Assembly: GCF_900103885.1 (NCBI RefSeq)
Contig: NZ_FNIM01000001.1
Location: 248,001-312,000, forward strand
Direction: 5' to 3'
Length of the DNA stretch: 64,000 bases
Source of the DNA: Actinomyces ruminicola
Lineage (GTDB): Bacteria > Actinomycetota > Actinomycetes > Actinomycetales > Actinomycetaceae
Position numbers and translations under genes: made by a program. Below, piece by piece: positions 1 through 64,000 of the stretch. The notes beneath the pieces were generated by a model, which saw nothing but the letters and a program-made list of their open reading frames with translations, had not been told where the DNA came from and ran no database searches. Within the stretch, counting starts at the first letter, position 1. Each line of letters begins with the position of its first letter.

Positions 1-1270
1 CCTCCACCAGCAGGAAGCCGAGCATGTCGCGGGATTCACGCAGCAGCTGGATGCGGGTCTGGATCAGCGGGGCGCCGGCGGTGAGGATCTCCTGCTCGCG
101 CTCCGTCAGGTCGGCGAAGGCGGCGGCGCTCACCAGGGGGCGCGGCGTCCAGTCGGGGTCGGCCGGGTCGGAGTAGACGTCGGCGAGGTAGGGCACCAGC
201 CGGTCGCGGAAGTCGTCAGTCTCGAGCCGACGCAGGTGCTCGGCGTTGATGGCCTCGCACTTCTTGGGGTCGAAGCGCGCCGGGTTGGGGTTGACGTCGG
301 TGATGTCGAAGGCGGCCACCAGCTGGGCGGGCGTGAACACGTCCTCGTCCTTGGCCAGGGACCAGCCCAGCAGGGCCAGGTAGTTCAGCAGCCCCTCCGG
401 CGCCATGCCCCGGAAGCGGTGGATCAGCAGGTTCGACTCGGGATCGCGCTTGGAAAGCTTCTTGTTCCCCTCCCCCATCACATAGGGCAGGTGGGCGAAC
501 TCGGGCACCTGCTGCGCGCGTCCGATCTCCATCAGGGCGCGGTACAGCACGATCTGCCGGGGGGTGGAGGACAGCAGGTCCTCCCCGCGCAGCACGTGGG
601 TGATCCCCATGGCGGCATCATCGACGGGGTTGACGAGCGTGTAGAGCGGGTCGCCGCCGGCGCGCACCACCACGTAGTCGGGCACGGAACCGGCCTTGAA
701 AGTAACCGGGCCACGCACCAGGTCGTTGAAGGTGATGTCCTCGTCCGGCATCCGCATCCGCAGCACGGGCCGGCGGCCCTCGGCGCGGAAGGCCGCCTTC
801 TGCGCCTCGGTGAGGTTGCGGTCGTAGCCGTCGTAACCGAGCTTGGGGTCCTCGCCGTTGGCGCGGTGACGCGCCTCGATCTCGGCGGGGGTGGAGAAGG
901 ACTCGTACAGGTAACCCGCCTCAAGCAGCTCCGCGGCTACCTGCCGGTACAGCTCGGTGCGCTGGGACTGGCGATAGGGGGCGTGAGGGCCGCCCTTGGC
1001 CACGCCCTCGTCCCAGTCCAGCCCGAGCCAGCGCAGTGAGTCGAGGATCGCCTCGAAGGACTCCTCGGAGTCGCGGGCGGCGTCGGTGTCCTCAATGCGC
1101 AGCACGAAGGTGCCGCCGGTGTGACGCGCATAGGCCCAGTTGAACAGGCAGGTGCGCACCATGCCGACGTGGGGCGTGCCCGTGGGGGACGGGCAGAAGC
1201 GGACGCGGATCGGAGCGGAGCCGGGGGCGGGCGGGGTGAAGGCCGGGGCCTTGGAGGTGTCGTCACTCAT
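1..1270 (-). CDS. gltX: Glutamyl-tRNA synthetase, C-terminal part cut by window edge
   Basis: This enzyme attaches glutamate to tRNA-Glu in the cytoplasm (class I aminoacyl-tRNA synthetase). About 423 codons are visible. The ATP-binding HIGH-type motif appears as PTGTPHVG near residues 29-36, and the second signature KLSKR is near residue 269, followed by the start of the anticodon-binding region. The ATG at 1270 gives the short leader [11 protein letters not shown] before the conserved [11 protein letters not shown] block, so this start is preferred. The reading frame runs off the left edge without a stop. No frameshift is seen. The gene is transcribed away from the lipoprotein gene at 1448. 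Confidence 0.95.
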
Positions 1271-1447
1271 GATGGGCCAACCCTAGCCGCCCGTGCGGCC
1301 GGTTCCCGCATGCGCCCCGACGTCGTCGCCCACCGCGCCCGATGTGATCCCCGAACAGCGCTGCCGGGGAGCGCTCCCCATGGCGCTCATCGCCATATCC
1401 CACTAACGTACGTGATGAACCCGTAACCCCAGCTCAGGAGCACCCCC

Positions 1448-2257
1448 ATGAACACGACCATCCTCCGGCCGGCGCCTGTCCTCCGCCGCGGTGCAGTGGC
1501 GCTGCTGGCGCTCGGGCTCGCGCTGCCCGGCATTGCCGCCTGCAACGACGAGGTTCCGGTGGTCACAGCCCCTGAGACCGAGCACTCGAAGGCCGCCGAC
1601 GCCGACAGTTCCCCCTCCCCCGACCCCACCTCGTCCGCCGACGCCGACACCCCGACCACCGGGCTCAGCCCGCTCACCCGGGAGAGCCAGGCGCCCGTCG
1701 ACGACGACGCCGTCGGCGCCGGGGCCGCCTATTGGGACTTCCCCACCTCCGCGTCCGGATGGTGGGTGTACACCCTGGACGACGACGGGATCAACGAGCT
1801 CTACAACGCCGACTCCTGCACCTACACGAGCGCCGAGTACTACTACGACGGCGGCTCCGACTGGGGCGACCAGGACGAGACCGAGTACCAGGCGGACCGC
1901 TGGGTGGAATTCCTCGAGGATGAGCACGGCACCGTCACCGCCACACAGGAGGTGTCCACCTCCGTCACCGACTCCGAGGGTGACCCGGTGGAGATGATCA
2001 TGGTCGACTCGCAGTACAACGAGGACGACGGCGACGCCGTGCGCAACATCTCCTGGCTGCGAGTGTTCTCCTCCGCCGACGACTACACCATGCTCATGCT
2101 CAGCTACACCTGCGGAGTGGATGACGTCGACCAAACGGATCTGAGCCGCCTGGTCTCCAGGACGCACATCGTCAACCCCGGCCCGGCCAAGATGGAGGAC
2201 GGCGCACCGGGCAAGTCCTCCGGCGGCTCCTCCACCGGCAACGACGACATGGTCTGA
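1448..2257 (+). CDS. Putative secreted lipoprotein of unknown function
   Basis: The 269-residue product starts with a lipoprotein signal peptide: a basic N-terminus (LRRG), a hydrophobic stretch and the lipobox GIAAC, with the modified cysteine near residue 32. A Ser/Pro/Asp-rich linker of roughly residues 38-75 follows, then an acidic extracytoplasmic domain rich in Asp, Glu and Tyr. I do not recognise this domain. A CAGGAG ribosome-binding site lies just before the ATG. The gene stands alone, divergent from gltX, and a strong hairpin follows its stop. It is probably anchored to the outer face of the membrane; no substrate is suggested by the sequence. Confidence 0.8.
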   Translation: MNTTILRPAPVLRRGAVALLALGLALPGIAACNDEVPVVTAPETEHSKAADADSSPSPDPTSSADADTPTTGLSPLTRESQAPVDDDAVGAGAAYWDFPTSASGWWVYTLDDDGINELYNADSCTYTSAEYYYDGGSDWGDQDETEYQADRWVEFLEDEHGTVTATQEVSTSVTDSEGDPVEMIMVDSQYNEDDGDAVRNISWLRVFSSADDYTMLMLSYTCGVDDVDQTDLSRLVSRTHIVNPGPAKMEDGAPGKSSGGSSTGNDDMV

Positions 2258-2279
2258 TCCCGGTGCCCTCCCCGCCCGG

Positions 2280-2311
2280 CGGCGCCCCGTACCGGAGGGT
2301 ACGGGGCGCCG
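2280..2311 (+). terminator. Hairpin terminator after the lipoprotein gene
   Basis: A perfect 14-bp inverted repeat with a GGAG loop lies 22 bases after the lipoprotein stop codon. It has no T-run, which is common for terminators in high-GC actinobacteria. It separates this gene from patB. Confidence 0.7.
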
Positions 2312-2400
2312 TCATGTCGCCGGCCGGCGCGGACGGCACCGCCCGCCGGTCGGCGTCGTTGGCTCTGGGACTCGGCGTGCGGCTTCCATAAACTGCCCGC

Positions 2401-3687
2401 ATGACTGTCTCCAGCCCCGCCCCGGCGCCCGTCCCCGGGCCAACCGCACCGGCGCCCGCGTTCGACGCCGCCGCCACCGAGGCCGCCTTCGATGCCCTCA
2501 CCCCCGAGGCCATGCGGCAGCGCGGCTCGCTGAAGTGGAGCATGTACCCCGGCGACGTGATCGGCGCCTGGGTGGCGGAGATGGACCTGGGTACGGCACC
2601 GTCGGTCACCGCCGTCCTGCAGCGCGCCGTCACCGACGGCTCCTACGGCTACCTGCCGCCGCACGTCGGCAGGGCCGCCCAGGAGGAGACCGCCCGCTTC
2701 CAGCGCGAGGTATTCGGCTGGCGGGTGGATGCACGGGACGTGAGCCTGCTGCCGGACGTGCTCTCCGCCCTGGGCGCGGTGATCGCCCACCACACGCGCC
2801 CCGGCAGCCCCGTGATCGTGCCCACCCCCGCCTACATGCCGTTCCTGTCCATTCCCGGCAGATACGGGCGCGAGTGCGTGCAGGTGCCCGCCCTGCGCGG
2901 GCCGGGGACCGCGGTCTCCGTCGGCGGCGCTGCGAGCGTGAGCTGGGCGCTGGACCTGGACCGCATTGAGGCGGCCATGGCGGACGGCGCCGGCCTGCTG
3001 GTGCTGTGCAACCCGTGGAACCCGGTGGGGCGGGTTCTTCCCGCCGCCGAGCTCGACGCCGTCGCCGAGCTCTCCGCACGCTACCGGGTGCCGGTCTTCG
3101 CCGACGAGATCCACAACTCACTGATCCTGGACCCGCAGACCGCGCACATCCCCTACGCCTCGCGCTCAGGCGCCGACCCCGACCTGACCTTCACCGCCAC
3201 CGCCGCCTCCAAGGGCTGGAACACGCCCGGCCTGAAGTGCGCCCAGCTGATCGCCTCCGCCGGGGCGCGCCGGGTCTGGGAGGACAGCCCGCTGTCCCGG
3301 CACCTGGCCAACGAGGCGTCACTGCTCGGCGCCCGGGCGACCGTGGCCGCCCTGCGGGACGGGCGGGAGTGGAACGCCTGCGTGCGGGCGTATGTGCGTA
3401 ACAACGCCCAGCTGGTGGAGCAGGCGCTTTCCGCGGTCGACGGCGTTGAGCTCACGGTCCCGTCGGGCACCTACCTCGCCTGGCTGGACTGCTCCGGACT
3501 GCCCCTGCCCGACGGCGTCTCCCCGGCCGACTTCTTCCGCCGCGAGCCCGGGGTGGCGATGAACGCCGGCGCCGCCTTCGGGGTCGGCTACGAGTCCTAC
3601 TGTCGGCTCAACCTGGCCACGGGGCGGCGCATTGAGGAGCAGACCGTGCAGCGCCTGGTGGACGCCGTCGCCCGCCTGCGCGCCTGA
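2401..3687 (+). CDS. patB: PLP-dependent C-S lyase / aminotransferase, MalY/PatB type
   Basis: The 428-residue fold-type I PLP enzyme belongs to the MalY/PatB group, whose members cleave C-S bonds such as cystathionine to homocysteine, or act as cysteine-S-conjugate lyases. The Schiff-base lysine is K271 in TAASKGWNTPGLKCA. The cofactor-binding segments CNPWNPVGR and FADEIHNSL are present. The leader of about 30 Ala/Pro-rich residues is longer than usual. The flanking genes are not sulfur genes, so the exact substrate cannot be set; methionine biosynthesis or thiol release from conjugates are both possible. Confidence 0.85.
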   Translation: MTVSSPAPAPVPGPTAPAPAFDAAATEAAFDALTPEAMRQRGSLKWSMYPGDVIGAWVAEMDLGTAPSVTAVLQRAVTDGSYGYLPPHVGRAAQEETARFQREVFGWRVDARDVSLLPDVLSALGAVIAHHTRPGSPVIVPTPAYMPFLSIPGRYGRECVQVPALRGPGTAVSVGGAASVSWALDLDRIEAAMADGAGLLVLCNPWNPVGRVLPAAELDAVAELSARYRVPVFADEIHNSLILDPQTAHIPYASRSGADPDLTFTATAASKGWNTPGLKCAQLIASAGARRVWEDSPLSRHLANEASLLGARATVAALRDGREWNACVRAYVRNNAQLVEQALSAVDGVELTVPSGTYLAWLDCSGLPLPDGVSPADFFRREPGVAMNAGAAFGVGYESYCRLNLATGRRIEEQTVQRLVDAVARLRA

Positions 3688-3759
3688 GGCGAGCCGCCCC
3701 GGGCGTGAGGCGGGCGCGTGCTCCCGGTCGAGAAGGCTTCCACCCGAACGAGAGAGGGC

Positions 3760-4590
3760 TCAGCGGCGCACCACCGGGTTGCCGAAGGCGCCGATGCCGT
3801 CCACCTCGACCTCGACGCGCTGGCCGGCGCGGATCTCGCCCACGCCCGCGGGCGTGCCCGTGAGCACGACGTCGCCGGGCAGCAGCGTGAACACGTGCGA
3901 TACGTAGGAGATCAGTTCGGGGACGGGCCGGATCATGTCGGCGGTCGTCCCCTCCTGGACGATCCGCCCGTCCACCCGGGTGCGCACCGCGGCGTCGGCC
4001 GGGTCAAAGCCGGGACGGTCGCCGGTCGACGGCTCCGGGACCTCGATCCAGGGACCGAGCGGGCAGGAGGTGTCGAAGGCCTTGGCACGCGTCCAGGTCT
4101 CGTCCTCGCGCTGGCAGTCGCGGGCGGAGACATCGTTGGCGACCGTGTAGCCGAAGATCGCGGAGGCGGCCTGAACCGGCGTGGCGTCCTTGACCACCGA
4201 CTTGATGACCACGGCCAGCTCGGCCTCGTAGTGGACCTCGCTGGACCAGGAGGGAAGCACGATGGGCGTGTCCGGGCCGATGACGGCCGTGTTGGGCTTG
4301 AGGAAGACGATCGGCTCGGCGGGGGCCTGCCCGCCCATCTCGGCGGCGTGGGCGGCGTAGTTCTTGCCGATGCCCACCACCTTCGAGCGCGGGATCACCG
4401 GGGAGACGAGGCGGGCCTCCGCCAGGGGAACCACCTCCCCGGTCGCCTCGGGGGGCGTGTACAGCGGGTCGCCCTTGAGCACCAGCAGGCGTCCGGCGGA
4501 CTCGCCGGAGGGGGTGGCCTCATCGGCGGGCAGGCCGTCGACGATGCCGTAGCGGAGTTCATCTCCGGTGGAGAAGCGTGCGATCTTCAT
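3760..4590 (-). CDS. Fumarylacetoacetate hydrolase family protein
   Basis: The 276-residue protein has the FAH C-terminal fold. The expected divalent-metal ligands are visible: E122 and E124 in HYEAELAVVI, and D153 in ANDVSARDCQ. The family includes fumarylpyruvate hydrolases, acylpyruvases, oxaloacetate decarboxylases and homoprotocatechuate-pathway isomerases/decarboxylases. The N-terminal 70 residues form the short domain typical of the acylpyruvase/HpcE-like branch. No aromatic-degradation genes lie nearby, so a housekeeping acylpyruvate or oxaloacetate role is at least as likely. It is convergent with patB, and the AGCS genes lie upstream. Confidence 0.85.
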   Translation of the reverse strand: MKIARFSTGDELRYGIVDGLPADEATPSGESAGRLLVLKGDPLYTPPEATGEVVPLAEARLVSPVIPRSKVVGIGKNYAAHAAEMGGQAPAEPIVFLKPNTAVIGPDTPIVLPSWSSEVHYEAELAVVIKSVVKDATPVQAASAIFGYTVANDVSARDCQREDETWTRAKAFDTSCPLGPWIEVPEPSTGDRPGFDPADAAVRTRVDGRIVQEGTTADMIRPVPELISYVSHVFTLLPGDVVLTGTPAGVGEIRAGQRVEVEVDGIGAFGNPVVRR

Positions 4591-4674
4591 GGGACGACCC
4601 TAGATGATCGCTGCCGGCGCTGGTTGGGGCGGCGGCCCAGTTCCGAGCATGTCACCCGCTGAGGCATGAGTTCG

Positions 4675-4698
4675 CGCGGGGGCCGAGGGGCCTCCGCG
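4675..4698 (-). terminator. Hairpin terminator after the first AGCS symporter
   Basis: A 10-bp stem with one G-U pair and a GAGG loop lies 17 bases beyond the stop of the AGCS gene, on the minus strand. It sits between that gene and the FAH-family gene in the same direction. Confidence 0.5.
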
Positions 4699-4714
4699 AG
4701 CATGCGCCGAGGCC

Positions 4715-6232
<1,518 letters not shown>

Positions 6233-6464
6233 GGGTCTCCGGACGTAGTCGGGGTGCGCCGGTGGGCGGGCGCGCGGGACCGCCTCGCGGACGAGCCCTT
6301 AACGGTTGCAACTGTCCCAGGCCACAGGCGCTGAGGCCAGGATCCGGGACGGGTATGCAGCTCACTGTATTGAGTCTGCCGGTCCCATCGCCCGCAATGT
6401 ATGCGATCTCACGGCATCGCGGGAGGCCGCGGAAACGCGTCACAGCGAGGGACGCGCCGGTGAA

Positions 6465-7985
6465 TCAGTAGTACTCGGCGCCGCGGACCTGTTCACCCGA
6501 TGCGAGGGACTCGTCGACGTCGTCGTCCCAGACGTCGCCAGGCAGCCGCCCCGGCAGGTAGGGGTTGTCGGTGGCGACGAAGCGGACCTCCGCGGTCGGC
6601 ATCCAGCCGACACCATCCCAGGTTGGCTGGGCCTCCCAGTCGCGCAGGACGCCCAGCACCCACGGCGTCAGGGTCACCAGCGCGATCAGGTTCAGGACGG
6701 CGCCGACGCCGAGGAGCACGTCGGCCAGCGTCCACACGGTCGTCAGGGCCGCCCCGCCCCCGATGCAGGCGCACGCGACGGCGGCCATGCGCAGCGTCGT
6801 CGTCGCCCAGGGCGCGCGGGTGAGGTAGTCCAGGCACACCTCGGCGTAGGAGAAGGCGCCCAGGATGGTGGAGTAGGCGAGTACGAGCACCAGCAGCGTC
6901 ATTGGCCAGCTGGTCCACTGCCCCAGCGTGGACGCGATGGCGGTCTGGGTGAGGGTTCCGGAGACGTTCGGATCTTCGATGCCCGTGACGCCGGGGGTGT
7001 ACACGGCGGCGTCGGAGCGGCCGGCGATGAGGATAGCCAGGGCGGTGGCGGTGCAGACGAACAGGGTGTCCACCAGCACGCCGAAGACCTGCACGAAGCC
7101 CTGCTGGGCCGGATGCGCCACCGTGGCCGAGCCGGCGGCGCAGGCGGCCCCGCCCAGGCCGGCCTCGTTGGAGAACAGGCCCCGGCGCACGCCGTTGAGC
7201 AGCGCCGCGGTGACACCGCCGGCGACGCCGGCCAGGCCCGCGCGCAGGTTGAAGGCGGCGGCGAAGATGTCGCCGATGGCCGCGAGGGCCTGGAGCGGGT
7301 GGGTGACGATGATGAGCAGCACCAGGAACAGGTACAGGCAGGCCATGACGGGGGCGAGCCACTCGGTCACCCGCACCACCGAGCGCAGCCCGCCCAGCAG
7401 CACGGGGGCGACGAGCACGGTCACGATCACCGCGCCCTGCCAGGGCGTCAGGCTGCTGGAGGCGCCGAGCGCCGCAGTCATGGCATTGGCCTGCACCATG
7501 GGCATGGCCAGGCCGTTGGCCACCATGAAGACGACGGCGAATACGCCGCCGACCACGGGCAGGCGCATGCCGCGGGCCATGTAGTAGGCGGGTCCGCCTC
7601 GGTAGGTGCCGTCCCCGCGGCGCACCTTGAACAGCTGGCCCAGGGTCGCCTCGGCGAAGGCCGTGGCCGTGCCGAGCAGGGCCACCACCCACATCCAGAA
7701 CACGGCACCCGGCCCGCCCAGGACCAGGGCGAGGGCCACGCCGACGATGTTGCCGGTACCCACCCGGCAGGCCAGGCCGACGGCGAAGGCCTGGAAGGAG
7801 GAGATGCCGCCGCGGGCGCCGGACCGGGAGGAGGCCACCGAGCGCAGCATGGAGCCGAGGTGACGCAGCTGCAGACCGCGGGTGCGGATGGTGAACCAGG
7901 CGCCCGCTCCCAGGAGCAGCCAGATCAGGATCGTGCCGAACAGCAGGTTGGAGGCGCTGTTAAGGAAGGCGTTGATGGCGTCCAT
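6465..7985 (-). CDS. Sodium:alanine/glycine symporter, AGCS family (copy 2)
   Basis: The 506-residue protein carries the same AGCS architecture as its neighbours: GTGNIVGVALALVLGGPG near residue 90, GGPAYYMARG near 137, and the SNEAGLGGAACAAGSA loop. That loop differs from the PNAA version of the other three copies (GGAACAAGSATVAHPAQQG), which may indicate a different substrate. The start lies 3 bases after the stop of copy 3, so the two are almost certainly co-transcribed. About eleven membrane segments are visible. A 232-base gap separates it from copy 1. Confidence 0.92.
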   Translation of the reverse strand: MDAINAFLNSASNLLFGTILIWLLLGAGAWFTIRTRGLQLRHLGSMLRSVASSRSGARGGISSFQAFAVGLACRVGTGNIVGVALALVLGGPGAVFWMWVVALLGTATAFAEATLGQLFKVRRGDGTYRGGPAYYMARGMRLPVVGGVFAVVFMVANGLAMPMVQANAMTAALGASSSLTPWQGAVIVTVLVAPVLLGGLRSVVRVTEWLAPVMACLYLFLVLLIIVTHPLQALAAIGDIFAAAFNLRAGLAGVAGGVTAALLNGVRRGLFSNEAGLGGAACAAGSATVAHPAQQGFVQVFGVLVDTLFVCTATALAILIAGRSDAAVYTPGVTGIEDPNVSGTLTQTAIASTLGQWTSWPMTLLVLVLAYSTILGAFSYAEVCLDYLTRAPWATTTLRMAAVACACIGGGAALTTVWTLADVLLGVGAVLNLIALVTLTPWVLGVLRDWEAQPTWDGVGWMPTAEVRFVATDNPYLPGRLPGDVWDDDVDESLASGEQVRGAEYY

Positions 7986-7988
7986 GGC

Positions 7989-9500
7989 TCAGCTCCCCAC
8001 GTTCTCAGGCGTGGCGTCGGAAGGGTCAAGGGTGTAGGGCGCGGCGGGGTCGACGGGAGGCTCCCACACGCCGGGCAGGACGTCCCCGGGCAGCTCGGGG
8101 TTGCCGTGACCGACGAATACCGGCTCGGCGCCTACGGCGCGCTGGGCCTCGTAGTCGCGCAGGGTGCCGCGCACCCAGGGGAACAGCCGCACGATCACCA
8201 CCAGGTTGATCACGCCCAGCAGTCCCAGGGCGATGTCGGTCAGCGCCCACACGATCGGCAGGGTCAGCACGGTGCCGGCGAAGGCGGCGGCCGTGAGCAG
8301 GATGCCGAAGGCCTGCTCGGCGCGCTTCTCCCCGCCCAGGTAATTGACGTTGACCTGGGAGTAGGAGTAGCAGCCCAGCACGGTGGAGAAGACGAGTACG
8401 AAGATCAGCACGACGATCGGCCAGGTGGTCCAGGCCCCCAGGTGCTCGGCCACGGCCTGCTGGGTCAGGACTGCGCCAACCAGCCCCTCGTTGCCGGGCT
8501 GGTAAGTGTCGGTGGCCAGCAGGATCAGCAGGCCGGTGGCGGTGCACACCAGGCCGGTGTCGACGAATACGCCGAAGGCCTGGATCAGGCCCTGGCGCAC
8601 GGGGTGGCTGGTGGTGGCGGTGCCCGCGGCATTGGGCACCGTGCCCAGGCCGGCCTCGTTGGAGAACAGGCCGCGGCGCACGCCGTTGAGGACGGCCGCC
8701 AGGATGCCGCCGGCGGTGCCGAACAGGGCCTGGTCCATGCCGAAGGCGCCGCGGAAGATCTGGCCGAAGACGGCGGGGATCTCACCGAGGTGCATGAGGA
8801 TGACCACGAGGGTGACCAGCACGTAGGCCAGGGCCATGAACGGGGCGACCACCTCGGTGACACGGGCGACGGACTTCAGCCCCCCGAGCACCACCGGACC
8901 GGTGAGCAGCACCAGGGCCACCCCGACCATCCACGGCGACACCTCGGGAACAGTGGCGTTGATGACGCCGGCCAGGGAGTTGGTCTGAACCATGACCACG
9001 GTCACGCCGACACTGACGATGCACAGGCCGGCGAAGACGGCGCCCCAGAGTCTCGAGCCGAGCCCGTTCTTGATGTAGTAGGCGGGGCCGCCGCGGAAGG
9101 TGAAGTCGCGGCCGCGCTCCTTGAAGATCTGGGCCAGGGTGGACTCGGTGAAGCTGGTGGCCATGCCGATCAGCGCCACCACCCACATCCAGAACAGGGC
9201 GCCGGGCCCGCCGGCGACGACGGCGAGCGCCACCCCGGCGATATTGCCGATGCCCACCCGGGCCGCCAGGCCGACGGCGAAGGCCTGGAAGGAGGAGATG
9301 CCGCCGGCGGCACCGGTGCGGGAGGAGGCCACCGCGCGCAGCATGGAGCCGAAGTGGCGCAGCTGCACGCCGCGGGTGCGGATGGTGACGTAGATGCCTA
9401 CGGCGATCAGCAGCGCGGCCAGGAAGTAGGTGTAGAAGAGGTCGTCTACCTGGTTGAGGGTGTTCTCGAGGTCGGCGAGGTTCAAGACGGGTTGAGGCAT
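7989..9500 (-). CDS. Sodium:alanine/glycine symporter, AGCS family (copy 3)
   Basis: The 503-residue AGCS protein has GIGNIAGVALAVVAGGPGALF near residue 98, where one Thr/Val of the usual GTGNIVGVA is changed to Ile/Ala. It also has GGPAYYIKNG near 145 and SNEAGLGTVPNAAGTA near 290. It is the middle gene of the AGCS4-AGCS3-AGCS2 run, 45 bases after copy 4 and 3 bases before copy 2. The hydrophilic C-terminal tail is Pro-rich. The predicted role is Na+-coupled small amino acid uptake at the plasma membrane. Confidence 0.92.
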   Translation of the reverse strand: MPQPVLNLADLENTLNQVDDLFYTYFLAALLIAVGIYVTIRTRGVQLRHFGSMLRAVASSRTGAAGGISSFQAFAVGLAARVGIGNIAGVALAVVAGGPGALFWMWVVALIGMATSFTESTLAQIFKERGRDFTFRGGPAYYIKNGLGSRLWGAVFAGLCIVSVGVTVVMVQTNSLAGVINATVPEVSPWMVGVALVLLTGPVVLGGLKSVARVTEVVAPFMALAYVLVTLVVILMHLGEIPAVFGQIFRGAFGMDQALFGTAGGILAAVLNGVRRGLFSNEAGLGTVPNAAGTATTSHPVRQGLIQAFGVFVDTGLVCTATGLLILLATDTYQPGNEGLVGAVLTQQAVAEHLGAWTTWPIVVLIFVLVFSTVLGCYSYSQVNVNYLGGEKRAEQAFGILLTAAAFAGTVLTLPIVWALTDIALGLLGVINLVVIVRLFPWVRGTLRDYEAQRAVGAEPVFVGHGNPELPGDVLPGVWEPPVDPAAPYTLDPSDATPENVGS

Positions 9501-9545
9501 TGGGGCTCCTTGCTGGTGGGGATTCGAGGGGCGGGGTCAGTCGGG

Positions 9546-11006
9546 TCAGTTCCAGACGTCGCCGGGGACGTCGGCGGGGAGGTGGGGGTTGTCCCTGCCG
9601 CGGAAGACGGGGTGGGCCACCCCGGCGCGGCGCTGGGTCTCCCAGTCGCGCAGGGCACCCACCCCCCACTTGGACAGCAGGATCAGGGCGACCAGGTTGG
9701 TGACGGTCATGACGGCCATGGCGATGTCGACGGCGTTCCACACGACGTCGAGCGACAGCACGGCGCCGGCGGTGGCGGAGACCACCGAGACCACGCGCAC
9801 CGTCCAGGTGGCCCAGGTCTTGCCGCCGGTCAGGAAGGACATGTTGGTGTCGGAGTAGACGTAGGCGGCGATGATGGAGGAGTAGGCGAGCACGAAGATG
9901 AGCACGGCGATGGGCAGGATGGTCCAGCCACCGAGCTCGTGGGAGACGGCCATGATGGTCAGGGTGGAGGGGTTGGCGCCGTCGGCTCCCCACACCTCGG
10001 GCCCGGCGATGAGGATGACGAAGGCGGTGGCGGTGCACACCACGATGGTGTCGATGAACACGCCCAGGGACTGGATCAGGCCCTGCTGCACCGGGTGGGC
10101 GACGGTGGCGGTGGCGGCCGCGTTCGGGGCGGTGCCCTGGCCGGCCTCGTTGGAGAACAGGCCGCGCTTGGTGCCATTGACGACGGCGGCGAGGATGCCG
10201 CCGCCCAGGCCTCCCACCAGCGGCTGCGGGGCGAAGGCGGATGAGACGATCAGGCCCAGCACCTCCACGAACCGGCCCAGGTGCATCAGGCAGATGATGA
10301 ACACCATGATGATGTAGATGCCCGCCATGATCGGGGCCATCCACTCGGTCACCCGGGCCACGGTCCGGATGCCGCCGAAGATGACCATGGCGGTGAACAC
10401 GAAGACGAGGGCGGCGATGACCAGCTGGGCGGCGGAGAAGCCGCCGAAGCCCTCGATGGCGGAGCCGTCGTCGCCGATGGCGCCCAGGAGGGTGCCGGCC
10501 ACCGCGTTGGACTGCACCGAGGTGATGATGAAGCCGCAGGTGACCAGGGTGATGACGGCGTAGACGCCGGCCAGCACCGGACTGCCCACGCCGGCGCGCA
10601 TGTAGTAGGCGGGGCCGCCGCGGAAGGAGCCGTCGGCGGCGCGGACCTTGAAGATCTGGGCGAGGGTGGCCTCGAAGAAGGCGGTGGCCATGCCCACCAG
10701 GGCCACCACCCACATCCAGAACACGGCGCCCGGTCCGCCCATGAGCAGCGCGGCGGCCACCCCGAAGATGTTGCCGACGCCGACGCGGGCGGCGAGCGAA
10801 ATGGCGAAGGCCTGGAAGGAGGAGATGCCGCCGCGGGCGCCGGCGCGGGAGGAGGCCACGGCGCGGAACATGGCGGGCAGGTGGCGCACCTGGACGCCGC
10901 GGGTGCGGATGGTCAGGAACAGCCCGGTGCCCACCAGCACCCACATGGTGATGTGCGCGGTGATCCAGTCGGCGATCGTCAGCAGGCTGTCGGCGAGAGC
11001 TTCCAT
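9546..11006 (-). CDS. Sodium:alanine/glycine symporter, AGCS family (copy 4)
   Basis: This is the first gene of the AGCS run. An upstream ATG at 11096 is also in frame, but the ATG at 11006 (MEALADSLLTIADW) aligns with the N-termini of the other three copies and leaves no odd hydrophilic leader, so it is preferred (486 residues). Family blocks are GVGNIFGVAAALLMGGPGAVF, GGPAYYMRAG and SNEAGQGTAPNAAATA. Segments of the four paralogues are near-identical in sequence, for example FWMWVVAL and SSFQAFA, while the loops diverge, so duplication is old or selection keeps them distinct. Confidence 0.9.
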   Translation of the reverse strand: MEALADSLLTIADWITAHITMWVLVGTGLFLTIRTRGVQVRHLPAMFRAVASSRAGARGGISSFQAFAISLAARVGVGNIFGVAAALLMGGPGAVFWMWVVALVGMATAFFEATLAQIFKVRAADGSFRGGPAYYMRAGVGSPVLAGVYAVITLVTCGFIITSVQSNAVAGTLLGAIGDDGSAIEGFGGFSAAQLVIAALVFVFTAMVIFGGIRTVARVTEWMAPIMAGIYIIMVFIICLMHLGRFVEVLGLIVSSAFAPQPLVGGLGGGILAAVVNGTKRGLFSNEAGQGTAPNAAATATVAHPVQQGLIQSLGVFIDTIVVCTATAFVILIAGPEVWGADGANPSTLTIMAVSHELGGWTILPIAVLIFVLAYSSIIAAYVYSDTNMSFLTGGKTWATWTVRVVSVVSATAGAVLSLDVVWNAVDIAMAVMTVTNLVALILLSKWGVGALRDWETQRRAGVAHPVFRGRDNPHLPADVPGDVWN

Positions 11007-11124
11007 GAACGAGTGGGCCTTCCACGTGGGCAGACGGGAACGCGCCGCATCATCGCACAATCCCGGGAGCGGCCTCTCACCCGTCCGCATATCCATACAC
11101 CACCGCGGGCGTCCGGATACCGGC

Positions 11125-12360
11125 TCAGGGCCGTGCCTCTCCTAACGGCGACGCCACCGCCTCCTGGACGACCCCGTAGTCGATCATGAGTTGCAGCGGG
11201 CGGCCGTCGCGATCCAGCCCCCAGTACACGGCGTAGGTGCCGTCGCCCCAGCCGGAGCTGGTCATGACGCCAATGGGTCCGGTGCCGCAGTCGAACATCC
11301 CCATATCCTCCCAGCGGCGCTCCGGGAACGGATTCCAGGCGTTCCACCACTGCCGCCGCGTCAGGCTCATGTATGCGGTGGCGTCGACGATCGCGGCGGT
11401 GCCGGAGTCCACGCCCACTGCGGTCCCGACTCCGGGGAAGAGCACAGCAGCACACCAGCGCACGGGCTCGCCGTCGTCAAGTACCGCCCGCACCGCGGCG
11501 ACCCGCTCGTAGGGCCCCTGTTTGGTGTCGATGGTCGCCAGCAGCGCCTGGGCTGTGGCGATCCCCGGCCGCACGCGCAGCGCGCACGAGTACATCAAGT
11601 CCGTCCCCGAGCCGGCGTCGCCCACGGCGAGCACTCCGGCATGCGGGAAGGAGCCGACGGTCTGCACCCTGACCCTTAGGACCGGGGCCCGGCGCTGGGC
11701 CTCGGCGAGCGTCCGCTGCCACTGAGGCCCCTCGGTCTCATCCACCCGCTGCGCCAGCTGGAACGTGTCCACGGGCACGCGGGACCAGCCGTCGTGGAAC
11801 AGTGCGCCGGGATTGGGGTTCTCTGTCTCGGGGTGGAGTGCCAGTTCTTCGCAGGGCGCCATGCCGTTAGGCGCCCGGAGCCACTTGTGGTGGCCTTCCT
11901 CGGGAACCAGGGGCCGGCCGGGATTCTCGTGGTACTCGTCGATCCTGTCTATGAGCCAATCCCCGGCCTGGTTGAGCAGAGTTATTTCGATTATGGACCC
12001 GCCCGGGACACCGGTACGCGTCATCCGCGCCCGCGCCCAGTTCCCGTATTCCTCGACCTGCTCCACCTTGCAGGTCTGCGGGCTGTAGTCGCTGTATGAG
12101 GAGAAGCCGTATCGGCGCTTAGTCCAGGACCGTTCGGTCCTGTGGGCCACATCGACGGCGTGCAGCGCCTGACTCCAGACGGCGAAGGGATCGGGGGCCG
12201 AATCATGGTCGGACCCGTCCTTGCCCCGTTTACGGGTTCTGCGGGAGGCTGCGCGCCGGTCGGCGTCCTCGTCATCCGGCGGATAGAACAGCGGCTTGAC
12301 CCGCGCGTGCGCGGCGGCATAGTCGGCCAGAAATGCTTCTACTCGGCTACGAGGATCCAT
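11125..12360 (-). CDS. DUF4241-type protein with N-terminal NTF2-like segment
   Basis: The 411-residue soluble protein has no signal or membrane segment. Its C-terminal third (roughly 340-400), with DCGTGPIGVMTSSGWGDGTY followed by WGLDRDGRPLQLMIDYGVV, resembles the end of DUF4241 proteins. The first 160 residues (AFLADYAAAHARV, later FAVWSQALHAVDVAHRT) resemble the NTF2-fold immunity-type segment often paired with it. DUF4241 has been predicted, from gene neighbourhoods, to be an immunity protein of polymorphic toxin systems. No toxin gene is visible next door. Domain names here are my recognition by eye, so the function remains open. Confidence 0.65.
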   Translation of the reverse strand: MDPRSRVEAFLADYAAAHARVKPLFYPPDDEDADRRAASRRTRKRGKDGSDHDSAPDPFAVWSQALHAVDVAHRTERSWTKRRYGFSSYSDYSPQTCKVEQVEEYGNWARARMTRTGVPGGSIIEITLLNQAGDWLIDRIDEYHENPGRPLVPEEGHHKWLRAPNGMAPCEELALHPETENPNPGALFHDGWSRVPVDTFQLAQRVDETEGPQWQRTLAEAQRRAPVLRVRVQTVGSFPHAGVLAVGDAGSGTDLMYSCALRVRPGIATAQALLATIDTKQGPYERVAAVRAVLDDGEPVRWCAAVLFPGVGTAVGVDSGTAAIVDATAYMSLTRRQWWNAWNPFPERRWEDMGMFDCGTGPIGVMTSSGWGDGTYAVYWGLDRDGRPLQLMIDYGVVQEAVASPLGEARP

Positions 12361-12486
12361 GTTCGGTCCTGTCTTGAGGGCGATGAGGTCTCAAGCCTGC
12401 CAGACCCGTATGCCCCGCCCAAGCCGTCACCCCGCATCCCCTCGGGAGCCCGAACCAGACCAGGGGGGACATGAGACGATGGCCGC

Positions 12487-15177
12487 ATGCCCGCCACCTC
12501 CGCGCCCGCGCTCAACGTCATGCTCGACTCCCTCATCCCCGCCGATGACCCCGAGCGCGTCCCGGAGCCGGAGGAGGTCTACCTGGCCTTCGCCGAGTGG
12601 GCGGAGTCCACCGGGCGGCCGCTGTACCCCCACCAGGACGAGGCCCTGAGCGAGATCCTGTCCGGTCGGCACGTCATCGCCGCCACCCCGACCGGCTCGG
12701 GCAAGTCCATGATCGCCCTGGCCGCGCACACCGCCTCCCTGGCCCGCGGGGGCCGCTCCTACTACACCGCACCGCTCAAGGCGCTGGTCAGCGAGAAGTT
12801 CTTCGAGCTGGTGGGCCTGTTCGGCGCCGACAACGTCGGCATGGTCACCGGCGACACCGCGATCAACGCCGCCGCCCCCATCATCTGCTGCACCGCGGAG
12901 ATCCTGGCCAACCAGTCGCTGCGTGAGGGCGAGGCGCTGGACGTGGACACGGTGGTGATGGACGAGTTCCACTACTACGCCGACCCGCAGCGCGGCTGGG
13001 CCTGGCAGGTGCCGCTGCTGGAGCTGCCCCAGGCCCAAATGGTGCTGCTGTCCGCGACGCTGGGGGACGTGTCCTTCTTCGTGCGGGACCTGCGTGAGCG
13101 CACGGGCCGGGAGGTCGCCGTCGTCGACGACGCCGTGCGGCCGGTGCCGCTGGAGTGGGAGTACGCGATCGAGCCGATCGGCGACCTGCTGCAAAGGCTG
13201 GTGGAGCAAGACAAGGCGCCCGCCTACGTGGTGCACTTCTCCCAGAAGGAGGCGGTGGAGCGGGCGACCGCACTGCTGAGCGTGGACCTGGGCGCCAAGC
13301 GGCGCAAGGAGGAGCTGGCGGCGGCCATCGGCGACTTCCGCTTCGGGCCCGGTTTCGGGCGCACGCTGTCGCGGCTGCTGCGCGCCGGCATCGGCGTGCA
13401 CCACGCCGGCATGCTGCCCCGCTACCGGCGACTGGTGGAGCGCCTGGCCCGTACCGGGCTGCTGTCGGTCATCTGCGGCACGGACACCCTGGGAGTGGGC
13501 ATCAACGTGCCCATCCGCTCGGTGGTGCTTACCAGCCTGGTCAAGTTCGACGGCGCCAAGGAGCGGCACCTGACCGCCCGGGAGTTCCACCAGGTGGCCG
13601 GGCGCGCGGGCCGCGCCGGCTTCGACACGCGCGGCTACGTGATCGTGCAGGCGCCCGAGCACGTGATCGAGAACGCCCGCGCCCTGGCCAAGGCCGGCGA
13701 CGACCCGCGCAAGCGCCGCCGCATCGTGCGCAAGCAGGCGCCCGAGGGGCGGGTCAACTGGACGGACAAGACCTTCGAGCGGCTGCGCGACGCCGCCCCG
13801 GAGACTCTCACCAGCCAGTTCCAGGTCACCACCACCATGGTGCTGAACCTGATGGAGCGCGCCGGCGACCCGGTGCAGGCCATGGCGCAGCTGCTGGAGC
13901 GGGTGCACGAGCCGGAGACGGCGCGGCGCAGGCATGTGCGCCGGGCGGTTGAGATCTACCTGTCGCTGCGCACCGCCGGCGTGCTGGAGCATGTCTCCTC
14001 CGCGCAGGCCGCCGCCGATGGCCGCCCCCGGCTGCGCCTGGCCGTGGACCTGCCCGACGAATTCGCCCTGAACCAGCCACTGGCCCCCTTCGCCCTGGCG
14101 GCCATGGACCTGCTCAACCTTGAGGACCCCGAGCACACGCTCGACGTGGTCTCGGTGGTGGAGTCGACCCTGGATGATCCGCGCCCGCTGCTGTACGCCC
14201 AGCAGCGGCAGGCCCGCGGCGAGGCGGTGGCCGCCATGAAGGCCGAGGGGATGGACTATGAGGAGCGCATGGCGGCCCTGGAGGACATCACCTGGCCGCA
14301 GCCGCTGGCGGAGCTGCTGTCCCCGGCGCTGGAGATGTACAAGCAGTCCAATCCGTGGGTCGCCGAGTACGAGTTGAGTCCGAAGTCGGTGGTGCGTGAC
14401 ATGGTGGAGAGCGCCATGACCTTCTCCGACCTGATCTCCCGCTACGACCTGGGCCGCAGCGAGGGCGTGGTACTGCGGTACCTGACCGACGCCTACCGGG
14501 CGCTGCGCCAGGTGGTGCCCGAGGAGCACCGCACGCCGGAGGTGGAGGAGCTGACGGACTGGCTGGGCTCCCTGGTGCGCGCCGTGGACTCCTCCCTGCT
14601 GGACGAGTGGGAGGCTCTGGGGGCGGCCCAGGCCGGACACGCCCAGGAGGGTGCGGCGCTGTTGGAGCGGGAGGTGTCCGACGGCGCGGCCGGCGCCGAG
14701 CGCGCCTTCGGGGCCGACGCCGACGGCAGGCTGCCCTTCACCCGCAACCGGCACGCCTTCCGGGTGGCGGTGCGCCGGGAGATGTTCCGCCGCGTGGAGC
14801 TGATGGCGCGCGACGACGTCGAGGGCCTGGGCCGACTGGACGCCGCCTCCGGCTGGGGCGAGGACCGCTGGGACGAGGCGCTGGGCCGCTACTGGGACGA
14901 GTACGACTGGATCAGTACGGATACGCCCGCCCGGGCCGTGGCGCTGGCACCGCTGGACGAGGATCCGGACGACGTCGCCCTGGCGAGCGCCGGGGTGTCG
15001 GAGCGGCTGCGCGAGGCGTTGGCCGCCTCCGGGCGGCGGGTGTGGCTGGCCACCCAGATCCTGGAGGACTCCGCCGGTGACCACGACTGGCGGCTGACGG
15101 CCCTGGTGGACCTGGCCGAATGCGACAAGGCCGACGCCGCCGTCGTCCACCTGCTCAAGGTCGGGCCGCAGGCCTGA
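12487..15177 (+). CDS. DEAD/DEAH-box helicase with C-terminal DUF3516
   Basis: The 896-residue superfamily 2 helicase is of the actinobacterial DUF3516 type, related to Ski2-like RNA helicases. Walker A is ATPTGSGKS near residues 67-75, motif II is DEFH near 158, motif III is LSATLGD, and motif VI is HQVAGRAGRAGFD near 365. The C-terminal half (about 500-896) is the helical DUF3516 region. The ATG at 12487 follows a GGGG-rich leader and fits family length. The 5' region is divergent with the DUF4241 gene. It probably unwinds structured RNA or assists RNA turnover; the substrate is not known. Confidence 0.88.
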   Translation: MPATSAPALNVMLDSLIPADDPERVPEPEEVYLAFAEWAESTGRPLYPHQDEALSEILSGRHVIAATPTGSGKSMIALAAHTASLARGGRSYYTAPLKALVSEKFFELVGLFGADNVGMVTGDTAINAAAPIICCTAEILANQSLREGEALDVDTVVMDEFHYYADPQRGWAWQVPLLELPQAQMVLLSATLGDVSFFVRDLRERTGREVAVVDDAVRPVPLEWEYAIEPIGDLLQRLVEQDKAPAYVVHFSQKEAVERATALLSVDLGAKRRKEELAAAIGDFRFGPGFGRTLSRLLRAGIGVHHAGMLPRYRRLVERLARTGLLSVICGTDTLGVGINVPIRSVVLTSLVKFDGAKERHLTAREFHQVAGRAGRAGFDTRGYVIVQAPEHVIENARALAKAGDDPRKRRRIVRKQAPEGRVNWTDKTFERLRDAAPETLTSQFQVTTTMVLNLMERAGDPVQAMAQLLERVHEPETARRRHVRRAVEIYLSLRTAGVLEHVSSAQAAADGRPRLRLAVDLPDEFALNQPLAPFALAAMDLLNLEDPEHTLDVVSVVESTLDDPRPLLYAQQRQARGEAVAAMKAEGMDYEERMAALEDITWPQPLAELLSPALEMYKQSNPWVAEYELSPKSVVRDMVESAMTFSDLISRYDLGRSEGVVLRYLTDAYRALRQVVPEEHRTPEVEELTDWLGSLVRAVDSSLLDEWEALGAAQAGHAQEGAALLEREVSDGAAGAERAFGADADGRLPFTRNRHAFRVAVRREMFRRVELMARDDVEGLGRLDAASGWGEDRWDEALGRYWDEYDWISTDTPARAVALAPLDEDPDDVALASAGVSERLREALAASGRRVWLATQILEDSAGDHDWRLTALVDLAECDKADAAVVHLLKVGPQA

Positions 15178-15216
15178 GCGCGTCCGCCCCCGGCGTAGGA
15201 CTGTCTTCAGACTCCG

Positions 15217-15656
15217 TCAGGCCAGCGGCTTGACAAAGTGGAGGAGGCGGTAGGTGCCCGCGAGCGTGCTGCCGTTCTCGCGGTAACCGAGTCGCTTGTA
15301 GAGCCGGATGTTGGCGGCGCTGTGCTCACCGGTGAACAGCCGGATCTCCCGCGCATGCGGGAAGACCGCCTCGGCATGGTGCAGAAGTTGCGTGCCCAGC
15401 CCCTGCCCCTGGCGGTCGGGGGCGACGATCAGCCGTCCGAGTTCAATCACCTCCGCACGGCGGCGCAGGCGCACGGCCCCGATGAGACGACCATGCTCAC
15501 GGATGCCGAGCGCCGTGATGGCGGGGTCGGAGAGCTCCTCCTGAAGCTCCGCCAGGGTCTGCGTGAGGGGCGGGAGGCTGAAGTCCTGATGGGCTGCGGC
15601 TTCGGTGATGTAGGCGGCCCGCTGCAGCGTCAGGATCTCGCCCGCGTCCTGCAGGC
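15217..15656 (-). pseudogene. GNAT N-acetyltransferase, 5' end replaced by a 23-bp-type repeat
   Basis: The frame encodes a good GNAT acetyltransferase from DAGEILTLQRAAYITEA through the acetyl-CoA loop VAPDRQGQGLGTQLL to NIRLYKRLGY and the stop at 15217. It lacks a credible start. The open frame continues upstream into the repeat at 15656-15689 and to a TGA near 15737 with no ATG, GTG or TTG before the first conserved residues. Relatives usually have a start about 10 residues before DAGEI, and here that part is repeat sequence. A GTG at 15474 would skip the N-terminal half of the fold. The gene is therefore probably broken, although a CTG start cannot be excluded. Confidence 0.65.
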
Positions 15657-15689
15657 CGAGGTCGGCAGAAGCTACGTGCCGAGTTCGGT
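15656..15689 (+). repeat. 23-bp-period intergenic repeat, array a (two cores)
   Basis: Two copies of the CCGA-NN-TCGG core are separated by the CAGAAGCTACGTG linker variant. This array abuts and interrupts the 5' end of the GNAT gene. It is the most diverged copy in the window. Confidence 0.75.
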
Positions 15690-15772
15690 CGGTGAGCCCT
15701 CGAGGCCAATACCTGAGGTGGATGGCCTCCCGTCATTTCGTTGGCGGCCGCTGATATGTCCCCGCACCACGA

Positions 15773-15905
15773 ACACGGGTTGTCTCCACGAACACGGGTT
15801 TGCGCCAGGATCACGCGTTTTGGACTTCTACACGTGTAAAGCCCGTGTAGAAGTCCAAAACGCGTGTCTTTGACGACTACTCGTGTCTGAGAGGCGGACT
15901 CGTGT
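15773..15905. repeat. Symmetric non-coding array with 19-bp period and a central perfect inverted repeat
   Basis: Four ACACG-type motifs (15773, 15792, 15811 as TCACG, 15830) and four CGTGT motifs (15844, 15863, 15882, 15901) are each spaced exactly 19 bases within their half. The centre is a perfect 23-bp inverted repeat, 15812-15834 with 15844-15866, around a 9-base loop. Outside the central arms the 11-base intervals differ from one another, while the ACACGnGT part is kept. No convincing ORF covers it. The surrounding 15690-16100 stretch holds nothing else I can identify. Confidence 0.8.
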
Positions 15906-16100
15906 GCCCGGGCAGCGCGGCCGGAGGACCTCAGCCAGGGGCGAGGCCGGCCAGGAGCCCGGCGGTTAGTCCCCTGCGACGACGGTTCGCGCGTCTACCC
16001 CGCGCAGGAAGTGCCGAAGCGTCGGTGGCAGGTGACGAATCGTCGTCGAAACCCACGAACCGTCATTACACGCGGGCCGTCAGGCCGGAGAAACGGCGGG

Positions 16101-16484
16101 TCAGATGATGCCGCGGCCGGGGACGACTTGCTTGCCGAAGGGGAAGCAGGTCACCGGGATCATCTTCAGGTTGGCGACGGCCAGCGGAATGCCGACTATG
16201 GTGATCGCCTGGGCGGCCGCCGTGGTGATGTGGCCGATGGCGAGCCAGAGACCGGCCACGAGGAACCAGATGATGTTGGCCAGACCGCTCATGATCCCGG
16301 CGTTCGGCGTCTCCACCACCTCCCGGCCGAATGGCCACAGCGCGTAGGAGGCAATGCGGAAGGAGGCGATGCCGGCGGGGATCGTCACGATCAGCAGGCA
16401 GGCGATGATGCCGAAGAACATGTACTCCAGCCACAGCCAGAAGCCGCCAAGGACCACCCAGATGACGTTGAGCAGTGTGCGCAT
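16101..16484 (-). CDS. yccF: YccF domain inner-membrane protein
   Basis: The 127-residue protein contains two repeats of the YccF (DUF307) domain: residues 1-60 with NVIWVVLGGFWLWLEY and IPAGIASFRIASYALWPFG, and 65-120 with NIIWFLVAGLWLAIGH and IPLAVANLKMIPVTCFPFG. There are about four membrane segments. The family is of unknown function. The gene lies alone, between the 19-bp array and an ATP-grasp gene on the same strand. Confidence 0.85.
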   Translation of the reverse strand: MRTLLNVIWVVLGGFWLWLEYMFFGIIACLLIVTIPAGIASFRIASYALWPFGREVVETPNAGIMSGLANIIWFLVAGLWLAIGHITTAAAQAITIVGIPLAVANLKMIPVTCFPFGKQVVPGRGII

Positions 16485-16665
16485 GGCCCCATATCTACCC
16501 CGGTCCGGGCAACCGCTGCCTCATCCTCGCGCAGGAGGTTCCCCTGATTCATCCCCGATGGGCGTTGGGGAAGTACTCCGGCAGCTGCCCCGATCACCGC
16601 CTATTCCCGAGACCGGCCGCGAATATCCGCCCGCGGAGCGCCACGGCCGGAGCGCCGGCGCGCTT

Positions 16666-17586
16666 TCACCAGAAGACGCGCTGGGCGATGGCGTCGGCGA
16701 AGTTGTTCAGGGCGGCGGGGGCGGAGCCGAGGTAGAGGCCGGCGTCGATGAGGGAGACCTCCATCAGGTAGAAGCCGCCCTGCCCGTCGCCGACGACGTC
16801 GACCCGGTTGAACAGCAGCTGCATGTCCCGGCCCGAGCGCTCCTTGATGATGGTGTGGATGGCCTTGCGGACCTTCTCGCCCCACAGCCACTCCTGCTCG
16901 CTGGGCTCGCGAGCGGTGACGATCTCCTCGTGCACCTCGTCCACGGAGCGGAAGGAGGGGTGCAGCATGGGGGCCTTCTCCACCGCGTGGGACAGCACGC
17001 CGTTGAAGTACACCAGCGACAGCTCGCCCTTGCGGTCCACCTCCTCCAGGTAGCGCTGCACCATGACGCTGCGGCCGCGGCCGAGGTGGTGCATGGTGTC
17101 GTTGATGGCGTCGGCACGGGACTTGGCGTCGGTGGCGGTGTAGCGGCCGGTGCCGCGCCCGCCGGAGGAGATGGCGGGCTTGACCACGAAGTCGCCGTGG
17201 GCGGGGAAACGCGTGTGGACCTGGTGCTTGGAGTAGCCGGCGGCGGGCTCCAGCCAGGTGGTGGGAATCATGGGGACACCGAGCTCCGCCATGCGCTTGA
17301 GGTAGTGCTTGTCGGAGTTCCAGTCGACGACGTCGGCGTGGTTGATCAGCCGCTTGATCGAGTGGGCCCAGGCGAGGAAGTCCGCATAGTTGCGGTTCTT
17401 GGCATAGTCGCGCACGGAGCGCAGCACCACCACGCCGGCGTCCTCCCAGTTCACGTCCGGGTCATTCCACACCGCGACTCGCGGCTCGATACCGCGCTCG
17501 CGCAGCGCGTCGGGCAGCCCGCGGTCATCGTCGTCGAGGTCCGCGTAGTCGGCTGAGGTCGCAAGGGTCACGATCGGGGCGTTCAC
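16666..17586 (-). CDS. ATP-grasp domain protein (RimK/glutathione synthetase-like)
   Basis: The product is a 306-residue cytoplasmic enzyme if started at the GTG at 17586 (VNAPIVTLATSADYADLDDDD). An ATG at 17688 is in frame but would run past the divergent pip start at 17657, so the GTG is favoured. ATP-grasp signatures are visible: FVVKPAISSGGRGTGRY (nucleotide-binding loop), VQRYLEEVDRKGELSLVYFNG, and the metal-binding end LMEVSLIDAGLYLG. In the usual RimK/GshB pattern that last block reads E-x-N; here it is EVS. Family members ligate an amino acid or peptide to a carboxylate. The substrate here is unknown. Confidence 0.75.
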   Translation of the reverse strand: MNAPIVTLATSADYADLDDDDRGLPDALRERGIEPRVAVWNDPDVNWEDAGVVVLRSVRDYAKNRNYADFLAWAHSIKRLINHADVVDWNSDKHYLKRMAELGVPMIPTTWLEPAAGYSKHQVHTRFPAHGDFVVKPAISSGGRGTGRYTATDAKSRADAINDTMHHLGRGRSVMVQRYLEEVDRKGELSLVYFNGVLSHAVEKAPMLHPSFRSVDEVHEEIVTAREPSEQEWLWGEKVRKAIHTIIKERSGRDMQLLFNRVDVVGDGQGGFYLMEVSLIDAGLYLGSAPAALNNFADAIAQRVFW

Positions 17587-17656
17587 GAGCCATACGCTAC
17601 CGTCCCCAGCGAGCCCGCGCGGCCTGGCCACGACACGGATCGGGCAGGATGAGCCC

Positions 17657-18709
17657 ATGCATGAGACCGCCGCACCAGCCGTCACCACAGCGAATCACTC
17701 CCGCGCCTTCTACCCGCCGCTCGAGCCTTACGAGTCGGGCCTGCTCGAGGTCGGCGATGGGCAGCGCATCTACTGGGAGGCCTGCGGCAACCCGGATGGG
17801 ATTCCCGCCGTATTCGTGCACGGCGGCCCCGGCGGCGGCTGCTCTCCCGAGCACCGGCGCTGCTTCGACCCCGCGCGCTACCGCATCATCCTGTTCGACC
17901 AGCGCGGCTGCGGCCGCTCGCTACCGCATGCGTGGGAGCCGGACGCGGACTTGACCACCAACACCACCTGGCACCTGGTGGCGGACATGGAGCGGCTGCG
18001 CGAGCACTTGGGCGTCGAGGCCTGGTTGGTCTTCGGCGGCTCCTGGGGCTCCACGCTGGCACTGGCCTATGCCGAGCGGCACCCGCGCCGCGTGTCCGCC
18101 CTGGTGCTTCGGGGCATCTTCACACTGCGCAAGCGCGAGCTGGACTGGTTCTACGAGGGCGCCGGCGCGGACATGATCTGGCCCGACGAGTGGGAGCGCT
18201 ACGTGGCGGGAGCCGGCGACGGCGTCGGCCCGGGCGGCTTCATCGGCCGCTACCACGAGCTGCTGAGCAACCCGGACCCGGCGGTGCACGGCCCCGCCGC
18301 TCGCGCCTGGACCACCTGGGAGGCGGCCACCTCCACACTGCTGCGCGACCAGGCGTACATCGACGAGGTACAGGACCCGGCATTCGCCATTTCCTTCGCG
18401 CGGATCGAGAACCACTTCTTCCGCCACCGCGGCTGGATGGACGATGGGCAGCTGATCACCGACGCGCGCGTGCTCGCCGAGCACGACATCCCGGGTGTCA
18501 TCGTCCAGGGCCGCTACGACGTCGTCTGCCCGATGGGCACCGCCTGGGCCCTGCACCGGACCTGGCCGCAGGCGCAGCTGCACATCTCGGCGGCAGCCGG
18601 ACACTCCTTCGCCGAGCCTGAGACGCTCTCCGCGCTGATCACCGCCACCGACCGCTTCGCCGCCGAGCTCTCCCCCACCGGCGCCGCAGGCAGGTACCAC
18701 CAAGACTGA
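17657..18709 (+). CDS. pip: Proline iminopeptidase (prolyl aminopeptidase)
   Basis: The 350-residue alpha/beta hydrolase of peptidase family S33 removes N-terminal proline from peptides. The oxyanion segment HGGPGGG is near residue 55, the nucleophile is S129 in FGGSWGS, and DQRGCGRS near 81-88 is diagnostic of the prolyl aminopeptidase group. The catalytic Asp (GRYDVVCP) and His (AAGHSF) are present near the C-terminus. It is divergent from the ATP-grasp gene with about 70 bases between the starts. It is predicted to be cytoplasmic because no signal peptide is seen. Confidence 0.92.
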   Translation: MHETAAPAVTTANHSRAFYPPLEPYESGLLEVGDGQRIYWEACGNPDGIPAVFVHGGPGGGCSPEHRRCFDPARYRIILFDQRGCGRSLPHAWEPDADLTTNTTWHLVADMERLREHLGVEAWLVFGGSWGSTLALAYAERHPRRVSALVLRGIFTLRKRELDWFYEGAGADMIWPDEWERYVAGAGDGVGPGGFIGRYHELLSNPDPAVHGPAARAWTTWEAATSTLLRDQAYIDEVQDPAFAISFARIENHFFRHRGWMDDGQLITDARVLAEHDIPGVIVQGRYDVVCPMGTAWALHRTWPQAQLHISAAAGHSFAEPETLSALITATDRFAAELSPTGAAGRYHQD

Positions 18710-18747
18710 GACTTCTCGCACACAATGGCGTTTTCAGGCATTCCGAG

Positions 18748-18777
18748 TTGGACGTCGGGCAATCGGGCGCGTAGAGT
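18748..18777 (+). promoter_or_regulatory. Promoter of tRNA-Lys
   Basis: A -35 box TTGGAC (18748-18753) and a -10 box TAGAGT (18772-18777) are spaced 18 bases apart. They end 37 bases before the first base of the tRNA, a normal distance for a processed tRNA leader. Confidence 0.5.
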
Positions 18778-18814
18778 CTTACCCGTCGCCAGGCGCGAGC
18801 GCCTGAACGACCAG

Positions 18815-18891
18815 GCCTCCTTAGCTCAGTTGGTTAGAGCACCTGACTCTTAATCAGGGTGTCCAGGGTTCGAGTCCCTGAGGGGGTACCA
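18815..18891 (+). tRNA. tRNA-Lys (anticodon CTT), CCA encoded
   Basis: The cloverleaf is complete. The acceptor stem pairs GCCTCCT with AGGGGGT. The anticodon arm CCTGA-CTCTTAA-TCAGG gives anticodon CTT, and the T arm is CAGGG-TTCGAGT-CCCTG. The discriminator A at 18888 is followed by genomic CCA (18889-18891). The 347 bases from here to the next small gene hold nothing I can identify. Confidence 0.95.
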
Positions 18892-19238
18892 CGCAGGGCA
18901 GCACACAGCTGCGACGCCGCATCGGATCCGGTGAGCATTGTTCCCGCCACCGCTTACGGTCCGCGCGGTTCCCTCCAACCCGTACCGACTGCGGGAATAC
19001 CACCCGTGTCGGCAGGTGTTGCCCATGCGTAGGTAGACAGGACCTGCCGCCTCGAAATCCTCGAAGCGATCGGGCGCCGGATAGCGCGCTCCCCTGTCCA
19101 CCACGGCAAGACCGTGGGGCGCCGCATGGACGCGCAGCCTCGGTGAGCCGGGACAGACCCACCACACCGGGCCGCAGGAGCCACCTGCACTCCGCCCGGC
19201 ACAGAGGGGCCCACCTGGGCCATGAAGGGAAGGAAGAC

Positions 19239-19406
19239 ATGATGCACCTGATCACCTCCAACAGCGGACGCGACGCCGCCGAGCGAGAGCTGGACGCCGC
19301 CCGCACCGAGTTGGCGTCTCTGGACGCCACCGCCTCGCCCTCGCGCCTGGAGCGCGCGCTCGAGCGCCTGCGGGCGGCGCAGGACGCGCTGGCGCCCGCC
19401 GCCTGA
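19239..19406 (+). CDS. Small hypothetical protein, predicted helical
   Basis: The 55-residue product starts at the first of two adjacent ATGs at 19239, behind a good GGAAGGAAG ribosome-binding site. The sequence is Ala/Glu/Arg/Leu-rich with heptad-like spacing (AERELDAARTELASL, then LERALERLRAAQDAL), so it is probably two short amphipathic helices. No family is recognised. The codon use and the ribosome site favour a real gene, but its small size leaves doubt. The following 345 bases up to bcp hold no feature I can support. Confidence 0.5.
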   Translation: MMHLITSNSGRDAAERELDAARTELASLDATASPSRLERALERLRAAQDALAPAA

Positions 19407-19751
19407 CGCCTCCACGCCCCACTGCGCGAGACCGGCACGAATAACACACCCGGACCGGCATCATGACGCGCCCAAGCCGGCGCTCGTCACGTACCGGGAC
19501 CGGTCGAAATGACCGGCGGCGTTCGACTCGGCTCATTGCCTCGGACGCCGGCGGCTTACTCCTGGGCCGTCCCCGCGCACCGCGGTGGGCGGCCCTCGTA
19601 ACTCCCACGCCGTCCCGCCCGCATTGCGCACGCCCGCGACTTGAACGCGCAAGCACTTTCCGCAGCAACACCGGAGGCACGCCCATCCGCGCGACCGACT
19701 AGGTTGGTTGCCGACTCAGCAGTTACGTTCCGCAGCCCCCAGGAGGACACC

Positions 19752-20231
19752 GTGCCCCAGCTCGCCGTCGGCGACGCCGCCCCCGACTTCATCCTGCCCG
19801 ACCAGTCCGGCACCCCGGTGTCCCTGGCCGAGCTGCGCACAGGCGCCGAGCGCGGCGTGGTCGTCTACTTCTACCCGCGCGCGGCCACACCCGGCTGCAC
19901 CAAGGAGGCTTGTGACTTCCGCGACTCGCTGGCGGGATGGCGGCGCGCGGGATACGCCGTCGTCGGCCTTTCCCCGGACACCCCGCAGGCGCTGACGCGC
20001 TTCGCCACCAAGCAGGCCCTGCCCTTCCCGCTGCTGTCGGACCCCGACCACGCCGTGCTGGAGGCCTGGGGCGCGTGGGGCGAGAAGAAGAACTACGGCC
20101 GCACCGTCACCGGGGTAATCCGCTCCACGGTGGTGGTCGACCCCGACGGCAACGTCGTCCTGGCGCGCTACAACGTGCGCGCCACCGGTCACGTGGACCG
20201 TCTGCGCCGCGAGCTCGGCATCGACGACTGA
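19752..20231 (+). CDS. bcp: Thioredoxin-dependent peroxiredoxin, BCP/PrxQ type
   Basis: The 159-residue peroxidase reduces H2O2 and organic hydroperoxides with thioredoxin. The GTG at 19752 is preceded by AGGAGG and gives the standard start VPQLAVGDAAPDF; the longer in-frame ORF upstream lacks family similarity. The peroxidatic cysteine is C49 in ATPGCTKEACDFRD, with the resolving cysteine five residues later at C54, the classic alpha-helical 2-Cys BCP arrangement. It is a single gene, convergent with the Gfo/Idh gene, and both a hairpin and a 23-bp repeat array lie between them. Confidence 0.93.
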   Translation: MPQLAVGDAAPDFILPDQSGTPVSLAELRTGAERGVVVYFYPRAATPGCTKEACDFRDSLAGWRRAGYAVVGLSPDTPQALTRFATKQALPFPLLSDPDHAVLEAWGAWGEKKNYGRTVTGVIRSTVVVDPDGNVVLARYNVRATGHVDRLRRELGIDD

Positions 20232-20260
20232 GGGCCGGGGCGCAGTACTTCCTCCGGCCC
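20232..20260 (+). terminator. Hairpin after bcp
   Basis: Directly after the stop, GGGCCGG pairs with CCGGCCC, and the stem extends by a G-U and a G-C pair to leave an 11-base loop. There is no T-run. Confidence 0.45.
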
Positions 20261-20270
20261 CGCCACCCGG

Positions 20271-20305
20271 CCGAGATCGGCAGAAGTTACGTACCCGGAT
20301 CGGTT
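20271..20305 (+). repeat. 23-bp-period intergenic repeat, array b (two cores)
   Basis: One full unit (CCGAGATCGG followed by CAGAAGTTACGTA) and a second core variant (CCGGATCGG) are present. The array lies between the convergent 3' ends of bcp and the Gfo/Idh gene. Confidence 0.8.
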
Positions 20306-20361
20306 GCCGGCGCCGCCCTGCGCTCCCGGGGCATCACCCCTACCCGGACGGAACCGGGCAG

Positions 20362-21483
20362 TTACTCCCCGGGATAGGCGACGCCGAGCCGACGGCGCGC
20401 CTCGTCCATGGTCTCCAGGACCGCGAGGGTCTCGCCCCACGGCATGGTCTCCGACTCGGTCCTGCCAGCGGCAATGCAGCGGGCGACCTCGGCGGCCTGG
20501 AACTGGAACCCGCCGTCGAAGGTGGCGTCCCACTCGTAGCGCTGGGCGTCATGTCCGCCGCCCAGGACGATCTGCAGCGCACTGGGGCGGTAGAACTGGG
20601 TGGGCAGGATCACCCGGCCGCGGGTGCCCACCACCTCGGCCGCCGTGTTCGAGGCGGCGGCCATGCCGGAGGCGGCCGTCGCGCAGGCGCCCGGGTAGGC
20701 CATGGCGATCACCTCATCCACGTCCACGCCCGCCTCGGACAACCGCCCGACGGCGGTCACCGACGTCGGCGCACCCAGCAGCGAGTGCACGAAGCTGACC
20801 GAGTACACCCCCAGGTCGAGCAGTGCGCCACCGGCCAGATCGAGGCGGTTCAGGCGCTCCACGTGGAGCAGGGACTGGAAGTGCTCGGCGCGCACGTAGC
20901 GGAGCTCCCCAAGTGCGCCGCTGCTGGCCAGTGCCCGCAGCAGCACCTGGCCGGGCAGGAAGCGCGTCCACATGGCCTCCATGACGAACAGATTCGCCGC
21001 CCGGGCGGCGGCGAAGACCCGACGCGCCTCCGCGGCATTGCGGGCGAAGGACTTCTCCACGAGCACGGGCTTACCGGCCTCCAGGGCGAGAAGCGCCTGC
21101 TCGCAGTGGAAGTTGTGGGGTGTGGCGATGTACACCGCGTCGACATCCGGGTCGTTCACGAGCGCCTCGTAGGAGCCGTGGGCGCGCACGGGCTGTCCCT
21201 TGCCGGCGTCCGGGTGGGCGTCGGCGAAGGCCTGCGCCCGGGCGTGGTCACGGCTGGCCACGGCGACGATCCGACCCGAGGAGCGGGCGGGCACGTCGGT
21301 GGCGAAGACGTTCGCGATGCCGCCCGCGCCGAGGATGCCCCAGCGCAGGGCGGGCGCGTCCTGGGGCTCGGGGACGGCGTCGGCCAGGGTGAAGGGGCTG
21401 CCGGCCTCGGCCAGGGCGTCGAGCACGGGAGCGGGAACAACAGGCAGGCGGTCGGTGGTGCGGAAGGAATTGTTTAGCGCCAT
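20362..21483 (-). CDS. Gfo/Idh/MocA family NAD(P)-dependent oxidoreductase
   Basis: The 373-residue protein has an N-terminal Rossmann fold with GILGAGGIANVFATDV near residues 49-64 and the family block EKSFARNAAEA near 145, whose lysine (VEKSFA) matches the catalytic EKP-type lysine. The C-terminal alpha/beta domain contains GGALLDLGVYSVSF. The N-terminal 45-residue extension before the Rossmann fold is unusual but in the same frame and base composition. These enzymes oxidise sugars or polyols, or act on trans-dihydrodiols. The substrate is not evident from neighbours. Confidence 0.88.
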   Translation of the reverse strand: MALNNSFRTTDRLPVVPAPVLDALAEAGSPFTLADAVPEPQDAPALRWGILGAGGIANVFATDVPARSSGRIVAVASRDHARAQAFADAHPDAGKGQPVRAHGSYEALVNDPDVDAVYIATPHNFHCEQALLALEAGKPVLVEKSFARNAAEARRVFAAARAANLFVMEAMWTRFLPGQVLLRALASSGALGELRYVRAEHFQSLLHVERLNRLDLAGGALLDLGVYSVSFVHSLLGAPTSVTAVGRLSEAGVDVDEVIAMAYPGACATAASGMAAASNTAAEVVGTRGRVILPTQFYRPSALQIVLGGGHDAQRYEWDATFDGGFQFQAAEVARCIAAGRTESETMPWGETLAVLETMDEARRRLGVAYPGE

Positions 21484-21690
21484 ACCAAAATACTAGGCCG
21501 GTGCGCGCGCCAACGCCATCCCCGGGCCGCGGCTGTACGTCGGCCACACGTCACTAGGGGCCGCCACCGCGCTCGGACGAGCCACGAGGTCCCCACGCAC
21601 CGACCGCTGCTAGGCTGTCCCCCGGTCAACGACCGAGTGCGGCCGGCTGAGCACCCAGATGGGTGCACCGGTCCCGGCGCGTGACCGCGA

Positions 21691-21772
21691 GCGCGAGTGG
21701 CGGAACTGGTAGACGCCCCAGATTTAGGTTCTGGTGCCTTCGGGCGTGAGGGTTCGAGTCCCTTCTCGCGCA
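21691..21772 (+). tRNA. tRNA-Leu (anticodon TAG), CCA not encoded
   Basis: The acceptor pair is GCGCGAG with CTCGCGC. The anticodon arm CCAGA-TTTAGGT-TCTGG gives anticodon TAG, the long variable arm is GTGCCTTCGGGCGT, and the T arm is GAGGG-TTCGAGT-CCCTT with one weak pair. The discriminator A at 21772 is followed by CTA, so CCA is added after transcription. It lies 119 bases before rph. Confidence 0.95.
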
Positions 21773-21891
21773 CTACCGGCGGTGGCGCACCCGGCGCCCT
21801 CGCGCCGTGGCGCCCGGCCAAGTCACGACGCCGGTCCGGTCCGCCGTCGCTGGTTCCGACCCCCGGCACTCCCCCAGGTACCCTGGGCGGC

Positions 21892-22743
21892 GTGACTGAC
21901 ACCAAGACCCGCAAGGACGGGCGTTCCCCCAACCAGCTGCGCCCCGTCTCCATCACCCGCAACTGGCAGGTCAACGGCGAGGGCTCGGTCCTCGTGGAGT
22001 TCGGCCGCACCCGCGTCCTGTGCGTCGCCTCCTTCGTCGAGGGCGTACCGCGCTGGCGCAAGGGCGGTGGCGAGGGCTGGGTGACGGCGGAGTACGCGAT
22101 GCTGCCGCGCGCCGGCTCCGAGCGCTCCGGGCGGGAGTCCGTGCGCGGCAAGATTGGTGGCCGCACACACGAGATCTCGCGGCTGATCGGCCGCTCCCTG
22201 CGCGGAGTGGTCGACGTGGCCGCCCTGGGAGAGAACACGATCACCCTGGACTGCGACGTGCTGCAGGCCGACGGCGGAACCCGCACGGCCGCCGTCACCG
22301 GCGCCTATGTGGCCCTGGCCGACGCCGTCGCCTGGGGCACGCGCCGCGGCCTTGTCAAGCCCCGTGCCGACAAGCAGGTCATCGCCGACTCCGTCTCCGC
22401 GGTGTCGGTGGGCATCATCGACGGCGCTCCCTGCCTGGACCTGCCCTACGAGGAGGATGTGCGCGCCCAGACCGACATGAACGTGGTGCAGACCGGCGCC
22501 GGAGAGTTCATCGAGGTGCAGGGGACTGCCGAACACGCCCCCTTCAACCGCACCGAGCTGGGCGCTCTGCTCGACCTGGCCGCCAAGGGCAACGCCGAGC
22601 TGGCGGCGCTCCAGGCCCGCGTGCTGGCCGGTCCCGACGACGCACCCTTCACCGTCTCAAGCGCAGTCCTGGCAGCGAGCTCCCCCACCGGAGCGGCCGG
22701 TATCAATACGAGTGCAGCCGCGATCGCGATTGAGGAGGGCTGA
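21892..22743 (+). CDS. rph: Ribonuclease PH
   Basis: The 283-residue phosphorolytic 3'-5' exoribonuclease trims tRNA precursors. The GTG at 21892 gives [19 protein letters not shown]. Key family segments are [11 protein letters not shown], the GRTRVLC strand, AEYAMLPRA with the R-rich phosphate-binding loop after it ([21 protein letters not shown] split by family), and [20 protein letters not shown]. The C-terminal tail of about 30 residues (after the [13 protein letters not shown] helix) is longer than in E. coli. Its stop overlaps the rdgB start (TGATG), indicating translational coupling. Confidence 0.95.
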
Positions 22744-23447
22744 TGTCGGCATCTGCGCCCGAGCCGCAAGACGCTGCGACGCCGTCGTCGGCAGGCGTGC
22801 CGGCAGGGGCCCGGCTGGTGCTGGCCAGCCACAACCCCGGCAAGCTGGCCGAGCTGCGCGCGATCCTGGCTCCGCTTGTGGACGGGCTGGAGGCCGAGCA
22901 GATCATTTCCTCGGCCGGACTCGGGGCCCCCGAGCCGGTGGAGGACGGGCTGAGCTTCGCCGCCAACGCCGAGCTCAAGGCACGCGCCCTGGCGGAGGCC
23001 ACCGGCCTGCCCGCGGTGGCGGACGACTCGGGGTTGTGCGTTGATGTGCTGGGCGGGGCACCGGGAATCTTCTCGGCCCGCTGGTCCGGCCGCCACGGCG
23101 ACGACCTCGCCAACCTGCACCTGCTGCTGGATCAGCTGGCCGACGTCGCCGACCCCCACCGCACAGCGCGCTTCACCTGCGCGGCGGTGCTGGTGGTGCC
23201 CGGTCGGGATGGCGAGCCGGCGACGGTCACAACGGTGGAGCGCTCCATGGTCGGGCGGCTGCTGCGCGAGCCGGTCGGTGCGGGCGGCTTCGGCTACGAC
23301 CCGATCTTCGTGCCCGCCCAGGAGGACGCCCCAGGCGGGTCCGGGCGGACGACGGCGCAGCTGAGCGCGGCGGAGAAGAACGCCATCTCCCACCGCGGCC
23401 AGGCCATGCGCGCCCTGGCCCCCACCCTGCGCGACTTGCTCTCCTAG
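22743..23447 (+). CDS. rdgB: Non-canonical purine NTP pyrophosphatase (RdgB/HAM1)
   Basis: The 234-residue enzyme hydrolyses ITP, dITP and XTP to monophosphates and so keeps hypoxanthine and xanthine out of nucleic acids. The N-terminal substrate loop is LASHNPGKLAEL near residues 24-35, the catalytic block is ADDSGLCVDVLGGAPGIFSAR near 95-115, and FGYDPIFVP lies near 180. The first 20 residues are an extra Ala/Pro-rich leader. It is translated directly behind rph. Soon after its stop comes repeat array c. Confidence 0.95.
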   Translation: MSASAPEPQDAATPSSAGVPAGARLVLASHNPGKLAELRAILAPLVDGLEAEQIISSAGLGAPEPVEDGLSFAANAELKARALAEATGLPAVADDSGLCVDVLGGAPGIFSARWSGRHGDDLANLHLLLDQLADVADPHRTARFTCAAVLVVPGRDGEPATVTTVERSMVGRLLREPVGAGGFGYDPIFVPAQEDAPGGSGRTTAQLSAAEKNAISHRGQAMRALAPTLRDLLS

Positions 23448-23480
23448 CTCTCCCCTCCCCGCTCTCCCCCGCCCTCCTCG

Positions 23481-23536
23481 CCGAGATCGGTAGAAGTTGC
23501 GTGCCGAAGTCGGTAGAAGTTACGTGCCCAGATCGG
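23481..23536 (+). repeat. 23-bp-period intergenic repeat, array c (three cores)
   Basis: Three cores (CCGAGATCGG, CCGAAGTCGG, CCAGATCGG) are linked by TAGAAGTTGCGTG and TAGAAGTTACGTG. The array lies between the end of rdgB and the operator region of the next operon. It is in inverted orientation relative to array d at 24412. Confidence 0.9.
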
Positions 23537-23587
23537 CACAAGCGGCGGGCTGGAAAGATCCGGCACGCATCGACTCGCTCCGCAACT

Positions 23588-23633
23588 CTTGCTTTCCGCG
23601 GGGGAAAGCAAGATACTTTCCACGCAGGAAAGT
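23588..23633 (+). promoter_or_regulatory. Promoter buried in two tandem CTTTCC-N5-GGAAAG operators
   Basis: Two dyads share the core CTTTCC-N5-GGAAAG: 23592-23608, extended to 10-bp arms (23588-23612), and 23616-23632, with 7-bp arms (23615-23633). Their centres are 24 bases apart. A promoter fits inside them: -35 TTGCTT at 23589-23594, a 17-base spacer, and -10 GATACT at 23612-23617. The site is 13 bases from the start of the membrane protein gene, so it is the likely target of the winged-helix regulator encoded at the end of the same operon. Confidence 0.7.
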
Positions 23634-23645
23634 GAGGCGCCGGTC

Positions 23646-24092
23646 ATGTCTGCATCCTCTCCCCGAGCCATGTCCCCTGACGAGGCACGCACTCATCTGC
23701 GCGACGTCGACGCCGTCGAGCAAACGGCCGCGCGATGGCACCCGGCAACTTGGGCCGTCGCCATTTTCGCCGTCGCCTTCGGGACCTCGGTCGGCGCACT
23801 GCTCACCGAGCACTACTGGGTGCTGCTCGGCAGTCTCGCCGCACTCGCGCTCATACATGTACTGCTGCGGAACCAGCTCCTCCGCCCCGGGGTCCGTACC
23901 CGAGACGACCTCATCGGCACCGACCAGCAGTGGTGGAAGCGCAACAGCCTCCTGCTGTGGGCACTGTTCCTCGCCCCGACTCTACGCGGATTCACCGTTC
24001 CGACGGCGCTTATCGGCGTCCTCGCGGTGCTCGCCGCCGCGCACGCCTCGTACTGTGCCGCCGTCGTCTGGCCGGAGGGCAGCCGTGCTTGA
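23646..24092 (+). CDS. Small four-helix membrane protein, co-transcribed with a regulator
   Basis: The 148-residue product begins at the ATG at 23646 behind GTGAGG; an earlier in-frame ATG lies inside the operator and is not used here. After a 30-residue hydrophilic N-terminus there are four hydrophobic segments (about 32-50, 55-70, 98-112 and 117-140). The short loop RTRDDLIGTDQQWWKRN lies between segments two and three. No family is recognised. Its stop overlaps the regulator start (GTGCTTGA). Such pairs of a small membrane protein with a MarR/PadR-like repressor often respond to cell-envelope or drug stress, which is an inference here. Confidence 0.75.
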   Translation: MSASSPRAMSPDEARTHLRDVDAVEQTAARWHPATWAVAIFAVAFGTSVGALLTEHYWVLLGSLAALALIHVLLRNQLLRPGVRTRDDLIGTDQQWWKRNSLLLWALFLAPTLRGFTVPTALIGVLAVLAAAHASYCAAVVWPEGSRA

Positions 24093-24402
24093 TCCCGTCA
24101 TCCACCCGCTGGGCCGCCTGCGGATCTGTGCCACCCTCAAGTCCGTCGGGGCCGTCAACGACGGCGCGCCGGTGTGGACCGGCACGGAGATGAAGTTCTC
24201 CGCGCTTCGCGACGCCGTCGGCCTATCGGACGCCAGCCTGTCCAAGCAGCTCAAGGCGCTGGAGGAAGCCGACTACATCCGGCGGCACCGCGACTACGGC
24301 GTGGTTCGAGCCATGGACGTCGTCTGGGTCTCCCTCACCCCGCGCGGTCTGAAGGCATTCGACAGCCACATGGCCGCGCTGCGGGAGATCGCCGGGGACT
24401 GA
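24085..24402 (+). CDS. Winged-helix transcriptional regulator (MarR/ArsR-like, HTH_27 type)
   Basis: The 105-residue protein starts at a GTG at 24085, behind GGAGGG and overlapping the end of the membrane protein gene by 8 bases. The winged helix comprises FSALRDAVGLSDASLSKQLKALEEADYIRR (residues about 37-66) and the wing VSLTPRGLKAFDSHM. No effector domain is present, as is usual for this family. It most likely binds the paired CTTTCC-N5-GGAAAG sites upstream of its own operon and represses it. The gene ends 10 bases before repeat array d. Confidence 0.82.
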   Translation: MLDPVIHPLGRLRICATLKSVGAVNDGAPVWTGTEMKFSALRDAVGLSDASLSKQLKALEEADYIRRHRDYGVVRAMDVVWVSLTPRGLKAFDSHMAALREIAGD

Positions 24403-24411
24403 CGCAGCACC

Positions 24412-24473
24412 ACTTCTACCGATCTCGGCACGTAAGTTCTACCGATCTCGGCACGTAAGTTCTACCGATCTCG
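24412..24473 (-). repeat. 23-bp-period intergenic repeat, array d (three cores)
   Basis: Read on the minus strand, three GATCGGTAGAAGT-type units follow one another at a 23-base interval. The array separates two convergent genes. The stop codon of the minus-strand membrane protein (24462-24464) is the TAG inside its first unit. Confidence 0.9.
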
Positions 24474-25055
24474 CTGCTGGGCGTCCAGCCGACGCTGGAC
24501 GCCCTTGGGCACCAGCGAGTCATGCGCCTTGACGTAGCCGTACAGGCTGCGCCATCCGCCCATGAAGACCGCCAGGAACGCGGCCAGCATGACCGCGAAC
24601 GACGCCATCCCGCCCGCACCGGCGATCGCACCGGCCGCCGCGCCCCAGGCGCACAGACCGGTCCACACCGCCCAGGTCGCCGTGATCACGCAGCCGCCGT
24701 CCGGCCAGCCCACCTCCAGGTGATCGCCGGGACGGCGCACCAGCCATGCCACCGCCCAGGCGACGACGACGGCGATCCCGCCGCAGACCAGCAGACCCGG
24801 CACCTGCGCCAGGTCATGGGCCGACGCGGCGGCGAAGCAGGCCACGAGCGCAACCGAAATCGTGTCGGCCAGCAGTACCAGCCACCAACGGGTGCGGCGC
24901 CCGCGCGTCCAGGGCCGGTCCGGCCCGTCGGGCACCGGTGGCGTGTAACTGATCGGTGCGGGCTCGGTTCCGTCTTTGTGCCCGCCGTTGTACTGGCGGT
25001 CGACCGCGTCACGCGATCCGGCCTCCGCCCGGTCCTGCGAGTACTGGTCCTGCAC
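24462..25055 (-). CDS. Hypothetical membrane protein whose stop lies in a repeat
   Basis: The 197-residue protein has a hydrophilic N-terminus (about 55 residues, with RGRRTRWW before the first membrane segment) and four hydrophobic segments (about 57-75, 85-105, 120-145 and 150-168). The C-terminus is basic. No family is recognised. The last codons (QQRDR-stop) come from repeat array d, whose GATCGGTAG supplies the TAG. This suggests the original C-terminus was altered when the repeat arrived. Its ATG is 3 bases beyond the stop of the metallo-hydrolase gene upstream, so it probably belongs to the murI operon. Confidence 0.7.
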   Translation of the reverse strand: MQDQYSQDRAEAGSRDAVDRQYNGGHKDGTEPAPISYTPPVPDGPDRPWTRGRRTRWWLVLLADTISVALVACFAAASAHDLAQVPGLLVCGGIAVVVAWAVAWLVRRPGDHLEVGWPDGGCVITATWAVWTGLCAWGAAAGAIAGAGGMASFAVMLAAFLAVFMGGWRSLYGYVKAHDSLVPKGVQRRLDAQQRDR

Positions 25056-25058
25056 GGC

Positions 25059-25859
25059 TCAGATCTCCCAGAAGGCGCCGGGGACGGCGCACGCCAACGG
25101 CCCATCGTAGACGGCGGCGGCCTCGGCCAGCGGGTCGGCGGGATCGGTCCAGGGCTGAATGTGGGTGAGCACCAGCCGACCGGCGGGGCGCCGCCCGCCC
25201 CGGCCGCTGATACCGGCAGCGAGTTGCCCGGCGCGGCGCCCGGTCAGGTGGATGCCGCGCACGGCGTCGCGCCCCTCCAGGAAGGCGGCCTCGGCCAGCA
25301 GCAGGTCGACGCCGTCGGCCATGGCCTCGACGCCCTCGCACAGGTCCGTGTCCCCGGTGAAGGCCAGGCTGACGCGGTCGCCGTCGCGCCCGGGGCCCTC
25401 CACTCGGTAGCCGAAGGCGTCCACCGGGTGGAGCGCCGGGAACGGGGTGATGGTCAGCGGGCCGACCTGCATGCTCGCACCCGCCGCCACGGTGCGGAAC
25501 GAGAACTCGGTGGCGTAGGTCTCCTGTGCCGAGGTCCCGTCGACGCCGTTGAGGCGGGCGAGCAGCTCCCCGGGCCCCAGCGTGAGCACGGGCGCCAGTC
25601 GGCCGGCCGGGTTCCAGCGCCTAAACACATGCATACCCACCAGGTCCACCATGTGGTCGGCGTGGCAGTGGGAGATGGCGATCGCGTCCAGGTCGGCGGG
25701 GTCCAGGTAGCGCAGCAGCTGCCCCATGGCGCCGGGGCCGAGGTCGAGCACCACCGACCAGGTGCGCCCGGCGGCGTCGTCGGCCTGCACCAGGTAGGAG
25801 GAGGCCACGGCCTCGGGGCCGGACATGGAGCCGGTGCATCCGATGATGGTGAGTTTCAT
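25059..25859 (-). CDS. MBL-fold metallo-hydrolase (RNase Z / phosphodiesterase-like)
   Basis: The 266-residue protein has the metallo-beta-lactamase zinc motif [10 protein letters not shown] (H-x-H-x-D-H) near residue 70, a later Asp ligand in FTGDTD near 165, and a final His in VLTHIQPW near 228. The start region [17 protein letters not shown] is typical. The family next to murI in actinobacteria includes Rv1339, reported to act as a cyclic-nucleotide phosphodiesterase. Its ATG overlaps the murI stop (ATGA), so the two genes are translationally coupled. Confidence 0.88.
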
Positions 25860-26725
25860 GCGGGATCCTCGCTCGAATTGGGGACAGGGGCGGGGTCTGC
25901 GGACGGGGCTGCGGGGATGACCTCGGCGCGGCGCACACGGCCCACCTCAGGGCCGAGGAAGCGGCGCGCCAGCACGGCGAAGGAGGCGGGGTCACCGGTG
26001 GAGCGGAACTCGTGGCGGGGCGCCGGGGCGTCGGGGGCGCGCAGCAGGTTCCGGCGGGCGAGCTCGCGGTAGACGTCCTTGGCGGTCTCCTGGCTGGAGG
26101 TCACCAGCGTGACGTCCTCCCCCATGACGTAGGAGATGGGGCCGGCCAGCAGCGGGTAGTGGGTGCAGCCCAGGATCAGGGTGTCCACACCCGCCGCCTT
26201 GACGGGGGCGAGGTACTCCTCGGCGGTGGCCATCACCTCCGGGCCGGTGGTGATACCGCGCTCGGCCAGCTCCACGAACCGCGGGCAGGCCTGGGAGAAC
26301 AGGTGGACGCCGGGCACGGCGGCCAGGGCGTCGGCGTAGGCGTTGGAGTCCACGGTCCCCTCGGTGGCGATCAGCCCGACCCGCCCGTTGCGGGTGACGC
26401 GGGCGGCGGCGCGGGCGGCCGGGTGGATGACCTCGACGACGGGCACCCCCTTGTCGCGGGTGTAGCGGCTGCGGGCGTCGTGCAGGACGGCGGCGGAGGC
26501 GGTGTTGCAGGCGATCACCAGCATCTTCACCCCGGAGTCGACCAGCTCGTCCATGATGCTCAGGGCCAGGCGGCGCACCTCCTGCACCGGGCGGGGACCA
26601 TATGGCGTGTTGGCGGTGTCACCGATGTAGAGCACCTGCTCGCCGGGCAGCTGGTCGATGACCGCACGGGCCACGGTGAGGCCGCCGACGCCGGAGTCGA
26701 ACATCCCGATGGCCGCATCATTCAC
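25856..26725 (-). CDS. murI: Glutamate racemase
   Basis: The 289-residue cofactor-independent racemase makes D-glutamate for peptidoglycan. The two catalytic cysteines are visible, C73 in [10 protein letters not shown] and C187 in LGCTHYPLL, with [13 protein letters not shown] at the N-terminus and GDTANTPYG near 36. The GTG at 26725 ([12 protein letters not shown]) leaves a 10-base gap to the DUF2017 gene stop; the longer in-frame ATG at 26755 would overlap that gene and adds non-family residues. It is part of the operon clpS, DUF2017, murI, metallo-hydrolase. Confidence 0.94.
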
Positions 26726-26735
26726 AGCGCCGAGA

Positions 26736-27464
26736 CTATGCGGCCCCATCCCCATTCAATAGCACGGCCACCAGTGATTCCTGCCACCAGGAGAGCATGT
26801 CGTAGGACAGCGCCATGGCCCGATTCCAGCGGGCCGTCTCCCCCTCCTCGGCGGGGGCCTCGCCCCAGGCGGCGGCGTGCACCTGTTCGGCCGCCTCGGG
26901 GGTGTCGATCTGCAGGCGCTCGGCGAGCACCAGGCGGGCGTCGTTCAGCGCCCCCAGCCAGCGTCCCTCCTGCCCGGCGCGCACGAGTACGGTCCCGTCG
27001 GGTCCGGTGGGCTCGAGCAGCTCGCACACCACGTCCTCCAGGCGGGAACGCTTGTCCGCCCGCAGTCTGCCACGGGTCAGGGAGGCGATCTCGACGGCGA
27101 CGTCCGGGTCCTCGGAGGCGTCGGGCAGGAGCACGTCCAGCAGCGGGGCCAGGGAGGCGGGCACGGCGCGGGGCGTCCCCGCCTCGACGTCGTCGGCCGG
27201 CTCGGGGTCGAAGTCGAGGGCGGCCAGCACGTCGCCGTCGCGGGGGCTCTCGCCCGCCCGCGTGCCGGCGTGGCGGGGCGCCGAGTCGCCGACACCGGAG
27301 CCGTGCGCGGCTAAGCCCGTCAGCGCGTCCGCGTCGTTGCCTGCCGCAGGCGTATCGAAGGCGAGCAGGTCGGCAATCTGTTTGAACAGCCCGGCCAGGT
27401 ACTCGCGCTCCCAGGCCTCCAGGGCGCTGGTCCAGCCCCGCGGGTCGGGACGGAACGCGCGCAT
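26736..27464 (-). CDS. DUF2017 family protein
   Basis: The 242-residue soluble protein begins with a helical region ([20 protein letters not shown]) and has a disordered Asp/Gly/Arg-rich insert of about residues 38-85. It continues with helices around [19 protein letters not shown] and a C-terminal [20 protein letters not shown]. This is the DUF2017 pattern, a family found almost always directly downstream of clpS in actinobacteria. Its function is unknown. The ATG overlaps the clpS stop, so it is translationally coupled to it; a role in proteolysis is only an inference from position. Confidence 0.85.
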
Positions 27465-27820
27465 CAGGCGTCTCCTCCGACCGGGCCGTCCGCGCCCGGC
27501 CCGGCGTCGCCGTCGGCGAGCGGCTCGACCGTGGCGTGCAGACCATAGGAGTGCATGGCGGTGACATCCACCTCCATGCGCTCGCGGGCGCCCCGGGAGA
27601 CTACGGCGCGGCCGGTGGTGTGCACCTGCAGCATGCGCCGGCGCGCCACCGGGATCGGGAAGCCGAAATAGGAGTGGAACACCCAGGTGACGTAGTCCAT
27701 CGTGTTGACGGGGTCGTCATGGACCACGGTGCACCACAGCCGCTGGGAGGCCGCGTGGGCATCCGCCACGGTCTCCGCCTCGGGCATGGAGACGGAGCCG
27801 ACGGGCACTGCGGGCTGCAT
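27464..27820 (-). CDS. clpS: ATP-dependent Clp protease adaptor ClpS
   Basis: The 118-residue protein delivers N-degron substrates to ClpAP/ClpCP. The ClpS core is LWCTVVHDDPVNTMDYVTWVF (VVHDDPVNTMDYV near 38-51), followed by the helix and strand ending in TGRAVVSRGARERMEVD. The acidic HDDP loop that binds the N-terminal residue is intact. The start MQPAVPVGSV at 27820 gives a normal length; the frame stays open further upstream but without family similarity. The Gly-rich C-terminal tail is extra. It heads the clpS-DUF2017-murI operon, divergent from pncB across 253 bases that show no clear promoter boxes. Confidence 0.92.
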   Translation of the reverse strand: MQPAVPVGSVSMPEAETVADAHAASQRLWCTVVHDDPVNTMDYVTWVFHSYFGFPIPVARRRMLQVHTTGRAVVSRGARERMEVDVTAMHSYGLHATVEPLADGDAGPGADGPVGGDA

Positions 27821-28073
27821 GTGTCCAGCGTAGATGATGAGCTCCTTGAGCGAGGCGACGGCCGAGGCAGCGTGGCCCTGCCCGCCCCGCCTGCTTCCAC
27901 CCCGCCTGGGGCGACAACAACCCACAAGATGGCGGCCGAGCAGGGCAGTCGCCGCGGCGCTCGTGCCCCTGTCCCTCTTCTTCTCGGAATCGCGTCCGCT
28001 GTGGGGGCATTGCGCACCGCATTGTGGCGATCAGCTCGTTTCCTGCGCGCAGGTCCTACTGTAAGTTGCTGTC

Positions 28074-29468
28074 ATGACAGCCAATCTGCGGGGTGTGCCC
28101 GCCCCGGCCACTTCCAGCACCGCTCTGCTCACCGACATGTATGAGCTGACCATGCTGCAGGCCGCGCTGCACGGCGGCGTCGCCGAGCGCGCCAGCGTCT
28201 TCGAACTGTTCGGCCGCAACCTGCCGGCCTCGCGCCGCTTCGGCGTGGTGGCCGGGGTCGGCCGTCTCCTGGACGCCATTGAGCGCTTCACCTTCACCGA
28301 CGCCCAGATCGACTACCTGCACTCCGCCGGCATCGTCGACGACGACACCCTCGACTACCTGCGCTCCTACCGGTTCTCCGGGACGATCCGCGGCTACGCG
28401 GAGGGCGAGTGCTACTTCTCCGGCTCCCCGCTGCTGACGGTGGAGAGCTCCTTCGCGGAGGCCTGCATCCTGGAGACCCTGGCGCTGTCCATCTACAACT
28501 ACGACTGCGCGGTCGCCGCAGCCGCCTCGCGCATGACCATCGCCGCGCACGGCCGCCCCTGCGTGGAGTTCGGCGCCCGGCGGGCGCACGAGCGCGCCGC
28601 CGTGTCGGCGGCCCGGGCGGCCATCGTCGGCGGCTTCGTGGGCACCAGCGACCTGGAGGCGGGCATGCGCTACGGCATCCCGACCGTCGGCACCTCAGCG
28701 CACTCCTTCACCCTGTTGCACGACACCGAGGAGGATGCCTTCGCCTCTCAGGTCGCCAGCCTGGGCCCGGGCACCACCATCCTGGTGGACACCTATGACA
28801 TCGAGCGCGGCGTGGCCCGGGCGGTGGCCGCGGCCCGGGCGGTCGGCGGCGAGCTGGGCGCGGTGCGCCTGGACTCCGGCGACCTGGTGGCCGAGGCCTT
28901 CAAGGTGCGCGCCCAGCTGGACGCGCTGGGGGCGACGACGACGAAGATCACCGTCACCAGCGACCTGGACGAGTACGCGATCGCCGCCCTGGGAGCGGCA
29001 CCGGTCAACTCCTACGGCGTGGGCACCAAGCTGGTCACCGGCTCGGGCCGCCCGACGGCGGCCCTGGTGTACAAGCTGGTGGAGCGGGCCGGCGCAGACG
29101 GCCAGATGCAGGAGGTCGCCAAGTTCTCCACCGGCGGCAAGTCGACGGTCGGCGGGCGCAAGTGGGCGGGCCGCGTGCTGGATGCGGCCGGTTCGGCCAC
29201 CGAGGAGCTGGTGGTCTCCGCACGCTCCGAGGCCGCCGGGCTGGCCGCGCTGGAGGCGGCCGGGGCCCGGCCGCTGCAGGTGGATCTGGTGCGCGACGGC
29301 GTGATCATGGAGGAGCACCGCGGCCCGGATGCGCTGGCGGCTGCCGCCGAGCGCCACCAGGTCTCGCGCGCCGAGCTGCCCTACCAGGGCTGGCGCCTGA
29401 GCGAGGGTGACCCGGCCATCCCGACGCGTCACGTGGACATCGACAACCGTCAGGTACTGCACGGCTGA
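28074..29468 (+). CDS. pncB: Nicotinate phosphoribosyltransferase
   Basis: The 464-residue enzyme converts nicotinate and PRPP to nicotinate mononucleotide in NAD salvage. Recognisable parts are LLTDMYELTMLQAALHGG near residue 17, the substrate region FGARRAHERAAVSAARAA near 165 (with the autophosphorylated-His-type segment SAHSF near 206), VRLDSGDLV near 264, and YGVGTKLVTG near 310. It is divergent from clpS, the same arrangement as pncB1 and the clpS orthologue in Mycobacterium tuberculosis. A hairpin lies between its end and the convergent helicase gene. Confidence 0.94.
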   Translation: MTANLRGVPAPATSSTALLTDMYELTMLQAALHGGVAERASVFELFGRNLPASRRFGVVAGVGRLLDAIERFTFTDAQIDYLHSAGIVDDDTLDYLRSYRFSGTIRGYAEGECYFSGSPLLTVESSFAEACILETLALSIYNYDCAVAAAASRMTIAAHGRPCVEFGARRAHERAAVSAARAAIVGGFVGTSDLEAGMRYGIPTVGTSAHSFTLLHDTEEDAFASQVASLGPGTTILVDTYDIERGVARAVAAARAVGGELGAVRLDSGDLVAEAFKVRAQLDALGATTTKITVTSDLDEYAIAALGAAPVNSYGVGTKLVTGSGRPTAALVYKLVERAGADGQMQEVAKFSTGGKSTVGGRKWAGRVLDAAGSATEELVVSARSEAAGLAALEAAGARPLQVDLVRDGVIMEEHRGPDALAAAAERHQVSRAELPYQGWRLSEGDPAIPTRHVDIDNRQVLHG

Positions 29469-29493
29469 GGCCGTACCCCCGTCGGCCCCGGGA

Positions 29494-29521
29494 GCGCTGA
29501 GCCGGTGGCGCCGGTCAGCGC
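29494..29521. terminator. Bidirectional hairpin between pncB and the helicase gene
   Basis: GCGCTGA and CCGG pair with CCGG and TCAGCGC, with one bulged G and a 5-base loop. It starts 26 bases after the pncB stop and overlaps the stop of the convergent helicase gene. Confidence 0.5.
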
Positions 29522-31332
29522 CGCCCGACGAACCAGCGGCGCAGCGTCTGAATGCGTCCCTCGATCTGCTCGGTGGTGGCCTGGGAAACCTCCGGGCCTC
29601 CGCACACGCGCCGTAGTTCGGTGTGAATCACCCCGTGGGGCTGCCCGGAGCGGCGCGCCCAGGCGCCCACCAGCTTGGACAGCTCCTTGCGGGCGGCGGC
29701 GCGTCGGCGGGCGTCGTCGACGCCGGAGTTGGCGCGGCGCTGCTCCGCAGCCGCCCGCTGTCGTTTTTGCTGCTTGATCTGCTGGTTCTGCCGCTGGCGC
29801 AGCAGGGCGGTGACCTGCTCGGGCTCCAGCAGGCCGGGCAGGCCCAGGTACTCCTGCTCCTCGGGGCTGCCCACCATGGCTCCGGTGCCGAACTCGCCGC
29901 CGTCGAACAGGACCCGGTCGAACTCGGCGGTGGAGTCCATGGCCTCGAAGCCACCCAGCAGGTCGTCCGAGGCGTTCTCCGCCTTGTTGGCCTGAGCGAT
30001 CAGCCGCTCCTCCGGGGAGCCGAACCGGGAGTCCTGCTCCGCGCCCCGCCTACCGAGCACGTGGTCACGGGCGGCCTCCATCTCCCCGGCCAGGGCCAGC
30101 AGCGGCGTGACCGAGGGCAGGAAGACGCTGGCGGTCTCCCCCTTGGCGCGCGAGCGCACGAAGCGGCCGATGGCCTGGGCGAAGAACAGCGGGGTGGAGG
30201 CGGAGGTGGCGTACACGCCCACGGCCAGCCGCGGCACGTCCACGCCCTCGGAGACCATGCGCACGGCCACCAGCCAGCGGTCGGTGGAGGCGGCGAAGGT
30301 CTCGATGCGGCTGGAGGCGCCGGTGTCGTCCGACAGGGCCACGGTGGGTGCCTGCCCGGTGATGGCGCGCAGCTGCTTCGCGTAGGCGCGGGCGGAGTTC
30401 TGGTCGGAGGCGATCACCAGGCCGCCGGCGTCGGGGACCTGGCGGCGCACCTCGGTCAGGCGCTGGTCGGCGGCGGCCAGCACGGCGGGGATCCACTCCC
30501 CGCCCGGGTCCAGGGCGGTGCGCCAGGCCTGGGACTCCATGTCCTTGGTCAGTGGCTCTCCCAGGCGCGCGGCGACCTCATCGCCGGCCTTGGTGCGCCA
30601 GTGCATCTGCCCCGAGTAGCTCATGAACATCACCGGCCGCACCACGCCGTCGGCCAGGGCCTCGGCGTAGCCGTAGGAGTAGTCCGCCCGGGAGCGCTTG
30701 ATGCCGCCGGCCTCCTCGGTATAGGTGACGAAGGGGATCGGGGACTCGTCGGAGCGGAAGGGCGTGCCGGTCAGGGACAGGCGTCGGCGGGCGGGGGTGA
30801 AGGCCTCCCGGATGGCGTCCCCCCAGCTGCGGGCGTCGCCGCCGTGGTGGATCTCGTCGAGGATCACCAGGGTGCGGGTGCGGTCGGTGCGGGCCCGGTG
30901 CAAGTTGGAATTGGCGGCAACCTGCGCATAGGTGACGGCGACGCCGTCGAACTGGGCGCCGAGCGCACCCTGGGAGTTGACGTAGGAGGGGTCGATGCGA
31001 ATACCCACCCGGGCGGCGGCCTCCGCCCACTGGTACTTCAGGTGCTCGGTGGGGCACACGACGGTGACCTTGTGCACGTCACCGGCGGTGAGCAGCTCGG
31101 TGGCGATGCGCAGCGCGAAGGTGGTCTTGCCGGCGCCGGGGGTGGCCACGGCGAGGAAGTCCCGCGGCATGGCCTCCAGGTACTGCTTCAGGGCGGCGGC
31201 CTGCCAGGCGCGCAGCGGACGGGTAGTGCCCCAGGCGGCGCGCTGCGGGTAGGCCGGGGAGAGATTCTCCGCGGCGAAGATGGAGGGCTGGGTCGGGTTG
31301 TGTGACGGCTGGGAGCGGCGTGCGGGACTCAC
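29515..31332 (-). CDS. DEAD/DEAH-box helicase, type III restriction subunit-like
   Basis: The 605-residue superfamily 2 ATPase is given its start at a GTG at 31332 that overlaps the stop of the DUF3039 gene (GTGA). Walker A is ATPGAGKTTF near 64-72, motif II is LDEIHHGG near 155, motif III is LTGTPFRSD, and the C-terminal motor has MVSEGVDVPRLAVGVYAT and AQAIGRFVRSR. The C-terminal 120 residues are Gln/Lys/Arg-rich and helical. This actinobacterial pair (DUF3039 protein plus helicase) is conserved. It is not a restriction system here because there is no methyltransferase or nuclease beside it. Confidence 0.88.
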   Translation of the reverse strand: MSPARRSQPSHNPTQPSIFAAENLSPAYPQRAAWGTTRPLRAWQAAALKQYLEAMPRDFLAVATPGAGKTTFALRIATELLTAGDVHKVTVVCPTEHLKYQWAEAAARVGIRIDPSYVNSQGALGAQFDGVAVTYAQVAANSNLHRARTDRTRTLVILDEIHHGGDARSWGDAIREAFTPARRRLSLTGTPFRSDESPIPFVTYTEEAGGIKRSRADYSYGYAEALADGVVRPVMFMSYSGQMHWRTKAGDEVAARLGEPLTKDMESQAWRTALDPGGEWIPAVLAAADQRLTEVRRQVPDAGGLVIASDQNSARAYAKQLRAITGQAPTVALSDDTGASSRIETFAASTDRWLVAVRMVSEGVDVPRLAVGVYATSASTPLFFAQAIGRFVRSRAKGETASVFLPSVTPLLALAGEMEAARDHVLGRRGAEQDSRFGSPEERLIAQANKAENASDDLLGGFEAMDSTAEFDRVLFDGGEFGTGAMVGSPEEQEYLGLPGLLEPEQVTALLRQRQNQQIKQQKRQRAAAEQRRANSGVDDARRRAAARKELSKLVGAWARRSGQPHGVIHTELRRVCGGPEVSQATTEQIEGRIQTLRRWFVGRR

Positions 31333-31709
31333 CGACCGCCTCGTGAGAAGGGGAAGCGGGGCCGCTTGTGGCCGGAGCCGCCCTGGCCGCTGTCGCCGCC
31401 GGGGCGCATCTGCTCGTAGATCTGCTTGCAGGTGGGGCACACCGGGTACTTCGACGGGTCGCGGCCGGGCGTCCAGACCTTGCCGCACAGGGCGACGACG
31501 GGCCGGCCGGTGGCGGCCGCGGCGGCGATCTTGTCCTTGCGCACGTAGTGGGCGAAGCGGTCCGCGTCGCCGTCGTCGGTCGACTCCAGCTCCTCGCGTT
31601 CGAGGACGGCGGTGCCGACGGACTGTGCGGGCTCGTCGGCCGGCTGCTCGGGGGAACCGGGTCCGGCGGGATCGGTGCTGGCCTGCGGCCGAACGATGAG
31701 CTGACGCAT
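31329..31709 (-). CDS. DUF3039 family zinc-binding protein
   Basis: The 126-residue protein begins MRQLIVRPQAS. Its conserved part is ADRFAHYVRKDKI followed by VVALCGKVWTPGRDPSKYPVCPTCK, with three cysteines (one single Cys and a CPTC pair) typical of DUF3039 and suggesting a zinc-binding site. The N-terminal 50 residues are Pro/Glu-rich and the C-terminal 25 are Gly/Arg-rich, so both are probably flexible. The stop overlaps the helicase start, and both genes share a transcript. The function is unknown. Confidence 0.82.
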   Translation of the reverse strand: MRQLIVRPQASTDPAGPGSPEQPADEPAQSVGTAVLEREELESTDDGDADRFAHYVRKDKIAAAAATGRPVVALCGKVWTPGRDPSKYPVCPTCKQIYEQMRPGGDSGQGGSGHKRPRFPFSRGGR

Positions 31710-31834
31710 GTGCCCCAGTCTATGCCGCCCGGCGGCTGCAGCCGCGACCCGGATCTGTGGCAGCTCTCTCCTTCCGGTCCGGTGCAGCTCCGATGCGGTC
31801 CGCATCGAGCCGGGTCGTCAAGAGGCGCCTGCGT

Positions 31835-31889
31835 GGCCTGCGCCTGGTACGGGCACGGTCGGCTGCCGCCACTCTCCCAGGCGCAGGCC
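31835..31889 (-). terminator. Hairpin after nagB
   Basis: A perfect 13-bp inverted repeat (31835-31847 with 31877-31889) encloses a 29-base loop. It begins 5 bases beyond the nagB stop on the minus strand. Confidence 0.5.
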
Positions 31890-31894
31890 TTCGC

Positions 31895-32635
31895 TCAGTG
31901 CTGCTGCTTGAGCAGGCTCGCGGCCTCCCGGTCGATGAGCACGAGGGCGTCGGGGTGGTTCTGCATGACGGTGGCGGGCCAGTCTGGGGTGATGTCGCCC
32001 TCCACCAGGTGGGCGACGGCCTCGGCCTTGTTGGTGCCGGTGGCGATCAGTACCAGCTTGCGGGCCTTCATGATGGTGCCCAGCCCCTGGGTGAGGCAGT
32101 GGGTGGGGACGGCGTCGATATCGCCGTCGAAGAACCGGGCGTTGTCGGAGCGAGTCTGCTCGGTCAGCACGTCCACGTGCGTGACGGAGTCCAGCGGCCC
32201 GCCCGGCTCGTTGAAGCCGATGTGCCCGTCGGCGCCGATGCCGAGGATCTGCAGGTCGCAGTAGCCGGCGGCCGCCATCTGCGCCTCGTAGTCGGCACAG
32301 GCCTGCTCCAGGTCGTCCGCGAGCGCGTCGGGGCCGTGGAGGGCCCCGGGGGCCATGTCCACGCGGGAGCGCAGGTTGCGCTCCATGAAGGTGGCGTAGC
32401 GCTCCGGGTGGCCCTCGGGCAGGCCGACGTACTCGTCGAGCATGAAGCCGGTGACGTCCTTGAAGGAGATGCGGCCGTCGGCGCAGCGGCGGGCGAGTTC
32501 GTCGTACAGGGGCAGGGGGCTGGAGCCGGTGGCGGTGCCGAGTACGGCATTCGGCTTCTCGCTCAGCAGGGATTCGATGACGTCGGCGGCGCGGGAGGCG
32601 ATCTCTTCGGCCGTGTCGAGGATGACGAGCTCCAT
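31895..32635 (-). CDS. nagB: Glucosamine-6-phosphate deaminase
   Basis: The 246-residue enzyme converts glucosamine-6-P to fructose-6-P and ammonia. Family signatures are LGTATGSSPLPLYDELAR near residue 33, FMLDEYVGLPEGHPERYATFM near 63, and LGIGADGHIGFNEPG near 130 with the catalytic Asp/His of the GADGHIGFNEP block. The ATG follows AAGGA. It stands alone rather than inside the nan operon 4 kb away, but would serve as the last step of sialic-acid and GlcNAc use. The nanEKA genes and nagB are present; nagA, which would deacetylate GlcNAc-6-P, is not in this window. Confidence 0.95.
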   Translation of the reverse strand: MELVILDTAEEIASRAADVIESLLSEKPNAVLGTATGSSPLPLYDELARRCADGRISFKDVTGFMLDEYVGLPEGHPERYATFMERNLRSRVDMAPGALHGPDALADDLEQACADYEAQMAAAGYCDLQILGIGADGHIGFNEPGGPLDSVTHVDVLTEQTRSDNARFFDGDIDAVPTHCLTQGLGTIMKARKLVLIATGTNKAEAVAHLVEGDITPDWPATVMQNHPDALVLIDREAASLLKQQH

Positions 32636-32840
32636 GGTTGGTTCCTTATGTTGCTTGGGTGAAGCGGACCTGGCGGCCTCGTCGGCGAGGCCGGTGGACG
32701 GCGCGCCCGCGCCGCGTGTTCATGCTACGGCGTGAGGGAACGGGTTGCGGGAAGGCGGACCCTTGAGGTTGGAGCGCAATGCACATGCCGGCGCGAGGCT
32801 CACCGAAGTCACCGCCACCCGGCCGTACCCACGGCGGCTG

Positions 32841-34571
32841 TCAGGCGGCGTCGTGACCGGGCCAGGAGCGAATGGTGGCCAGCACTTGCACATAGCGCTG
32901 GTCGAGCTGGCGCCCGCCCAGTACGACGCCGCCCCAAGCAACTCCCCCGCCCCACAGCATGCCCCCGGCGAGCAGTAGCCAGCCCCAGGGCCAGGCCTTG
33001 TTCGCCACCACCACGACCAGTGACACCAGCACCGGCGCACTGACCGTGGCGACGACGAAGAATCCCAACGTTTGCAGGAGCGCAGCGACGAATGCGGTGC
33101 CGGAGGTGCGCGACTTCATGGGGCTCTCCCCCGGCGGGTTCGTTTCGTAGGGCAGCAGCACGCTGGTGATGCTCGACCAGGCCAGAGCTACGCCGTACAC
33201 GCCCAGGCTCGCCCCCAGGTAGGTGGGCGCCTGCGCCCAGTTTCCAGTAAACCAACCAGCGATCAGGATGAGCGCGGTGAGCAGCGGCAGCTGCCAGGTG
33301 ACAGCCGCCAGCACACGCCCCAGGCGGTCGCTGCGCCCGGGCAGTCCGGCGGCCATGTGGATCCACAGGGCGGTGGAGTCGAAGGCCAGGTCGTCGTGCA
33401 CCATCCAGCCGCATAGGAGCGCGATAATCGGCCCCAGTATGAACAACACTCCCGGCGCCCGTCCCGGAGTGAGGTCGACGCCGGTGAACGTAACAGTCGT
33501 CACATCACCGCTGGTACTCGTCATGGTGTCGTAGTTGGCTGCGATCATCCCGGTGAAGAGCAGCGACAGCATGATGATCACCGCCACCTGTATCAGGTAG
33601 CGCGGGTCGGTGCGCCAGTACCGCAGGCAGCGGGCGGCCACGGCCGCCGTCGGCCCGGAGCTGACGCGCGCCAGTCGTCGCTGCCAGGGCAGCACGTCGA
33701 GTGTCCCCCTTGTTCCGCCCGCCTCGTCGGGTTCACGAGCGTCCTTGTATGCGCGCGAGTGCGCCCGTGTGCGGGCCGGCCCGGTCATGCCCCTCACCAC
33801 CACCCGGTGCCAGAGCGGCAGCAGCGCCAGTGGCACCGCCAGGGCGCCCACTGCCAACAGCACCGCCATCGCCGCCTTCCCCTGGGCCAGGTAGCCGGGA
33901 GCCGCCAGCGCCCAGCCGAGGGGCATCAGGCCCAGGAGTCGGGCAATCCTGACCAGGCCGCCGAAGTCCAGGCGCTCCATGTCCAGCACGATGTTTAGCA
34001 GGGAGGGCAGCAGGGCGATCGCCATGACGGCGAAGAAACCGAGGACGGCGAGCAGCTCGCGGCCGCGCCGGGAGGAGGAGAGTCCCGCGCCCACAACCAC
34101 GCTGCGCCCCAGCAGCACGCAGGTGGCCAGGGCCGCCGGGGCCAGAACCAGCGCAAGCACGGCAGCGCCCGCCTGTCCGGCGACCGCCCAGGTCAGGGCG
34201 GGGAGGAGCAGCACCAGGCCGGTGATGATACCGGGCAGTCCGCAGGCACCAGCGACCGCCAGCCCCACCGTCAGCGCGCGGGAGGGCGCCGTCCAGGCGG
34301 CCATGGCGCGCGGGTCGAGGGTCGCATCGGCACCGGTGAACAGCAAGGGCACCACCATCCACCCGATGCCGAGGACGGCGCCGACTGCACCGAGCACCGT
34401 GGTGATGGTGACGGCGTCGGTTCCTCCCAGGGCTACGGCTCCGCCGACCAGTGGCACCAGCGCCCCCACCGCCGTCGCCACGCCCAGGATCAGGCCGATG
34501 GCGGCCCAGATGTTGTTGCGCAGCAGATTGAGAGTGATTCGCCATCTCAGGCGGACGAGGGTCGCAACCAT
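32841..34571 (-). CDS. ABC transporter permease, 12-segment exporter type
   Basis: The 576-residue product starts at the ATG at 34571 inside the end of the ATPase gene (25-base overlap). It has about twelve hydrophobic segments, in two halves joined by a basic cytoplasmic loop near residues 265-315 (ARTRAHSRAYKDAREPDEAGG). It is polytopic with no substrate-binding protein gene nearby, which suggests an exporter of the ABC-2 type. The substrate (peptide, lipid or drug) is unknown. The overlap with the ATPase gene shows tight coupling. The 205 bases between nagB and this gene's stop hold no recognised feature. Confidence 0.85.
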   Translation of the reverse strand: MVATLVRLRWRITLNLLRNNIWAAIGLILGVATAVGALVPLVGGAVALGGTDAVTITTVLGAVGAVLGIGWMVVPLLFTGADATLDPRAMAAWTAPSRALTVGLAVAGACGLPGIITGLVLLLPALTWAVAGQAGAAVLALVLAPAALATCVLLGRSVVVGAGLSSSRRGRELLAVLGFFAVMAIALLPSLLNIVLDMERLDFGGLVRIARLLGLMPLGWALAAPGYLAQGKAAMAVLLAVGALAVPLALLPLWHRVVVRGMTGPARTRAHSRAYKDAREPDEAGGTRGTLDVLPWQRRLARVSSGPTAAVAARCLRYWRTDPRYLIQVAVIIMLSLLFTGMIAANYDTMTSTSGDVTTVTFTGVDLTPGRAPGVLFILGPIIALLCGWMVHDDLAFDSTALWIHMAAGLPGRSDRLGRVLAAVTWQLPLLTALILIAGWFTGNWAQAPTYLGASLGVYGVALAWSSITSVLLPYETNPPGESPMKSRTSGTAFVAALLQTLGFFVVATVSAPVLVSLVVVVANKAWPWGWLLLAGGMLWGGGVAWGGVVLGGRQLDQRYVQVLATIRSWPGHDAA

Positions 34572-35377
34572 GACAGCTCCTCCCGCGACATCTGCGCCCC
34601 CACGAGCTGGGCGAAGCGGTCCTCCAGATCGGCGCCCGCGGCCACCTCCTCGGTGGTGCCCGCGGCCACGACGCGTCCCTGGTCGATGATGGCCACGTGG
34701 GTGCACAGGCGCTGCACGGTGGCCATCACGTGGCTGGAGATGATGACGGTGCCGCCCGCGGCGGCGAAGTCGGTGAGGATCTTCTGGATGGTCTTGGCGG
34801 AGATGGGGTCGACCGCCTCGAAGGGTTCGTCCAGCACCAGCACGCTGGGCGAGTGGACCAGGGAGCAGGCCAGGTGGACCTTCTTGCGCATGCCGGCGGA
34901 GTAGTCGGCCACCAGGGTGGTGCCGGCGTCCCACAGGTCCAGTACGTGCAGCAGCTGGGTGGCGCGGGGGACGACGACATCGCGGGCAAGGCCGCGCAGC
35001 AGCCCGGAGTAGGTGACCAGTTCCAGGCCGCTGAGGCGGTCGAAGGTGCGCAGCCCGTCGGGCAGCACGCCGAGCAGGCCCTTGGCGCGGACGGGTTCGG
35101 CCCACACGTCGACGCCATGGACCAGGGCGCGACCGGCGTCGGGCAGCAGCAGGCCGGTGGCCATGGACAGGGTGGTGGTCTTTCCGGCGCCGTTGGGGCC
35201 GACGATGCCGTAGACGCTGCCCGCGGGGACTGCCAGCGACAGCAGGTTGACGGCGATCTTCTGCCCGAAGGCCTTCGCCAGGCCGTTCAGGAGCAGGGCG
35301 GGATGCGGAGCCGAGGCCTGTTGGCTGCCATCGGCTCCCGAGAGGACGGGTTGTGCAGGCGGTGACGGCGCGGTCAT
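34547..35377 (-). CDS. ABC transporter ATP-binding protein
   Basis: The 276-residue nucleotide-binding domain has Walker A GPNGAGKTTT near residue 61, the signature YSAGMRKKVHLAC near 159 (SAGMRKK instead of LSGGQ), and Walker B VLVLDEPFEAVDP near 180, with H-loop SSHV. It resembles CcmA/DrrA-type exporter ATPases. The first 25 residues are an extra Ala/Pro/Ser leader. The pair with the permease at 32841 forms a likely export complex. Upstream lies repeat array e, then HU on the same strand. Confidence 0.88.
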   Translation of the reverse strand: MTAPSPPAQPVLSGADGSQQASAPHPALLLNGLAKAFGQKIAVNLLSLAVPAGSVYGIVGPNGAGKTTTLSMATGLLLPDAGRALVHGVDVWAEPVRAKGLLGVLPDGLRTFDRLSGLELVTYSGLLRGLARDVVVPRATQLLHVLDLWDAGTTLVADYSAGMRKKVHLACSLVHSPSVLVLDEPFEAVDPISAKTIQKILTDFAAAGGTVIISSHVMATVQRLCTHVAIIDQGRVVAAGTTEEVAAGADLEDRFAQLVGAQMSREELSWLRPSSA

Positions 35378-35452
35378 GGACCGAAGCTATCGAGGGCTCG
35401 TCTTGGGCGGCTCATCCGTCAGGAGGAACCGGTTCCCGGCCCGGCGCCATAT

Positions 35453-35511
35453 CAACCGATCTCGGCACGTAACTTCAACCGATCTCGGCACGTAACTTCT
35501 ACCGATCTCGG
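35453..35511 (-). repeat. 23-bp-period intergenic repeat, array e (three cores)
   Basis: On the minus strand there are three cores with TAGAAGTTACGTG or TTGAAGTTACGTG linkers at 23-base spacing. The array lies beyond the HU terminators and before the ABC ATPase gene. Confidence 0.9.
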
Positions 35512-35531
35512 TGAGGCGGGCGGGCATGAAG

Positions 35532-35600
35532 AAGGCGCGCCGCCCGGGTCGGGACGACGCGCCTTGGGACCAGCGGGCCGTGCCGTGGGGCTCGGCCCGC
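35532..35600 (-). terminator. Two tandem hairpins after HU
   Basis: The first hairpin (35573-35600) has perfect 8-bp arms around a 12-base loop. The second (35532-35565) pairs AAGGCGCG with CGCGCCTT and is followed by CTTCATG on the minus strand. Together they form a strong stop for the highly expressed HU gene. Confidence 0.65.
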
Positions 35601-35607
35601 ATCCCGG

Positions 35608-35892
35608 TCACTTGCCGGAAGCGGCCTTCTTCAGGGCGGAGCCGGCGGTCAGCTTGACACCGTAGCCGGCGGGGATCTGAATCTCCTCACCGGTGCGGGG
35701 GTTGCGGCCGGTACGCGCGGCGCGCTCGACGCGCTCAACACCCATCAGGCCCGTGACCTTGACGGCCTCTCCCTTGGCGACGTTCTCAACGAGAACGTCC
35801 TGGAAGGCGCCGAGGAAGGCGTCGGCGTCGGTCTTGGTCAGGCCGGCCTTCTCAGCGATGGCGGCAATGAGCTCGGTGCGGTTGATGGACAT
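35608..35892 (-). CDS. hup: HU-family nucleoid DNA-binding protein
   Basis: The 94-residue protein is the normal HU length, without the long Lys/Ala tail found in mycobacteria. Recognisable are the N-terminal helices MSINRTELIAAIAEKAGLTKTDA (first 12 shown in family form), the GLMGVERVERAARTGRNPRTGEEIQIPA arm (with the conserved RNPRTG and the intercalating IPA), and the closing PKTA-like GSALKKAAS. The start at 35892 follows GAGAGGTAG. The protein compacts and bends DNA in the nucleoid. It is monocistronic with strong terminators. Confidence 0.95.
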   Translation of the reverse strand: MSINRTELIAAIAEKAGLTKTDADAFLGAFQDVLVENVAKGEAVKVTGLMGVERVERAARTGRNPRTGEEIQIPAGYGVKLTAGSALKKAASGK

Positions 35893-35974
35893 GTATCTAC
35901 CTCTCGGTTGGGTACTCGTTTGTCTAGGCGTCTGAGCGACGGTTGGGCACCTCGGTGCGGTGCCGCTGGCCGTA

Positions 35975-36004
35975 ACGCTATGCATAAACGGGCCGATTTG
36001 TCAG
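35975..36004 (-). promoter_or_regulatory. Possible HU promoter
   Basis: On the minus strand, CTGACA (35999-36004) and TAGCGT (35975-35980) are separated by 18 bases. The -10 box is a weak match, so this is a candidate only. The 203-base region between nanE and HU is AT-rich for this genome. Confidence 0.35.
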
Positions 36005-36096
36005 ATATGACGGCGTTTTCCCCGGCGTGGCGTACCATTTTGTGGCCCACACCAAACACTTTTGCCGCTCTGGTCACATGCGCAACACCGTTCCCG

Positions 36097-36786
36097 TCAC
36101 CGGCGGGCGACCGCATCGACGAACCAGGAGGTGATGGTGGTCGGGTGCGTGATGGCGGTGCCGACGACGACGGCGAAGGCACCGTGATCCATGGCCCGTG
36201 CGGCCTGTGCGGGGGTGTGCACCCTGCCCTCGGCGACGAGCGGCACCTCGGCGATCGCCGCCACCTGGTCGATGAGCTCGAGGTCCGGCCCGTCGGTTGG
36301 GGGACGCTCGCCGGTGTAGCCGGCCAGGGTGGTGCCGAGGACATCGGCGCCGGCATCCTGGGCCGCCCGGGCATCGTCCAGGCCGCCGCAGTCGGCCATG
36401 ACCAGCACGCCCGGGCGGGCGGCCTTGAGCTCGGCGATCGTCTCCGCCAGAGTGCGCCCGTCGGGCCGGGGGCGGCGGGTGCCGTCCAGGGCGACGAGCT
36501 GCACACCGGTGGCGGCCACGGCGACGGCGTGAGTGAGGGTGGGGGTGATGAATACGCCGTCGTGCCCGTCCTTCCACAGGCCGATGACGGGGACGTCCAG
36601 GTGCTGGGTGATCAGGGCGAGGTCGGCCAGGCCCTGGGCGCGGATGCCGACGGCGCCGCCTGCCACACAGGCCTGCGCGACCTGGTCCATGGTGCGCGGG
36701 TCGCGCATGGGCTCGCCCGGGTAGGCCTGTGCGGAGACGATAAGTCCTCCGCGCAGGCGCTCGAGCACGGGGTTGAGGGCGGGCAT
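36097..36786 (-). CDS. nanE: N-acetylmannosamine-6-phosphate 2-epimerase
   Basis: The 229-residue TIM-barrel enzyme converts ManNAc-6-P to GlcNAc-6-P. Family segments are GGLIVSAQAYPGEPM near residues 13-28, IRAQG near 49, LIGLWK-type VIGLWKDGHDGVFITP near 67, VQLVALDGTRRPRPDG near 95, LVMADCGGLDDA near 125 and VPLVAEGRVHTP near 180. The catalytic Lys and Glu of NanE (K in LWK, E in AEGR) are both present. It is the last gene of the nan operon, 55 bases after nanK. Confidence 0.93.
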   Translation of the reverse strand: MPALNPVLERLRGGLIVSAQAYPGEPMRDPRTMDQVAQACVAGGAVGIRAQGLADLALITQHLDVPVIGLWKDGHDGVFITPTLTHAVAVAATGVQLVALDGTRRPRPDGRTLAETIAELKAARPGVLVMADCGGLDDARAAQDAGADVLGTTLAGYTGERPPTDGPDLELIDQVAAIAEVPLVAEGRVHTPAQAARAMDHGAFAVVVGTAITHPTTITSWFVDAVARR

Positions 36787-36841
36787 GGGTCCTCCTTGAT
36801 GCGGATGTGTGGTGCCGACGGGCGGTATGCGGCGCCCCGGT

Positions 36842-37882
36842 TCATTCGGGGCGGTTCAGGCGCAGCGCGGCCTCGTGAGCGGCGCCGATGATGGGCGCAG
36901 TCGTCCCCAGGGCGGCCGGGACGAGCTGCAAGTCCGTGGCGACCAGGTCGACCAGCTCGCGGCGCAGGGTTTCGCGCAGCGGCCCCCACCACAGCCTCCC
37001 GGAGCGGGCCAGGCCGCCGGAGATGATGACCCGGTCGGGATCGAGCACGGTGACGATGCCGGCGATGGCCTGCCCGAGCGCGGTGGCGGCCTCCCGGTAC
37101 AGGCGGCGCGCATCGGGGTCGCCGCAGCGGGCCAGCTGCTCCACCGCCAGCGCGCCGGTTATGTCCTGGGCGCCGGTGGCCTCGCAGAAGCGGCGGGCGA
37201 TCTGCGGTCCGGCGGCGACCGCCTCCAGGTGGCCGATCCGCCCGCAGGTGCACCGCTCCCCCGCGGCCAGGGCCGCGGGCATGTGCCCCATCTCCCCCGC
37301 CAGGAAGTGCGCCCCGTGGTGGACGCGTCCGTCCAGGATCACCGCCCCGCCCACGCCGGTGCCGACGGCGACCACCAGCGCGCAGGCGGCATCCGTCCCG
37401 GCCCCGCGCCAGGCCTCACCGGCGGCGTAGGCGTTGACGTCGTTGTCGACGTGCACCGGGGGGACGGAGCCGTCCGGGCGATGCATGCCCGCGGCTCCCA
37501 GCCGCTTCGCCACTCCGGTGGCGATGTCCGTGCCGGCCCAGCCGGTGATGGCGTCGGTGGCGGAGATGACCGTGCCGCGCCGGGAGTCGATGACGCCGGC
37601 CGCGCCAATGCCCACCGCCGTGGGGACGGCCGGTCCCTCCCCCACGCCGTCGGCGCCGTCGGCGGCCTCCCCAACGGAGATCGAGAGGATGAGGCCGGCG
37701 ATGGCGTCGAGCATGGCGTCGGGACCCGCGTGCGCGGGCGTGGGCACCTCGTGCACGCGTCCGCGCAGCGTCCCTTCGGCGGTGACGCGGGCGGCGGCGA
37801 TCTTGGTGCCGCCCACGTCCACGCCGATCAGGTCCCCCGCGGTCGCGGGCGGGCGGTCGAGCGCTCCGGGTGCGCCGGTCAT
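36842..37882 (-). CDS. nanK: ROK-family N-acetylmannosamine kinase
   Basis: The 346-residue kinase is predicted to phosphorylate ManNAc. The N-terminal ATP-binding loop is IGVDVGGTKIAAARV near residue 24, and the ROK signature region is LAGEMGHMPAALAAGERCTCGRIG. The zinc site normally reads CxCGxxGCxE; here it is CTCGRIGHLE, with His instead of the third Cys, next to the usual ROK His in GHMP. His can still bind zinc, so activity is likely. The start lies 1 base after the nanA stop, and its position between nanA and nanE supports the assignment over glucokinase. Confidence 0.88.
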   Translation of the reverse strand: MTGAPGALDRPPATAGDLIGVDVGGTKIAAARVTAEGTLRGRVHEVPTPAHAGPDAMLDAIAGLILSISVGEAADGADGVGEGPAVPTAVGIGAAGVIDSRRGTVISATDAITGWAGTDIATGVAKRLGAAGMHRPDGSVPPVHVDNDVNAYAAGEAWRGAGTDAACALVVAVGTGVGGAVILDGRVHHGAHFLAGEMGHMPAALAAGERCTCGRIGHLEAVAAGPQIARRFCEATGAQDITGALAVEQLARCGDPDARRLYREAATALGQAIAGIVTVLDPDRVIISGGLARSGRLWWGPLRETLRRELVDLVATDLQLVPAALGTTAPIIGAAHEAALRLNRPE

Positions 37883-37883
37883 C

Positions 37884-38801
37884 TCAGATCAGGCCCTGAC
37901 TGCGGGCGATGGCGAGTACCCCCTCCCGGGAGGCGCCCTCCAGGGCGCGTACCGGGAAGGCCATCTCGTTGGCGTCGATGGTGCCCTGGGCGGCCATGAC
38001 GGTCTTGAAGGCGCCGATGCCGGAGGCGTCCCCGGAGCGGCCGCGCGGCACGAACACGATCTCGAATCCGGCGCACAGCCGGTCCTGGATGCGACGCGCC
38101 TCGTCCCACCGCCCGGCCCGGGCGGCCTCCCACAGCTCGACGTAGGCGCCGGGCTCCACATTGCCGTAGCCGGGGACGCAGCCGTCCCCGCCGAGCAGCA
38201 GCATGCCGTCGACGACGCACTCGTGTCCGGTGAGCAGGGCCAGCGGGTGGCCGGCGGCGGCGTTGGCGGCCACGAGGCGGCGGAAGCCGACGTCGTCGCC
38301 GGAGGAGTCCTTCACCCCGGCCAGGGCGCCCTCCACCCCCAGGGTCACCAGCATGTCGCGGTCCAGCTTCTTGCCGTTCAGCCGCACGGGGACGTCGTAG
38401 GCGAGCAGCGGGACGGAGATGGCGGCCGCGATGGCGCGGAAGTGGTCGGCGATCTCGGCGGCGTCGTTGAGTGCGTAGAACGGGCAGGCGGCGACGACGG
38501 CGTCGGCGCCGAGGGCCTCGGCCCGCCGTGCCTGCTCGATGACGCGGTGGGCGGTGGTGTCGATGGCGCCGGCCAGCACGGGCACGCGGCCGGAGGCGTA
38601 TTCGACCACTGCGGAGATGACGGCGTCGCGCTGGGAGTCGGTCAGGTAGGCGACCTCCCCGGAGGAGCCGCCGACGAACAGGCCGTGCACGCCGGATCCG
38701 ATGAGGAATTCGACGACGCGGCGGAGGGAGTCCAGATCCACCTCGCCGTGCTTGAACGGGGTGATGACCGGGGGGATGACGCCGGTGAAACGGGTGTCCA
38801 T
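37884..38801 (-). CDS. nanA: N-acetylneuraminate lyase (DapA/NanA family)
   Basis: The 305-residue class I aldolase is predicted to split N-acetylneuraminate to ManNAc and pyruvate. The Schiff-base lysine is K164 in GVKDSSGD, the catalytic tyrosine is Y135 in LAYDVP (commonly YNxP), and the carboxylate-binding GSSGE-type loop is residues 45-49. DapA-family members also include dihydrodipicolinate synthase, but the flanking nanK, nanE and importer genes make NanA the better call. It follows the importer ATPase gene by 49 bases. Confidence 0.87.
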   Translation of the reverse strand: MDTRFTGVIPPVITPFKHGEVDLDSLRRVVEFLIGSGVHGLFVGGSSGEVAYLTDSQRDAVISAVVEYASGRVPVLAGAIDTTAHRVIEQARRAEALGADAVVAACPFYALNDAAEIADHFRAIAAAISVPLLAYDVPVRLNGKKLDRDMLVTLGVEGALAGVKDSSGDDVGFRRLVAANAAAGHPLALLTGHECVVDGMLLLGGDGCVPGYGNVEPGAYVELWEAARAGRWDEARRIQDRLCAGFEIVFVPRGRSGDASGIGAFKTVMAAQGTIDANEMAFPVRALEGASREGVLAIARSQGLI

Positions 38802-38850
38802 GTGATGGTTTTCCTTGCGAGTGTGCGGGGTTGAACTGGCTGCCGTGGTC

Positions 38851-39675
38851 TCAGGCCTCGAGCAGGGAGGGCACGGCGGCGAGCAGGGTGCGCGTGTACT
38901 CCTGCTGGGGGTGGGCGAAGATCTCCGCGGTCGTGTTCGTCTCCAGGATCCTCCCGAAGTACATGACGGCGATGCGGTCGGAGACGTAGCGGACCGTGTT
39001 GATGTCGTGGCTGATGAACACCAGGCCCAGGCCGAGGGCGGCCTTGAGGTCCTGCAGCAGGTTGAGGACCTGGGCGCGCACGGACACGTCCAGGGCGCTG
39101 GTGGGCTCGTCGGCGACGATGATGTCCGGGTCCAGGGCCAGGGCCCGGGCGATGGCGACGCGCTGGCGCTGCCCGCCGGAGATCTGCCGGGGCAGCACGT
39201 CCAGGGCGCTGGGCGGCAGGCCGACCAGGTGCAGCAGGTCGCGCACCTTCGCCTCCCGCTCGGCGGGTGAGCCGATGCCGTGGACGTTGAGCGGGTCGAT
39301 GAGCGTGTCGTGCACGATCATGCGCGGGTTCAGGGCGGTGGCCGGGTCCTGGAAGACCACGGACACGCTCCGCCCCAGGGCGCGGCGGTCGGCGGCGGAG
39401 TGACCGAGCGGGCGGCCCTTGAAGTAGACCTCGCCGCGGGTCAGCGGCTGCAGGCCGGTCATGACGCGGGCGGTGGTGGACTTCCCGCAACCGGACTCGC
39501 CCACCAGCCCCAGCGTCTCGCCACGGCGCACCGTTAGGGAGACGTCGTTGACGGCGTGGACCGTGTCGGGGCGGAAGAGCCTGCCGGTGCGGGACTTGTG
39601 GATGACGTGGGCGTGGCGCAGCTCGATGACCGGGTCGGTCTCGGGGTTCCAGCCGGGGTGCTTGTCGGCGCTCAT
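38851..39675 (-). CDS. Importer ATPase (DppF/SatD-like) of the sialic-acid cluster
   Basis: The 274-residue ATP-binding subunit of a peptide-type (DppF/OppF) ABC importer has Walker A GESGCGKSTT near residue 57, the signature [16 protein letters not shown] near 162 and Walker B PDIIVADEPTSALD near 183. The C-terminal extension (EYTRTLLAAVPSLLEA) is the OppF-type tail. Its ATG overlaps the stop of the fused permease-ATPase gene, so both ATPases are made together and probably form a heterodimer. The nan genes follow immediately downstream. Confidence 0.9.
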   Translation of the reverse strand: MSADKHPGWNPETDPVIELRHAHVIHKSRTGRLFRPDTVHAVNDVSLTVRRGETLGLVGESGCGKSTTARVMTGLQPLTRGEVYFKGRPLGHSAADRRALGRSVSVVFQDPATALNPRMIVHDTLIDPLNVHGIGSPAEREAKVRDLLHLVGLPPSALDVLPRQISGGQRQRVAIARALALDPDIIVADEPTSALDVSVRAQVLNLLQDLKAALGLGLVFISHDINTVRYVSDRIAVMYFGRILETNTTAEIFAHPQQEYTRTLLAAVPSLLEA

Positions 39676-41822
39676 CAGTGGGCCTCCTTGGCCAGGATCG
39701 CCTCGAGCTCGGGCGTGGTGGCGTAGTAGTGCTCGGCGGCGCCGGCCACGGGCTTCAGCACCGGGCGGGTGTTCAGGCCGACGTCGGGGTGGCTGGAGCG
39801 CGGGGCGAAGCGGTCTCCGGCCACGAACTCCTGCGGACTGGGGACGGTGCCGCGCACCTGGTGCAGGCGCTTGGAGCCGGCCTCGATGGACAGCACCGCC
39901 CCGAGCAGGCCACGGGTGTACTCATGCACGGGGTTGGCCAGCAGCTCCGCAGTGGCGGCCTGCTCAACCACCTGCCCGGCGTACATGACGGTGATGCGGT
40001 GGGCGACCTTGGCCACCAGGGCCAGGTCGTGGCTGACGAACACCATGGCGAAGCCGAGTTTCTCGCGCAGCTGGTTCAGCAGGTCGATGACCTGCTTCTG
40101 CACGGTGACGTCCAGGGCGGTGGTGGGCTCGTCGGCGATGACCAGGCTGGGGTCGCGGGTGAGCGCCATGGCGATCAGCACGCGCTGGCGCTGCCCGCCG
40201 GACAGCTCGTGCGGGTAGCTCTTCAGGGTGCGCACCGGGTCGAGCCCGACCAGTTCGAGCAGTTCCTCGGCGCTGCGGGTGCCGCCGCGGGAGGTGAGCT
40301 GCTTCATCTGGGCGCGGATGAGCATGGAGGGGTTCAGTGAGGACAGGGCGTCCTGGTAGATCATGCTCATCTCGTGGCCGCGCAGGGCGTTGTGCTCCTT
40401 GGGGGTCAGCTCCAGCAGGTCGCGGCCCTGGAAGCGGATCCGTCCGGCGATGCGGGCGGTGGGCGGCAGCAGCCCCATGACTGCCATGGAGGTGATCGAC
40501 TTGCCGCAGCCGGACTCGCCCACCAGCCCCATGGTCTCGCCGGGGCGGACGGAGAAGGACACGCCGTCGACGATGTTGACGTCCCCGTGCTGGGCGGGGA
40601 AGGCGATGGACAGGTCCTCCGCCTCCAGGACGGGGGCGGCCTCGGGAGTGGGGTAGACCAGCCGGTCGTGACGGGCCCGTTCGGCGGTGCGCAGGGCGGC
40701 CAGTCGCTCGGCGAGCGGAACCTCTTCGGCGGCGGGGGCGACGACGCCGGTCAGGGCGCTCAGCTGCCCGCCGGGAGCGGAGTCCGCGGCCGCCTCGGCG
40801 TGGGCGCGCACGGCGGTGTCGGCCTCGTCCCAGGCCTGCTGGGTCTGCATGGCCTCCTCGTCCGCCTCCACGTCCACCTGGGTGCGGATGCGCGGGGCGG
40901 CCATGGCGTCGGTCAGGCCCTCGGAGAGGATGTTCAGGCACAGGGTGGTGATCAGGATCATCAGCCCCGGGAAGAACGTCGGCCACCAGTGCCCCGAGAG
41001 CAGCAGGGCCTTGCCCTCGGAGAGCATGTTGCCCCAGGTGGGGGTGTTGACCGCCTTGATGCCGGCACCGATGAATGACAGCGAGGCCTCGAAGACGATG
41101 GCGTCGGCAACCAGCACGGTGGCGTAGACCATGATCGGGGCCACGCAGTTGCGCACCACGTGCTTGGCCAGGATCCAGGGCACGCGGGCGCCCATCACCT
41201 TGGAGGCCGCCACGTAGTCCTCACCGAACTGGGCCAGGATGTTGGCGCGCACCACGCGGGTGAGCTGGGGGGTGTAGACGATCGCGGTGGCGATGACGAT
41301 CACGGCCACCATCGGCAGCCCGGAGGCGGACATGGCCAGCACCAGCACGGCCGCGAGCGCGATCCCGGGGAAGGACATGAGCACATCGAGCACGCGCATG
41401 ACCACCTCCCCGATCCACTTACGACTGGTGGCGGCCACGGCGCCGAGCACGGCGGCCAGCGCCAGGGCGGCCCCGGTGGCGCTCAGGCCCACCACCAGGG
41501 AGACCCGGGCCCCGTACACGGCGCGGGAGAGGATGTCCCGGCCGGTGGCGTCGGTGCCGAACAGGTGGGCGGTGGAGGGGGCGACGGCGGGGTCGGAGGA
41601 GACGACGTCGCCCACGCCCTCCACATGGGTGACGGTCTCGGCGGAGGCCAGACCCGTGGCGCCCGGGGCGTAGGGGGCCACGAGGGGGGCGAAGATCGCC
41701 ATGAGGGCGATGGCGGCCAGGACCACGACGGCGATCTTGGAGCCGAGCGGCAGGCGCCGCCAGCCCTGGAAGCGCAAGCCGGGGGCGGAGACCTTGTCCA
41801 GTGTGCGGCGGTGGGGCATCAC
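39675..41822 (-). CDS. Fused permease-ATPase of a peptide-type ABC importer (SatC-like)
   Basis: The 715-residue protein joins a DppC-type permease (about residues 1-300, with six membrane segments, and the EAA-like loop AASKVMGARVPWILAKHVVRN near 210) to a DppD-type ATPase (about 400-715). The ATPase half has Walker A GESGCGKSITS near 445, signature ELSGGQRQRVLIAMAL and Walker B SLVIADEPTTALD. The 60-residue linker between them (TQVDVEADEEAM onward) is acidic and probably flexible. The same permease-ATPase fusion is known in SatC of the Haemophilus ducreyi sialic-acid importer. It overlaps both neighbours by a few bases. Confidence 0.88.
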   Translation of the reverse strand: MMPHRRTLDKVSAPGLRFQGWRRLPLGSKIAVVVLAAIALMAIFAPLVAPYAPGATGLASAETVTHVEGVGDVVSSDPAVAPSTAHLFGTDATGRDILSRAVYGARVSLVVGLSATGAALALAAVLGAVAATSRKWIGEVVMRVLDVLMSFPGIALAAVLVLAMSASGLPMVAVIVIATAIVYTPQLTRVVRANILAQFGEDYVAASKVMGARVPWILAKHVVRNCVAPIMVYATVLVADAIVFEASLSFIGAGIKAVNTPTWGNMLSEGKALLLSGHWWPTFFPGLMILITTLCLNILSEGLTDAMAAPRIRTQVDVEADEEAMQTQQAWDEADTAVRAHAEAAADSAPGGQLSALTGVVAPAAEEVPLAERLAALRTAERARHDRLVYPTPEAAPVLEAEDLSIAFPAQHGDVNIVDGVSFSVRPGETMGLVGESGCGKSITSMAVMGLLPPTARIAGRIRFQGRDLLELTPKEHNALRGHEMSMIYQDALSSLNPSMLIRAQMKQLTSRGGTRSAEELLELVGLDPVRTLKSYPHELSGGQRQRVLIAMALTRDPSLVIADEPTTALDVTVQKQVIDLLNQLREKLGFAMVFVSHDLALVAKVAHRITVMYAGQVVEQAATAELLANPVHEYTRGLLGAVLSIEAGSKRLHQVRGTVPSPQEFVAGDRFAPRSSHPDVGLNTRPVLKPVAGAAEHYYATTPELEAILAKEAH

Positions 41823-42784
41823 ACGCTCCTGATCCTCGGGTTGACCAGCACATAGAGCATGTCAACGACGATGTTGATGATGATGAAGGCCAGTGCGACC
41901 GTGATGGACACGCCCTGGACGATGTTGATGTCATTGCGGGTGATCCCCTGGAAGATGAGCTGCCCCATCCCCTGGATGTTGAAGATCATCTCAATGACGA
42001 CGGCGCCGCCCATGGCGTAGCCCAGTCTCAGGCCGAGCACCGTCAGCGGGGTGATCAGGGCGTTGCGCAGCACGTTGCGTGCCACCACCACGTGCTTGGG
42101 GATGCCGGCGCCGATGGCGGTGCGCACGTAGTCGCGGTCGAGCTCCTCGACCATGGCGGTGCGCACCACCCGGGTGAGGGTGCCGGTGTTGGGCACGGCC
42201 ACGGCCAGTGCGGGCAGGCAGATCTGCCGCGCGTAGGCACCGGGGTCGTCACCGAAGGACGTCCACTGGGTGACCACCGAGGGGAAGGTGCCGGTGGCGC
42301 CGGGGATGTCGCCGAACCACTGGATCAGCAGCAGGGCGAGCCAGAAGGAGGGGGTGGCCAGGCACAGGATGGAGATCACCCGGATGACCTGGTCGGGCCA
42401 GGCGTCGCGGTACAGGGCGGCGATGACACCGAGGATGGTGGCCAGGACGACGGCCACGAAAATGCCGATGAAGGTCAGTTGCAGCGTGATGGGGAAGGCG
42501 GCGGCGACCATGTCGGTGATCTTCACGCCGGTGAAGGTCGTGCCGAGGTCGCCGTGCGCCAGCCCCACCAGGTAGTCCCAGTAGCGCTGCAACAGCGGAT
42601 CGTTGAGGTGGTGGGCCTGGCGGTACTGCTCAAGCGCGTCTGCCGAGGCGGCCTCCCCCAGCGCCAGGCGCGCCGGATCGGCCGAGGAGAACGACATGAC
42701 GACGAACACGAGCAGCGTCACGCCCAGCACCATGATCGGCAGCGCCAGCAGGCGGCGGCCGATCAGGCGGAGGAGGTTGGACAC
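41819..42784 (-). CDS. ABC importer permease, DppB type
   Basis: The 321-residue permease has six membrane segments. Characteristic are the N-terminal RLLALPIMVLGVTLLVFVVM, the periplasmic loop with DPARLALGE and RYWDYLVGLAHGDLG (residues about 60-80), and the EAA-like loop near 210 (RTAMVEELDRDYVRTAIGAG). It pairs with the permease half of the fused protein. It overlaps the next gene by 4 bases and lies 50 bases after the binding-protein gene. Confidence 0.9.
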   Translation of the reverse strand: MSNLLRLIGRRLLALPIMVLGVTLLVFVVMSFSSADPARLALGEAASADALEQYRQAHHLNDPLLQRYWDYLVGLAHGDLGTTFTGVKITDMVAAAFPITLQLTFIGIFVAVVLATILGVIAALYRDAWPDQVIRVISILCLATPSFWLALLLIQWFGDIPGATGTFPSVVTQWTSFGDDPGAYARQICLPALAVAVPNTGTLTRVVRTAMVEELDRDYVRTAIGAGIPKHVVVARNVLRNALITPLTVLGLRLGYAMGGAVVIEMIFNIQGMGQLIFQGITRNDINIVQGVSITVALAFIIINIVVDMLYVLVNPRIRSV

Positions 42785-42834
42785 CGGGTTGCTCCTTTAC
42801 CGGGATCTGCGTCGGGAGTCTTCGGGGCGGCCGG

Positions 42835-44463
42835 TCAGGCGGCAGTGGTGCCGACGTCGACGAAGGACAGTCCGGTCAGTGCGATCGGCTGGAAGCCGAC
42901 CAGGGCCTCGGTGTCGTAGGCGGTGGGCGACTTGCGGTGGAAGATCGGGTAGAGCGGAACCTCGGCGGCGATGAGGTCGAAGATCTCCTGCCACTTGGCC
43001 ACCTGGGCGTCGCCGTCGAGCTGGACGGCCTCGTCCAGGGCGGCCTGCACCTGGTTGTAGGCGTCGGCGCCCTTCCAGTGCATGCGGGTGTCGGTCCAGA
43101 TGTCGCCCGCGTACCACCAGCGCAGGAGCAGGTCCGCATCATTGCCAAAGACGGAGGGATCGCCGGGGGCGATGACGACGTCCCAGTCGCCCTGGTCGGA
43201 GTCCAGGAAGGCGTAGACGTCCGCGGACTTCTTCTCTTCGTAGTTGACGGTGATGCCCAGGGCCTCGAGGTTCTCACGGATGATCGGGCGGACGGAGGCG
43301 AACCAGCCGTGGTCGGAGCACAGCAGGTTGACACTGGTCACGCCGGCCTCCGCGAGGAGGGTCTTGGCCTTGTCGGCGTCGTAGGTGTAGACGGTGCCGG
43401 CCTGCTTGTAGGCGGGGTGGTCCTCCTGGACGAAGCAGGTGGCGGGGGTGGCGAGCGTGCCCATGCCGGTCTCGCAGATCTTGTTGTAGTCCAGGGCGTA
43501 CAGGATCGCCTGGCGGGCCTTGACGTCGGAGAGCGTGGCGTTGTTGAACATGGCGAACAGCAGGGAGAAGCCCTGCTGGGCGGCCACGGTGATGGGCGCC
43601 TGCATGGTGGCGAGGTTGGCCACGGGGACGGCGTCGATGGCCTGGACGGCGGAGGAGGTGATCGCGTTGGTGCGGGTGGTGTCGTCGGGCAGGATCTGCC
43701 AGGTCATGGACTTGGCCAGCGCCGGGTGGGGGCCGTTGTAGTGGTCGTTGCGCTCGAAGACGATGGTCTGGGAGGCGGCGCCGTTGTCGGTCATGGTGTA
43801 GGGGCCGGTGCCGATGGGGTTCATGTCGAAGGCGGCGGCGTCGGCCTCGACGGCGGCGCGGGGCACGATCTTGACGACGCTGATGCGCTCGGCCACCAGA
43901 GAGTATGGGTACTTGGTGGTGATGGTTACGGTGGCGTCGTCCTTCTTCGTCACTGCGTCGACGAAGGTGATGAACTGGGAGTACAGCGAGTTGTTGTCCG
44001 GATCCAGGACGCGCTCGAAGGAGAATACGACGTCGTCGGCGGTCACGGGCGTACCGTCGGAGAAGACGGCGCCGTCGCGCAGGGTGACCTCGTAGGTGGT
44101 GTCGTCCACCCGGGTGGGCAGGTCGGCGCCGAGGGCGGCGTAGCACTCGCGGGTGGCGGGGTGGAGCTCGGTGAGCCCCTCCATGGTGTGCCAGTTGGCG
44201 GCCACGGTGAGTGCGGCGGTGGTGGTCATGGGGTCGTAGCCGTTGGTGCCCAGCTCGTAGGAGATGCCGGCGGTGATGGTGCCCTCGGAGTTGGAGGCAG
44301 CGGCATTGGCTGCGGAGTCGCCCGCCACCTCCGTAGAGCCGGCGTCGGCGGACTCGGAGCCGCCGCAGGCGGCGAGGGTGGCGGCCAGTCCGGCTGCGAG
44401 CCCCATGGTGGAGGTGAGGCGGATGAAGTCGCGGCGGGAGGCGCGGGGAGTCGAGATCGTCAT
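42835..44463 (-). CDS. Extracytoplasmic solute-binding lipoprotein, family 5 (SatA-like)
   Basis: The 542-residue lipoprotein is of the DppA/OppA family. It has a twin-arginine motif SRRDFIRL followed by a hydrophobic stretch and the lipobox LAAC (cysteine near residue 33), so it may be exported folded by Tat and then lipid-anchored. The mature part carries typical SBP_5 blocks: AANWHTMEGLTELHPATREC, YEVTLRDGAVFSDGTPVTADDVVFSFERV, and GTGPYTMTDN. In this cluster it is the presumed sialic-acid receptor rather than a peptide receptor. The ATG follows AGGAG. It is the first gene of the operon. Confidence 0.88.
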   Translation of the reverse strand: MTISTPRASRRDFIRLTSTMGLAAGLAATLAACGGSESADAGSTEVAGDSAANAAASNSEGTITAGISYELGTNGYDPMTTTAALTVAANWHTMEGLTELHPATRECYAALGADLPTRVDDTTYEVTLRDGAVFSDGTPVTADDVVFSFERVLDPDNNSLYSQFITFVDAVTKKDDATVTITTKYPYSLVAERISVVKIVPRAAVEADAAAFDMNPIGTGPYTMTDNGAASQTIVFERNDHYNGPHPALAKSMTWQILPDDTTRTNAITSSAVQAIDAVPVANLATMQAPITVAAQQGFSLLFAMFNNATLSDVKARQAILYALDYNKICETGMGTLATPATCFVQEDHPAYKQAGTVYTYDADKAKTLLAEAGVTSVNLLCSDHGWFASVRPIIRENLEALGITVNYEEKKSADVYAFLDSDQGDWDVVIAPGDPSVFGNDADLLLRWWYAGDIWTDTRMHWKGADAYNQVQAALDEAVQLDGDAQVAKWQEIFDLIAAEVPLYPIFHRKSPTAYDTEALVGFQPIALTGLSFVDVGTTAA

Positions 44464-44481
44464 TGAGGTCTCCTGAGATCG

Positions 44482-44539
44482 GACGTCTGTTGTCTGACGT
44501 CGGTAGAATGACTGTAGCAGGTATCAGACATCTGATCAA
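44482..44539 (-). promoter_or_regulatory. nan operon promoter with two candidate NanR sites
   Basis: On the minus strand a -35 box TTGATC (44534-44539), a 17-base spacer and a -10 box TACAGT (44511-44516) precede the AGGAG and ATG of the binding-protein gene. A perfect dyad ATCAGA-CA-TCTGAT (44523-44536) covers the -35 box. A second dyad with GACGTC arms and an 8-base centre (44482-44501) lies just downstream of the -10 box. Both contain TCTGA/TCAGA halves and sit between the divergent GntR gene and the operon, so they are likely operators. Confidence 0.55.
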
Positions 44540-44655
44540 TCCCCGGATGGAGTGTGGATTATGTGTAACGATGACCTGGGAACCGGCCCGGCCGCCCCTG
44601 GCCGGCCCGCACGCACGCGCAGAACACCGAGACCGAAGCTGAAGAGGAACGAACC

Positions 44656-45381
44656 GTGGTGGATATGAAGCGAGGCGCCTACGCCTCAACGAGTGGAACG
44701 ACGACGCAGGCCACCAGTGCGATGAACTCCATCAAGGACTACATCCTCCAGTCCCACCTCCAGCCCGGCGATCCGCTGCCGACCGAGTCGCAGCTGTGCG
44801 AGACCCTGGGCATGTCCCGCTCCTCCGTGCGGGAGGCCGTACGCACCCTGGCGGCGCTGGATATCGTCGAGGTGCGCCACGGACACGGCATGTTCGTGGG
44901 GCAGGTTTCCATGCGGCCCATGGTCGAGTCCCTCGTCTTCCGGGGTCTGCTCAAGCCCGGGGACGACTACCGCAGCCTGCGCGAGGTGGTTCAGGTTCGC
45001 CGCACCCTGGACACCGCCCTGGCGCAGGCGGTGGTGGAGGCGTGGCAGGGGCGTGAGGACCCTGCGATCGACGACGTCGTGGATCAGATGGAGGCGTTGG
45101 CCGAGCGGGGAGAGACCTTCACCGACCAGGACCGCAGCTTTCACCGGATGCTGCTGGCGCCGGTCCCCAACCAGCTCTTCGCCCACCTGATGGAGGCCTT
45201 CTGGGCGGTCCACACGCTGACCGTCCCCATGCTCGACGCCCCCCGCCCGGAGGACATCGTCAATACCGCCAAGGCCCACCGGGCCATGCTCCAGGCGGCC
45301 CGCTCCGGCGACGTGGAGGCCTACCGCGAGGCGGTGGTGGCCCACTACGAGCCACTGGCAAACGCCCTCACCCGCTCCTGA
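44656..45381 (+). CDS. nanR: GntR/FadR-type regulator of the nan cluster
   Basis: The 241-residue regulator has an N-terminal winged helix (AMNSIKDYILQSHLQPGDPLPTESQLCETLGMSRSSVREAVRTL, positions about 18-60, with the SRSSVREA recognition helix). It continues with an all-helical FCD-type effector domain (about 90-230, with metal-type residues in RTLDTAL, DRSFHRML and KAHRAMLQAARSGD). The GTG at 44656 is behind GAAGAGGAAC. Divergence from the nan operon and the dyads in between suggest that it represses the operon until sialic acid or ManNAc-6-P is present. The symbol nanR is by role, inferred from context. Confidence 0.82.
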   Translation: MVDMKRGAYASTSGTTTQATSAMNSIKDYILQSHLQPGDPLPTESQLCETLGMSRSSVREAVRTLAALDIVEVRHGHGMFVGQVSMRPMVESLVFRGLLKPGDDYRSLREVVQVRRTLDTALAQAVVEAWQGREDPAIDDVVDQMEALAERGETFTDQDRSFHRMLLAPVPNQLFAHLMEAFWAVHTLTVPMLDAPRPEDIVNTAKAHRAMLQAARSGDVEAYREAVVAHYEPLANALTRS

Positions 45382-45414
45382 GCCCCGCCGCCGTCTAATC
45401 CCCGCGCCCCCTCG

Positions 45415-45457
45415 CCGAGATCGGTAGCAGTTACGTGCCCAGATCGGTAGAAGTCAC
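45415..45457 (+). repeat. 23-bp-period intergenic repeat, array f (two cores)
   Basis: Two cores (CCGAGATCGG, CCAGATCGG) are linked by TAGCAGTTACGTG. The array lies between the convergent ends of nanR and the esterase gene. The esterase stop TGA at 45454-45456 lies in the TAGAAGTCACG part. Confidence 0.85.
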
Positions 45458-46575
45458 GGCTGCGGCCGCCCGAGCTCATCATCGAGCTCGCCACCGCAGT
45501 CATTCGCGGCGATCATCGGGAAGGTCCCCTCCCCCACCACCCGCGCCAGGTTGATGCGCGGGTCCTCGGGCCGAAGCAGCCGGGTGAGCCAGCTCAGCCG
45601 CGCCGCCTCCAGGCCGTCGCGCAGCCAGGTGGCGCTGACGTGCTCCATGGCGTGGGTGGCGCCCGGCCACACGTGCAGCTCGCAGTCCCCGCCGTCGCGC
45701 CACAGGGCCGCGGCGAAGGCGACCACCTCGTCCCGGAAGGTCTCGGCCCCGGCGACGGACAGGAAGATCGGGGGTAGCCCGGCCAGCGCGCCCGGCTGGT
45801 CGACGGCGCGGCCGGCCGCCTCATGCGCACTCACCGCCGCTCCACCCCGCCGGCCGGGCAGGATCTGCTCCCAGGCCCAGTCGTTCCAGTGCGCCGGCCA
45901 CAGCCCGTCGTCGGGGTACTGCCGGGCCGACGGCGGCTGCACCGCGCCGTCGGGGCCGACCAGCCCGGTGCGGTCATCCAGCATCGGGTAGTCGAGCAGG
46001 TAGCCCAGTGCGCGGGGCCCGCCGCGGTCCCGGGCGGCCAGGGCCAGGCAGGCGGCCAGTCCCCCGCCGCCGCTGGGACCGACGACGACGATGCGCCCCG
46101 GATCGGCCCCGTAGTCCGCGGCGTGATCGGCGGCCCAGGTCAGCGCGGCCAGACAGTCCTCCCCCGCGGCCGGGGCGGGGTGCTCCGGCGCCAGGCGGTA
46201 CTCCGGGGCGACGACGACGCCGCCGAAGCGCCGCGCCCAGGCGGTGGGGGCGGCCAGGTCGTCGAAGCGGCAGCCCATGACCCGCCCGCCGCCGTGGATC
46301 GACAGCAGCAGCGGGGCGCCCGGCTGCACCGCGCCGTCGGGCGGGAGCACCACGGTCAGCGGCATGGTTGTGCCGTCGTCGCGGAGCAGGGCCTCCTCTC
46401 GCAGGCGCGCGTCCGGGCAGGCGGCCAGGTAGGCGTCGCGCCGGGCGGCAACGGGAATGCGGCGGGAGGCGAGCGTGGCGTCGTTCAGGGGCGGGATACC
46501 ACCCGCCTCCTCCAGGCGCTGCAGCACCAGTGCGGTGGCGGGCTCGTAGGGCGGCCGGGGAGACGACGTCGGCAT
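45454..46575 (-). CDS. Alpha/beta hydrolase, acetyl esterase/lipase type
   Basis: The 373-residue enzyme is of the hormone-sensitive-lipase-like family. The oxyanion motif is SIHGGGRVMG near residue 90, the nucleophile elbow is VGPSGGGG near 165 (GxSxG, with Pro-Ser-Gly rather than Asp-Ser-Ala), and YRLAPEHPAPAA near 125 is diagnostic. The catalytic Asp is expected near residues 280-285 (AETFRDE) and the His is in GATHAMEHV near 308. It is predicted to be cytoplasmic. The final residues (GRPQP) run into repeat array f, which provides the stop. The substrate is unknown; deacetylation of acetylated sialic acid is a tempting but untested idea given the neighbouring nan genes. Confidence 0.85.
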   Translation of the reverse strand: MPTSSPRPPYEPATALVLQRLEEAGGIPPLNDATLASRRIPVAARRDAYLAACPDARLREEALLRDDGTTMPLTVVLPPDGAVQPGAPLLLSIHGGGRVMGCRFDDLAAPTAWARRFGGVVVAPEYRLAPEHPAPAAGEDCLAALTWAADHAADYGADPGRIVVVGPSGGGGLAACLALAARDRGGPRALGYLLDYPMLDDRTGLVGPDGAVQPPSARQYPDDGLWPAHWNDWAWEQILPGRRGGAAVSAHEAAGRAVDQPGALAGLPPIFLSVAGAETFRDEVVAFAAALWRDGGDCELHVWPGATHAMEHVSATWLRDGLEAARLSWLTRLLRPEDPRINLARVVGEGTFPMIAANDCGGELDDELGRPQP

Positions 46576-46769
46576 GCGCGAAGCGTACGTGGGGCGCCGG
46601 GGCTTGAAGCGCGTCGAAGGCCCGCACCGCGGTCACGATTCCCACTCATGTGTCGTCATCTATCCACTGCCGGGTCAATCACCCGTCCCGTATGGCTCGA
46701 TCACCGCCGCTGATGCACCCGTCCTGTGCTTCGCTGGCAAGGTGAATTGCCGCAGGCGCGCCAGGGCTT

Positions 46770-47615
46770 CTACGCCGTGCGGCCGCACGCCCAACCGAGC
46801 GGGAGGCACACCTCGGTCACGAGCTGGTCTGCCGGGACCTCGTCCGGCGTCGTGAGGTAGATGTTGAACGCCTTGCCCGGCAGAAAGTCGTCGGTCGGCG
46901 GCGTCAGCCCCTCGGCGGCGATGCGGGTGGCCAGCCGGTCATGAGCCTCGGTGATCTGGTCGTACGGCCCGACGACGTGGGCCACGAGGCAGTCTCGCGC
47001 CGGAAGCTCGTGGACCTGCAGCGGCGCCGCGGCCGTCGTCCCGGGCGCGACGGGCAGGAAGATCTCCTCGTCGACATCGTGCTCGGTGAACTCGGCGTCG
47101 TGCTCGATCACTCCGCACGGGCCGATGGGCTTGATGCCCTGGCGGGCGATCTCGGGCATCATGCGAGCCCAGAGAAGGTGCTCGTCGGCGTAGGTGGGGA
47201 TGACGTCGCGCAGGGCGACGATGGTCATGGCCGCAATGGTGCGGCGCTCGACGGTGATGGACATGCTGGTTTCTCCTTCGATGAGGCGAGAGATGAGAGC
47301 CAGCCGAGCCTGGGCGGCGCGCGCCTCCTCGACGACGGTCTCGCGCTGGAGCTCCAGCGCAGCGGACCATGCCGGGGTGCCGCGGGCGGCGAGCAGGGCC
47401 GAGATGGCGGAGACGCCGAACCCGACATCGCGCAGATTCCGGATGTCCGCAGCGTCGCGCAGCTGGTGCGGCGCATAGCGGCGGTATCCCGTCCACGGGT
47501 CGACTTCTGCGGGTACCAGGACACCGTGCGCGTCATAGTGGCGCAGCATGCGCACCGACAGGCGCGTCAATGCGCTGAACTCCCCGATCGTCATGAGGCT
47601 CGTGGTCTCGGCCAT
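46770..47615 (-). CDS. MerR-family regulator with GyrI-like effector domain
   Basis: The 281-residue regulator starts at the ATG at 47615 (MAETTSLMTIGEFS). The MerR helix-turn-helix is IGEFSALTRLSVRMLRHYDAHG with the wing GYRRYAPHQL (residues about 10-50), followed by the dimerisation helix (about 80-115). The C-terminal domain (about 120-280) is the GyrI/BltR-like binding pocket that senses drugs or hydrophobic ligands. A dyad with a TTGACC box overlaps its own upstream region, so autoregulation is likely. It stands between the esterase gene and the accessory region. Confidence 0.87.
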   Translation of the reverse strand: MAETTSLMTIGEFSALTRLSVRMLRHYDAHGVLVPAEVDPWTGYRRYAPHQLRDAADIRNLRDVGFGVSAISALLAARGTPAWSAALELQRETVVEEARAAQARLALISRLIEGETSMSITVERRTIAAMTIVALRDVIPTYADEHLLWARMMPEIARQGIKPIGPCGVIEHDAEFTEHDVDEEIFLPVAPGTTAAAPLQVHELPARDCLVAHVVGPYDQITEAHDRLATRIAAEGLTPPTDDFLPGKAFNIYLTTPDEVPADQLVTEVCLPLGWACGRTA

Positions 47616-47630
47616 GGCTCCACCATGCGC

Positions 47631-47652
47631 CCTCACACCGTGTCAGGGTCAA
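47631..47652 (-). promoter_or_regulatory. Dyad and -35-like box upstream of the MerR gene
   Basis: On the minus strand CCTGACAC-G-GTGTGAGG (7 of 8 pairs) overlaps TTGACC at 47647-47652. TTGACC next to a CTGACAC dyad is the usual layout of MerR-controlled promoters. The -10 box is unclear. Confidence 0.4.
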
Positions 47653-47700
47653 CCCGCAGGGTCGTCGATGCGAGCGCGGTGCTTGTAACTCGAGTCGTAG

Positions 47701-47717
47701 TTGACGCAGCGCGTCAA
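47701..47717. promoter_or_regulatory. 17-bp palindrome in the accessory region
   Basis: TTGACGC-AGC-GCGTCAA is a perfect 7-3-7 palindrome. It may be a binding site for a dimeric regulator. The rest of 47637-47920 shows no gene I can support. Confidence 0.35.
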
Positions 47718-47920
47718 AGTCCGGGCGGAGGCCGTCGGGGCATGGACCACCCGACGCCGCCCCTACATGTACATGCCCCGGCGTCTACAGCGTCATGACC
47801 CACAACAGCTAGCCAGCAACCATCGGAACCAGATGAAACACCCTCCACAAAACCCAGGGCTCGGCATACCGCGTCAGCCGTTGCGCTGTACACGAAGATA
47901 CCAGCCCCGACACGTACCTG

Positions 47921-48178
47921 GTGATCACGCCACTGGCCGACACACTCAAGGTGTTCGCCGACAACACTCCCGGCTTCCAGACCGAGAAGGCATGCGTTGC
48001 GGTCTACACACGCAGCAACTATCTACCCCTCCGTGACCGGATCACCACCGCCCTGTTGGGGGGCCGGGCTCACGATCACCGGTGGCAGTATGTCGGTTAC
48101 GAACCCGACACCAGATTCCACCACCACGCCATCGACGTAACCAGGTGGACAGTTCAGCCAAGCTCAGTGTCGAAGTAG
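47921..48178 (+). CDS. Possible small gene or gene remnant, unknown
   Basis: A reading frame open from about 47836 (after a TGA) to 48178 gives a protein-like sequence including LVITPLADTLKVFADNTPG, then ACVAVYTRSNYLPLRDRI and RFHHHAIDVTRW. The first possible start is the GTG at 47921. There is no clear ribosome-binding site, and no family is recognised. It overlaps the end of the convergent mrr gene by 25 bases. It may be the tail of a truncated gene brought in with the accessory region. Confidence 0.25.
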   Translation: MITPLADTLKVFADNTPGFQTEKACVAVYTRSNYLPLRDRITTALLGGRAHDHRWQYVGYEPDTRFHHHAIDVTRWTVQPSSVSK

Positions 48179-49086
48179 TCCTCGTCTATCTCGAACAGGG
48201 CGAACTCGTGGGTCTTCTGGACGGCGACGCCGTAGCGCATCATGAGCGAGGTCAACTCGAGACCGTTGATCAGCACGATCTTGCCGTGGCGGTAGTTCTG
48301 GGCGGTCTCGACCGCGGCAGGCGCGAACGTGGAGGCGGTAATGAACACGCCTTGAGATGCGCCACGCGTGTCCATGGCACCCATGAAGTCGCGAATGTCG
48401 CCACTGCCGACCGAACTGGTGGTGTAGCGCTTGGCCTGAACGTAGATGTTGCTCAACCCGAGAGCATCTTGGCGAATGATGCCGTCCACGCCACCGTCGC
48501 CAGTGCGGCCAACGTGCTGCTTCTCGCCGTAGTCGCCGCCATACCCCATCGCCCACAGCACGTCGATGACGGCCTTCTCGAAGAACTCCGGCGACGAGTT
48601 CTTCAGGTTCGCCAACAGTTCCGCCTCGACTTGGGCGTTGAAGTCCCGCTCCGCGGCCCCCATCACCTCGACCGGGTCGACTTGACCGGACTCGGTCACC
48701 ACCGGCGCGGGAACGCTGTCTGACTTTCGGGCGGCGAGTTCAGCTTGATAGTCGCGCCAGATCGGCCATTCCAGCATGTCCTGTTCGGAGTAGCTGGTCA
48801 GCGACCGTGCATCGACGCTGCGGCCGTCGTCGGTGATGCGGTAATGGCCGCGCACCGGGCGGTCCAGCAGCCCGGCATGCGTCAGTGCGGAGCAGGCCCA
48901 GTTGATCCGGTTCACGTATCGCAACTGCCCCGAGGCGATCTTCTCTGCCCGGACATCAGGGGTCAGGCCCATGTGGCCGGCGACGAGCTCGCACACATCC
49001 CGCACCTGGCGGGTCTGACCGTCAGCCAGAACCCGCAGCACCACAGGACGGAACTCGTCGATTGTCGGGGTCAGATCTGCCTGCAT
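48154..49086 (-). CDS. mrr: Mrr-type type IV restriction endonuclease
   Basis: The 310-residue protein has an N-terminal winged-helix DNA-binding domain (Mrr_N, residues about 8-95, with LADGQTRQVRDVCELVAGHMGL) and a C-terminal PD-(D/E)XK nuclease domain (about 165-290). The catalytic core is visible: DGGVDGII, then VQAKRY, i.e. D...QxK spaced as in Mrr. Mrr enzymes cut DNA carrying foreign methylation and act as phage or conjugation defence. It lies in accessory DNA next to phage remnants, so it may have been acquired with them. It is intact as far as the sequence shows. Confidence 0.88.
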   Translation of the reverse strand: MQADLTPTIDEFRPVVLRVLADGQTRQVRDVCELVAGHMGLTPDVRAEKIASGQLRYVNRINWACSALTHAGLLDRPVRGHYRITDDGRSVDARSLTSYSEQDMLEWPIWRDYQAELAARKSDSVPAPVVTESGQVDPVEVMGAAERDFNAQVEAELLANLKNSSPEFFEKAVIDVLWAMGYGGDYGEKQHVGRTGDGGVDGIIRQDALGLSNIYVQAKRYTTSSVGSGDIRDFMGAMDTRGASQGVFITASTFAPAAVETAQNYRHGKIVLINGLELTSLMMRYGVAVQKTHEFALFEIDEDYFDTELG

Positions 49087-49197
49087 TGCCAGCCTCCTCG
49101 AAAACGCCTGGTTTCAGCCCATTGCCCACACAGTCTCCCACCAAGGGCACCCCGTCCTCGGAATCTCTTGCCGTCTGCTTCTTGAAAGGACATCACC

Positions 49198-49411
49198 ATG
49201 GCTCCGATCAGGTTGGACAAACCCTACTACGCCACGATCACCAAGGACCCGGCTACGGGTGCCGATACCTACAGCTGGCCAAGCCGATCTCTGCCGAGTT
49301 GGAGGGAGGTCGCCGAGGCAACCTTGTATGCCGATGACTATGCATCTGAGGTGGTCAAGGAGTTTGCCTCCGGCACCCTCACGCTGGGGATTGATGACCT
49401 GGGGGCTGATG
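49198..49411 (+). pseudogene. Phage major tail protein fragment
   Basis: The frame from the ATG at 49198 (behind AAAGGA) reads LDKPYYATITKDPATGADTY, then SWREVAEATLYADDYASEVV and GTLTLGIDDLG. This is the N-terminal pattern of phi13-type phage major tail proteins (YYA...TKDPATG..., ...TLYADD..., ...GxITLGVxDL). The similarity stops around 49411, where another reading frame takes over with integrase-like sequence. Only the first third of the gene remains. Recognition is by eye. Confidence 0.55.
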
Positions 49412-49675
49412 GCAGATGTCGGCATCGTGATTCCGGCGGACAAGCTCGGTGGCTGGCAAATGTTCCGCCATTACTCGGCTACCCGGCTCGGGCAGGCGGT
49501 GGCGACGACGGCGGCGCTCATCCACTGGTACGGGTGGAGTAAGCCGGAGCAGGCGATGGCCTATCAGCGGGCGGACGCGGAATATGGCGGAATATGAGCG
49601 GGAGATTCTGGACCGTATGGCCGTCTCGGTGGAGCCAGGGGCGGACACGTGGGGGTGCGCGGGCTGAGGCGGAGT
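49412..49675 (+). pseudogene. Tyrosine recombinase (phage integrase) C-terminal fragment, frameshifted
   Basis: The first frame reads FRHYSATRLGQAVATTA and then SKPEQAMAYQRADAEY, equivalent to the H-x-x-R and GHSTP...MxYQHA ends of phage integrases. A tandem duplication of the 10 bases GCGGAATATG (49577-49586, 49587-49596) breaks the frame. After it, another frame continues with EYEREILDRMAVSV, the usual integrase tail. Removing one copy restores a continuous protein. The expected Gly-His before the second half is Tyr-Gly-Trp here. The active-site Tyr can be placed in MAYQ. No N-terminal domain remains. Confidence 0.6.
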
Positions 49676-49920
49676 GGACCGCGAGCGCGGGCAGGCGTGA
49701 TCCGAACGGCCTGTAGATGGGCGGTGGCGGCCTCGCAGTAGGGGAGCCCGGGGCGGTCGGGGTCTTCGAGGTAGCGCAGCGGTGCCCGGCGCACGCGCAG
49801 CGCGGTGCCCGTGCCGAAGAGGCGTCGGATCGCGTCGCCGGTGGTGTCGCCGGGGCGGACGACGACGGCGCGGGCGAGGGCGCGACGGGAGGCGCGGGTG
49901 GGGAGCGTGGGAGTGGTCAT
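49564..49920 (-). CDS. Hypothetical protein antisense to the integrase fragment
   Basis: The 118-residue product starts at the ATG at 49920 behind AGGAAGG. The first 75 residues look protein-like (TRASRRALARAVVVRPGDTT, and DAIRRLFGTGTALRVRRAPL). The C-terminal 40 residues are Pro/Arg-rich and lie over the plus-strand integrase remnant, so they may be accidental. No family is recognised. It could be a small accessory gene whose 3' end was fused to phage DNA. Confidence 0.35.
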   Translation of the reverse strand: MTTPTLPTRASRRALARAVVVRPGDTTGDAIRRLFGTGTALRVRRAPLRYLEDPDRPGLPYCEAATAHLQAVRITPARARGPLRLSPRTPTCPPLAPPRRPYGPESPAHIPPYSASAR

Positions 49921-50033
49921 GGCTGGGCCTTCCTGTTCAGGCGCGCCCGTACCGTGTTGCCCATTCTCATGTACCCACCATGTACCCACAGGGGGGCTCA
50001 CGGGAGGGTTTTCGTTGGTATTTCAACGGGTAG

Positions 50034-50401
50034 TGGAGATGCGGGGAATCGAACCCCGGTCCGACGGTGGTGCAACAGGACTTCTCCGGGTGCAGTTCGC
50101 TGCTGTTTTTCTCGGCCCCGGCGTCTCACGCGAACAAGGACGCCGACGGGCTCAGCCACCTGAAAGTCCCGAGACCCCCGGTGGCGTGGGGCCTCAGCAG
50201 TGGCTTCCTAGATGACGCCAGGAACCGGGGCGGAAGCTCCCCCGGGCTGACGGACTTCGAGGCTCGCCTCAGGCGGCGAGGGCGAAGTCGGTGCGAGTGT
50301 TATCGGCACCTATTGGTTCGCACAGAGCGTTGACGAGATGACTGTGCATCCTCGACCCGCTTCTCCTGAATCCACGACCGTCGTCGAAACCGATCATCCC
50401 C
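50034..50401 (-). ncRNA. ssrA: Transfer-messenger RNA
   Basis: On the minus strand the RNA begins GGGGATGATCGGTTTCGACG and ends with a T-arm (CCGGGGTTCGATTCCCC split) and the acceptor strand CATCTCC plus A. The acceptor pairs GGGGATG with CATCTCC (one G-U). CCA is not encoded. The tag reading frame runs from the resume codon GCC to TGA and encodes ADNTRTDFALAA, close to actinobacterial tags ending FALAA. With SmpB, encoded at 51681, it rescues stalled ribosomes and tags the product for Clp proteolysis. The 3' end faces the phage remnant, matching a common integration site. Confidence 0.93.
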
Positions 50402-50576
50402 TGTTGAGTTATCCCCGCCCGGCAGGGCCGGCGGGAACACGCTGAAACCTCAGCGATTCAAGGATACCAGCCACCCCCTCCCCCGGCACGAGACCTTCAC
50501 CACTGGTTTTGTTTCACCGAGCCACTAGAGCCGCTAGGCTGGTGCCATCAGCTCACACCACAGGAGGCACAACACC

Positions 50577-51572
50577 ATGGAGACCCGTCCGCTTCCCGCT
50601 CTGGACCGCCGCATCTCCGCCGTCGGCGTCGGCACCTGGCAGCTCGGCACCGACTGGGGCGAGGTCACCGCCGAGGCCGCCACCGCCACCCTGCAGGCGG
50701 CGCTCGACGCCGGCGTCAACTTCATCGACACCGCCGACGTCTACGGCGACGGCCGCTCCGAGCGCTTCGTCGGCGCCTTCGCCGCCGCGCACCCCGACGC
50801 CGGACTGACCATCGCCACCAAGATGGGGCGGCGCGTGGCCCAGCTCCCCGAGAACTACACGCGCGAGGCCTTCCTCGCCTGGAACGACCGCTCCCGGGAG
50901 AACCTCGGCGTGGACACCCTCGACCTGGTGCAGCTGCACTGCCCGCCCAGCGAGGTCATCGCCGCCGAGCACACCTGGGACTGGCTGGAGGAGATGGTCG
51001 CCGCCGGTCGCATCCGCGCCTACGGCGTCAGCGTGGAGACCTGCGCGCAGGCGCTGGAGGCCATGCGGCGCCCCGGCTGCGCCAGCGTACAGATCATCCT
51101 CAACGTCTTCCGCCGCAAGCCGCTGGAGCAGGTGCTGCCGGCTGCGCAGGCCACCAGCACCGCCATCATCGCCCGTGTGCCGCTGGCCTCCGGGCTGCTG
51201 TCCGGCCGCTACCGCGAGGACACCACCTTCCCCGCCTCCGACCACCGCAACTACAACCGCGACGGCTCCGCCTTCGACATCGGCGAGACCTTCTCCGGCG
51301 TGCCCTTCGACGTCGGCGTCAAGGCCGCCCAGGAATTCACCGCCCTGTGCCGCGAGCTCGGCCCCGCGGGCGCCACCCCCGCCCAGGTGGCGCTGCGCTG
51401 GATCCTGGATCAGCCGGGCGTGACCACCGTGATCCCCGGGGCGCGCAACGCCGAGCAGGCCCGTGCCAACGCCGCAGCCGCCGCGCTGGAGCCGCTGAGC
51501 GAGCAGCTGCACGCCGCCCTGGCGGACCTGTACGACCGGCGCATCCGCGCCCACGTGCACGACCGCTGGTAG
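50577..51572 (+). CDS. Aldo/keto reductase
   Basis: The 331-residue NADPH-dependent oxidoreductase has the aldo/keto reductase tetrad in place: Asp and Tyr in FIDTADVYGDGRSE near residues 44-58, Lys in IATKMGRR near 80, and His in LVQLHCPP near 121. The NADP-binding end is VTTVIPGARNAEQ near 283. The ATG follows CACAGGAGG. It is predicted to reduce carbonyl compounds or toxic aldehydes. It is convergent with smpB and separated from it by a bidirectional hairpin. Confidence 0.92.
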   Translation: METRPLPALDRRISAVGVGTWQLGTDWGEVTAEAATATLQAALDAGVNFIDTADVYGDGRSERFVGAFAAAHPDAGLTIATKMGRRVAQLPENYTREAFLAWNDRSRENLGVDTLDLVQLHCPPSEVIAAEHTWDWLEEMVAAGRIRAYGVSVETCAQALEAMRRPGCASVQIILNVFRRKPLEQVLPAAQATSTAIIARVPLASGLLSGRYREDTTFPASDHRNYNRDGSAFDIGETFSGVPFDVGVKAAQEFTALCRELGPAGATPAQVALRWILDQPGVTTVIPGARNAEQARANAAAAALEPLSEQLHAALADLYDRRIRAHVHDRW

Positions 51573-51627
51573 CGCGCCGTCCCGGTCGTCGTCCGGACGC
51601 CGCGCCCGACGACGACGGGACCGCGCC
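51572..51627. terminator. Bidirectional hairpin between the aldo/keto reductase and smpB
   Basis: The arm at 51572-51593 pairs with 51608-51626, with a bulge on each side, giving a roughly 18-bp stem and a loop of about 14 bases. It serves two convergent genes. Confidence 0.55.
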
Positions 51628-51680
51628 GTCCCCTTGACCACCAGACGCCGTCGCGGTTGACGCGAGCCGTGCGCTCCGCG

Positions 51681-52211
51681 TCAGCCGCGGCGTCGGTTGG
51701 CGGCGGCCATGGCGCGGGCCGCCTCCCGCTTGTCCTGCGCCTCCCGCAGGGCCTGGCGCTTGTCCCAGTCCTGCTTGCCGCGGGCCAGGGCGATCTCCAG
51801 CTTCACGCGCCCACCGGTGAAGTACAGCTCCAGGGGCACGATCGTGTAGCCCTTGGCCTGCACCCGCTGCGCGAGCTTGTCCAGCTCGGCGCGGTGCAGC
51901 AGCAGCTTGCGCTTGCGGCGCGGGGAGTGGTTGTTCCAGGTGCCCTGCAGGTACTCGGGGATGTGGGCGCCCTGCAGCCAGGCCTCGCCGTTGCGGTCGA
52001 TCTCGATCCACGCCTCGGTCAGGGAGGCCCGCCCCATGCGCAGGGCCTTGACCTCGGTGCCGGTCAGGGCGAGTCCGGCCTCGTAGCGGTCCTCGATGAA
52101 GTAGTCGTGCGTCGCCTTGCGGTTGCGGGCGATGGTCTTGTGCGCGTCGGCGGCCGCCTTGGCGCGCTCCGCCGGGGTGGGCTTCCTCGTTCCCTCGGTC
52201 TTCTTGGCCAC
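51681..52211 (-). CDS. smpB: SsrA-binding protein SmpB
   Basis: The 176-residue tmRNA-binding protein is essential for trans-translation. Recognisable are IARNRKATHDYFIEDRYEAG near residue 27, LTGTEVKALRMGRASL near 48, RKRKLLLHRAELDKL near 98, and the C-terminal basic tail DWDKRQALREAQDKREAARAM, which places the conserved tail in the A site. The N-terminal 25 residues are a Lys/Ala-rich extension. It has its own promoter (52257-52285) and lies next to its RNA partner ssrA, with the aldo/keto reductase gene between. Confidence 0.95.
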   Translation of the reverse strand: MAKKTEGTRKPTPAERAKAAADAHKTIARNRKATHDYFIEDRYEAGLALTGTEVKALRMGRASLTEAWIEIDRNGEAWLQGAHIPEYLQGTWNNHSPRRKRKLLLHRAELDKLAQRVQAKGYTIVPLELYFTGGRVKLEIALARGKQDWDKRQALREAQDKREAARAMAAANRRRG

Positions 52212-52256
52212 CGGCGTCTCCTTCCCTCGTCCTCGGCGCTAATACTTCGGCGCCGC

Positions 52257-52285
52257 ATAATACTGCGGCCGACGGCGACCGCCAA
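52257..52285 (-). promoter_or_regulatory. smpB promoter
   Basis: On the minus strand TTGGCG (52280-52285) and TATTAT (52257-52262) are spaced 17 bases apart, 46 bases before the smpB ATG. The -10 box differs from consensus at one base. Confidence 0.5.
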
Positions 52286-52330
52286 GGCACCCGCCCGAGC
52301 CGGCGCAAGCCCGGGTCTTTATCAACACCG

Positions 52331-52368
52331 CGGTGCCGTCGCCTCCGAGGCCGGAGGCGACGGCACCG
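52331..52368 (-). terminator. Strong hairpin terminator after the M23 peptidase gene
   Basis: A perfect 16-bp inverted repeat (52331-52346 with 52353-52368) with a 6-base loop lies 23 bases beyond the peptidase stop. It ends the ftsEX-peptidase transcript and leaves smpB to its own promoter. Confidence 0.75.
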
Positions 52369-52390
52369 ACGCACGTAGCCGGCTCTCCCC

Positions 52391-53725
52391 TCAGAACCCC
52401 GGCAGGGTCATGGGGTCGATCTCGGTACCGTTGATGATTACCTCGAAGTGGACGTGAGGTCCTGTAGCGCCTCCGGTCATGCCCGTGAGCCCGATGGTCT
52501 GTCCCCTGGTTACGGTGGCGCCGTTGGGCACCGAGATCGCGGACAGGTGGCAGTAAGCCAGCACAACCGACTGGCCGTTAATGACACCGCCGTTGATGAA
52601 GACGCCGTTACCGCACGAGCTGTTGATGTTGTGGGTGACCGTGCCGGCTACGCCCGCGTACTGGGGCGTGCCGGAGGAGGCCACCAGGTCCACCCCGGCG
52701 TGCAGCCGACTCTGCCCCGTGATGGGGTGGATGCGGTAGCCGAAGGGAGAGGCGACGATTAGCGGTCCGGCGATGGGATGGCCGATCGCCCCGCTTCCCA
52801 ATGAGGAGGACGCGCTCGCGCCCGATGACGATCCGGTGTATCCAGCGGCCGCCTGGTTCGCGGCGTCGAGCTCGGCGATCTTTGCGGCCGCGGCCTCCTC
52901 ATCGGCGGCGGCCTGCGCCTGCTGCGCCTCCAGCCCGGACTTCTGCTTCTCCAGGTTGGCGGCCGCGGTCTCCTTCTCGCTCTTGAGCGTGGCGACCTCG
53001 TCCCGCTTGGTCTGGGCGGCGTCCCTGGCGGTCTGCGCGGCCTCCTTGGCGGCGTCGGCCTCTGCCTTGAGCGTCCCCACACGCTCGGTGGTGGCATCCT
53101 GGCGGGCCTCCCGGTTGGCCGCCTGGGCGCGCTCCTCCTCGGCGGCGGACAGGACGGACTCCTGCACGCCGGTGGCGATCTCCATGGTGGAGGCCCGGTC
53201 GGTGAGCTGCTCCACGGAGTCGGAGGAGAGCACGTAAGTCCAGGAGGTCACCGCGCTGTCGCCCTGGTAGGTGGCCACTACCAGGTCTGCCACGGAACTG
53301 GTGTTCTCCTCCACGGTGGTCTGTGTCTGCTCCGACTCCTCCTGCAGGGCGGCCAGCTCGGACTCCGCGACGGCCAGGCGGTTAGCGGCGGTCTGCTGCT
53401 CGCGGTCCTTCTGCGCCAGGACGGTCTCGGCGTCGTCGAGTTCGGACTGCGCGGTGGCCAGGGACGCCTCCGCGTTCTGCAGCTCGATGTAGGCCTGGCC
53501 CAGCTCCGCGGACACGCCCTCCAGCGAGGCGGCCAGCTCGGCCTGCTTGCGCTGGGCGGCGGCCTGGTCGTCGACGGCGTCCTGGCGCTCATCGGCCTGC
53601 GCCCCGGCGCACAGGGGGGCGGCAACCAGCACGAGCGTGGCGGCGCCGACGAGGGCACGGCGGGCCCGCCGCCTGAGGCGACGGCTGCCGGGGCGGGGGT
53701 GGAGCGGGGAGCGCACTGAGAGCAT
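52391..53725 (-). CDS. Secreted M23 (LytM) peptidase with coiled coil, FtsEX partner
   Basis: The 444-residue protein starts at the ATG at 53725. It has a signal peptide (basic RRLRRRARR, hydrophobic LVGAATLVLVAAPLC, cleavage near AGAQA). A long Ala/Glu/Gln coiled coil (about residues 35-290) follows, then a short Ser/Gly linker and a LytM peptidase domain (about 320-444). Zinc ligands are intact: LHAGVDL (H-x3-D) and GPHVHFEV (H-x-H). This is the EnvC/RipC layout, in which the coiled coil is driven by FtsEX to open the cell wall at division. Its gene follows ftsX by 5 bases. Confidence 0.9.
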   Translation of the reverse strand: MLSVRSPLHPRPGSRRLRRRARRALVGAATLVLVAAPLCAGAQADERQDAVDDQAAAQRKQAELAASLEGVSAELGQAYIELQNAEASLATAQSELDDAETVLAQKDREQQTAANRLAVAESELAALQEESEQTQTTVEENTSSVADLVVATYQGDSAVTSWTYVLSSDSVEQLTDRASTMEIATGVQESVLSAAEEERAQAANREARQDATTERVGTLKAEADAAKEAAQTARDAAQTKRDEVATLKSEKETAAANLEKQKSGLEAQQAQAAADEEAAAAKIAELDAANQAAAGYTGSSSGASASSSLGSGAIGHPIAGPLIVASPFGYRIHPITGQSRLHAGVDLVASSGTPQYAGVAGTVTHNINSSCGNGVFINGGVINGQSVVLAYCHLSAISVPNGATVTRGQTIGLTGMTGGATGPHVHFEVIINGTEIDPMTLPGF

Positions 53726-53730
53726 GGGAA

Positions 53731-54645
53731 TCAGACCCTTGTGTACTTCGACAGTGAGAAGGCGGAGGAGGCCACCGCCAGTACGACGGCGGACAGCAGT
53801 AGCCAGGGGGCCAGGCGCAGCACGTCGCCGGTGCCGATGAAGGCGGTGAACTGCACGGACGTGGCCAGCCAGTCGACGACGACGTAGCGCACCATCGCCC
53901 ACAGCCCGGCCACGGCCCCGATAGCACCGATCAGGGCGGCGATGGCCCCCTCTAGCATGAAGGGCAGTTGGATGAACAGGTTCGAGGCGCCGACCAGCCG
54001 CATAATGCCGGTCTCCTTGGAGCGGCTCATGGCGGACAGCCGGATGGTGGTGGAGATCAGCAGCACCGCCGTCAACGCCAGGATGGCGGCCAGTCCCCCA
54101 GTGATCCAGGTGACCCGGTTCATCACCACGAACAGGGGCTCGAGCGTGTCCGCCTGGTCGATGACGCGCTCGACGCCAGCGCGGCCGGTGAACTGCTCGG
54201 CGACCACCTGGTACTTCTCGGGGTCGACGAGCTTGATGCGGAAGGACACCGGCATCATGTCCTCGGTGGCGTTGCGGCCGATGCGCGACTCGCCGTAGGC
54301 GTCCATGAAGCGCTTGTAGGCGTCGGCCTTGGACTCGATGCTGTAGTTCTCGATATAGGGGGCCAGGGTGTCGGAGTTGACCAGGTCCTCCACGGCGTCG
54401 ATCTGCTCCTGCGTGGCCTCGCCATCGACGCAGGCCGCCGCGGTGGACGACGCCGGGCACATGTAGACGCTGACCTCAACCTTGTCGTACCAGTCGCCCT
54501 TCATCACGGAGATCTGGTTCTGCAGCAGTACGGAGGCGCCGACGAACAGCAGTGACACGAAGGACACCAGGATCACCGAGACGGTCATGACCAGGTTGCG
54601 GCTGAGCCCCTTGAAGGTCTCGGAGACGATGAAACGGAATCGCAT
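53731..54645 (-). CDS. ftsX: Cell division protein FtsX
   Basis: The 304-residue membrane subunit of FtsEX has the usual topology: an N-terminal cytoplasmic segment, a first membrane helix (LVMTVSVILVSFVSLLFVGA, near residues 18-37), a large extracytoplasmic domain with two Cys (C53 and C62 in YMCPASSTAAACVDGE) and three more helices at the C-terminus (about 180-200, 228-248 and 270-290). It passes the ATP-driven signal from FtsE to the wall hydrolase encoded next. The gene lies 60 bases after ftsE and 5 bases before the peptidase gene. Confidence 0.93.
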   Translation of the reverse strand: MRFRFIVSETFKGLSRNLVMTVSVILVSFVSLLFVGASVLLQNQISVMKGDWYDKVEVSVYMCPASSTAAACVDGEATQEQIDAVEDLVNSDTLAPYIENYSIESKADAYKRFMDAYGESRIGRNATEDMMPVSFRIKLVDPEKYQVVAEQFTGRAGVERVIDQADTLEPLFVVMNRVTWITGGLAAILALTAVLLISTTIRLSAMSRSKETGIMRLVGASNLFIQLPFMLEGAIAALIGAIGAVAGLWAMVRYVVVDWLATSVQFTAFIGTGDVLRLAPWLLLSAVVLAVASSAFSLSKYTRV

Positions 54646-54705
54646 GCGGTTACCTCAATACCTCTTTCACGGGAGTCGCGGCCCCGATTGCCGACGGGGC
54701 CGGGC

Positions 54706-55395
54706 TCAACGGTCCGATCCGTATACGCCGCGCGCCTGGTCGCGCACGACCTCGCCGGCCTTGAGCTCGATGACGCGTTTGCGCATCTGATCGACGATCT
54801 CGTCGTCGTGGGTGGCCATGACCACGGTGGTGCCCTGCCGGTTGATGCGGTCGAGCAGACGCATGATGCCCACGGAGGTCGATGGGTCGAGGTTGCCGGT
54901 GGGCTCGTCCGCCATGAGCAGCTTGGGACGGTTGACCATGGCGCGGGCGATGGCCACGCGCTGCTGCTCACCGCCGGACAGCTCGTGCGGCAGGCGCTTC
55001 TCCTTGCCGGACAGTCCCACCAGCTCGAGTGCCTCGGGCACGGCCGAGAGGATGTAGTGCCGGGGCTTGCCGATCACCTGGGAGGCTATGGCCACGTTCT
55101 CGAAGACGTTCTTGTTCTCCAGCAGGCGGAAGTCCTGGAAGACGAAGCCCATCTCCTGGCGCAGCTTGGGAACCTTCCAGCTGGAGATCTGCGACAGATC
55201 GCGTCCAAGCACGTGGATGCGCCCGGAGGTGGGGCGCTCCTCGCGCAGGGTCAGCCGCAGGAAGGTGGATTTGCCGGAGCCGGACGCGCCCACCAGGAAC
55301 ACGAACTCCTCGCGCTCGATCTCTATGGAGACGTCGTCGAGCGCGGGCCGGGCTCCGCGCTTGTACACCTTGGAGACGTTGTCGAATCGAATCAT
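54706..55395 (-). CDS. ftsE: Cell division ATP-binding protein FtsE
   Basis: The 229-residue ATPase starts at the ATG at 55395 ([17 protein letters not shown]), exactly the normal FtsE length; the longer open frame upstream is not coding. Walker A is [10 protein letters not shown] near residue 36, the signature is [17 protein letters not shown] near 137, and Walker B is [13 protein letters not shown] near 159. It forms the membrane complex with FtsX and controls septal wall hydrolysis. In many actinobacteria the order is prfB-ftsE-ftsX-smpB; prfB is not upstream here. Confidence 0.95.
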
Positions 55396-55546
55396 GGGGT
55401 AGCTGCTTCCTGCTCGTGGCCGACGCAGGCACGCCGGGGCTACAAGCCACGGTAACCAGTTGGGCTTGGAATCCCGGCGGTGACACGCCAGAACACGCCG
55501 AGTCGAGGTGTGGTGCCGCCCGCTTCGGCGTTCTACCGTTCCGGAC

Positions 55547-56197
55547 ATGGCTGAAACGCATCCCGACGACGGCTCCCCCACGGCTCCCCCGCCCAGTGCC
55601 GGCGCCGCGGTCCCGGACGGATCGGCCCGCGCCGACCGTGACGGCGCCACCCGCGAGGCCGCCAACCATGCGGCCCAGACTGCGCCGGCCAGCCGCGAAG
55701 ACGCCCGTCAAGATGCGGAGGCCGCCATCGATGTGGGCTCCTGGAACCGTTTCATCCCGTCTCTGACCCGGTGGCTGCAAACGGGCCGGGAGGATGTTGT
55801 GCCCGCCGTGCGCCTCGCCGCCGCCGTACCGATCGTCACCACCGAGACGGCCCCGCGGGAGCGCTCGGGACCCGGCCCCCTGCGCCTGCTGCGCCGTCGC
55901 CACCGCCTCCCGCCCTCACCACTGCCGCCGATGCTTGCGGCGCAGTCCCGCTTAGACGGCGTGAAGCTGACGGCACCGCTGCGCGACGACGCCGGCCGAG
56001 CCCTGCTCGGCGAGGATGCCCTGGCAGCACTGGCCGCCCTGGGCTGGCGACGCCGTGAGGGCGCCATGATGCAGAGTGCGCTGGGGGCGGAGTCGGCGGC
56101 CCGGTTGGCGGCGCGGGTGCTGATCGAGGTGTTCGACGTCGCCCATCCGGCGGACCTGGCCATCGCCGTCGAGCATGCGGTGCCGCCCGCAGCCTGA
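55547..56197 (+). CDS. Hypothetical soluble protein, divergent from ftsE
   Basis: The 216-residue product ([16 protein letters not shown]) has a disordered Pro/Ala/Asp/Arg-rich first 65 residues. A folded-looking part follows, with [21 protein letters not shown] near 66-87 and C-terminal helices [21 protein letters not shown] and [21 protein letters not shown] (about 155-205). No membrane segment or known domain is seen. A GTG at 55508 in the same frame is possible but lies close to the ftsE promoter region. The stop is 14 bases before repeat array g. Confidence 0.65.
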
Positions 56198-56210
56198 ACC
56201 GCCCCCTTCA

Positions 56211-56290
56211 CCGAGATCGGTAGAAGTTACGTACCGAGATCGGTAGAACTCACGCGCCCAAATCGGTAGAAGTCACGCGCCCAGATCGGT
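56211..56290 (+). repeat. 23-bp-period intergenic repeat, array g (four cores)
   Basis: Four cores at exact 23-base spacing are linked by TAGAAGTTACGTA, TAGAACTCACGCG and TAGAAGTCACGCG. It is the longest array in the window. It is in inverted orientation to array h, and the two bracket the SSB paralogue gene. Confidence 0.92.
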
Positions 56291-56479
56291 TGCTATGGCT
56301 CATCGCCTGCCGTCTGCGCCATCAAGTACCTGCGGGCGGGCGAAGGCACCGGCGTCCACAGGCGGCGTTCGTGCAGGGGTGCTCATCCGGCATCAACAGG
56401 TCGGTGGCGGCTCGGAGCGCGGTTGCGGGACCGTTGAAGCAGCCGGCACGGTGCCGGCGCTCAACGCAAGGAGCATCTC

Positions 56480-57151
56480 ATGAGCCGTCAACTCGATCTC
56501 GTCGTCCAGGGCGTCCTCGGCACGAACCCCGCCGTCACCCGCACTACCGGTGGACGCGCCTACTGCTACTTCCGTCTGGCCACGTCCCCGTCATTCCGCA
56601 CCGCCGAGGGCTGGCGGGACGGGCAGACCATTTGGTTCACCGCCAAGGCGTGGGGAGCGCTAGCGGAGAACCTCGGCCGCTCCCTGCACAAGGGCGACCC
56701 GGTGGTGCTGGTTGGGCGCTTCACCCAAGAGAGTTGGTCGAAGGGCTCCGACGAGTACCTCACCAACGTCCTGAACGTGTCTTGCGGCGGACATGACCTC
56801 ACTCGCGGAGAGTCGCGCTTCATGCGCATCATCCACAAGGCCGACCCCGCCGATAACGGTGATGCCGGCGCGCCGGACGCGGCGGCAACCACCTCCTCCG
56901 GCTCGGCGCAGACCGCCGGATCCGCGCCTTCCCCGGACGAACCCAGGCAGTCGAGTTCCGATCAGTGTCTGCCGCCCGCCACAGCGCCCCTCGACACCAC
57001 GCCGGCCGCTGAGCCCTTCGCCGACCACTCGACGTCGCCACAGCATCAGGAGGAACTGAGAGATCCCCGTGGTGATGAGCCGGCCTCCGAGCCGCAGGCC
57101 GTTGACGGTCAGTTCGACACGGACTACCTGCTTGCCGACGAGGAGGACTGA
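56480..57151 (+). CDS. Single-stranded DNA-binding protein paralogue
   Basis: The 223-residue protein has an OB-fold SSB domain (about residues 4-110), with LVVQGVLGTNPAVTRTTGGRAYCYFRLA, TIWFTAKAWGALAENLGRSLHKGDPVVLVGRF and LTNVLNVSCGGHDL. The linker (about 115-205) is Pro/Ser/Gln/Asp-rich. The C-terminus is acidic (LLADEED) but lacks the final Pro-Phe of the DDIPF tip that recruits DNA-repair partners in main SSBs. It is not beside rpsF-rpsR, where the main actinobacterial ssb lies. It is therefore a second SSB, of unknown special role. The ATG follows AGGAG. Confidence 0.85.
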   Translation: MSRQLDLVVQGVLGTNPAVTRTTGGRAYCYFRLATSPSFRTAEGWRDGQTIWFTAKAWGALAENLGRSLHKGDPVVLVGRFTQESWSKGSDEYLTNVLNVSCGGHDLTRGESRFMRIIHKADPADNGDAGAPDAAATTSSGSAQTAGSAPSPDEPRQSSSDQCLPPATAPLDTTPAAEPFADHSTSPQHQEELRDPRGDEPASEPQAVDGQFDTDYLLADEED

Positions 57152-57221
57152 GCCGGGCCGCGTCACACGCCATTGCCGCAGCCGGGCACAAGCCGGCCAG
57201 GACACTTGGAGCCGTGCCATA

Positions 57222-57280
57222 TCTACCGATTTCGGCACGTTACTTCTACCGATCTCGCCGGTGATTTCTACCGATCTCGG
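57222..57280 (-). repeat. 23-bp-period intergenic repeat, array h (three cores)
   Basis: On the minus strand three cores (with CCGATCTCGG and a CCGATTTCGG variant on the plus strand) are spaced at about 23-24 bases. The linker between the first two on the plus strand is shortened and altered. It lies between the convergent ends of the SSB gene and the GTPase gene. Confidence 0.85.
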
Positions 57281-57340
57281 CGCGGGTGGGCGACGAGTGC
57301 AGCACCGCTGCTGCCGGGCCGCTGCCGAGCTATTGCCGGG

Positions 57341-58831
57341 CTACTGCCGGGGCAGCTCCAACGCCTGGCGGAGCATCCGGTGCCGCGCCAGCACGGAGTC
57401 GGCGGGGCGGGTGAGGTCACGGGCGACCACCGAGACCAGACGCGCACGCACGGCCCGGGCGTACTCGTCGGCCTCTCGGCGGGCTCGGGAACGGCGGGCG
57501 AGCAGGGCGCTCGCCATCGCCACCAGTCCGACCCCCGCTGCCGCCAGTGGAGCGACCAGACCGGTGCCGAAATCCTGCCCCTGCAACAGGGCGACTACCG
57601 TCCACACCACCCCGACCAGCGCGGCCAGCACACCGCCCCACCAGGCCAGTTCAATGACGGGGGCGCGGTGTCGGGGCAGTTGCACGCTGCCGACCGCCTC
57701 GGCCGTACGGGCCGCGAGCGCCTCGGGGGTGGCGACGACGTTCTCCACGCTGCGCAGCCACGCACCGGGCAGCCCCTCGGTGGTGCGGCGCAGCCAGGTG
57801 GTCTGGATGGAGGCGACGGCGTCGCGGGCGGGCGGGCCGGGCCGGGCCATGGCGCGCGGGAAGGTGTGGGCCAGGCCGGAGCGCACGGAGTCCTCCACCG
57901 CCTGGGCGCCGCAGGCGTGCACGAGCGTGGTCACGGCCGCGTCGGCGAGCTCGGGGCGGGTGACCACCGGCTGTGCGGCGGCCGCCGGACGCAGCTGCAT
58001 GGCGATGTCGTCGAGCTGCGCGGATGCGGTGCGGGCGGCATTGGACTCGCGCGAGACCCGCTCCAGGAACAGCTCGCGCACGGCGGCGAGGTTGTCGCCG
58101 CGCACCGCGGAGACCGGCAGGACCTGCACGTCGCGCAGACCGTCGGCGTCCAGCAGGGCGCGTACATCCGCCAGCAGCGCGTCGGTGCCGCCCGCGGGCA
58201 GCGTGTCCACCTGGTTGACCAGGACGAGCATGTCCTCCTGGCGGGCGCCGAGCCCCCTCAGATAGCCCTCGTGCAGGACCGCGTCGGCGTACTTCTGCGG
58301 ATCAACTACCCACACCAGAATGTCGGCCAGCGGCACCAGCCGGTCCACCTGGAGGGCGTGCTCGGTGTTAACCGAGTCGTAGTCGGGAACGTCCAGCAGC
58401 ACCAGGCCGGCAAAGGCGTCCTGATCGGTGGCGTCCAGGAGGGATTCGCGGCGGATGCGGCGGTCGTCGGCCACCTCGAGGAAGTCGAGCAGGGCCTCGG
58501 CATCGTCGCCCCAGGTGCAGGCGGTGGCGCGGGAGGTGGTGGGGCGGCGGGCGCCGACGTCGGCGAACTGCAGGCTGGTCAGGGCGTTGAACAGGGAGGA
58601 CTTGCCCGAGCCGGTGCCGCCGAACAGGGACACCACCGTGTGATCCACTCCGAGGGCGAGCCGCTCGGAGACCTCGTCCAGGCGTTCCCGGGCGGGGATG
58701 GCCAGGGAGGCGGGGATCTCCATGGGGCAGTCGTCCAGGGCGGCGCGCAGGCGCTCCAGGCGCGCCTGCAGATGGGCGGCGTCGAGCACGTTGTTGTCCC
58801 CGGCGGGGGCGGCGGTCGGGTTTGTGGTCAT
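57341..58831 (-). CDS. Dynamin-like GTPase with C-terminal membrane hairpin
   Basis: The 496-residue protein has a GTPase domain (about 25-250) with G1 FGGTGSGKSSLFNAL near 69, G3 LLDVPDYDSVN near 145 and G4 VLVNQVDTL near 203. A long helical region follows, and two closely spaced membrane helices (about 378-400 and 414-434) suggest a hairpin that dips into the membrane. The basic C-terminus (RRSRARREADEYARAVR) resembles membrane-anchored dynamin-like proteins. It is the second gene of a pair, overlapping the upstream GTPase gene by 4 bases. A role in membrane remodelling, e.g. at division, is inferred. Confidence 0.78.
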   Translation of the reverse strand: MTTNPTAAPAGDNNVLDAAHLQARLERLRAALDDCPMEIPASLAIPARERLDEVSERLALGVDHTVVSLFGGTGSGKSSLFNALTSLQFADVGARRPTTSRATACTWGDDAEALLDFLEVADDRRIRRESLLDATDQDAFAGLVLLDVPDYDSVNTEHALQVDRLVPLADILVWVVDPQKYADAVLHEGYLRGLGARQEDMLVLVNQVDTLPAGGTDALLADVRALLDADGLRDVQVLPVSAVRGDNLAAVRELFLERVSRESNAARTASAQLDDIAMQLRPAAAAQPVVTRPELADAAVTTLVHACGAQAVEDSVRSGLAHTFPRAMARPGPPARDAVASIQTTWLRRTTEGLPGAWLRSVENVVATPEALAARTAEAVGSVQLPRHRAPVIELAWWGGVLAALVGVVWTVVALLQGQDFGTGLVAPLAAAGVGLVAMASALLARRSRARREADEYARAVRARLVSVVARDLTRPADSVLARHRMLRQALELPRQ

Positions 58832-60423
58832 GCGGAGGCTCCGGGGCGGGTGAACGGTGCGAGTTCGCCGGCGCGTAGTCGCAGCGCGGCGGCCAGGGCG
58901 GGATCGGGGGCCAGGGCGCGGGCGGCGCCGACCGGGACGGCGGCGTCGAGCACCCCGGTCAGCACCTCAGTCAGGGAGTCCTTGGCCTCGATGATCGCCT
59001 GCCCCAGCCCCAGGCGCTCGGCGGCGGCGCGGGACCCCTCGATGCCGGCGGCGGCGGAGACCACCAGGTCACCGGTTCCCTGTGGGGTCAGGCCCTTGGG
59101 AGGGGCGGTGACATGGGCGGTCTGCTCCGCCGCCCACGCATCGACGACGACGGCAGCGTCGGCACCGGCGGGCAGAAGCTCCCGGCTGCGCGAGGCGGCA
59201 CCGGCGGCCTGCCAGATGCGGGCGGCGTCGTCCTGCACAGAGACCAGGGCCGCTTCCAGACGGGAGACGATCGACTCGCGGGCGTCGGCGGCGAGCGTCT
59301 CCAGGGCGGCGGCGCGCGCCTTGCCGGTGCGGCCGAACCAGCCGGAGCGGAGTTTGCCTCCCTGGGCGAGCGGGGCCAGCGGACCGCCGGAGGAGGCGAG
59401 CGTGACCCAGCGGGTGGTGGGAGCGCCCTGGCCGCAGGTGCCGCGGGCGACGTCGGCGCGCAGATCGGCACTGGGAGCCTCCAGGAGCCTGCGGGAGGCC
59501 GCTTCCAGCCGGGTGGCGGCGTCGTCCTGGGCGTCGACGCCGTCGGCGAGGGTGATCAGGTCGGCGCGCAGGCCGGTCCAAAGTCCGCGGCCGGTGCGGC
59601 GCACGAGTCCGGCGGCCCGGTGTCGACCGGCCAGCAGGCGCAGCCAGTCGCGCAGCTCGCCGACGGAGGCGTCCGGCAGCAGCCCCTCGTGGGGGCCGGC
59701 GTCGGGGACCACGAAGAAGGGGGACTCGGCCAGGCCGAGTGCGTCCAGGCGCCCGATCAGGTCGCGGCGCACCTCCGGCAGCACGGTGGCGGGCACCCGG
59801 TTCAGCACGACGCCGATGGGCGTCTCCCGCCCGGCCGCCTCCTCCAGGGAGGCCCAGGGGGTGTGGTCGCCGTAGCGGGCCGCGGTGGTGATGAACAGCC
59901 ACAGGTCGGCGGCCTCCAGCAGCCGGGAGGCAAGCACCCGGTTGCTCTCCTGCACGGAATCCAGGTCGGAGGCGTCCACGAGGGCCAGCCCGGCGGGGAC
60001 GGCCGCGGAGGCGACGGTCAGGCACACCGAGGCGATCGGGTGGTCGTCAAGGGCGTCACGGTCCTCGGGGTTGACCACGAGGACCGGCGTGCGCGTGGTG
60101 GGACGCAGGACCCCGGCGTCGGATACCTCCTGACCGAGCACGGAATTGACCAGGGTGGACTTGCCGGCGCCGGTGGAGCCGCCGACGACGACGATCGCCG
60201 GAATGTCGGCGTCGGCCAGCCTGGGCAGGACGTGGTCGCGGATCTGGGCTACCAGGCCGGAGCGCAGGCGTCGGGCGTCCTCGACGCCGTCCGCGTTGAG
60301 GCTGAGATCGAGGTTCTCCAGGTCCCCCACGGTGTCGGTGAGGACGTCGATGAGCTGCGCGCGGCTGAGCGCAGAGACGGGGACGTCTTCTCCGGCGGGC
60401 AGCGGGGAGGCAATTGAGGCCAT
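58828..60423 (-). CDS. Dynamin-like GTPase, partner of the next gene
   Basis: The 531-residue soluble GTPase has G1 VVGGSTGAGKSTLVNSVLG near residues 79-97, G3-like LVDASDLDSVQ near 150 and G4-like VLNRVPATV near 205. Helical arms follow to the C-terminus. No membrane helix is seen, unlike its partner. Such an operon of two unequal dynamin-like proteins is known from Streptomyces (DynA/DynB at sporulation septa) and other actinobacteria. I cannot tell from sequence alone which of them these match. It is followed by the other GTPase at an ATGA overlap. Confidence 0.75.
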   Translation of the reverse strand: MASIASPLPAGEDVPVSALSRAQLIDVLTDTVGDLENLDLSLNADGVEDARRLRSGLVAQIRDHVLPRLADADIPAIVVVGGSTGAGKSTLVNSVLGQEVSDAGVLRPTTRTPVLVVNPEDRDALDDHPIASVCLTVASAAVPAGLALVDASDLDSVQESNRVLASRLLEAADLWLFITTAARYGDHTPWASLEEAAGRETPIGVVLNRVPATVLPEVRRDLIGRLDALGLAESPFFVVPDAGPHEGLLPDASVGELRDWLRLLAGRHRAAGLVRRTGRGLWTGLRADLITLADGVDAQDDAATRLEAASRRLLEAPSADLRADVARGTCGQGAPTTRWVTLASSGGPLAPLAQGGKLRSGWFGRTGKARAAALETLAADARESIVSRLEAALVSVQDDAARIWQAAGAASRSRELLPAGADAAVVVDAWAAEQTAHVTAPPKGLTPQGTGDLVVSAAAGIEGSRAAAERLGLGQAIIEAKDSLTEVLTGVLDAAVPVGAARALAPDPALAAALRLRAGELAPFTRPGASA

Positions 60424-60572
60424 GGTCCAACCTTAGGCGGAAGGCGGTGCGCAGCCGGTATTGACCCGCCCTCACCGCCCTAAGGCGGTCATGAGGAGGC
60501 CGGGCACGCAAGCGCGCCCCCGGACGTCCGCACGGTCGTTCCGGGCTGCCCGGAGAGTTGCACCGGGGCGGG

Positions 60573-63215
60573 TCAGCGGCGGTCGCGGCGGGCCAGGCCG
60601 ATGTAGCAGGCCAGGAGGCAGACCAGCCCGATGGCGGACAGGGCGGCGAGGTCGACTCCCCACTGGGAGATGGTGTGCTCCCACAGGTCCTCGGCACGGC
60701 CGGGCAGGATCTCATTCATCTGCACGGTGGAGGCGGCCATGGCGTAGCCCCAGCGGGCGGGGACGAACCAGGCCAGCTGCTCGAACACGGCCCGCCCGGC
60801 GATGGGGATCACGCCGCCGGCCAGCACCAGCTGCGCCATGATGGTGACCACCAGCACCGGCATGACCTGCTCGGAGGAGGAGACAAAGGCGGAGACCGCC
60901 AGCCCCAGCAGACCGGAGACGAAGGCCACCGCCCAGCAGCAGGCGGCCAGCTCCAGGCCCGGGGCACCCAGCAGGACGGCGTCGGTGGGGGCCTGGTTCA
61001 GTGTCAGCGCAATCCCAACCATGATGGCGGTCTGCACCGTGACGATCAGGGCCAGTACCAGCGCCTTGGCCGCCAGGTATGAGCCCGCCCGCAGGCCCAC
61101 GGCCTTCTCCCGCAGGTAGACGTCCCGCTCCCCCACCAACTCGCGGACGGTGGCGGCCATGCCGGAGAAGGCGGCACCGGTGATGAGAATGACCAGCAGT
61201 TCAAGGGCCTGCATGGAGTAGTTCACGCACGGCTGCTCGGCCGTCGGCTCGGGCAGGTCGGGGACGGCGAAGCCGTCGGCACCGGTTATGGCCTTAGTCA
61301 GCAAGCCGATTATCGCGGGCAGCGCCAGCATGAAAAGCAAGTAGGAGGGGTCGGCGGCGATGATCCGCAGGTGGCGGCGCACCAGGGTGGACACCTGCCG
61401 CAGGGCGGTCTGCTGCGGCGCCTGCCGGGCAGCGACGTCGGCGGACGTGGTGAGCCTGCGGCCGTCGCCGCGGCGAGTGGAGGGGACGGTGGCCTCCAGG
61501 TGGGCGCGCAGCTCGGCGGCGTGGTTGCGGATCAGGGCGTAAACATCGGCGAAGCCGTCAATCGACACCGGGTCCGGGAAGCCACCGCGCGGCGGATTGA
61601 CCACCAGCCGCCCGGCCCGCCCGAACTCGGCCAGGCGGCCCCGGAAGTAGCCGATCACCTCACGGGGCGCCCCGAAGTACACCGGAGTACCGCCCGCGGC
61701 CAGGATGAGGACCTTGTCCGCACGGTCGATGTGGTTCTCGTTGTGGGTGACCACCACCACGGTGCGGCCGGCATCCCCGGGGCGGGTGCCGTGGGCGAGG
61801 GAGGCCAGCAGGTCCATCACGTCCCGGTCCAGCTGCGGGTCCAGGCCGGAGGTGGGCTCGTCCAGGAACAGCAGGGAGGGGCGCGTGAGCAGCTCGATGG
61901 CGGTGGACACGCGCTTGCGCTGCCCGCCGGAGAGCTGCTTGACCTTCTTGTCCACGTGCTCGGACAGGTCCAGGTCCTCCAGGACCTCGCTGATGCGGGC
62001 GCGCCGCTCGGCCTTGGTCACGTCCTTGGCGAAGCGCAGCTCGGCCGCGTACTCCAGGGTCTGGCGCACGGTCAGGGCGGCGTGGACCACGTCGTTCTGC
62101 GGCACCACCCCGATCTTGTTGCGCATGACCGGGTAGTGCTCGTACACGTCCAGCCCGTCGAACAGCACCTGCCCCCGCTGGGCCTTCTGCTCCCCGGTCA
62201 GGGCCTTGAGCAGCGTGGACTTCCCCGCGCCCGAGGGGCCGACCACCGCCAGCAGCTCATTGCCCGGCAGGGCGAAGGAGACGCCGTCGAGCAGGGTCAG
62301 CTTGCCGTCGTTGACGGAGAAGGTCAGATCGCGGCCCACCAGCTCCCCGGCGGCCGTAGCCACCTGCACCTCACAGGTGCCGTCAGGGCTGATGACCACG
62401 AAGGTCGAGCCCATGCCGAAGGTGGTCGGCCGGGTGACCGTGTAGCTCTGCACGCGCTGCTGCCCCACGAAAACGCCGTTGGTGGAGCGCAGGTCCGTCA
62501 CCACAATGCCCTGCGGGGTCAAGTCCACACGCGCGTGATGGCCGGACACGCGCGGATCGTCCAGGCGCAGGCTGGCGTCCGGGGCGCGGCCGATGGTGCC
62601 GGAGGAGGTGATGGTCACCTTGGCGACGGTTCGACGTCGCCCGGCGGGGAAGTCGCCGGTGCCGGCGGAGCCGACCGATCGGGGCGGCCCGGGAGGCGTT
62701 GGAGGGCCAGCAACCGTGGCAGCGGAAGAGGCCGGGGCAGCGCCGGTGGCGGTGGCCGACGCCGCCGAGCCGGTGGCGATGCCATAGCCGACCGGGGCGG
62801 GCGCCGGGGTCTGGTAGCCGTAGGCCACGGGCGCGTACTGCTGTGTCTTGGATGCGGGGGCGGCAGGCGCCGTCCCGGAAGCCGACGCGGGGGCGGAAGC
62901 GGTCGGCGTCGTCGGCATGAAGTCAATGCCGGGGCCGGAGCTGTTGGCCAGATAGACGCGGGTGGGACCGGCGATGAGGGCGCGGCGGGTGTCCTGGCCT
63001 GCCACCACCATGCCGTTGGTGCGGGAGATGCACTCGACCACCCAGCCCTCCGGCGTCGGCGTCACCCGCAGGTGCTCGCCGGAGACGACATTGGAGGTGG
63101 ACACCACCACGTCGCAGGTGGGCCGTCTGCCTACGGTGAAGGCGGCGGTGAAGACGCGCGGCTGTTCGTAGGCGGGGGCGTTGGTCAAGCGAACCGCGAG
63201 CGCTGTTGTTGGCAC
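60573..63215 (-). CDS. Double-FHA domain ABC transporter (ATPase and permease fused)
   Basis: The 880-residue protein contains, in order: an FHA domain (about 20-95, with TVGRRPTCDVVV and SGEHLRV), an Ala/Pro/Thr-rich linker (95-190), a second FHA domain (about 195-275, with TIGRAPDASLRL, RVSGHHARV and STNGVFVG), an ABC ATPase (about 290-530, Walker A GPSGAGKSTL, signature QLSGGQRKRVSTAIEL, Walker B LLFLDEPTSGLDP) and an ABC-2 permease (about 640-880, six membrane segments). It resembles M. tuberculosis Rv1747, whose FHA domains bind phosphothreonine and link transport to Ser/Thr kinases. The transported lipid or glycan is not known. Confidence 0.88.
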   Translation of the reverse strand: MPTTALAVRLTNAPAYEQPRVFTAAFTVGRRPTCDVVVSTSNVVSGEHLRVTPTPEGWVVECISRTNGMVVAGQDTRRALIAGPTRVYLANSSGPGIDFMPTTPTASAPASASGTAPAAPASKTQQYAPVAYGYQTPAPAPVGYGIATGSAASATATGAAPASSAATVAGPPTPPGPPRSVGSAGTGDFPAGRRRTVAKVTITSSGTIGRAPDASLRLDDPRVSGHHARVDLTPQGIVVTDLRSTNGVFVGQQRVQSYTVTRPTTFGMGSTFVVISPDGTCEVQVATAAGELVGRDLTFSVNDGKLTLLDGVSFALPGNELLAVVGPSGAGKSTLLKALTGEQKAQRGQVLFDGLDVYEHYPVMRNKIGVVPQNDVVHAALTVRQTLEYAAELRFAKDVTKAERRARISEVLEDLDLSEHVDKKVKQLSGGQRKRVSTAIELLTRPSLLFLDEPTSGLDPQLDRDVMDLLASLAHGTRPGDAGRTVVVVTHNENHIDRADKVLILAAGGTPVYFGAPREVIGYFRGRLAEFGRAGRLVVNPPRGGFPDPVSIDGFADVYALIRNHAAELRAHLEATVPSTRRGDGRRLTTSADVAARQAPQQTALRQVSTLVRRHLRIIAADPSYLLFMLALPAIIGLLTKAITGADGFAVPDLPEPTAEQPCVNYSMQALELLVILITGAAFSGMAATVRELVGERDVYLREKAVGLRAGSYLAAKALVLALIVTVQTAIMVGIALTLNQAPTDAVLLGAPGLELAACCWAVAFVSGLLGLAVSAFVSSSEQVMPVLVVTIMAQLVLAGGVIPIAGRAVFEQLAWFVPARWGYAMAASTVQMNEILPGRAEDLWEHTISQWGVDLAALSAIGLVCLLACYIGLARRDRR

Positions 63216-63354
63216 GGGGGTCCTTCCGGGATCGTGGGGCGAAAGCTCACCAGCTTGGCCGAAACGATACCTTCATTGCCCGGTGGCGGGCCGCGATTCC
63301 CGGGGCGCCCCGAGTGTGAACTCATGCCGATCGTGACGTACGCTGACCCGGCAA

Positions 63355-63430
63355 GCCTCCGTAGCTCAATGGATAGAGCATCGGCCTTCTAATCCGCAGG
63401 TTCCCGGTTCGAGTCCGGGCGGGGGCACCA
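63355..63430 (+). tRNA. tRNA-Arg (anticodon TCT), CCA encoded
   Basis: The acceptor pair is GCCTCCG with CGGGGGC, and the T arm is CCCGG-TTCGAGT-CCGGG. The anticodon loop CTTCTAA reads TCT, closed by a weak stem (three good pairs), which is seen in some actinobacterial tRNA-Arg genes. The discriminator A at 63427 is followed by genomic CCA. It lies between the FHA transporter gene and orn. Confidence 0.9.
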
Positions 63431-63562
63431 CAAACCGCGGAATCACGCGACCCGTCGCCTCCCCGAACACGGCCCTGGGGGACGTCGCCGCCCGCTGGCT
63501 ACCGCCTCTCCCCTCGTGGGCACTGGCCCCGGCTCGTGCCCCCGGGTCTAGACTCGGCGACC

Positions 63563-64000
63563 GTGAGTCGACAGATAACTACCGCCGATCCCCTGGTGTG
63601 GATCGACTGCGAGATGACGGGCCTGGACCTGGAGAGGGACGCACTGATCGAGGTGGCCGTGATCGTCACCGACTACGAGCTCAAGCCGCTGGACGAGGGC
63701 ATCGACGTCCTGATCAGGCCCCCGGCCGCCGCCCTGGAGCAGATGGGCGACTACGTGCGCGAGATGCACACCAGCTCCGGCCTGCTGGAGGAGCTCCAGG
63801 AGGGGCTGACGCTGGAAGCAGCCGGCCGCACCGTCCTGGAGTACGTGAAGTCCCTGGTGCCGGAGGCCGGCTCCGCGCAGCTGGCCGGCAACTCGGTGGG
63901 CACCGACAAGGCCTTCCTGGCACGCGACATGCCGGAGCTCATCGACTACCTGCACTACCGGATCGTGGACGTCTCCTCCATCAAGGAGGTCGCCAAGCGC
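63563..64000 (+). CDS. orn: Oligoribonuclease, N-terminal part cut by window edge
   Basis: The first 146 codons of the DEDDh 3'-5' exoribonuclease, which degrades the last 2-5 nucleotides of RNA (and pGpG), are visible. The GTG at 63563 gives VSRQITTADPLVWIDCEMTGLDLERDALIEVA, with the catalytic D-x-E in WIDCEMTGL. A second motif lies at AGNSVGTDKAFLARDMPEL with the expected Asp. It is the normal neighbour of a tRNA in actinobacteria. The gene continues beyond position 64000. Confidence 0.93.
   Translation, partial: MSRQITTADPLVWIDCEMTGLDLERDALIEVAVIVTDYELKPLDEGIDVLIRPPAAALEQMGDYVREMHTSSGLLEELQEGLTLEAAGRTVLEYVKSLVPEAGSAQLAGNSVGTDKAFLARDMPELIDYLHYRIVDVSSIKEVAKR

What the first reader, a model, noticed from the sequence alone, without database searches (positions are those of the whole stretch)
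15656..57280. Family of short tandem arrays with a 23-bp period at eight intergenic sites
Eight places (15656, 20271, 23481, 24412, 35453, 45415, 56211, 57222) carry 2-4 copies of a 23-bp unit with a CCGA-NN-TCGG core followed by a TAGAAGTTACGTG-like stretch. There are about 22 cores in 64 kb, and nearly all lie just beyond gene 3' ends. The unit has no ORF, no transposase nearby, and a regular tandem structure, unlike ordinary IS remnants. It could be a REP-like mobile repeat, a transcript end or processing signal, or a protein-binding array. I know of no named element with this sequence.
Basis: seen in the sequence. Interest (0 to 1): 0.72.

Follow-up and report, generated by a model that had tools for sequence, protein, structure and literature searches.

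The report
Genus-wide arrays after gene ends
Short 22-23 letter DNA repeats, strung two to eight in a row and mostly just after genes, form a large family found in some branches of the bacterial genus Actinomyces, and how they spread and what they do is unknown.

Summary
The arrays are real. All eight sites carry the unit, and the genome has 241 matches (reversed-pattern control 0), so copies reach well beyond the window. The unit is one version of a wider family: a core CGAGRTCGG repeated every 22-23 bp, usually after a C-rich leader. At least five tandem matches occur in 15 of 49 Actinomyces genomes, in three clades with different linkers; 164 genomes of 35 other genera of the family have 0-1.

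Of 94 arrays with both neighbours called, 70 lie on the same strand as the gene before them, a median 17-18 nt past its stop. In 12 of these 70 the array's own TAG is the stop codon. Sites are often shared between species, unit number varies, and linkers tend to be genome-typical. In the window an inverted array pair brackets an ssb segment that is flipped relative to 12 of 12 relatives fetched.

Best reading: a REP-like, non-autonomous repeat at gene 3' ends, probably transcribed, with a short hairpin or protein-bound core. No RAYT-type transposase was found in 49 of 49 genomes, so the copying mechanism is unknown. The idea that arrays replace hairpin terminators was tested and not supported.

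The parts
15656..15689 (+). degenerate array, two cores (CCGAGGTCGGC..., CCGAGTTCGGT); its flank lacks the usual C-rich leader
20271..20304 (+). array, one unit plus a damaged core, 39 nt after an AhpC/TSA-family gene (19752-20231 +); bare 18-bp gap between the two stop codons at this site in five related carriers
23481..23537 (+). array, three cores, 33 nt after a Ham1-family gene (22818-23447 +)
24418..24474 (-). array, three cores; its TAG is the stop codon of the weakly scored minus-strand ORF 24462-25055
35455..35511 (-). array, three cores, 96 nt after an HU-type gene (35608-35892 -)
45415..45448 (+). array, two cores, 33 nt after a GntR/FCD-family gene (44722-45381 +), convergent with a hydrolase gene (45454-46527 -)
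56211..56290 (+). array, four cores, 13 nt after gene 55547-56197 + (weakly scored; a gene is called at the same place in relatives)
57225..57280 (-). array, three cores (one 22-bp spacing), 60 nt after gene 57341-58831 -
56291..57224 (.). ssb segment between the inverted array pair; ssb (56480-57151 +) is on the opposite strand in 12 of 12 fetched relatives. 11 of the 12 have no tandem core at this locus; G170 has one, on the other strand, between ssb and the next gene

Best explanation
The arrays are members of a genus-level family of dispersed, non-autonomous, REP-like repeats.

Shown: usually a C-rich leader, then 2-8 tandem units of 22-23 bp with core CGAGRTCGG. 70 of 94 arrays lie on the coding strand of the gene before them, and 59 of these 70 start within 50 nt of its stop codon. 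Many sites are shared between species, unit number varies, and linkers are clade-typical and partly genome-typical.

Inferred: new sites arise by copying of existing units, with a preference for C-rich tracts near gene ends. Tandem growth is by slippage or unequal recombination. The array is transcribed as part of the 3' UTR, where the core folds as a short stem-loop or is bound by a protein, giving a mild 3'-end effect. The copying enzyme is unknown. Inverted pairs can serve as endpoints of local inversions, seen once, at ssb.
For: Copy number: 241 matches in the 3.10 Mb genome, reversed control 0.

Family: at least 5 tandem matches in 15 of 49 Actinomyces genomes, 0-1 in the other 34 and in all 164 genomes of 35 other genera, reversed control 0-1; 0-2 in 196 of 196 other genomes sampled from the class, control 0-2.

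Location: of 94 arrays, 31 convergent, 39 co-directional sense, 17 co-directional antisense, 7 divergent, against 0.176/0.311/0.311/0.202 for random placement; chi-square p 3e-6; 39:17 gives p 0.0046. With well-scored genes only: 34, 34, 17, 9.

The leader is as strong in antisense and divergent arrays, so it looks intrinsic.

Sites are shared while unit number changes. Genome-typical linkers: positions 14-16 read AAG in 19 of 26 G000 linkers but in 4 of 96 units listed for G169.

Site 20271: identical 18-bp gaps in five carriers favour separate gains in G000 and G170.

Outer core pair: G.T or A-T in 161 of 176 distinct rumen-type cores, C-G in 23 of 24 G124-type cores. Inversion at ssb: 12 of 12 relatives.
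Against: No TnpA-REP (Y1_Tnp) gene in 49 of 49 genomes; reverse transcriptases do not track the arrays. No insertion was caught with exact ends: at 20271 the extra stretch in G000 is 112 bp, more than the array, and on the tree two losses are as short a history as two gains. In 146 distinct rumen-type units no pair stands clearly above shuffles, and in clade B the outer core pair fits in only 20 of 27 cores. 24 of 94 arrays are antisense or divergent. Array ends have about as many strong hairpins outside the array as control ends, 7 of 29 against 37 of 118. The location p-values treat orthologous arrays of different species as independent, so they are too small.
Confidence: 0.55

Rival explanations
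1. The arrays are mainly functional transcript-end elements: the C-rich leader loads Rho (or a similar factor) and the repeated units pause polymerase or protect the 3' end; selection, not self-copying, keeps them near stop codons.
For: Same strand as the gene before in 70 of 94, median 17-18 nt past the stop; divergent sites depleted, 7 of 94 against 20% expected. C-rich, G-poor leader: C 0.56 and G 0.16 at -10 to -1 of the 70 sense arrays, against C 0.37 and G 0.36 in the 40 nt after stops without arrays in C10. At one of the two array loci sampled in G164, a plus and a minus array meet head to head and form a palindrome.
Against: Leader equally C-rich in the 24 antisense and divergent arrays. 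Hairpin test with matched lengths shows no replacement of terminators, p 0.51. At the 20271 site five carriers have only 18 bp between the convergent stop codons and no array. Arrays follow only a small part of gene ends: 30 arrays with flanks called among 615 called genes in C10.
Confidence: 0.3
2. The arrays are tandem operators for a sequence-specific DNA-binding protein (nucleoid or boundary protein), the core being its dyad site.
For: Near-invariant CGAGRTCGG in three clades while linkers diverge, though the search pattern fixes this core; unpaired positions such as 17, 19 and 20 are almost invariant in the 211 units of the rumen-type set, where the seed pattern also fixes them in part.
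Against: Strand and distance bias relative to stop codons is not expected of plain operators; 22-23 bp is not a whole number of helical turns; the right arm TCGG hardly varies while the left shows C to T and G to C changes, unlike a symmetric operator. No candidate protein was found or systematically sought.
Confidence: 0.25
3. Ordinary inherited minisatellites: ancestral intergenic repeats that only expand and shrink by slippage, with no dispersal.
For: Same sites in close species with differing unit number; arrays follow clades.
Against: Unlinked sites in one genome share linker types that differ from those of another genome at the same site. Identical 18-bp gaps at 20271 in five carriers suggest the empty state is old. 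At ssb, G000 has two arrays where 11 of 12 relatives have no tandem core.
Confidence: 0.12

Closest known systems
REP/BIME/REPIN elements (GTAG and CGTC super-families)
   Same: 20-40 bp units, high copy, intergenic, mostly between co-directional or convergent genes and downstream of coding regions (PMC3733652, abstract and passages seen); genome-typical variants; short palindromic core.
   Different: No RAYT/TnpA-REP gene in 49 of 49 genomes; head-to-tail at 22-23 bp, not alternating orientation; stem of only 4-5 bp; C-rich leader.
MIRU elements of mycobacteria (recalled, not from a call)
   Same: Intergenic tandem repeats with variable copy number in a high-GC actinobacterium, oriented with neighbouring genes.
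   Different: MIRUs are larger units at fewer loci (recalled); no sequence comparison was made here.
Intrinsic or Rho-dependent terminators
   Same: Often just after stop codons, sense strand, C-rich leader.
   Different: No U-tract in the consensus; moderate folds; do not replace hairpins in the test; restricted to some clades.
CRISPR arrays (recalled)
   Same: Regular short repeats with a palindromic part.
   Different: No unique spacers: the linker is itself repeated; many sites per genome.

Membership tests
REP/REPIN | High-copy short intergenic repeat with a palindromic core | tested here: met
REP/REPIN | Linked to a RAYT (Y1_Tnp) transposase in the genome or its kin | tested here: not met
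   0 of 49 genus genomes; the same search rings in 5 of 14 control genomes
REP/REPIN | GTAG or CGTC tetranucleotide beside the hairpin | tested here: inconclusive
   rumen-type units read CGGTAG in most copies (position 12 A 0.72); units listed for other clades mostly lack it
REP/REPIN | Units in alternating orientation (BIME/REPIN pairs) | tested here: not met
   units of one array are head-to-tail, 211 of 224 spacings exactly 23 bp; one head-to-head pair of arrays seen in G164
Intrinsic terminator | Stable GC hairpin followed by a T run | tested here: not met
   C10 arrays fold at -19.2 against -15.3 kcal/mol per 60 nt shuffled; no T run in the consensus
Rho-dependent terminator | C-rich, G-poor leader | tested here: met
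   (composition only)
Rho-dependent terminator | Rho-dependent 3' ends in vivo | not testable with these tools
   no RNA data
IS terminal sequence or MITE | Terminal inverted repeats and target duplication | tested here: inconclusive
   left and right edge profiles are not inverted copies; no clean insertion seen
CRISPR | Non-repetitive spacers between repeats | tested here: not met

The most novel reading that the evidence does not exclude
A self-propagating class of gene-end repeat, specific to Actinomyces, that spreads without any known REP transposase. It keeps a fixed core, period and C-rich leader while each lineage rewrites the linker across its copies, so an unknown copying or gene-conversion machine rewrites 3' UTRs genome-wide and lets inverted pairs flip genes such as ssb.
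Probability: 0.25. Interest if true: 0.75.

Novelty: new variant of a known kind. Interest (0 to 1): 0.5.

Why it matters
REP-like repeats are usually tied to RAYT transposases (my own knowledge, in line). A family of this size with no such gene found in 49 genomes raises the question of how short repeats can multiply and stay alike within a genome. Their place after stop codons also makes them natural targets for 3'-end mapping in a genus where, to my knowledge, termination is little studied.

Tried and rejected
Arrays replace hairpin terminators: a first comparison looked positive, was weak after masking arrays, and vanished with more genomes and matched length. Rejected.

Paired arrays as cassette ends: the middle segments are unrelated to each other. 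The ndk segment is not inverted in the relatives aligned, nor is the 23481/24412 segment in G176 or G169. Of the three array-bounded segments compared with relatives, only ssb is flipped.

Strand bias from truncated hit lists: dropped, because the lists run forward-first by chunk.

RNA covariation inside the rumen clade: none clear; the best pair, 8% paired, was reached by 10 of 300 shuffles. An earlier count mixed both strands and is discarded.

Mobilisers: Y1_Tnp none. Reverse transcriptase matches in 20 of 49 genomes but in only 6 of the 15 array-bearing ones, one of the 6 below cut-off.

First thought that all 12 relatives lack arrays at ssb: one search looked for type-A units only. A recheck with the general core found one array in G170, so it is 11 of 12. 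First thought that 20271 is a loss in five species: withdrawn.

Rows dropped before counts: 10 of 104 arrays without a well-scored gene on both sides; 18 of 126 duplicates. Limits: gene calls come from my own simple codon-score caller. The random-placement expectation is from G000 contig C10 alone, although the arrays come from five genomes. Orthologous arrays of different species are counted separately. Loci of named species were chosen by the type-A pattern.
Full report
OBSERVATION. Tandem Repeats Finder and pattern search confirm the arrays at the eight sites. Strict cores number 20, 15 of them in the arrays. Copies are genome-wide: 241 matches to CCGANNTCGGTAGAAGTTACGTG at up to 3 mismatches in 3.10 Mb, reversed control 0. 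In contig C10 (785 kb) the looser core CCGA[AG]N[TC]CGG[TC] occurs 83 times in 141 kb of noncoding sequence and 97 times in the remaining 644 kb.

ANATOMY. Of 126 arrays found in fetched sequence, 108 are distinct. They hold 1-8 cores, mostly 2-3, and 211 of 224 spacings are 23 bp, 10 are 22 bp. Unit consensus: CCGAGRTCGGTNGAWSTTACGTR. The left edge is a C-rich, G-poor stretch ending in C then A or G; the right edge is a last core followed by nGAWRTGRCGG. A second unit type with a 22-bp period (linker like AGATATAACCG) and a third, CCGAGACCGGCACNNGTNACGTG, occur in the same group of species, and types differ at the same site between species.

WHERE THEY SIT. For 94 of 104 arrays from five genomes (G000, A. 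succiniciruminis, A. glycerinitolerans, A. ruminis, G169) well-scored genes lie on both sides. Using the nearest called gene of any score: 31 convergent, 39 co-directional sense, 17 co-directional antisense, 7 divergent; with well-scored genes only, 34, 34, 17 and 9. Random placement in C10 intergenic space would give fractions 0.176, 0.311, 0.311, 0.202; chi-square p 3e-6; sense against antisense p 0.0046. Orthologous arrays are counted separately, so these p-values are too small. The 70 sense arrays start a median 17-18 nt after the stop, 59 of 70 within 50 nt, and a median 74 (convergent) or 127 nt (co-directional) from the next gene. In 12 of 70 the array's own TAG is the stop codon. In samples of three further species 10 of 12 arrays are sense: G164 3 of 3 (at two loci), G158 3 of 3, G124 4 of 6; the G160 sample had no array and the G038 sample one antisense and two inside called genes. 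The C-rich leader is just as strong in antisense and divergent arrays, so it seems to belong to the element, not to the gene end.

SPREAD. The G000-type unit is confined to a group of rumen and related Actinomyces: 8 of 49 genus genomes, one of them a single hit; named members are A. succiniciruminis, A. glycerinitolerans and A. ruminis. A sample of G124, which lacks that unit, turned up its own 23-bp arrays with a different linker. Searching the core alone in tandem gave at least 5 matches in 15 of 49 genus genomes (5 in G083, up to 571 in G164), 0-1 in the other 34, and 0-1 in 164 genomes of 35 other genera of the family, reversed control 0-1; in 196 other genomes sampled from the class, 0-2, control 0-2. 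On a three-protein tree of 33 of the 49 genus members the 15 fall in three clades with no array-free member among those sampled: the rumen group with G124 and G180 (support 0.994), G083/G160/G158/G164 (1.000), and G038/G145 (1.000); deep branches are weak. Linkers differ between the clades. The three-clade pattern may mean old origin with losses, or separate gains; the data do not decide.

DYNAMICS. Close species share sites but differ in unit number, for example 4 against 5 cores (L036/L059) and 1 against 2 full units (L061/L057). At the ndk site six of six carriers compared have array-like units, with differing linkers, such as five AGATCTTACGTA units in G169. Positions 14-16 of the unit read AAG in 19 of 26 G000 linkers, two antisense rows left out, but in 4 of 96 units listed for G169. 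At 23481 the number of full units runs from none to three among carriers. At 20271, G000 and G170 have arrays of different types while five other carriers have exactly 18 bp between the two stop codons. On the tree two gains and two losses are equally short; the identical gap favours gains, but the extra stretch in G000, 112 bp, is more than the array itself, so the ends of the event are not resolved. At ssb, G000 has an inverted array pair and the segment between is flipped against 12 of 12 fetched relatives. 11 of the 12 have no tandem core at this locus; G170 has one array on the other strand between ssb and the next gene. That is one event, and whether the arrays caused the inversion is not shown. 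Two other array-bounded segments, ndk and 23481/24412 in G176 and G169, are not flipped.

STRUCTURE. In 146 distinct rumen-type units no position pair stands clearly above shuffles. Across clades the outermost core pair changes on both sides: G.T or A-T in 161 of 176 rumen-type cores, C-G in 23 of 24 G124-type cores, G.T or A-T in 20 of 27 clade-B cores, C-G in 5 of 9 clade-C cores; pooled pairing 0.903 against 0.715 shuffled, reached by 0 of 300 shuffles. This rests on very few evolutionary events and suits a dyad in DNA as well as a hairpin in RNA. Arrays fold only moderately.

FUNCTION TESTS. Arrays do not stand in for hairpin terminators once lengths are matched: strong hairpins outside the array at 7 of 29 array ends against 37 of 118 controls, p 0.51. 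No Y1_Tnp in 49 of 49 genomes, and reverse transcriptases do not track arrays. So the mover is unknown.

LITERATURE. REPs lie mainly between co-directional and convergent genes and downstream of coding regions (PMC3733652, abstract and passages). Searches for Actinomyces with repeat terms and for the named species, seen as listings only, and the two REP papers searched for the word Actinomyces gave no description of these arrays.

VERDICT. A real, large, genus-level repeat family; a variant of the REP kind by what it looks like, but not a member by test, since RAYT was not found and orientation is direct. Its 3'-end bias is firm; its function and copying mechanism are open.

Noticed in passing
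G000 contig C10: 109545-109690, 680375-680545, 697455-697620, 710290-710480, 778585-778740 (outside the window): A second intergenic array family: 19-20 bp period, core TTGGACC or a near variant, as head-to-head pairs 18-21 bp apart at these five loci, predicted to fold at -69 to -92 kcal/mol. Similar 20-bp TTTGGAC arrays occur in G172 and G174.
   Followed up: partly
15767-15820: A 19-bp tandem repeat CCACGAACACGGGTTTGCG, followed by a long near-perfect hairpin at about 15819-15860; CACGGGTT recurs 17 times in C10, 14 of them noncoding.
   Followed up: partly
56480-57151: The ssb gene is on the opposite strand to that in 12 of 12 relatives fetched.
   Followed up: yes
G164 stretches L198-L207: At one of two array loci sampled a plus and a minus array meet head to head about 7 nt apart, making a palindrome; only 3 arrays in 200 kb although the genome has 571 matches, so density is uneven.
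   Followed up: no
50033-50401: tmRNA gene on the minus strand, tag peptide ADNTRTDFALAA.
   Followed up: no
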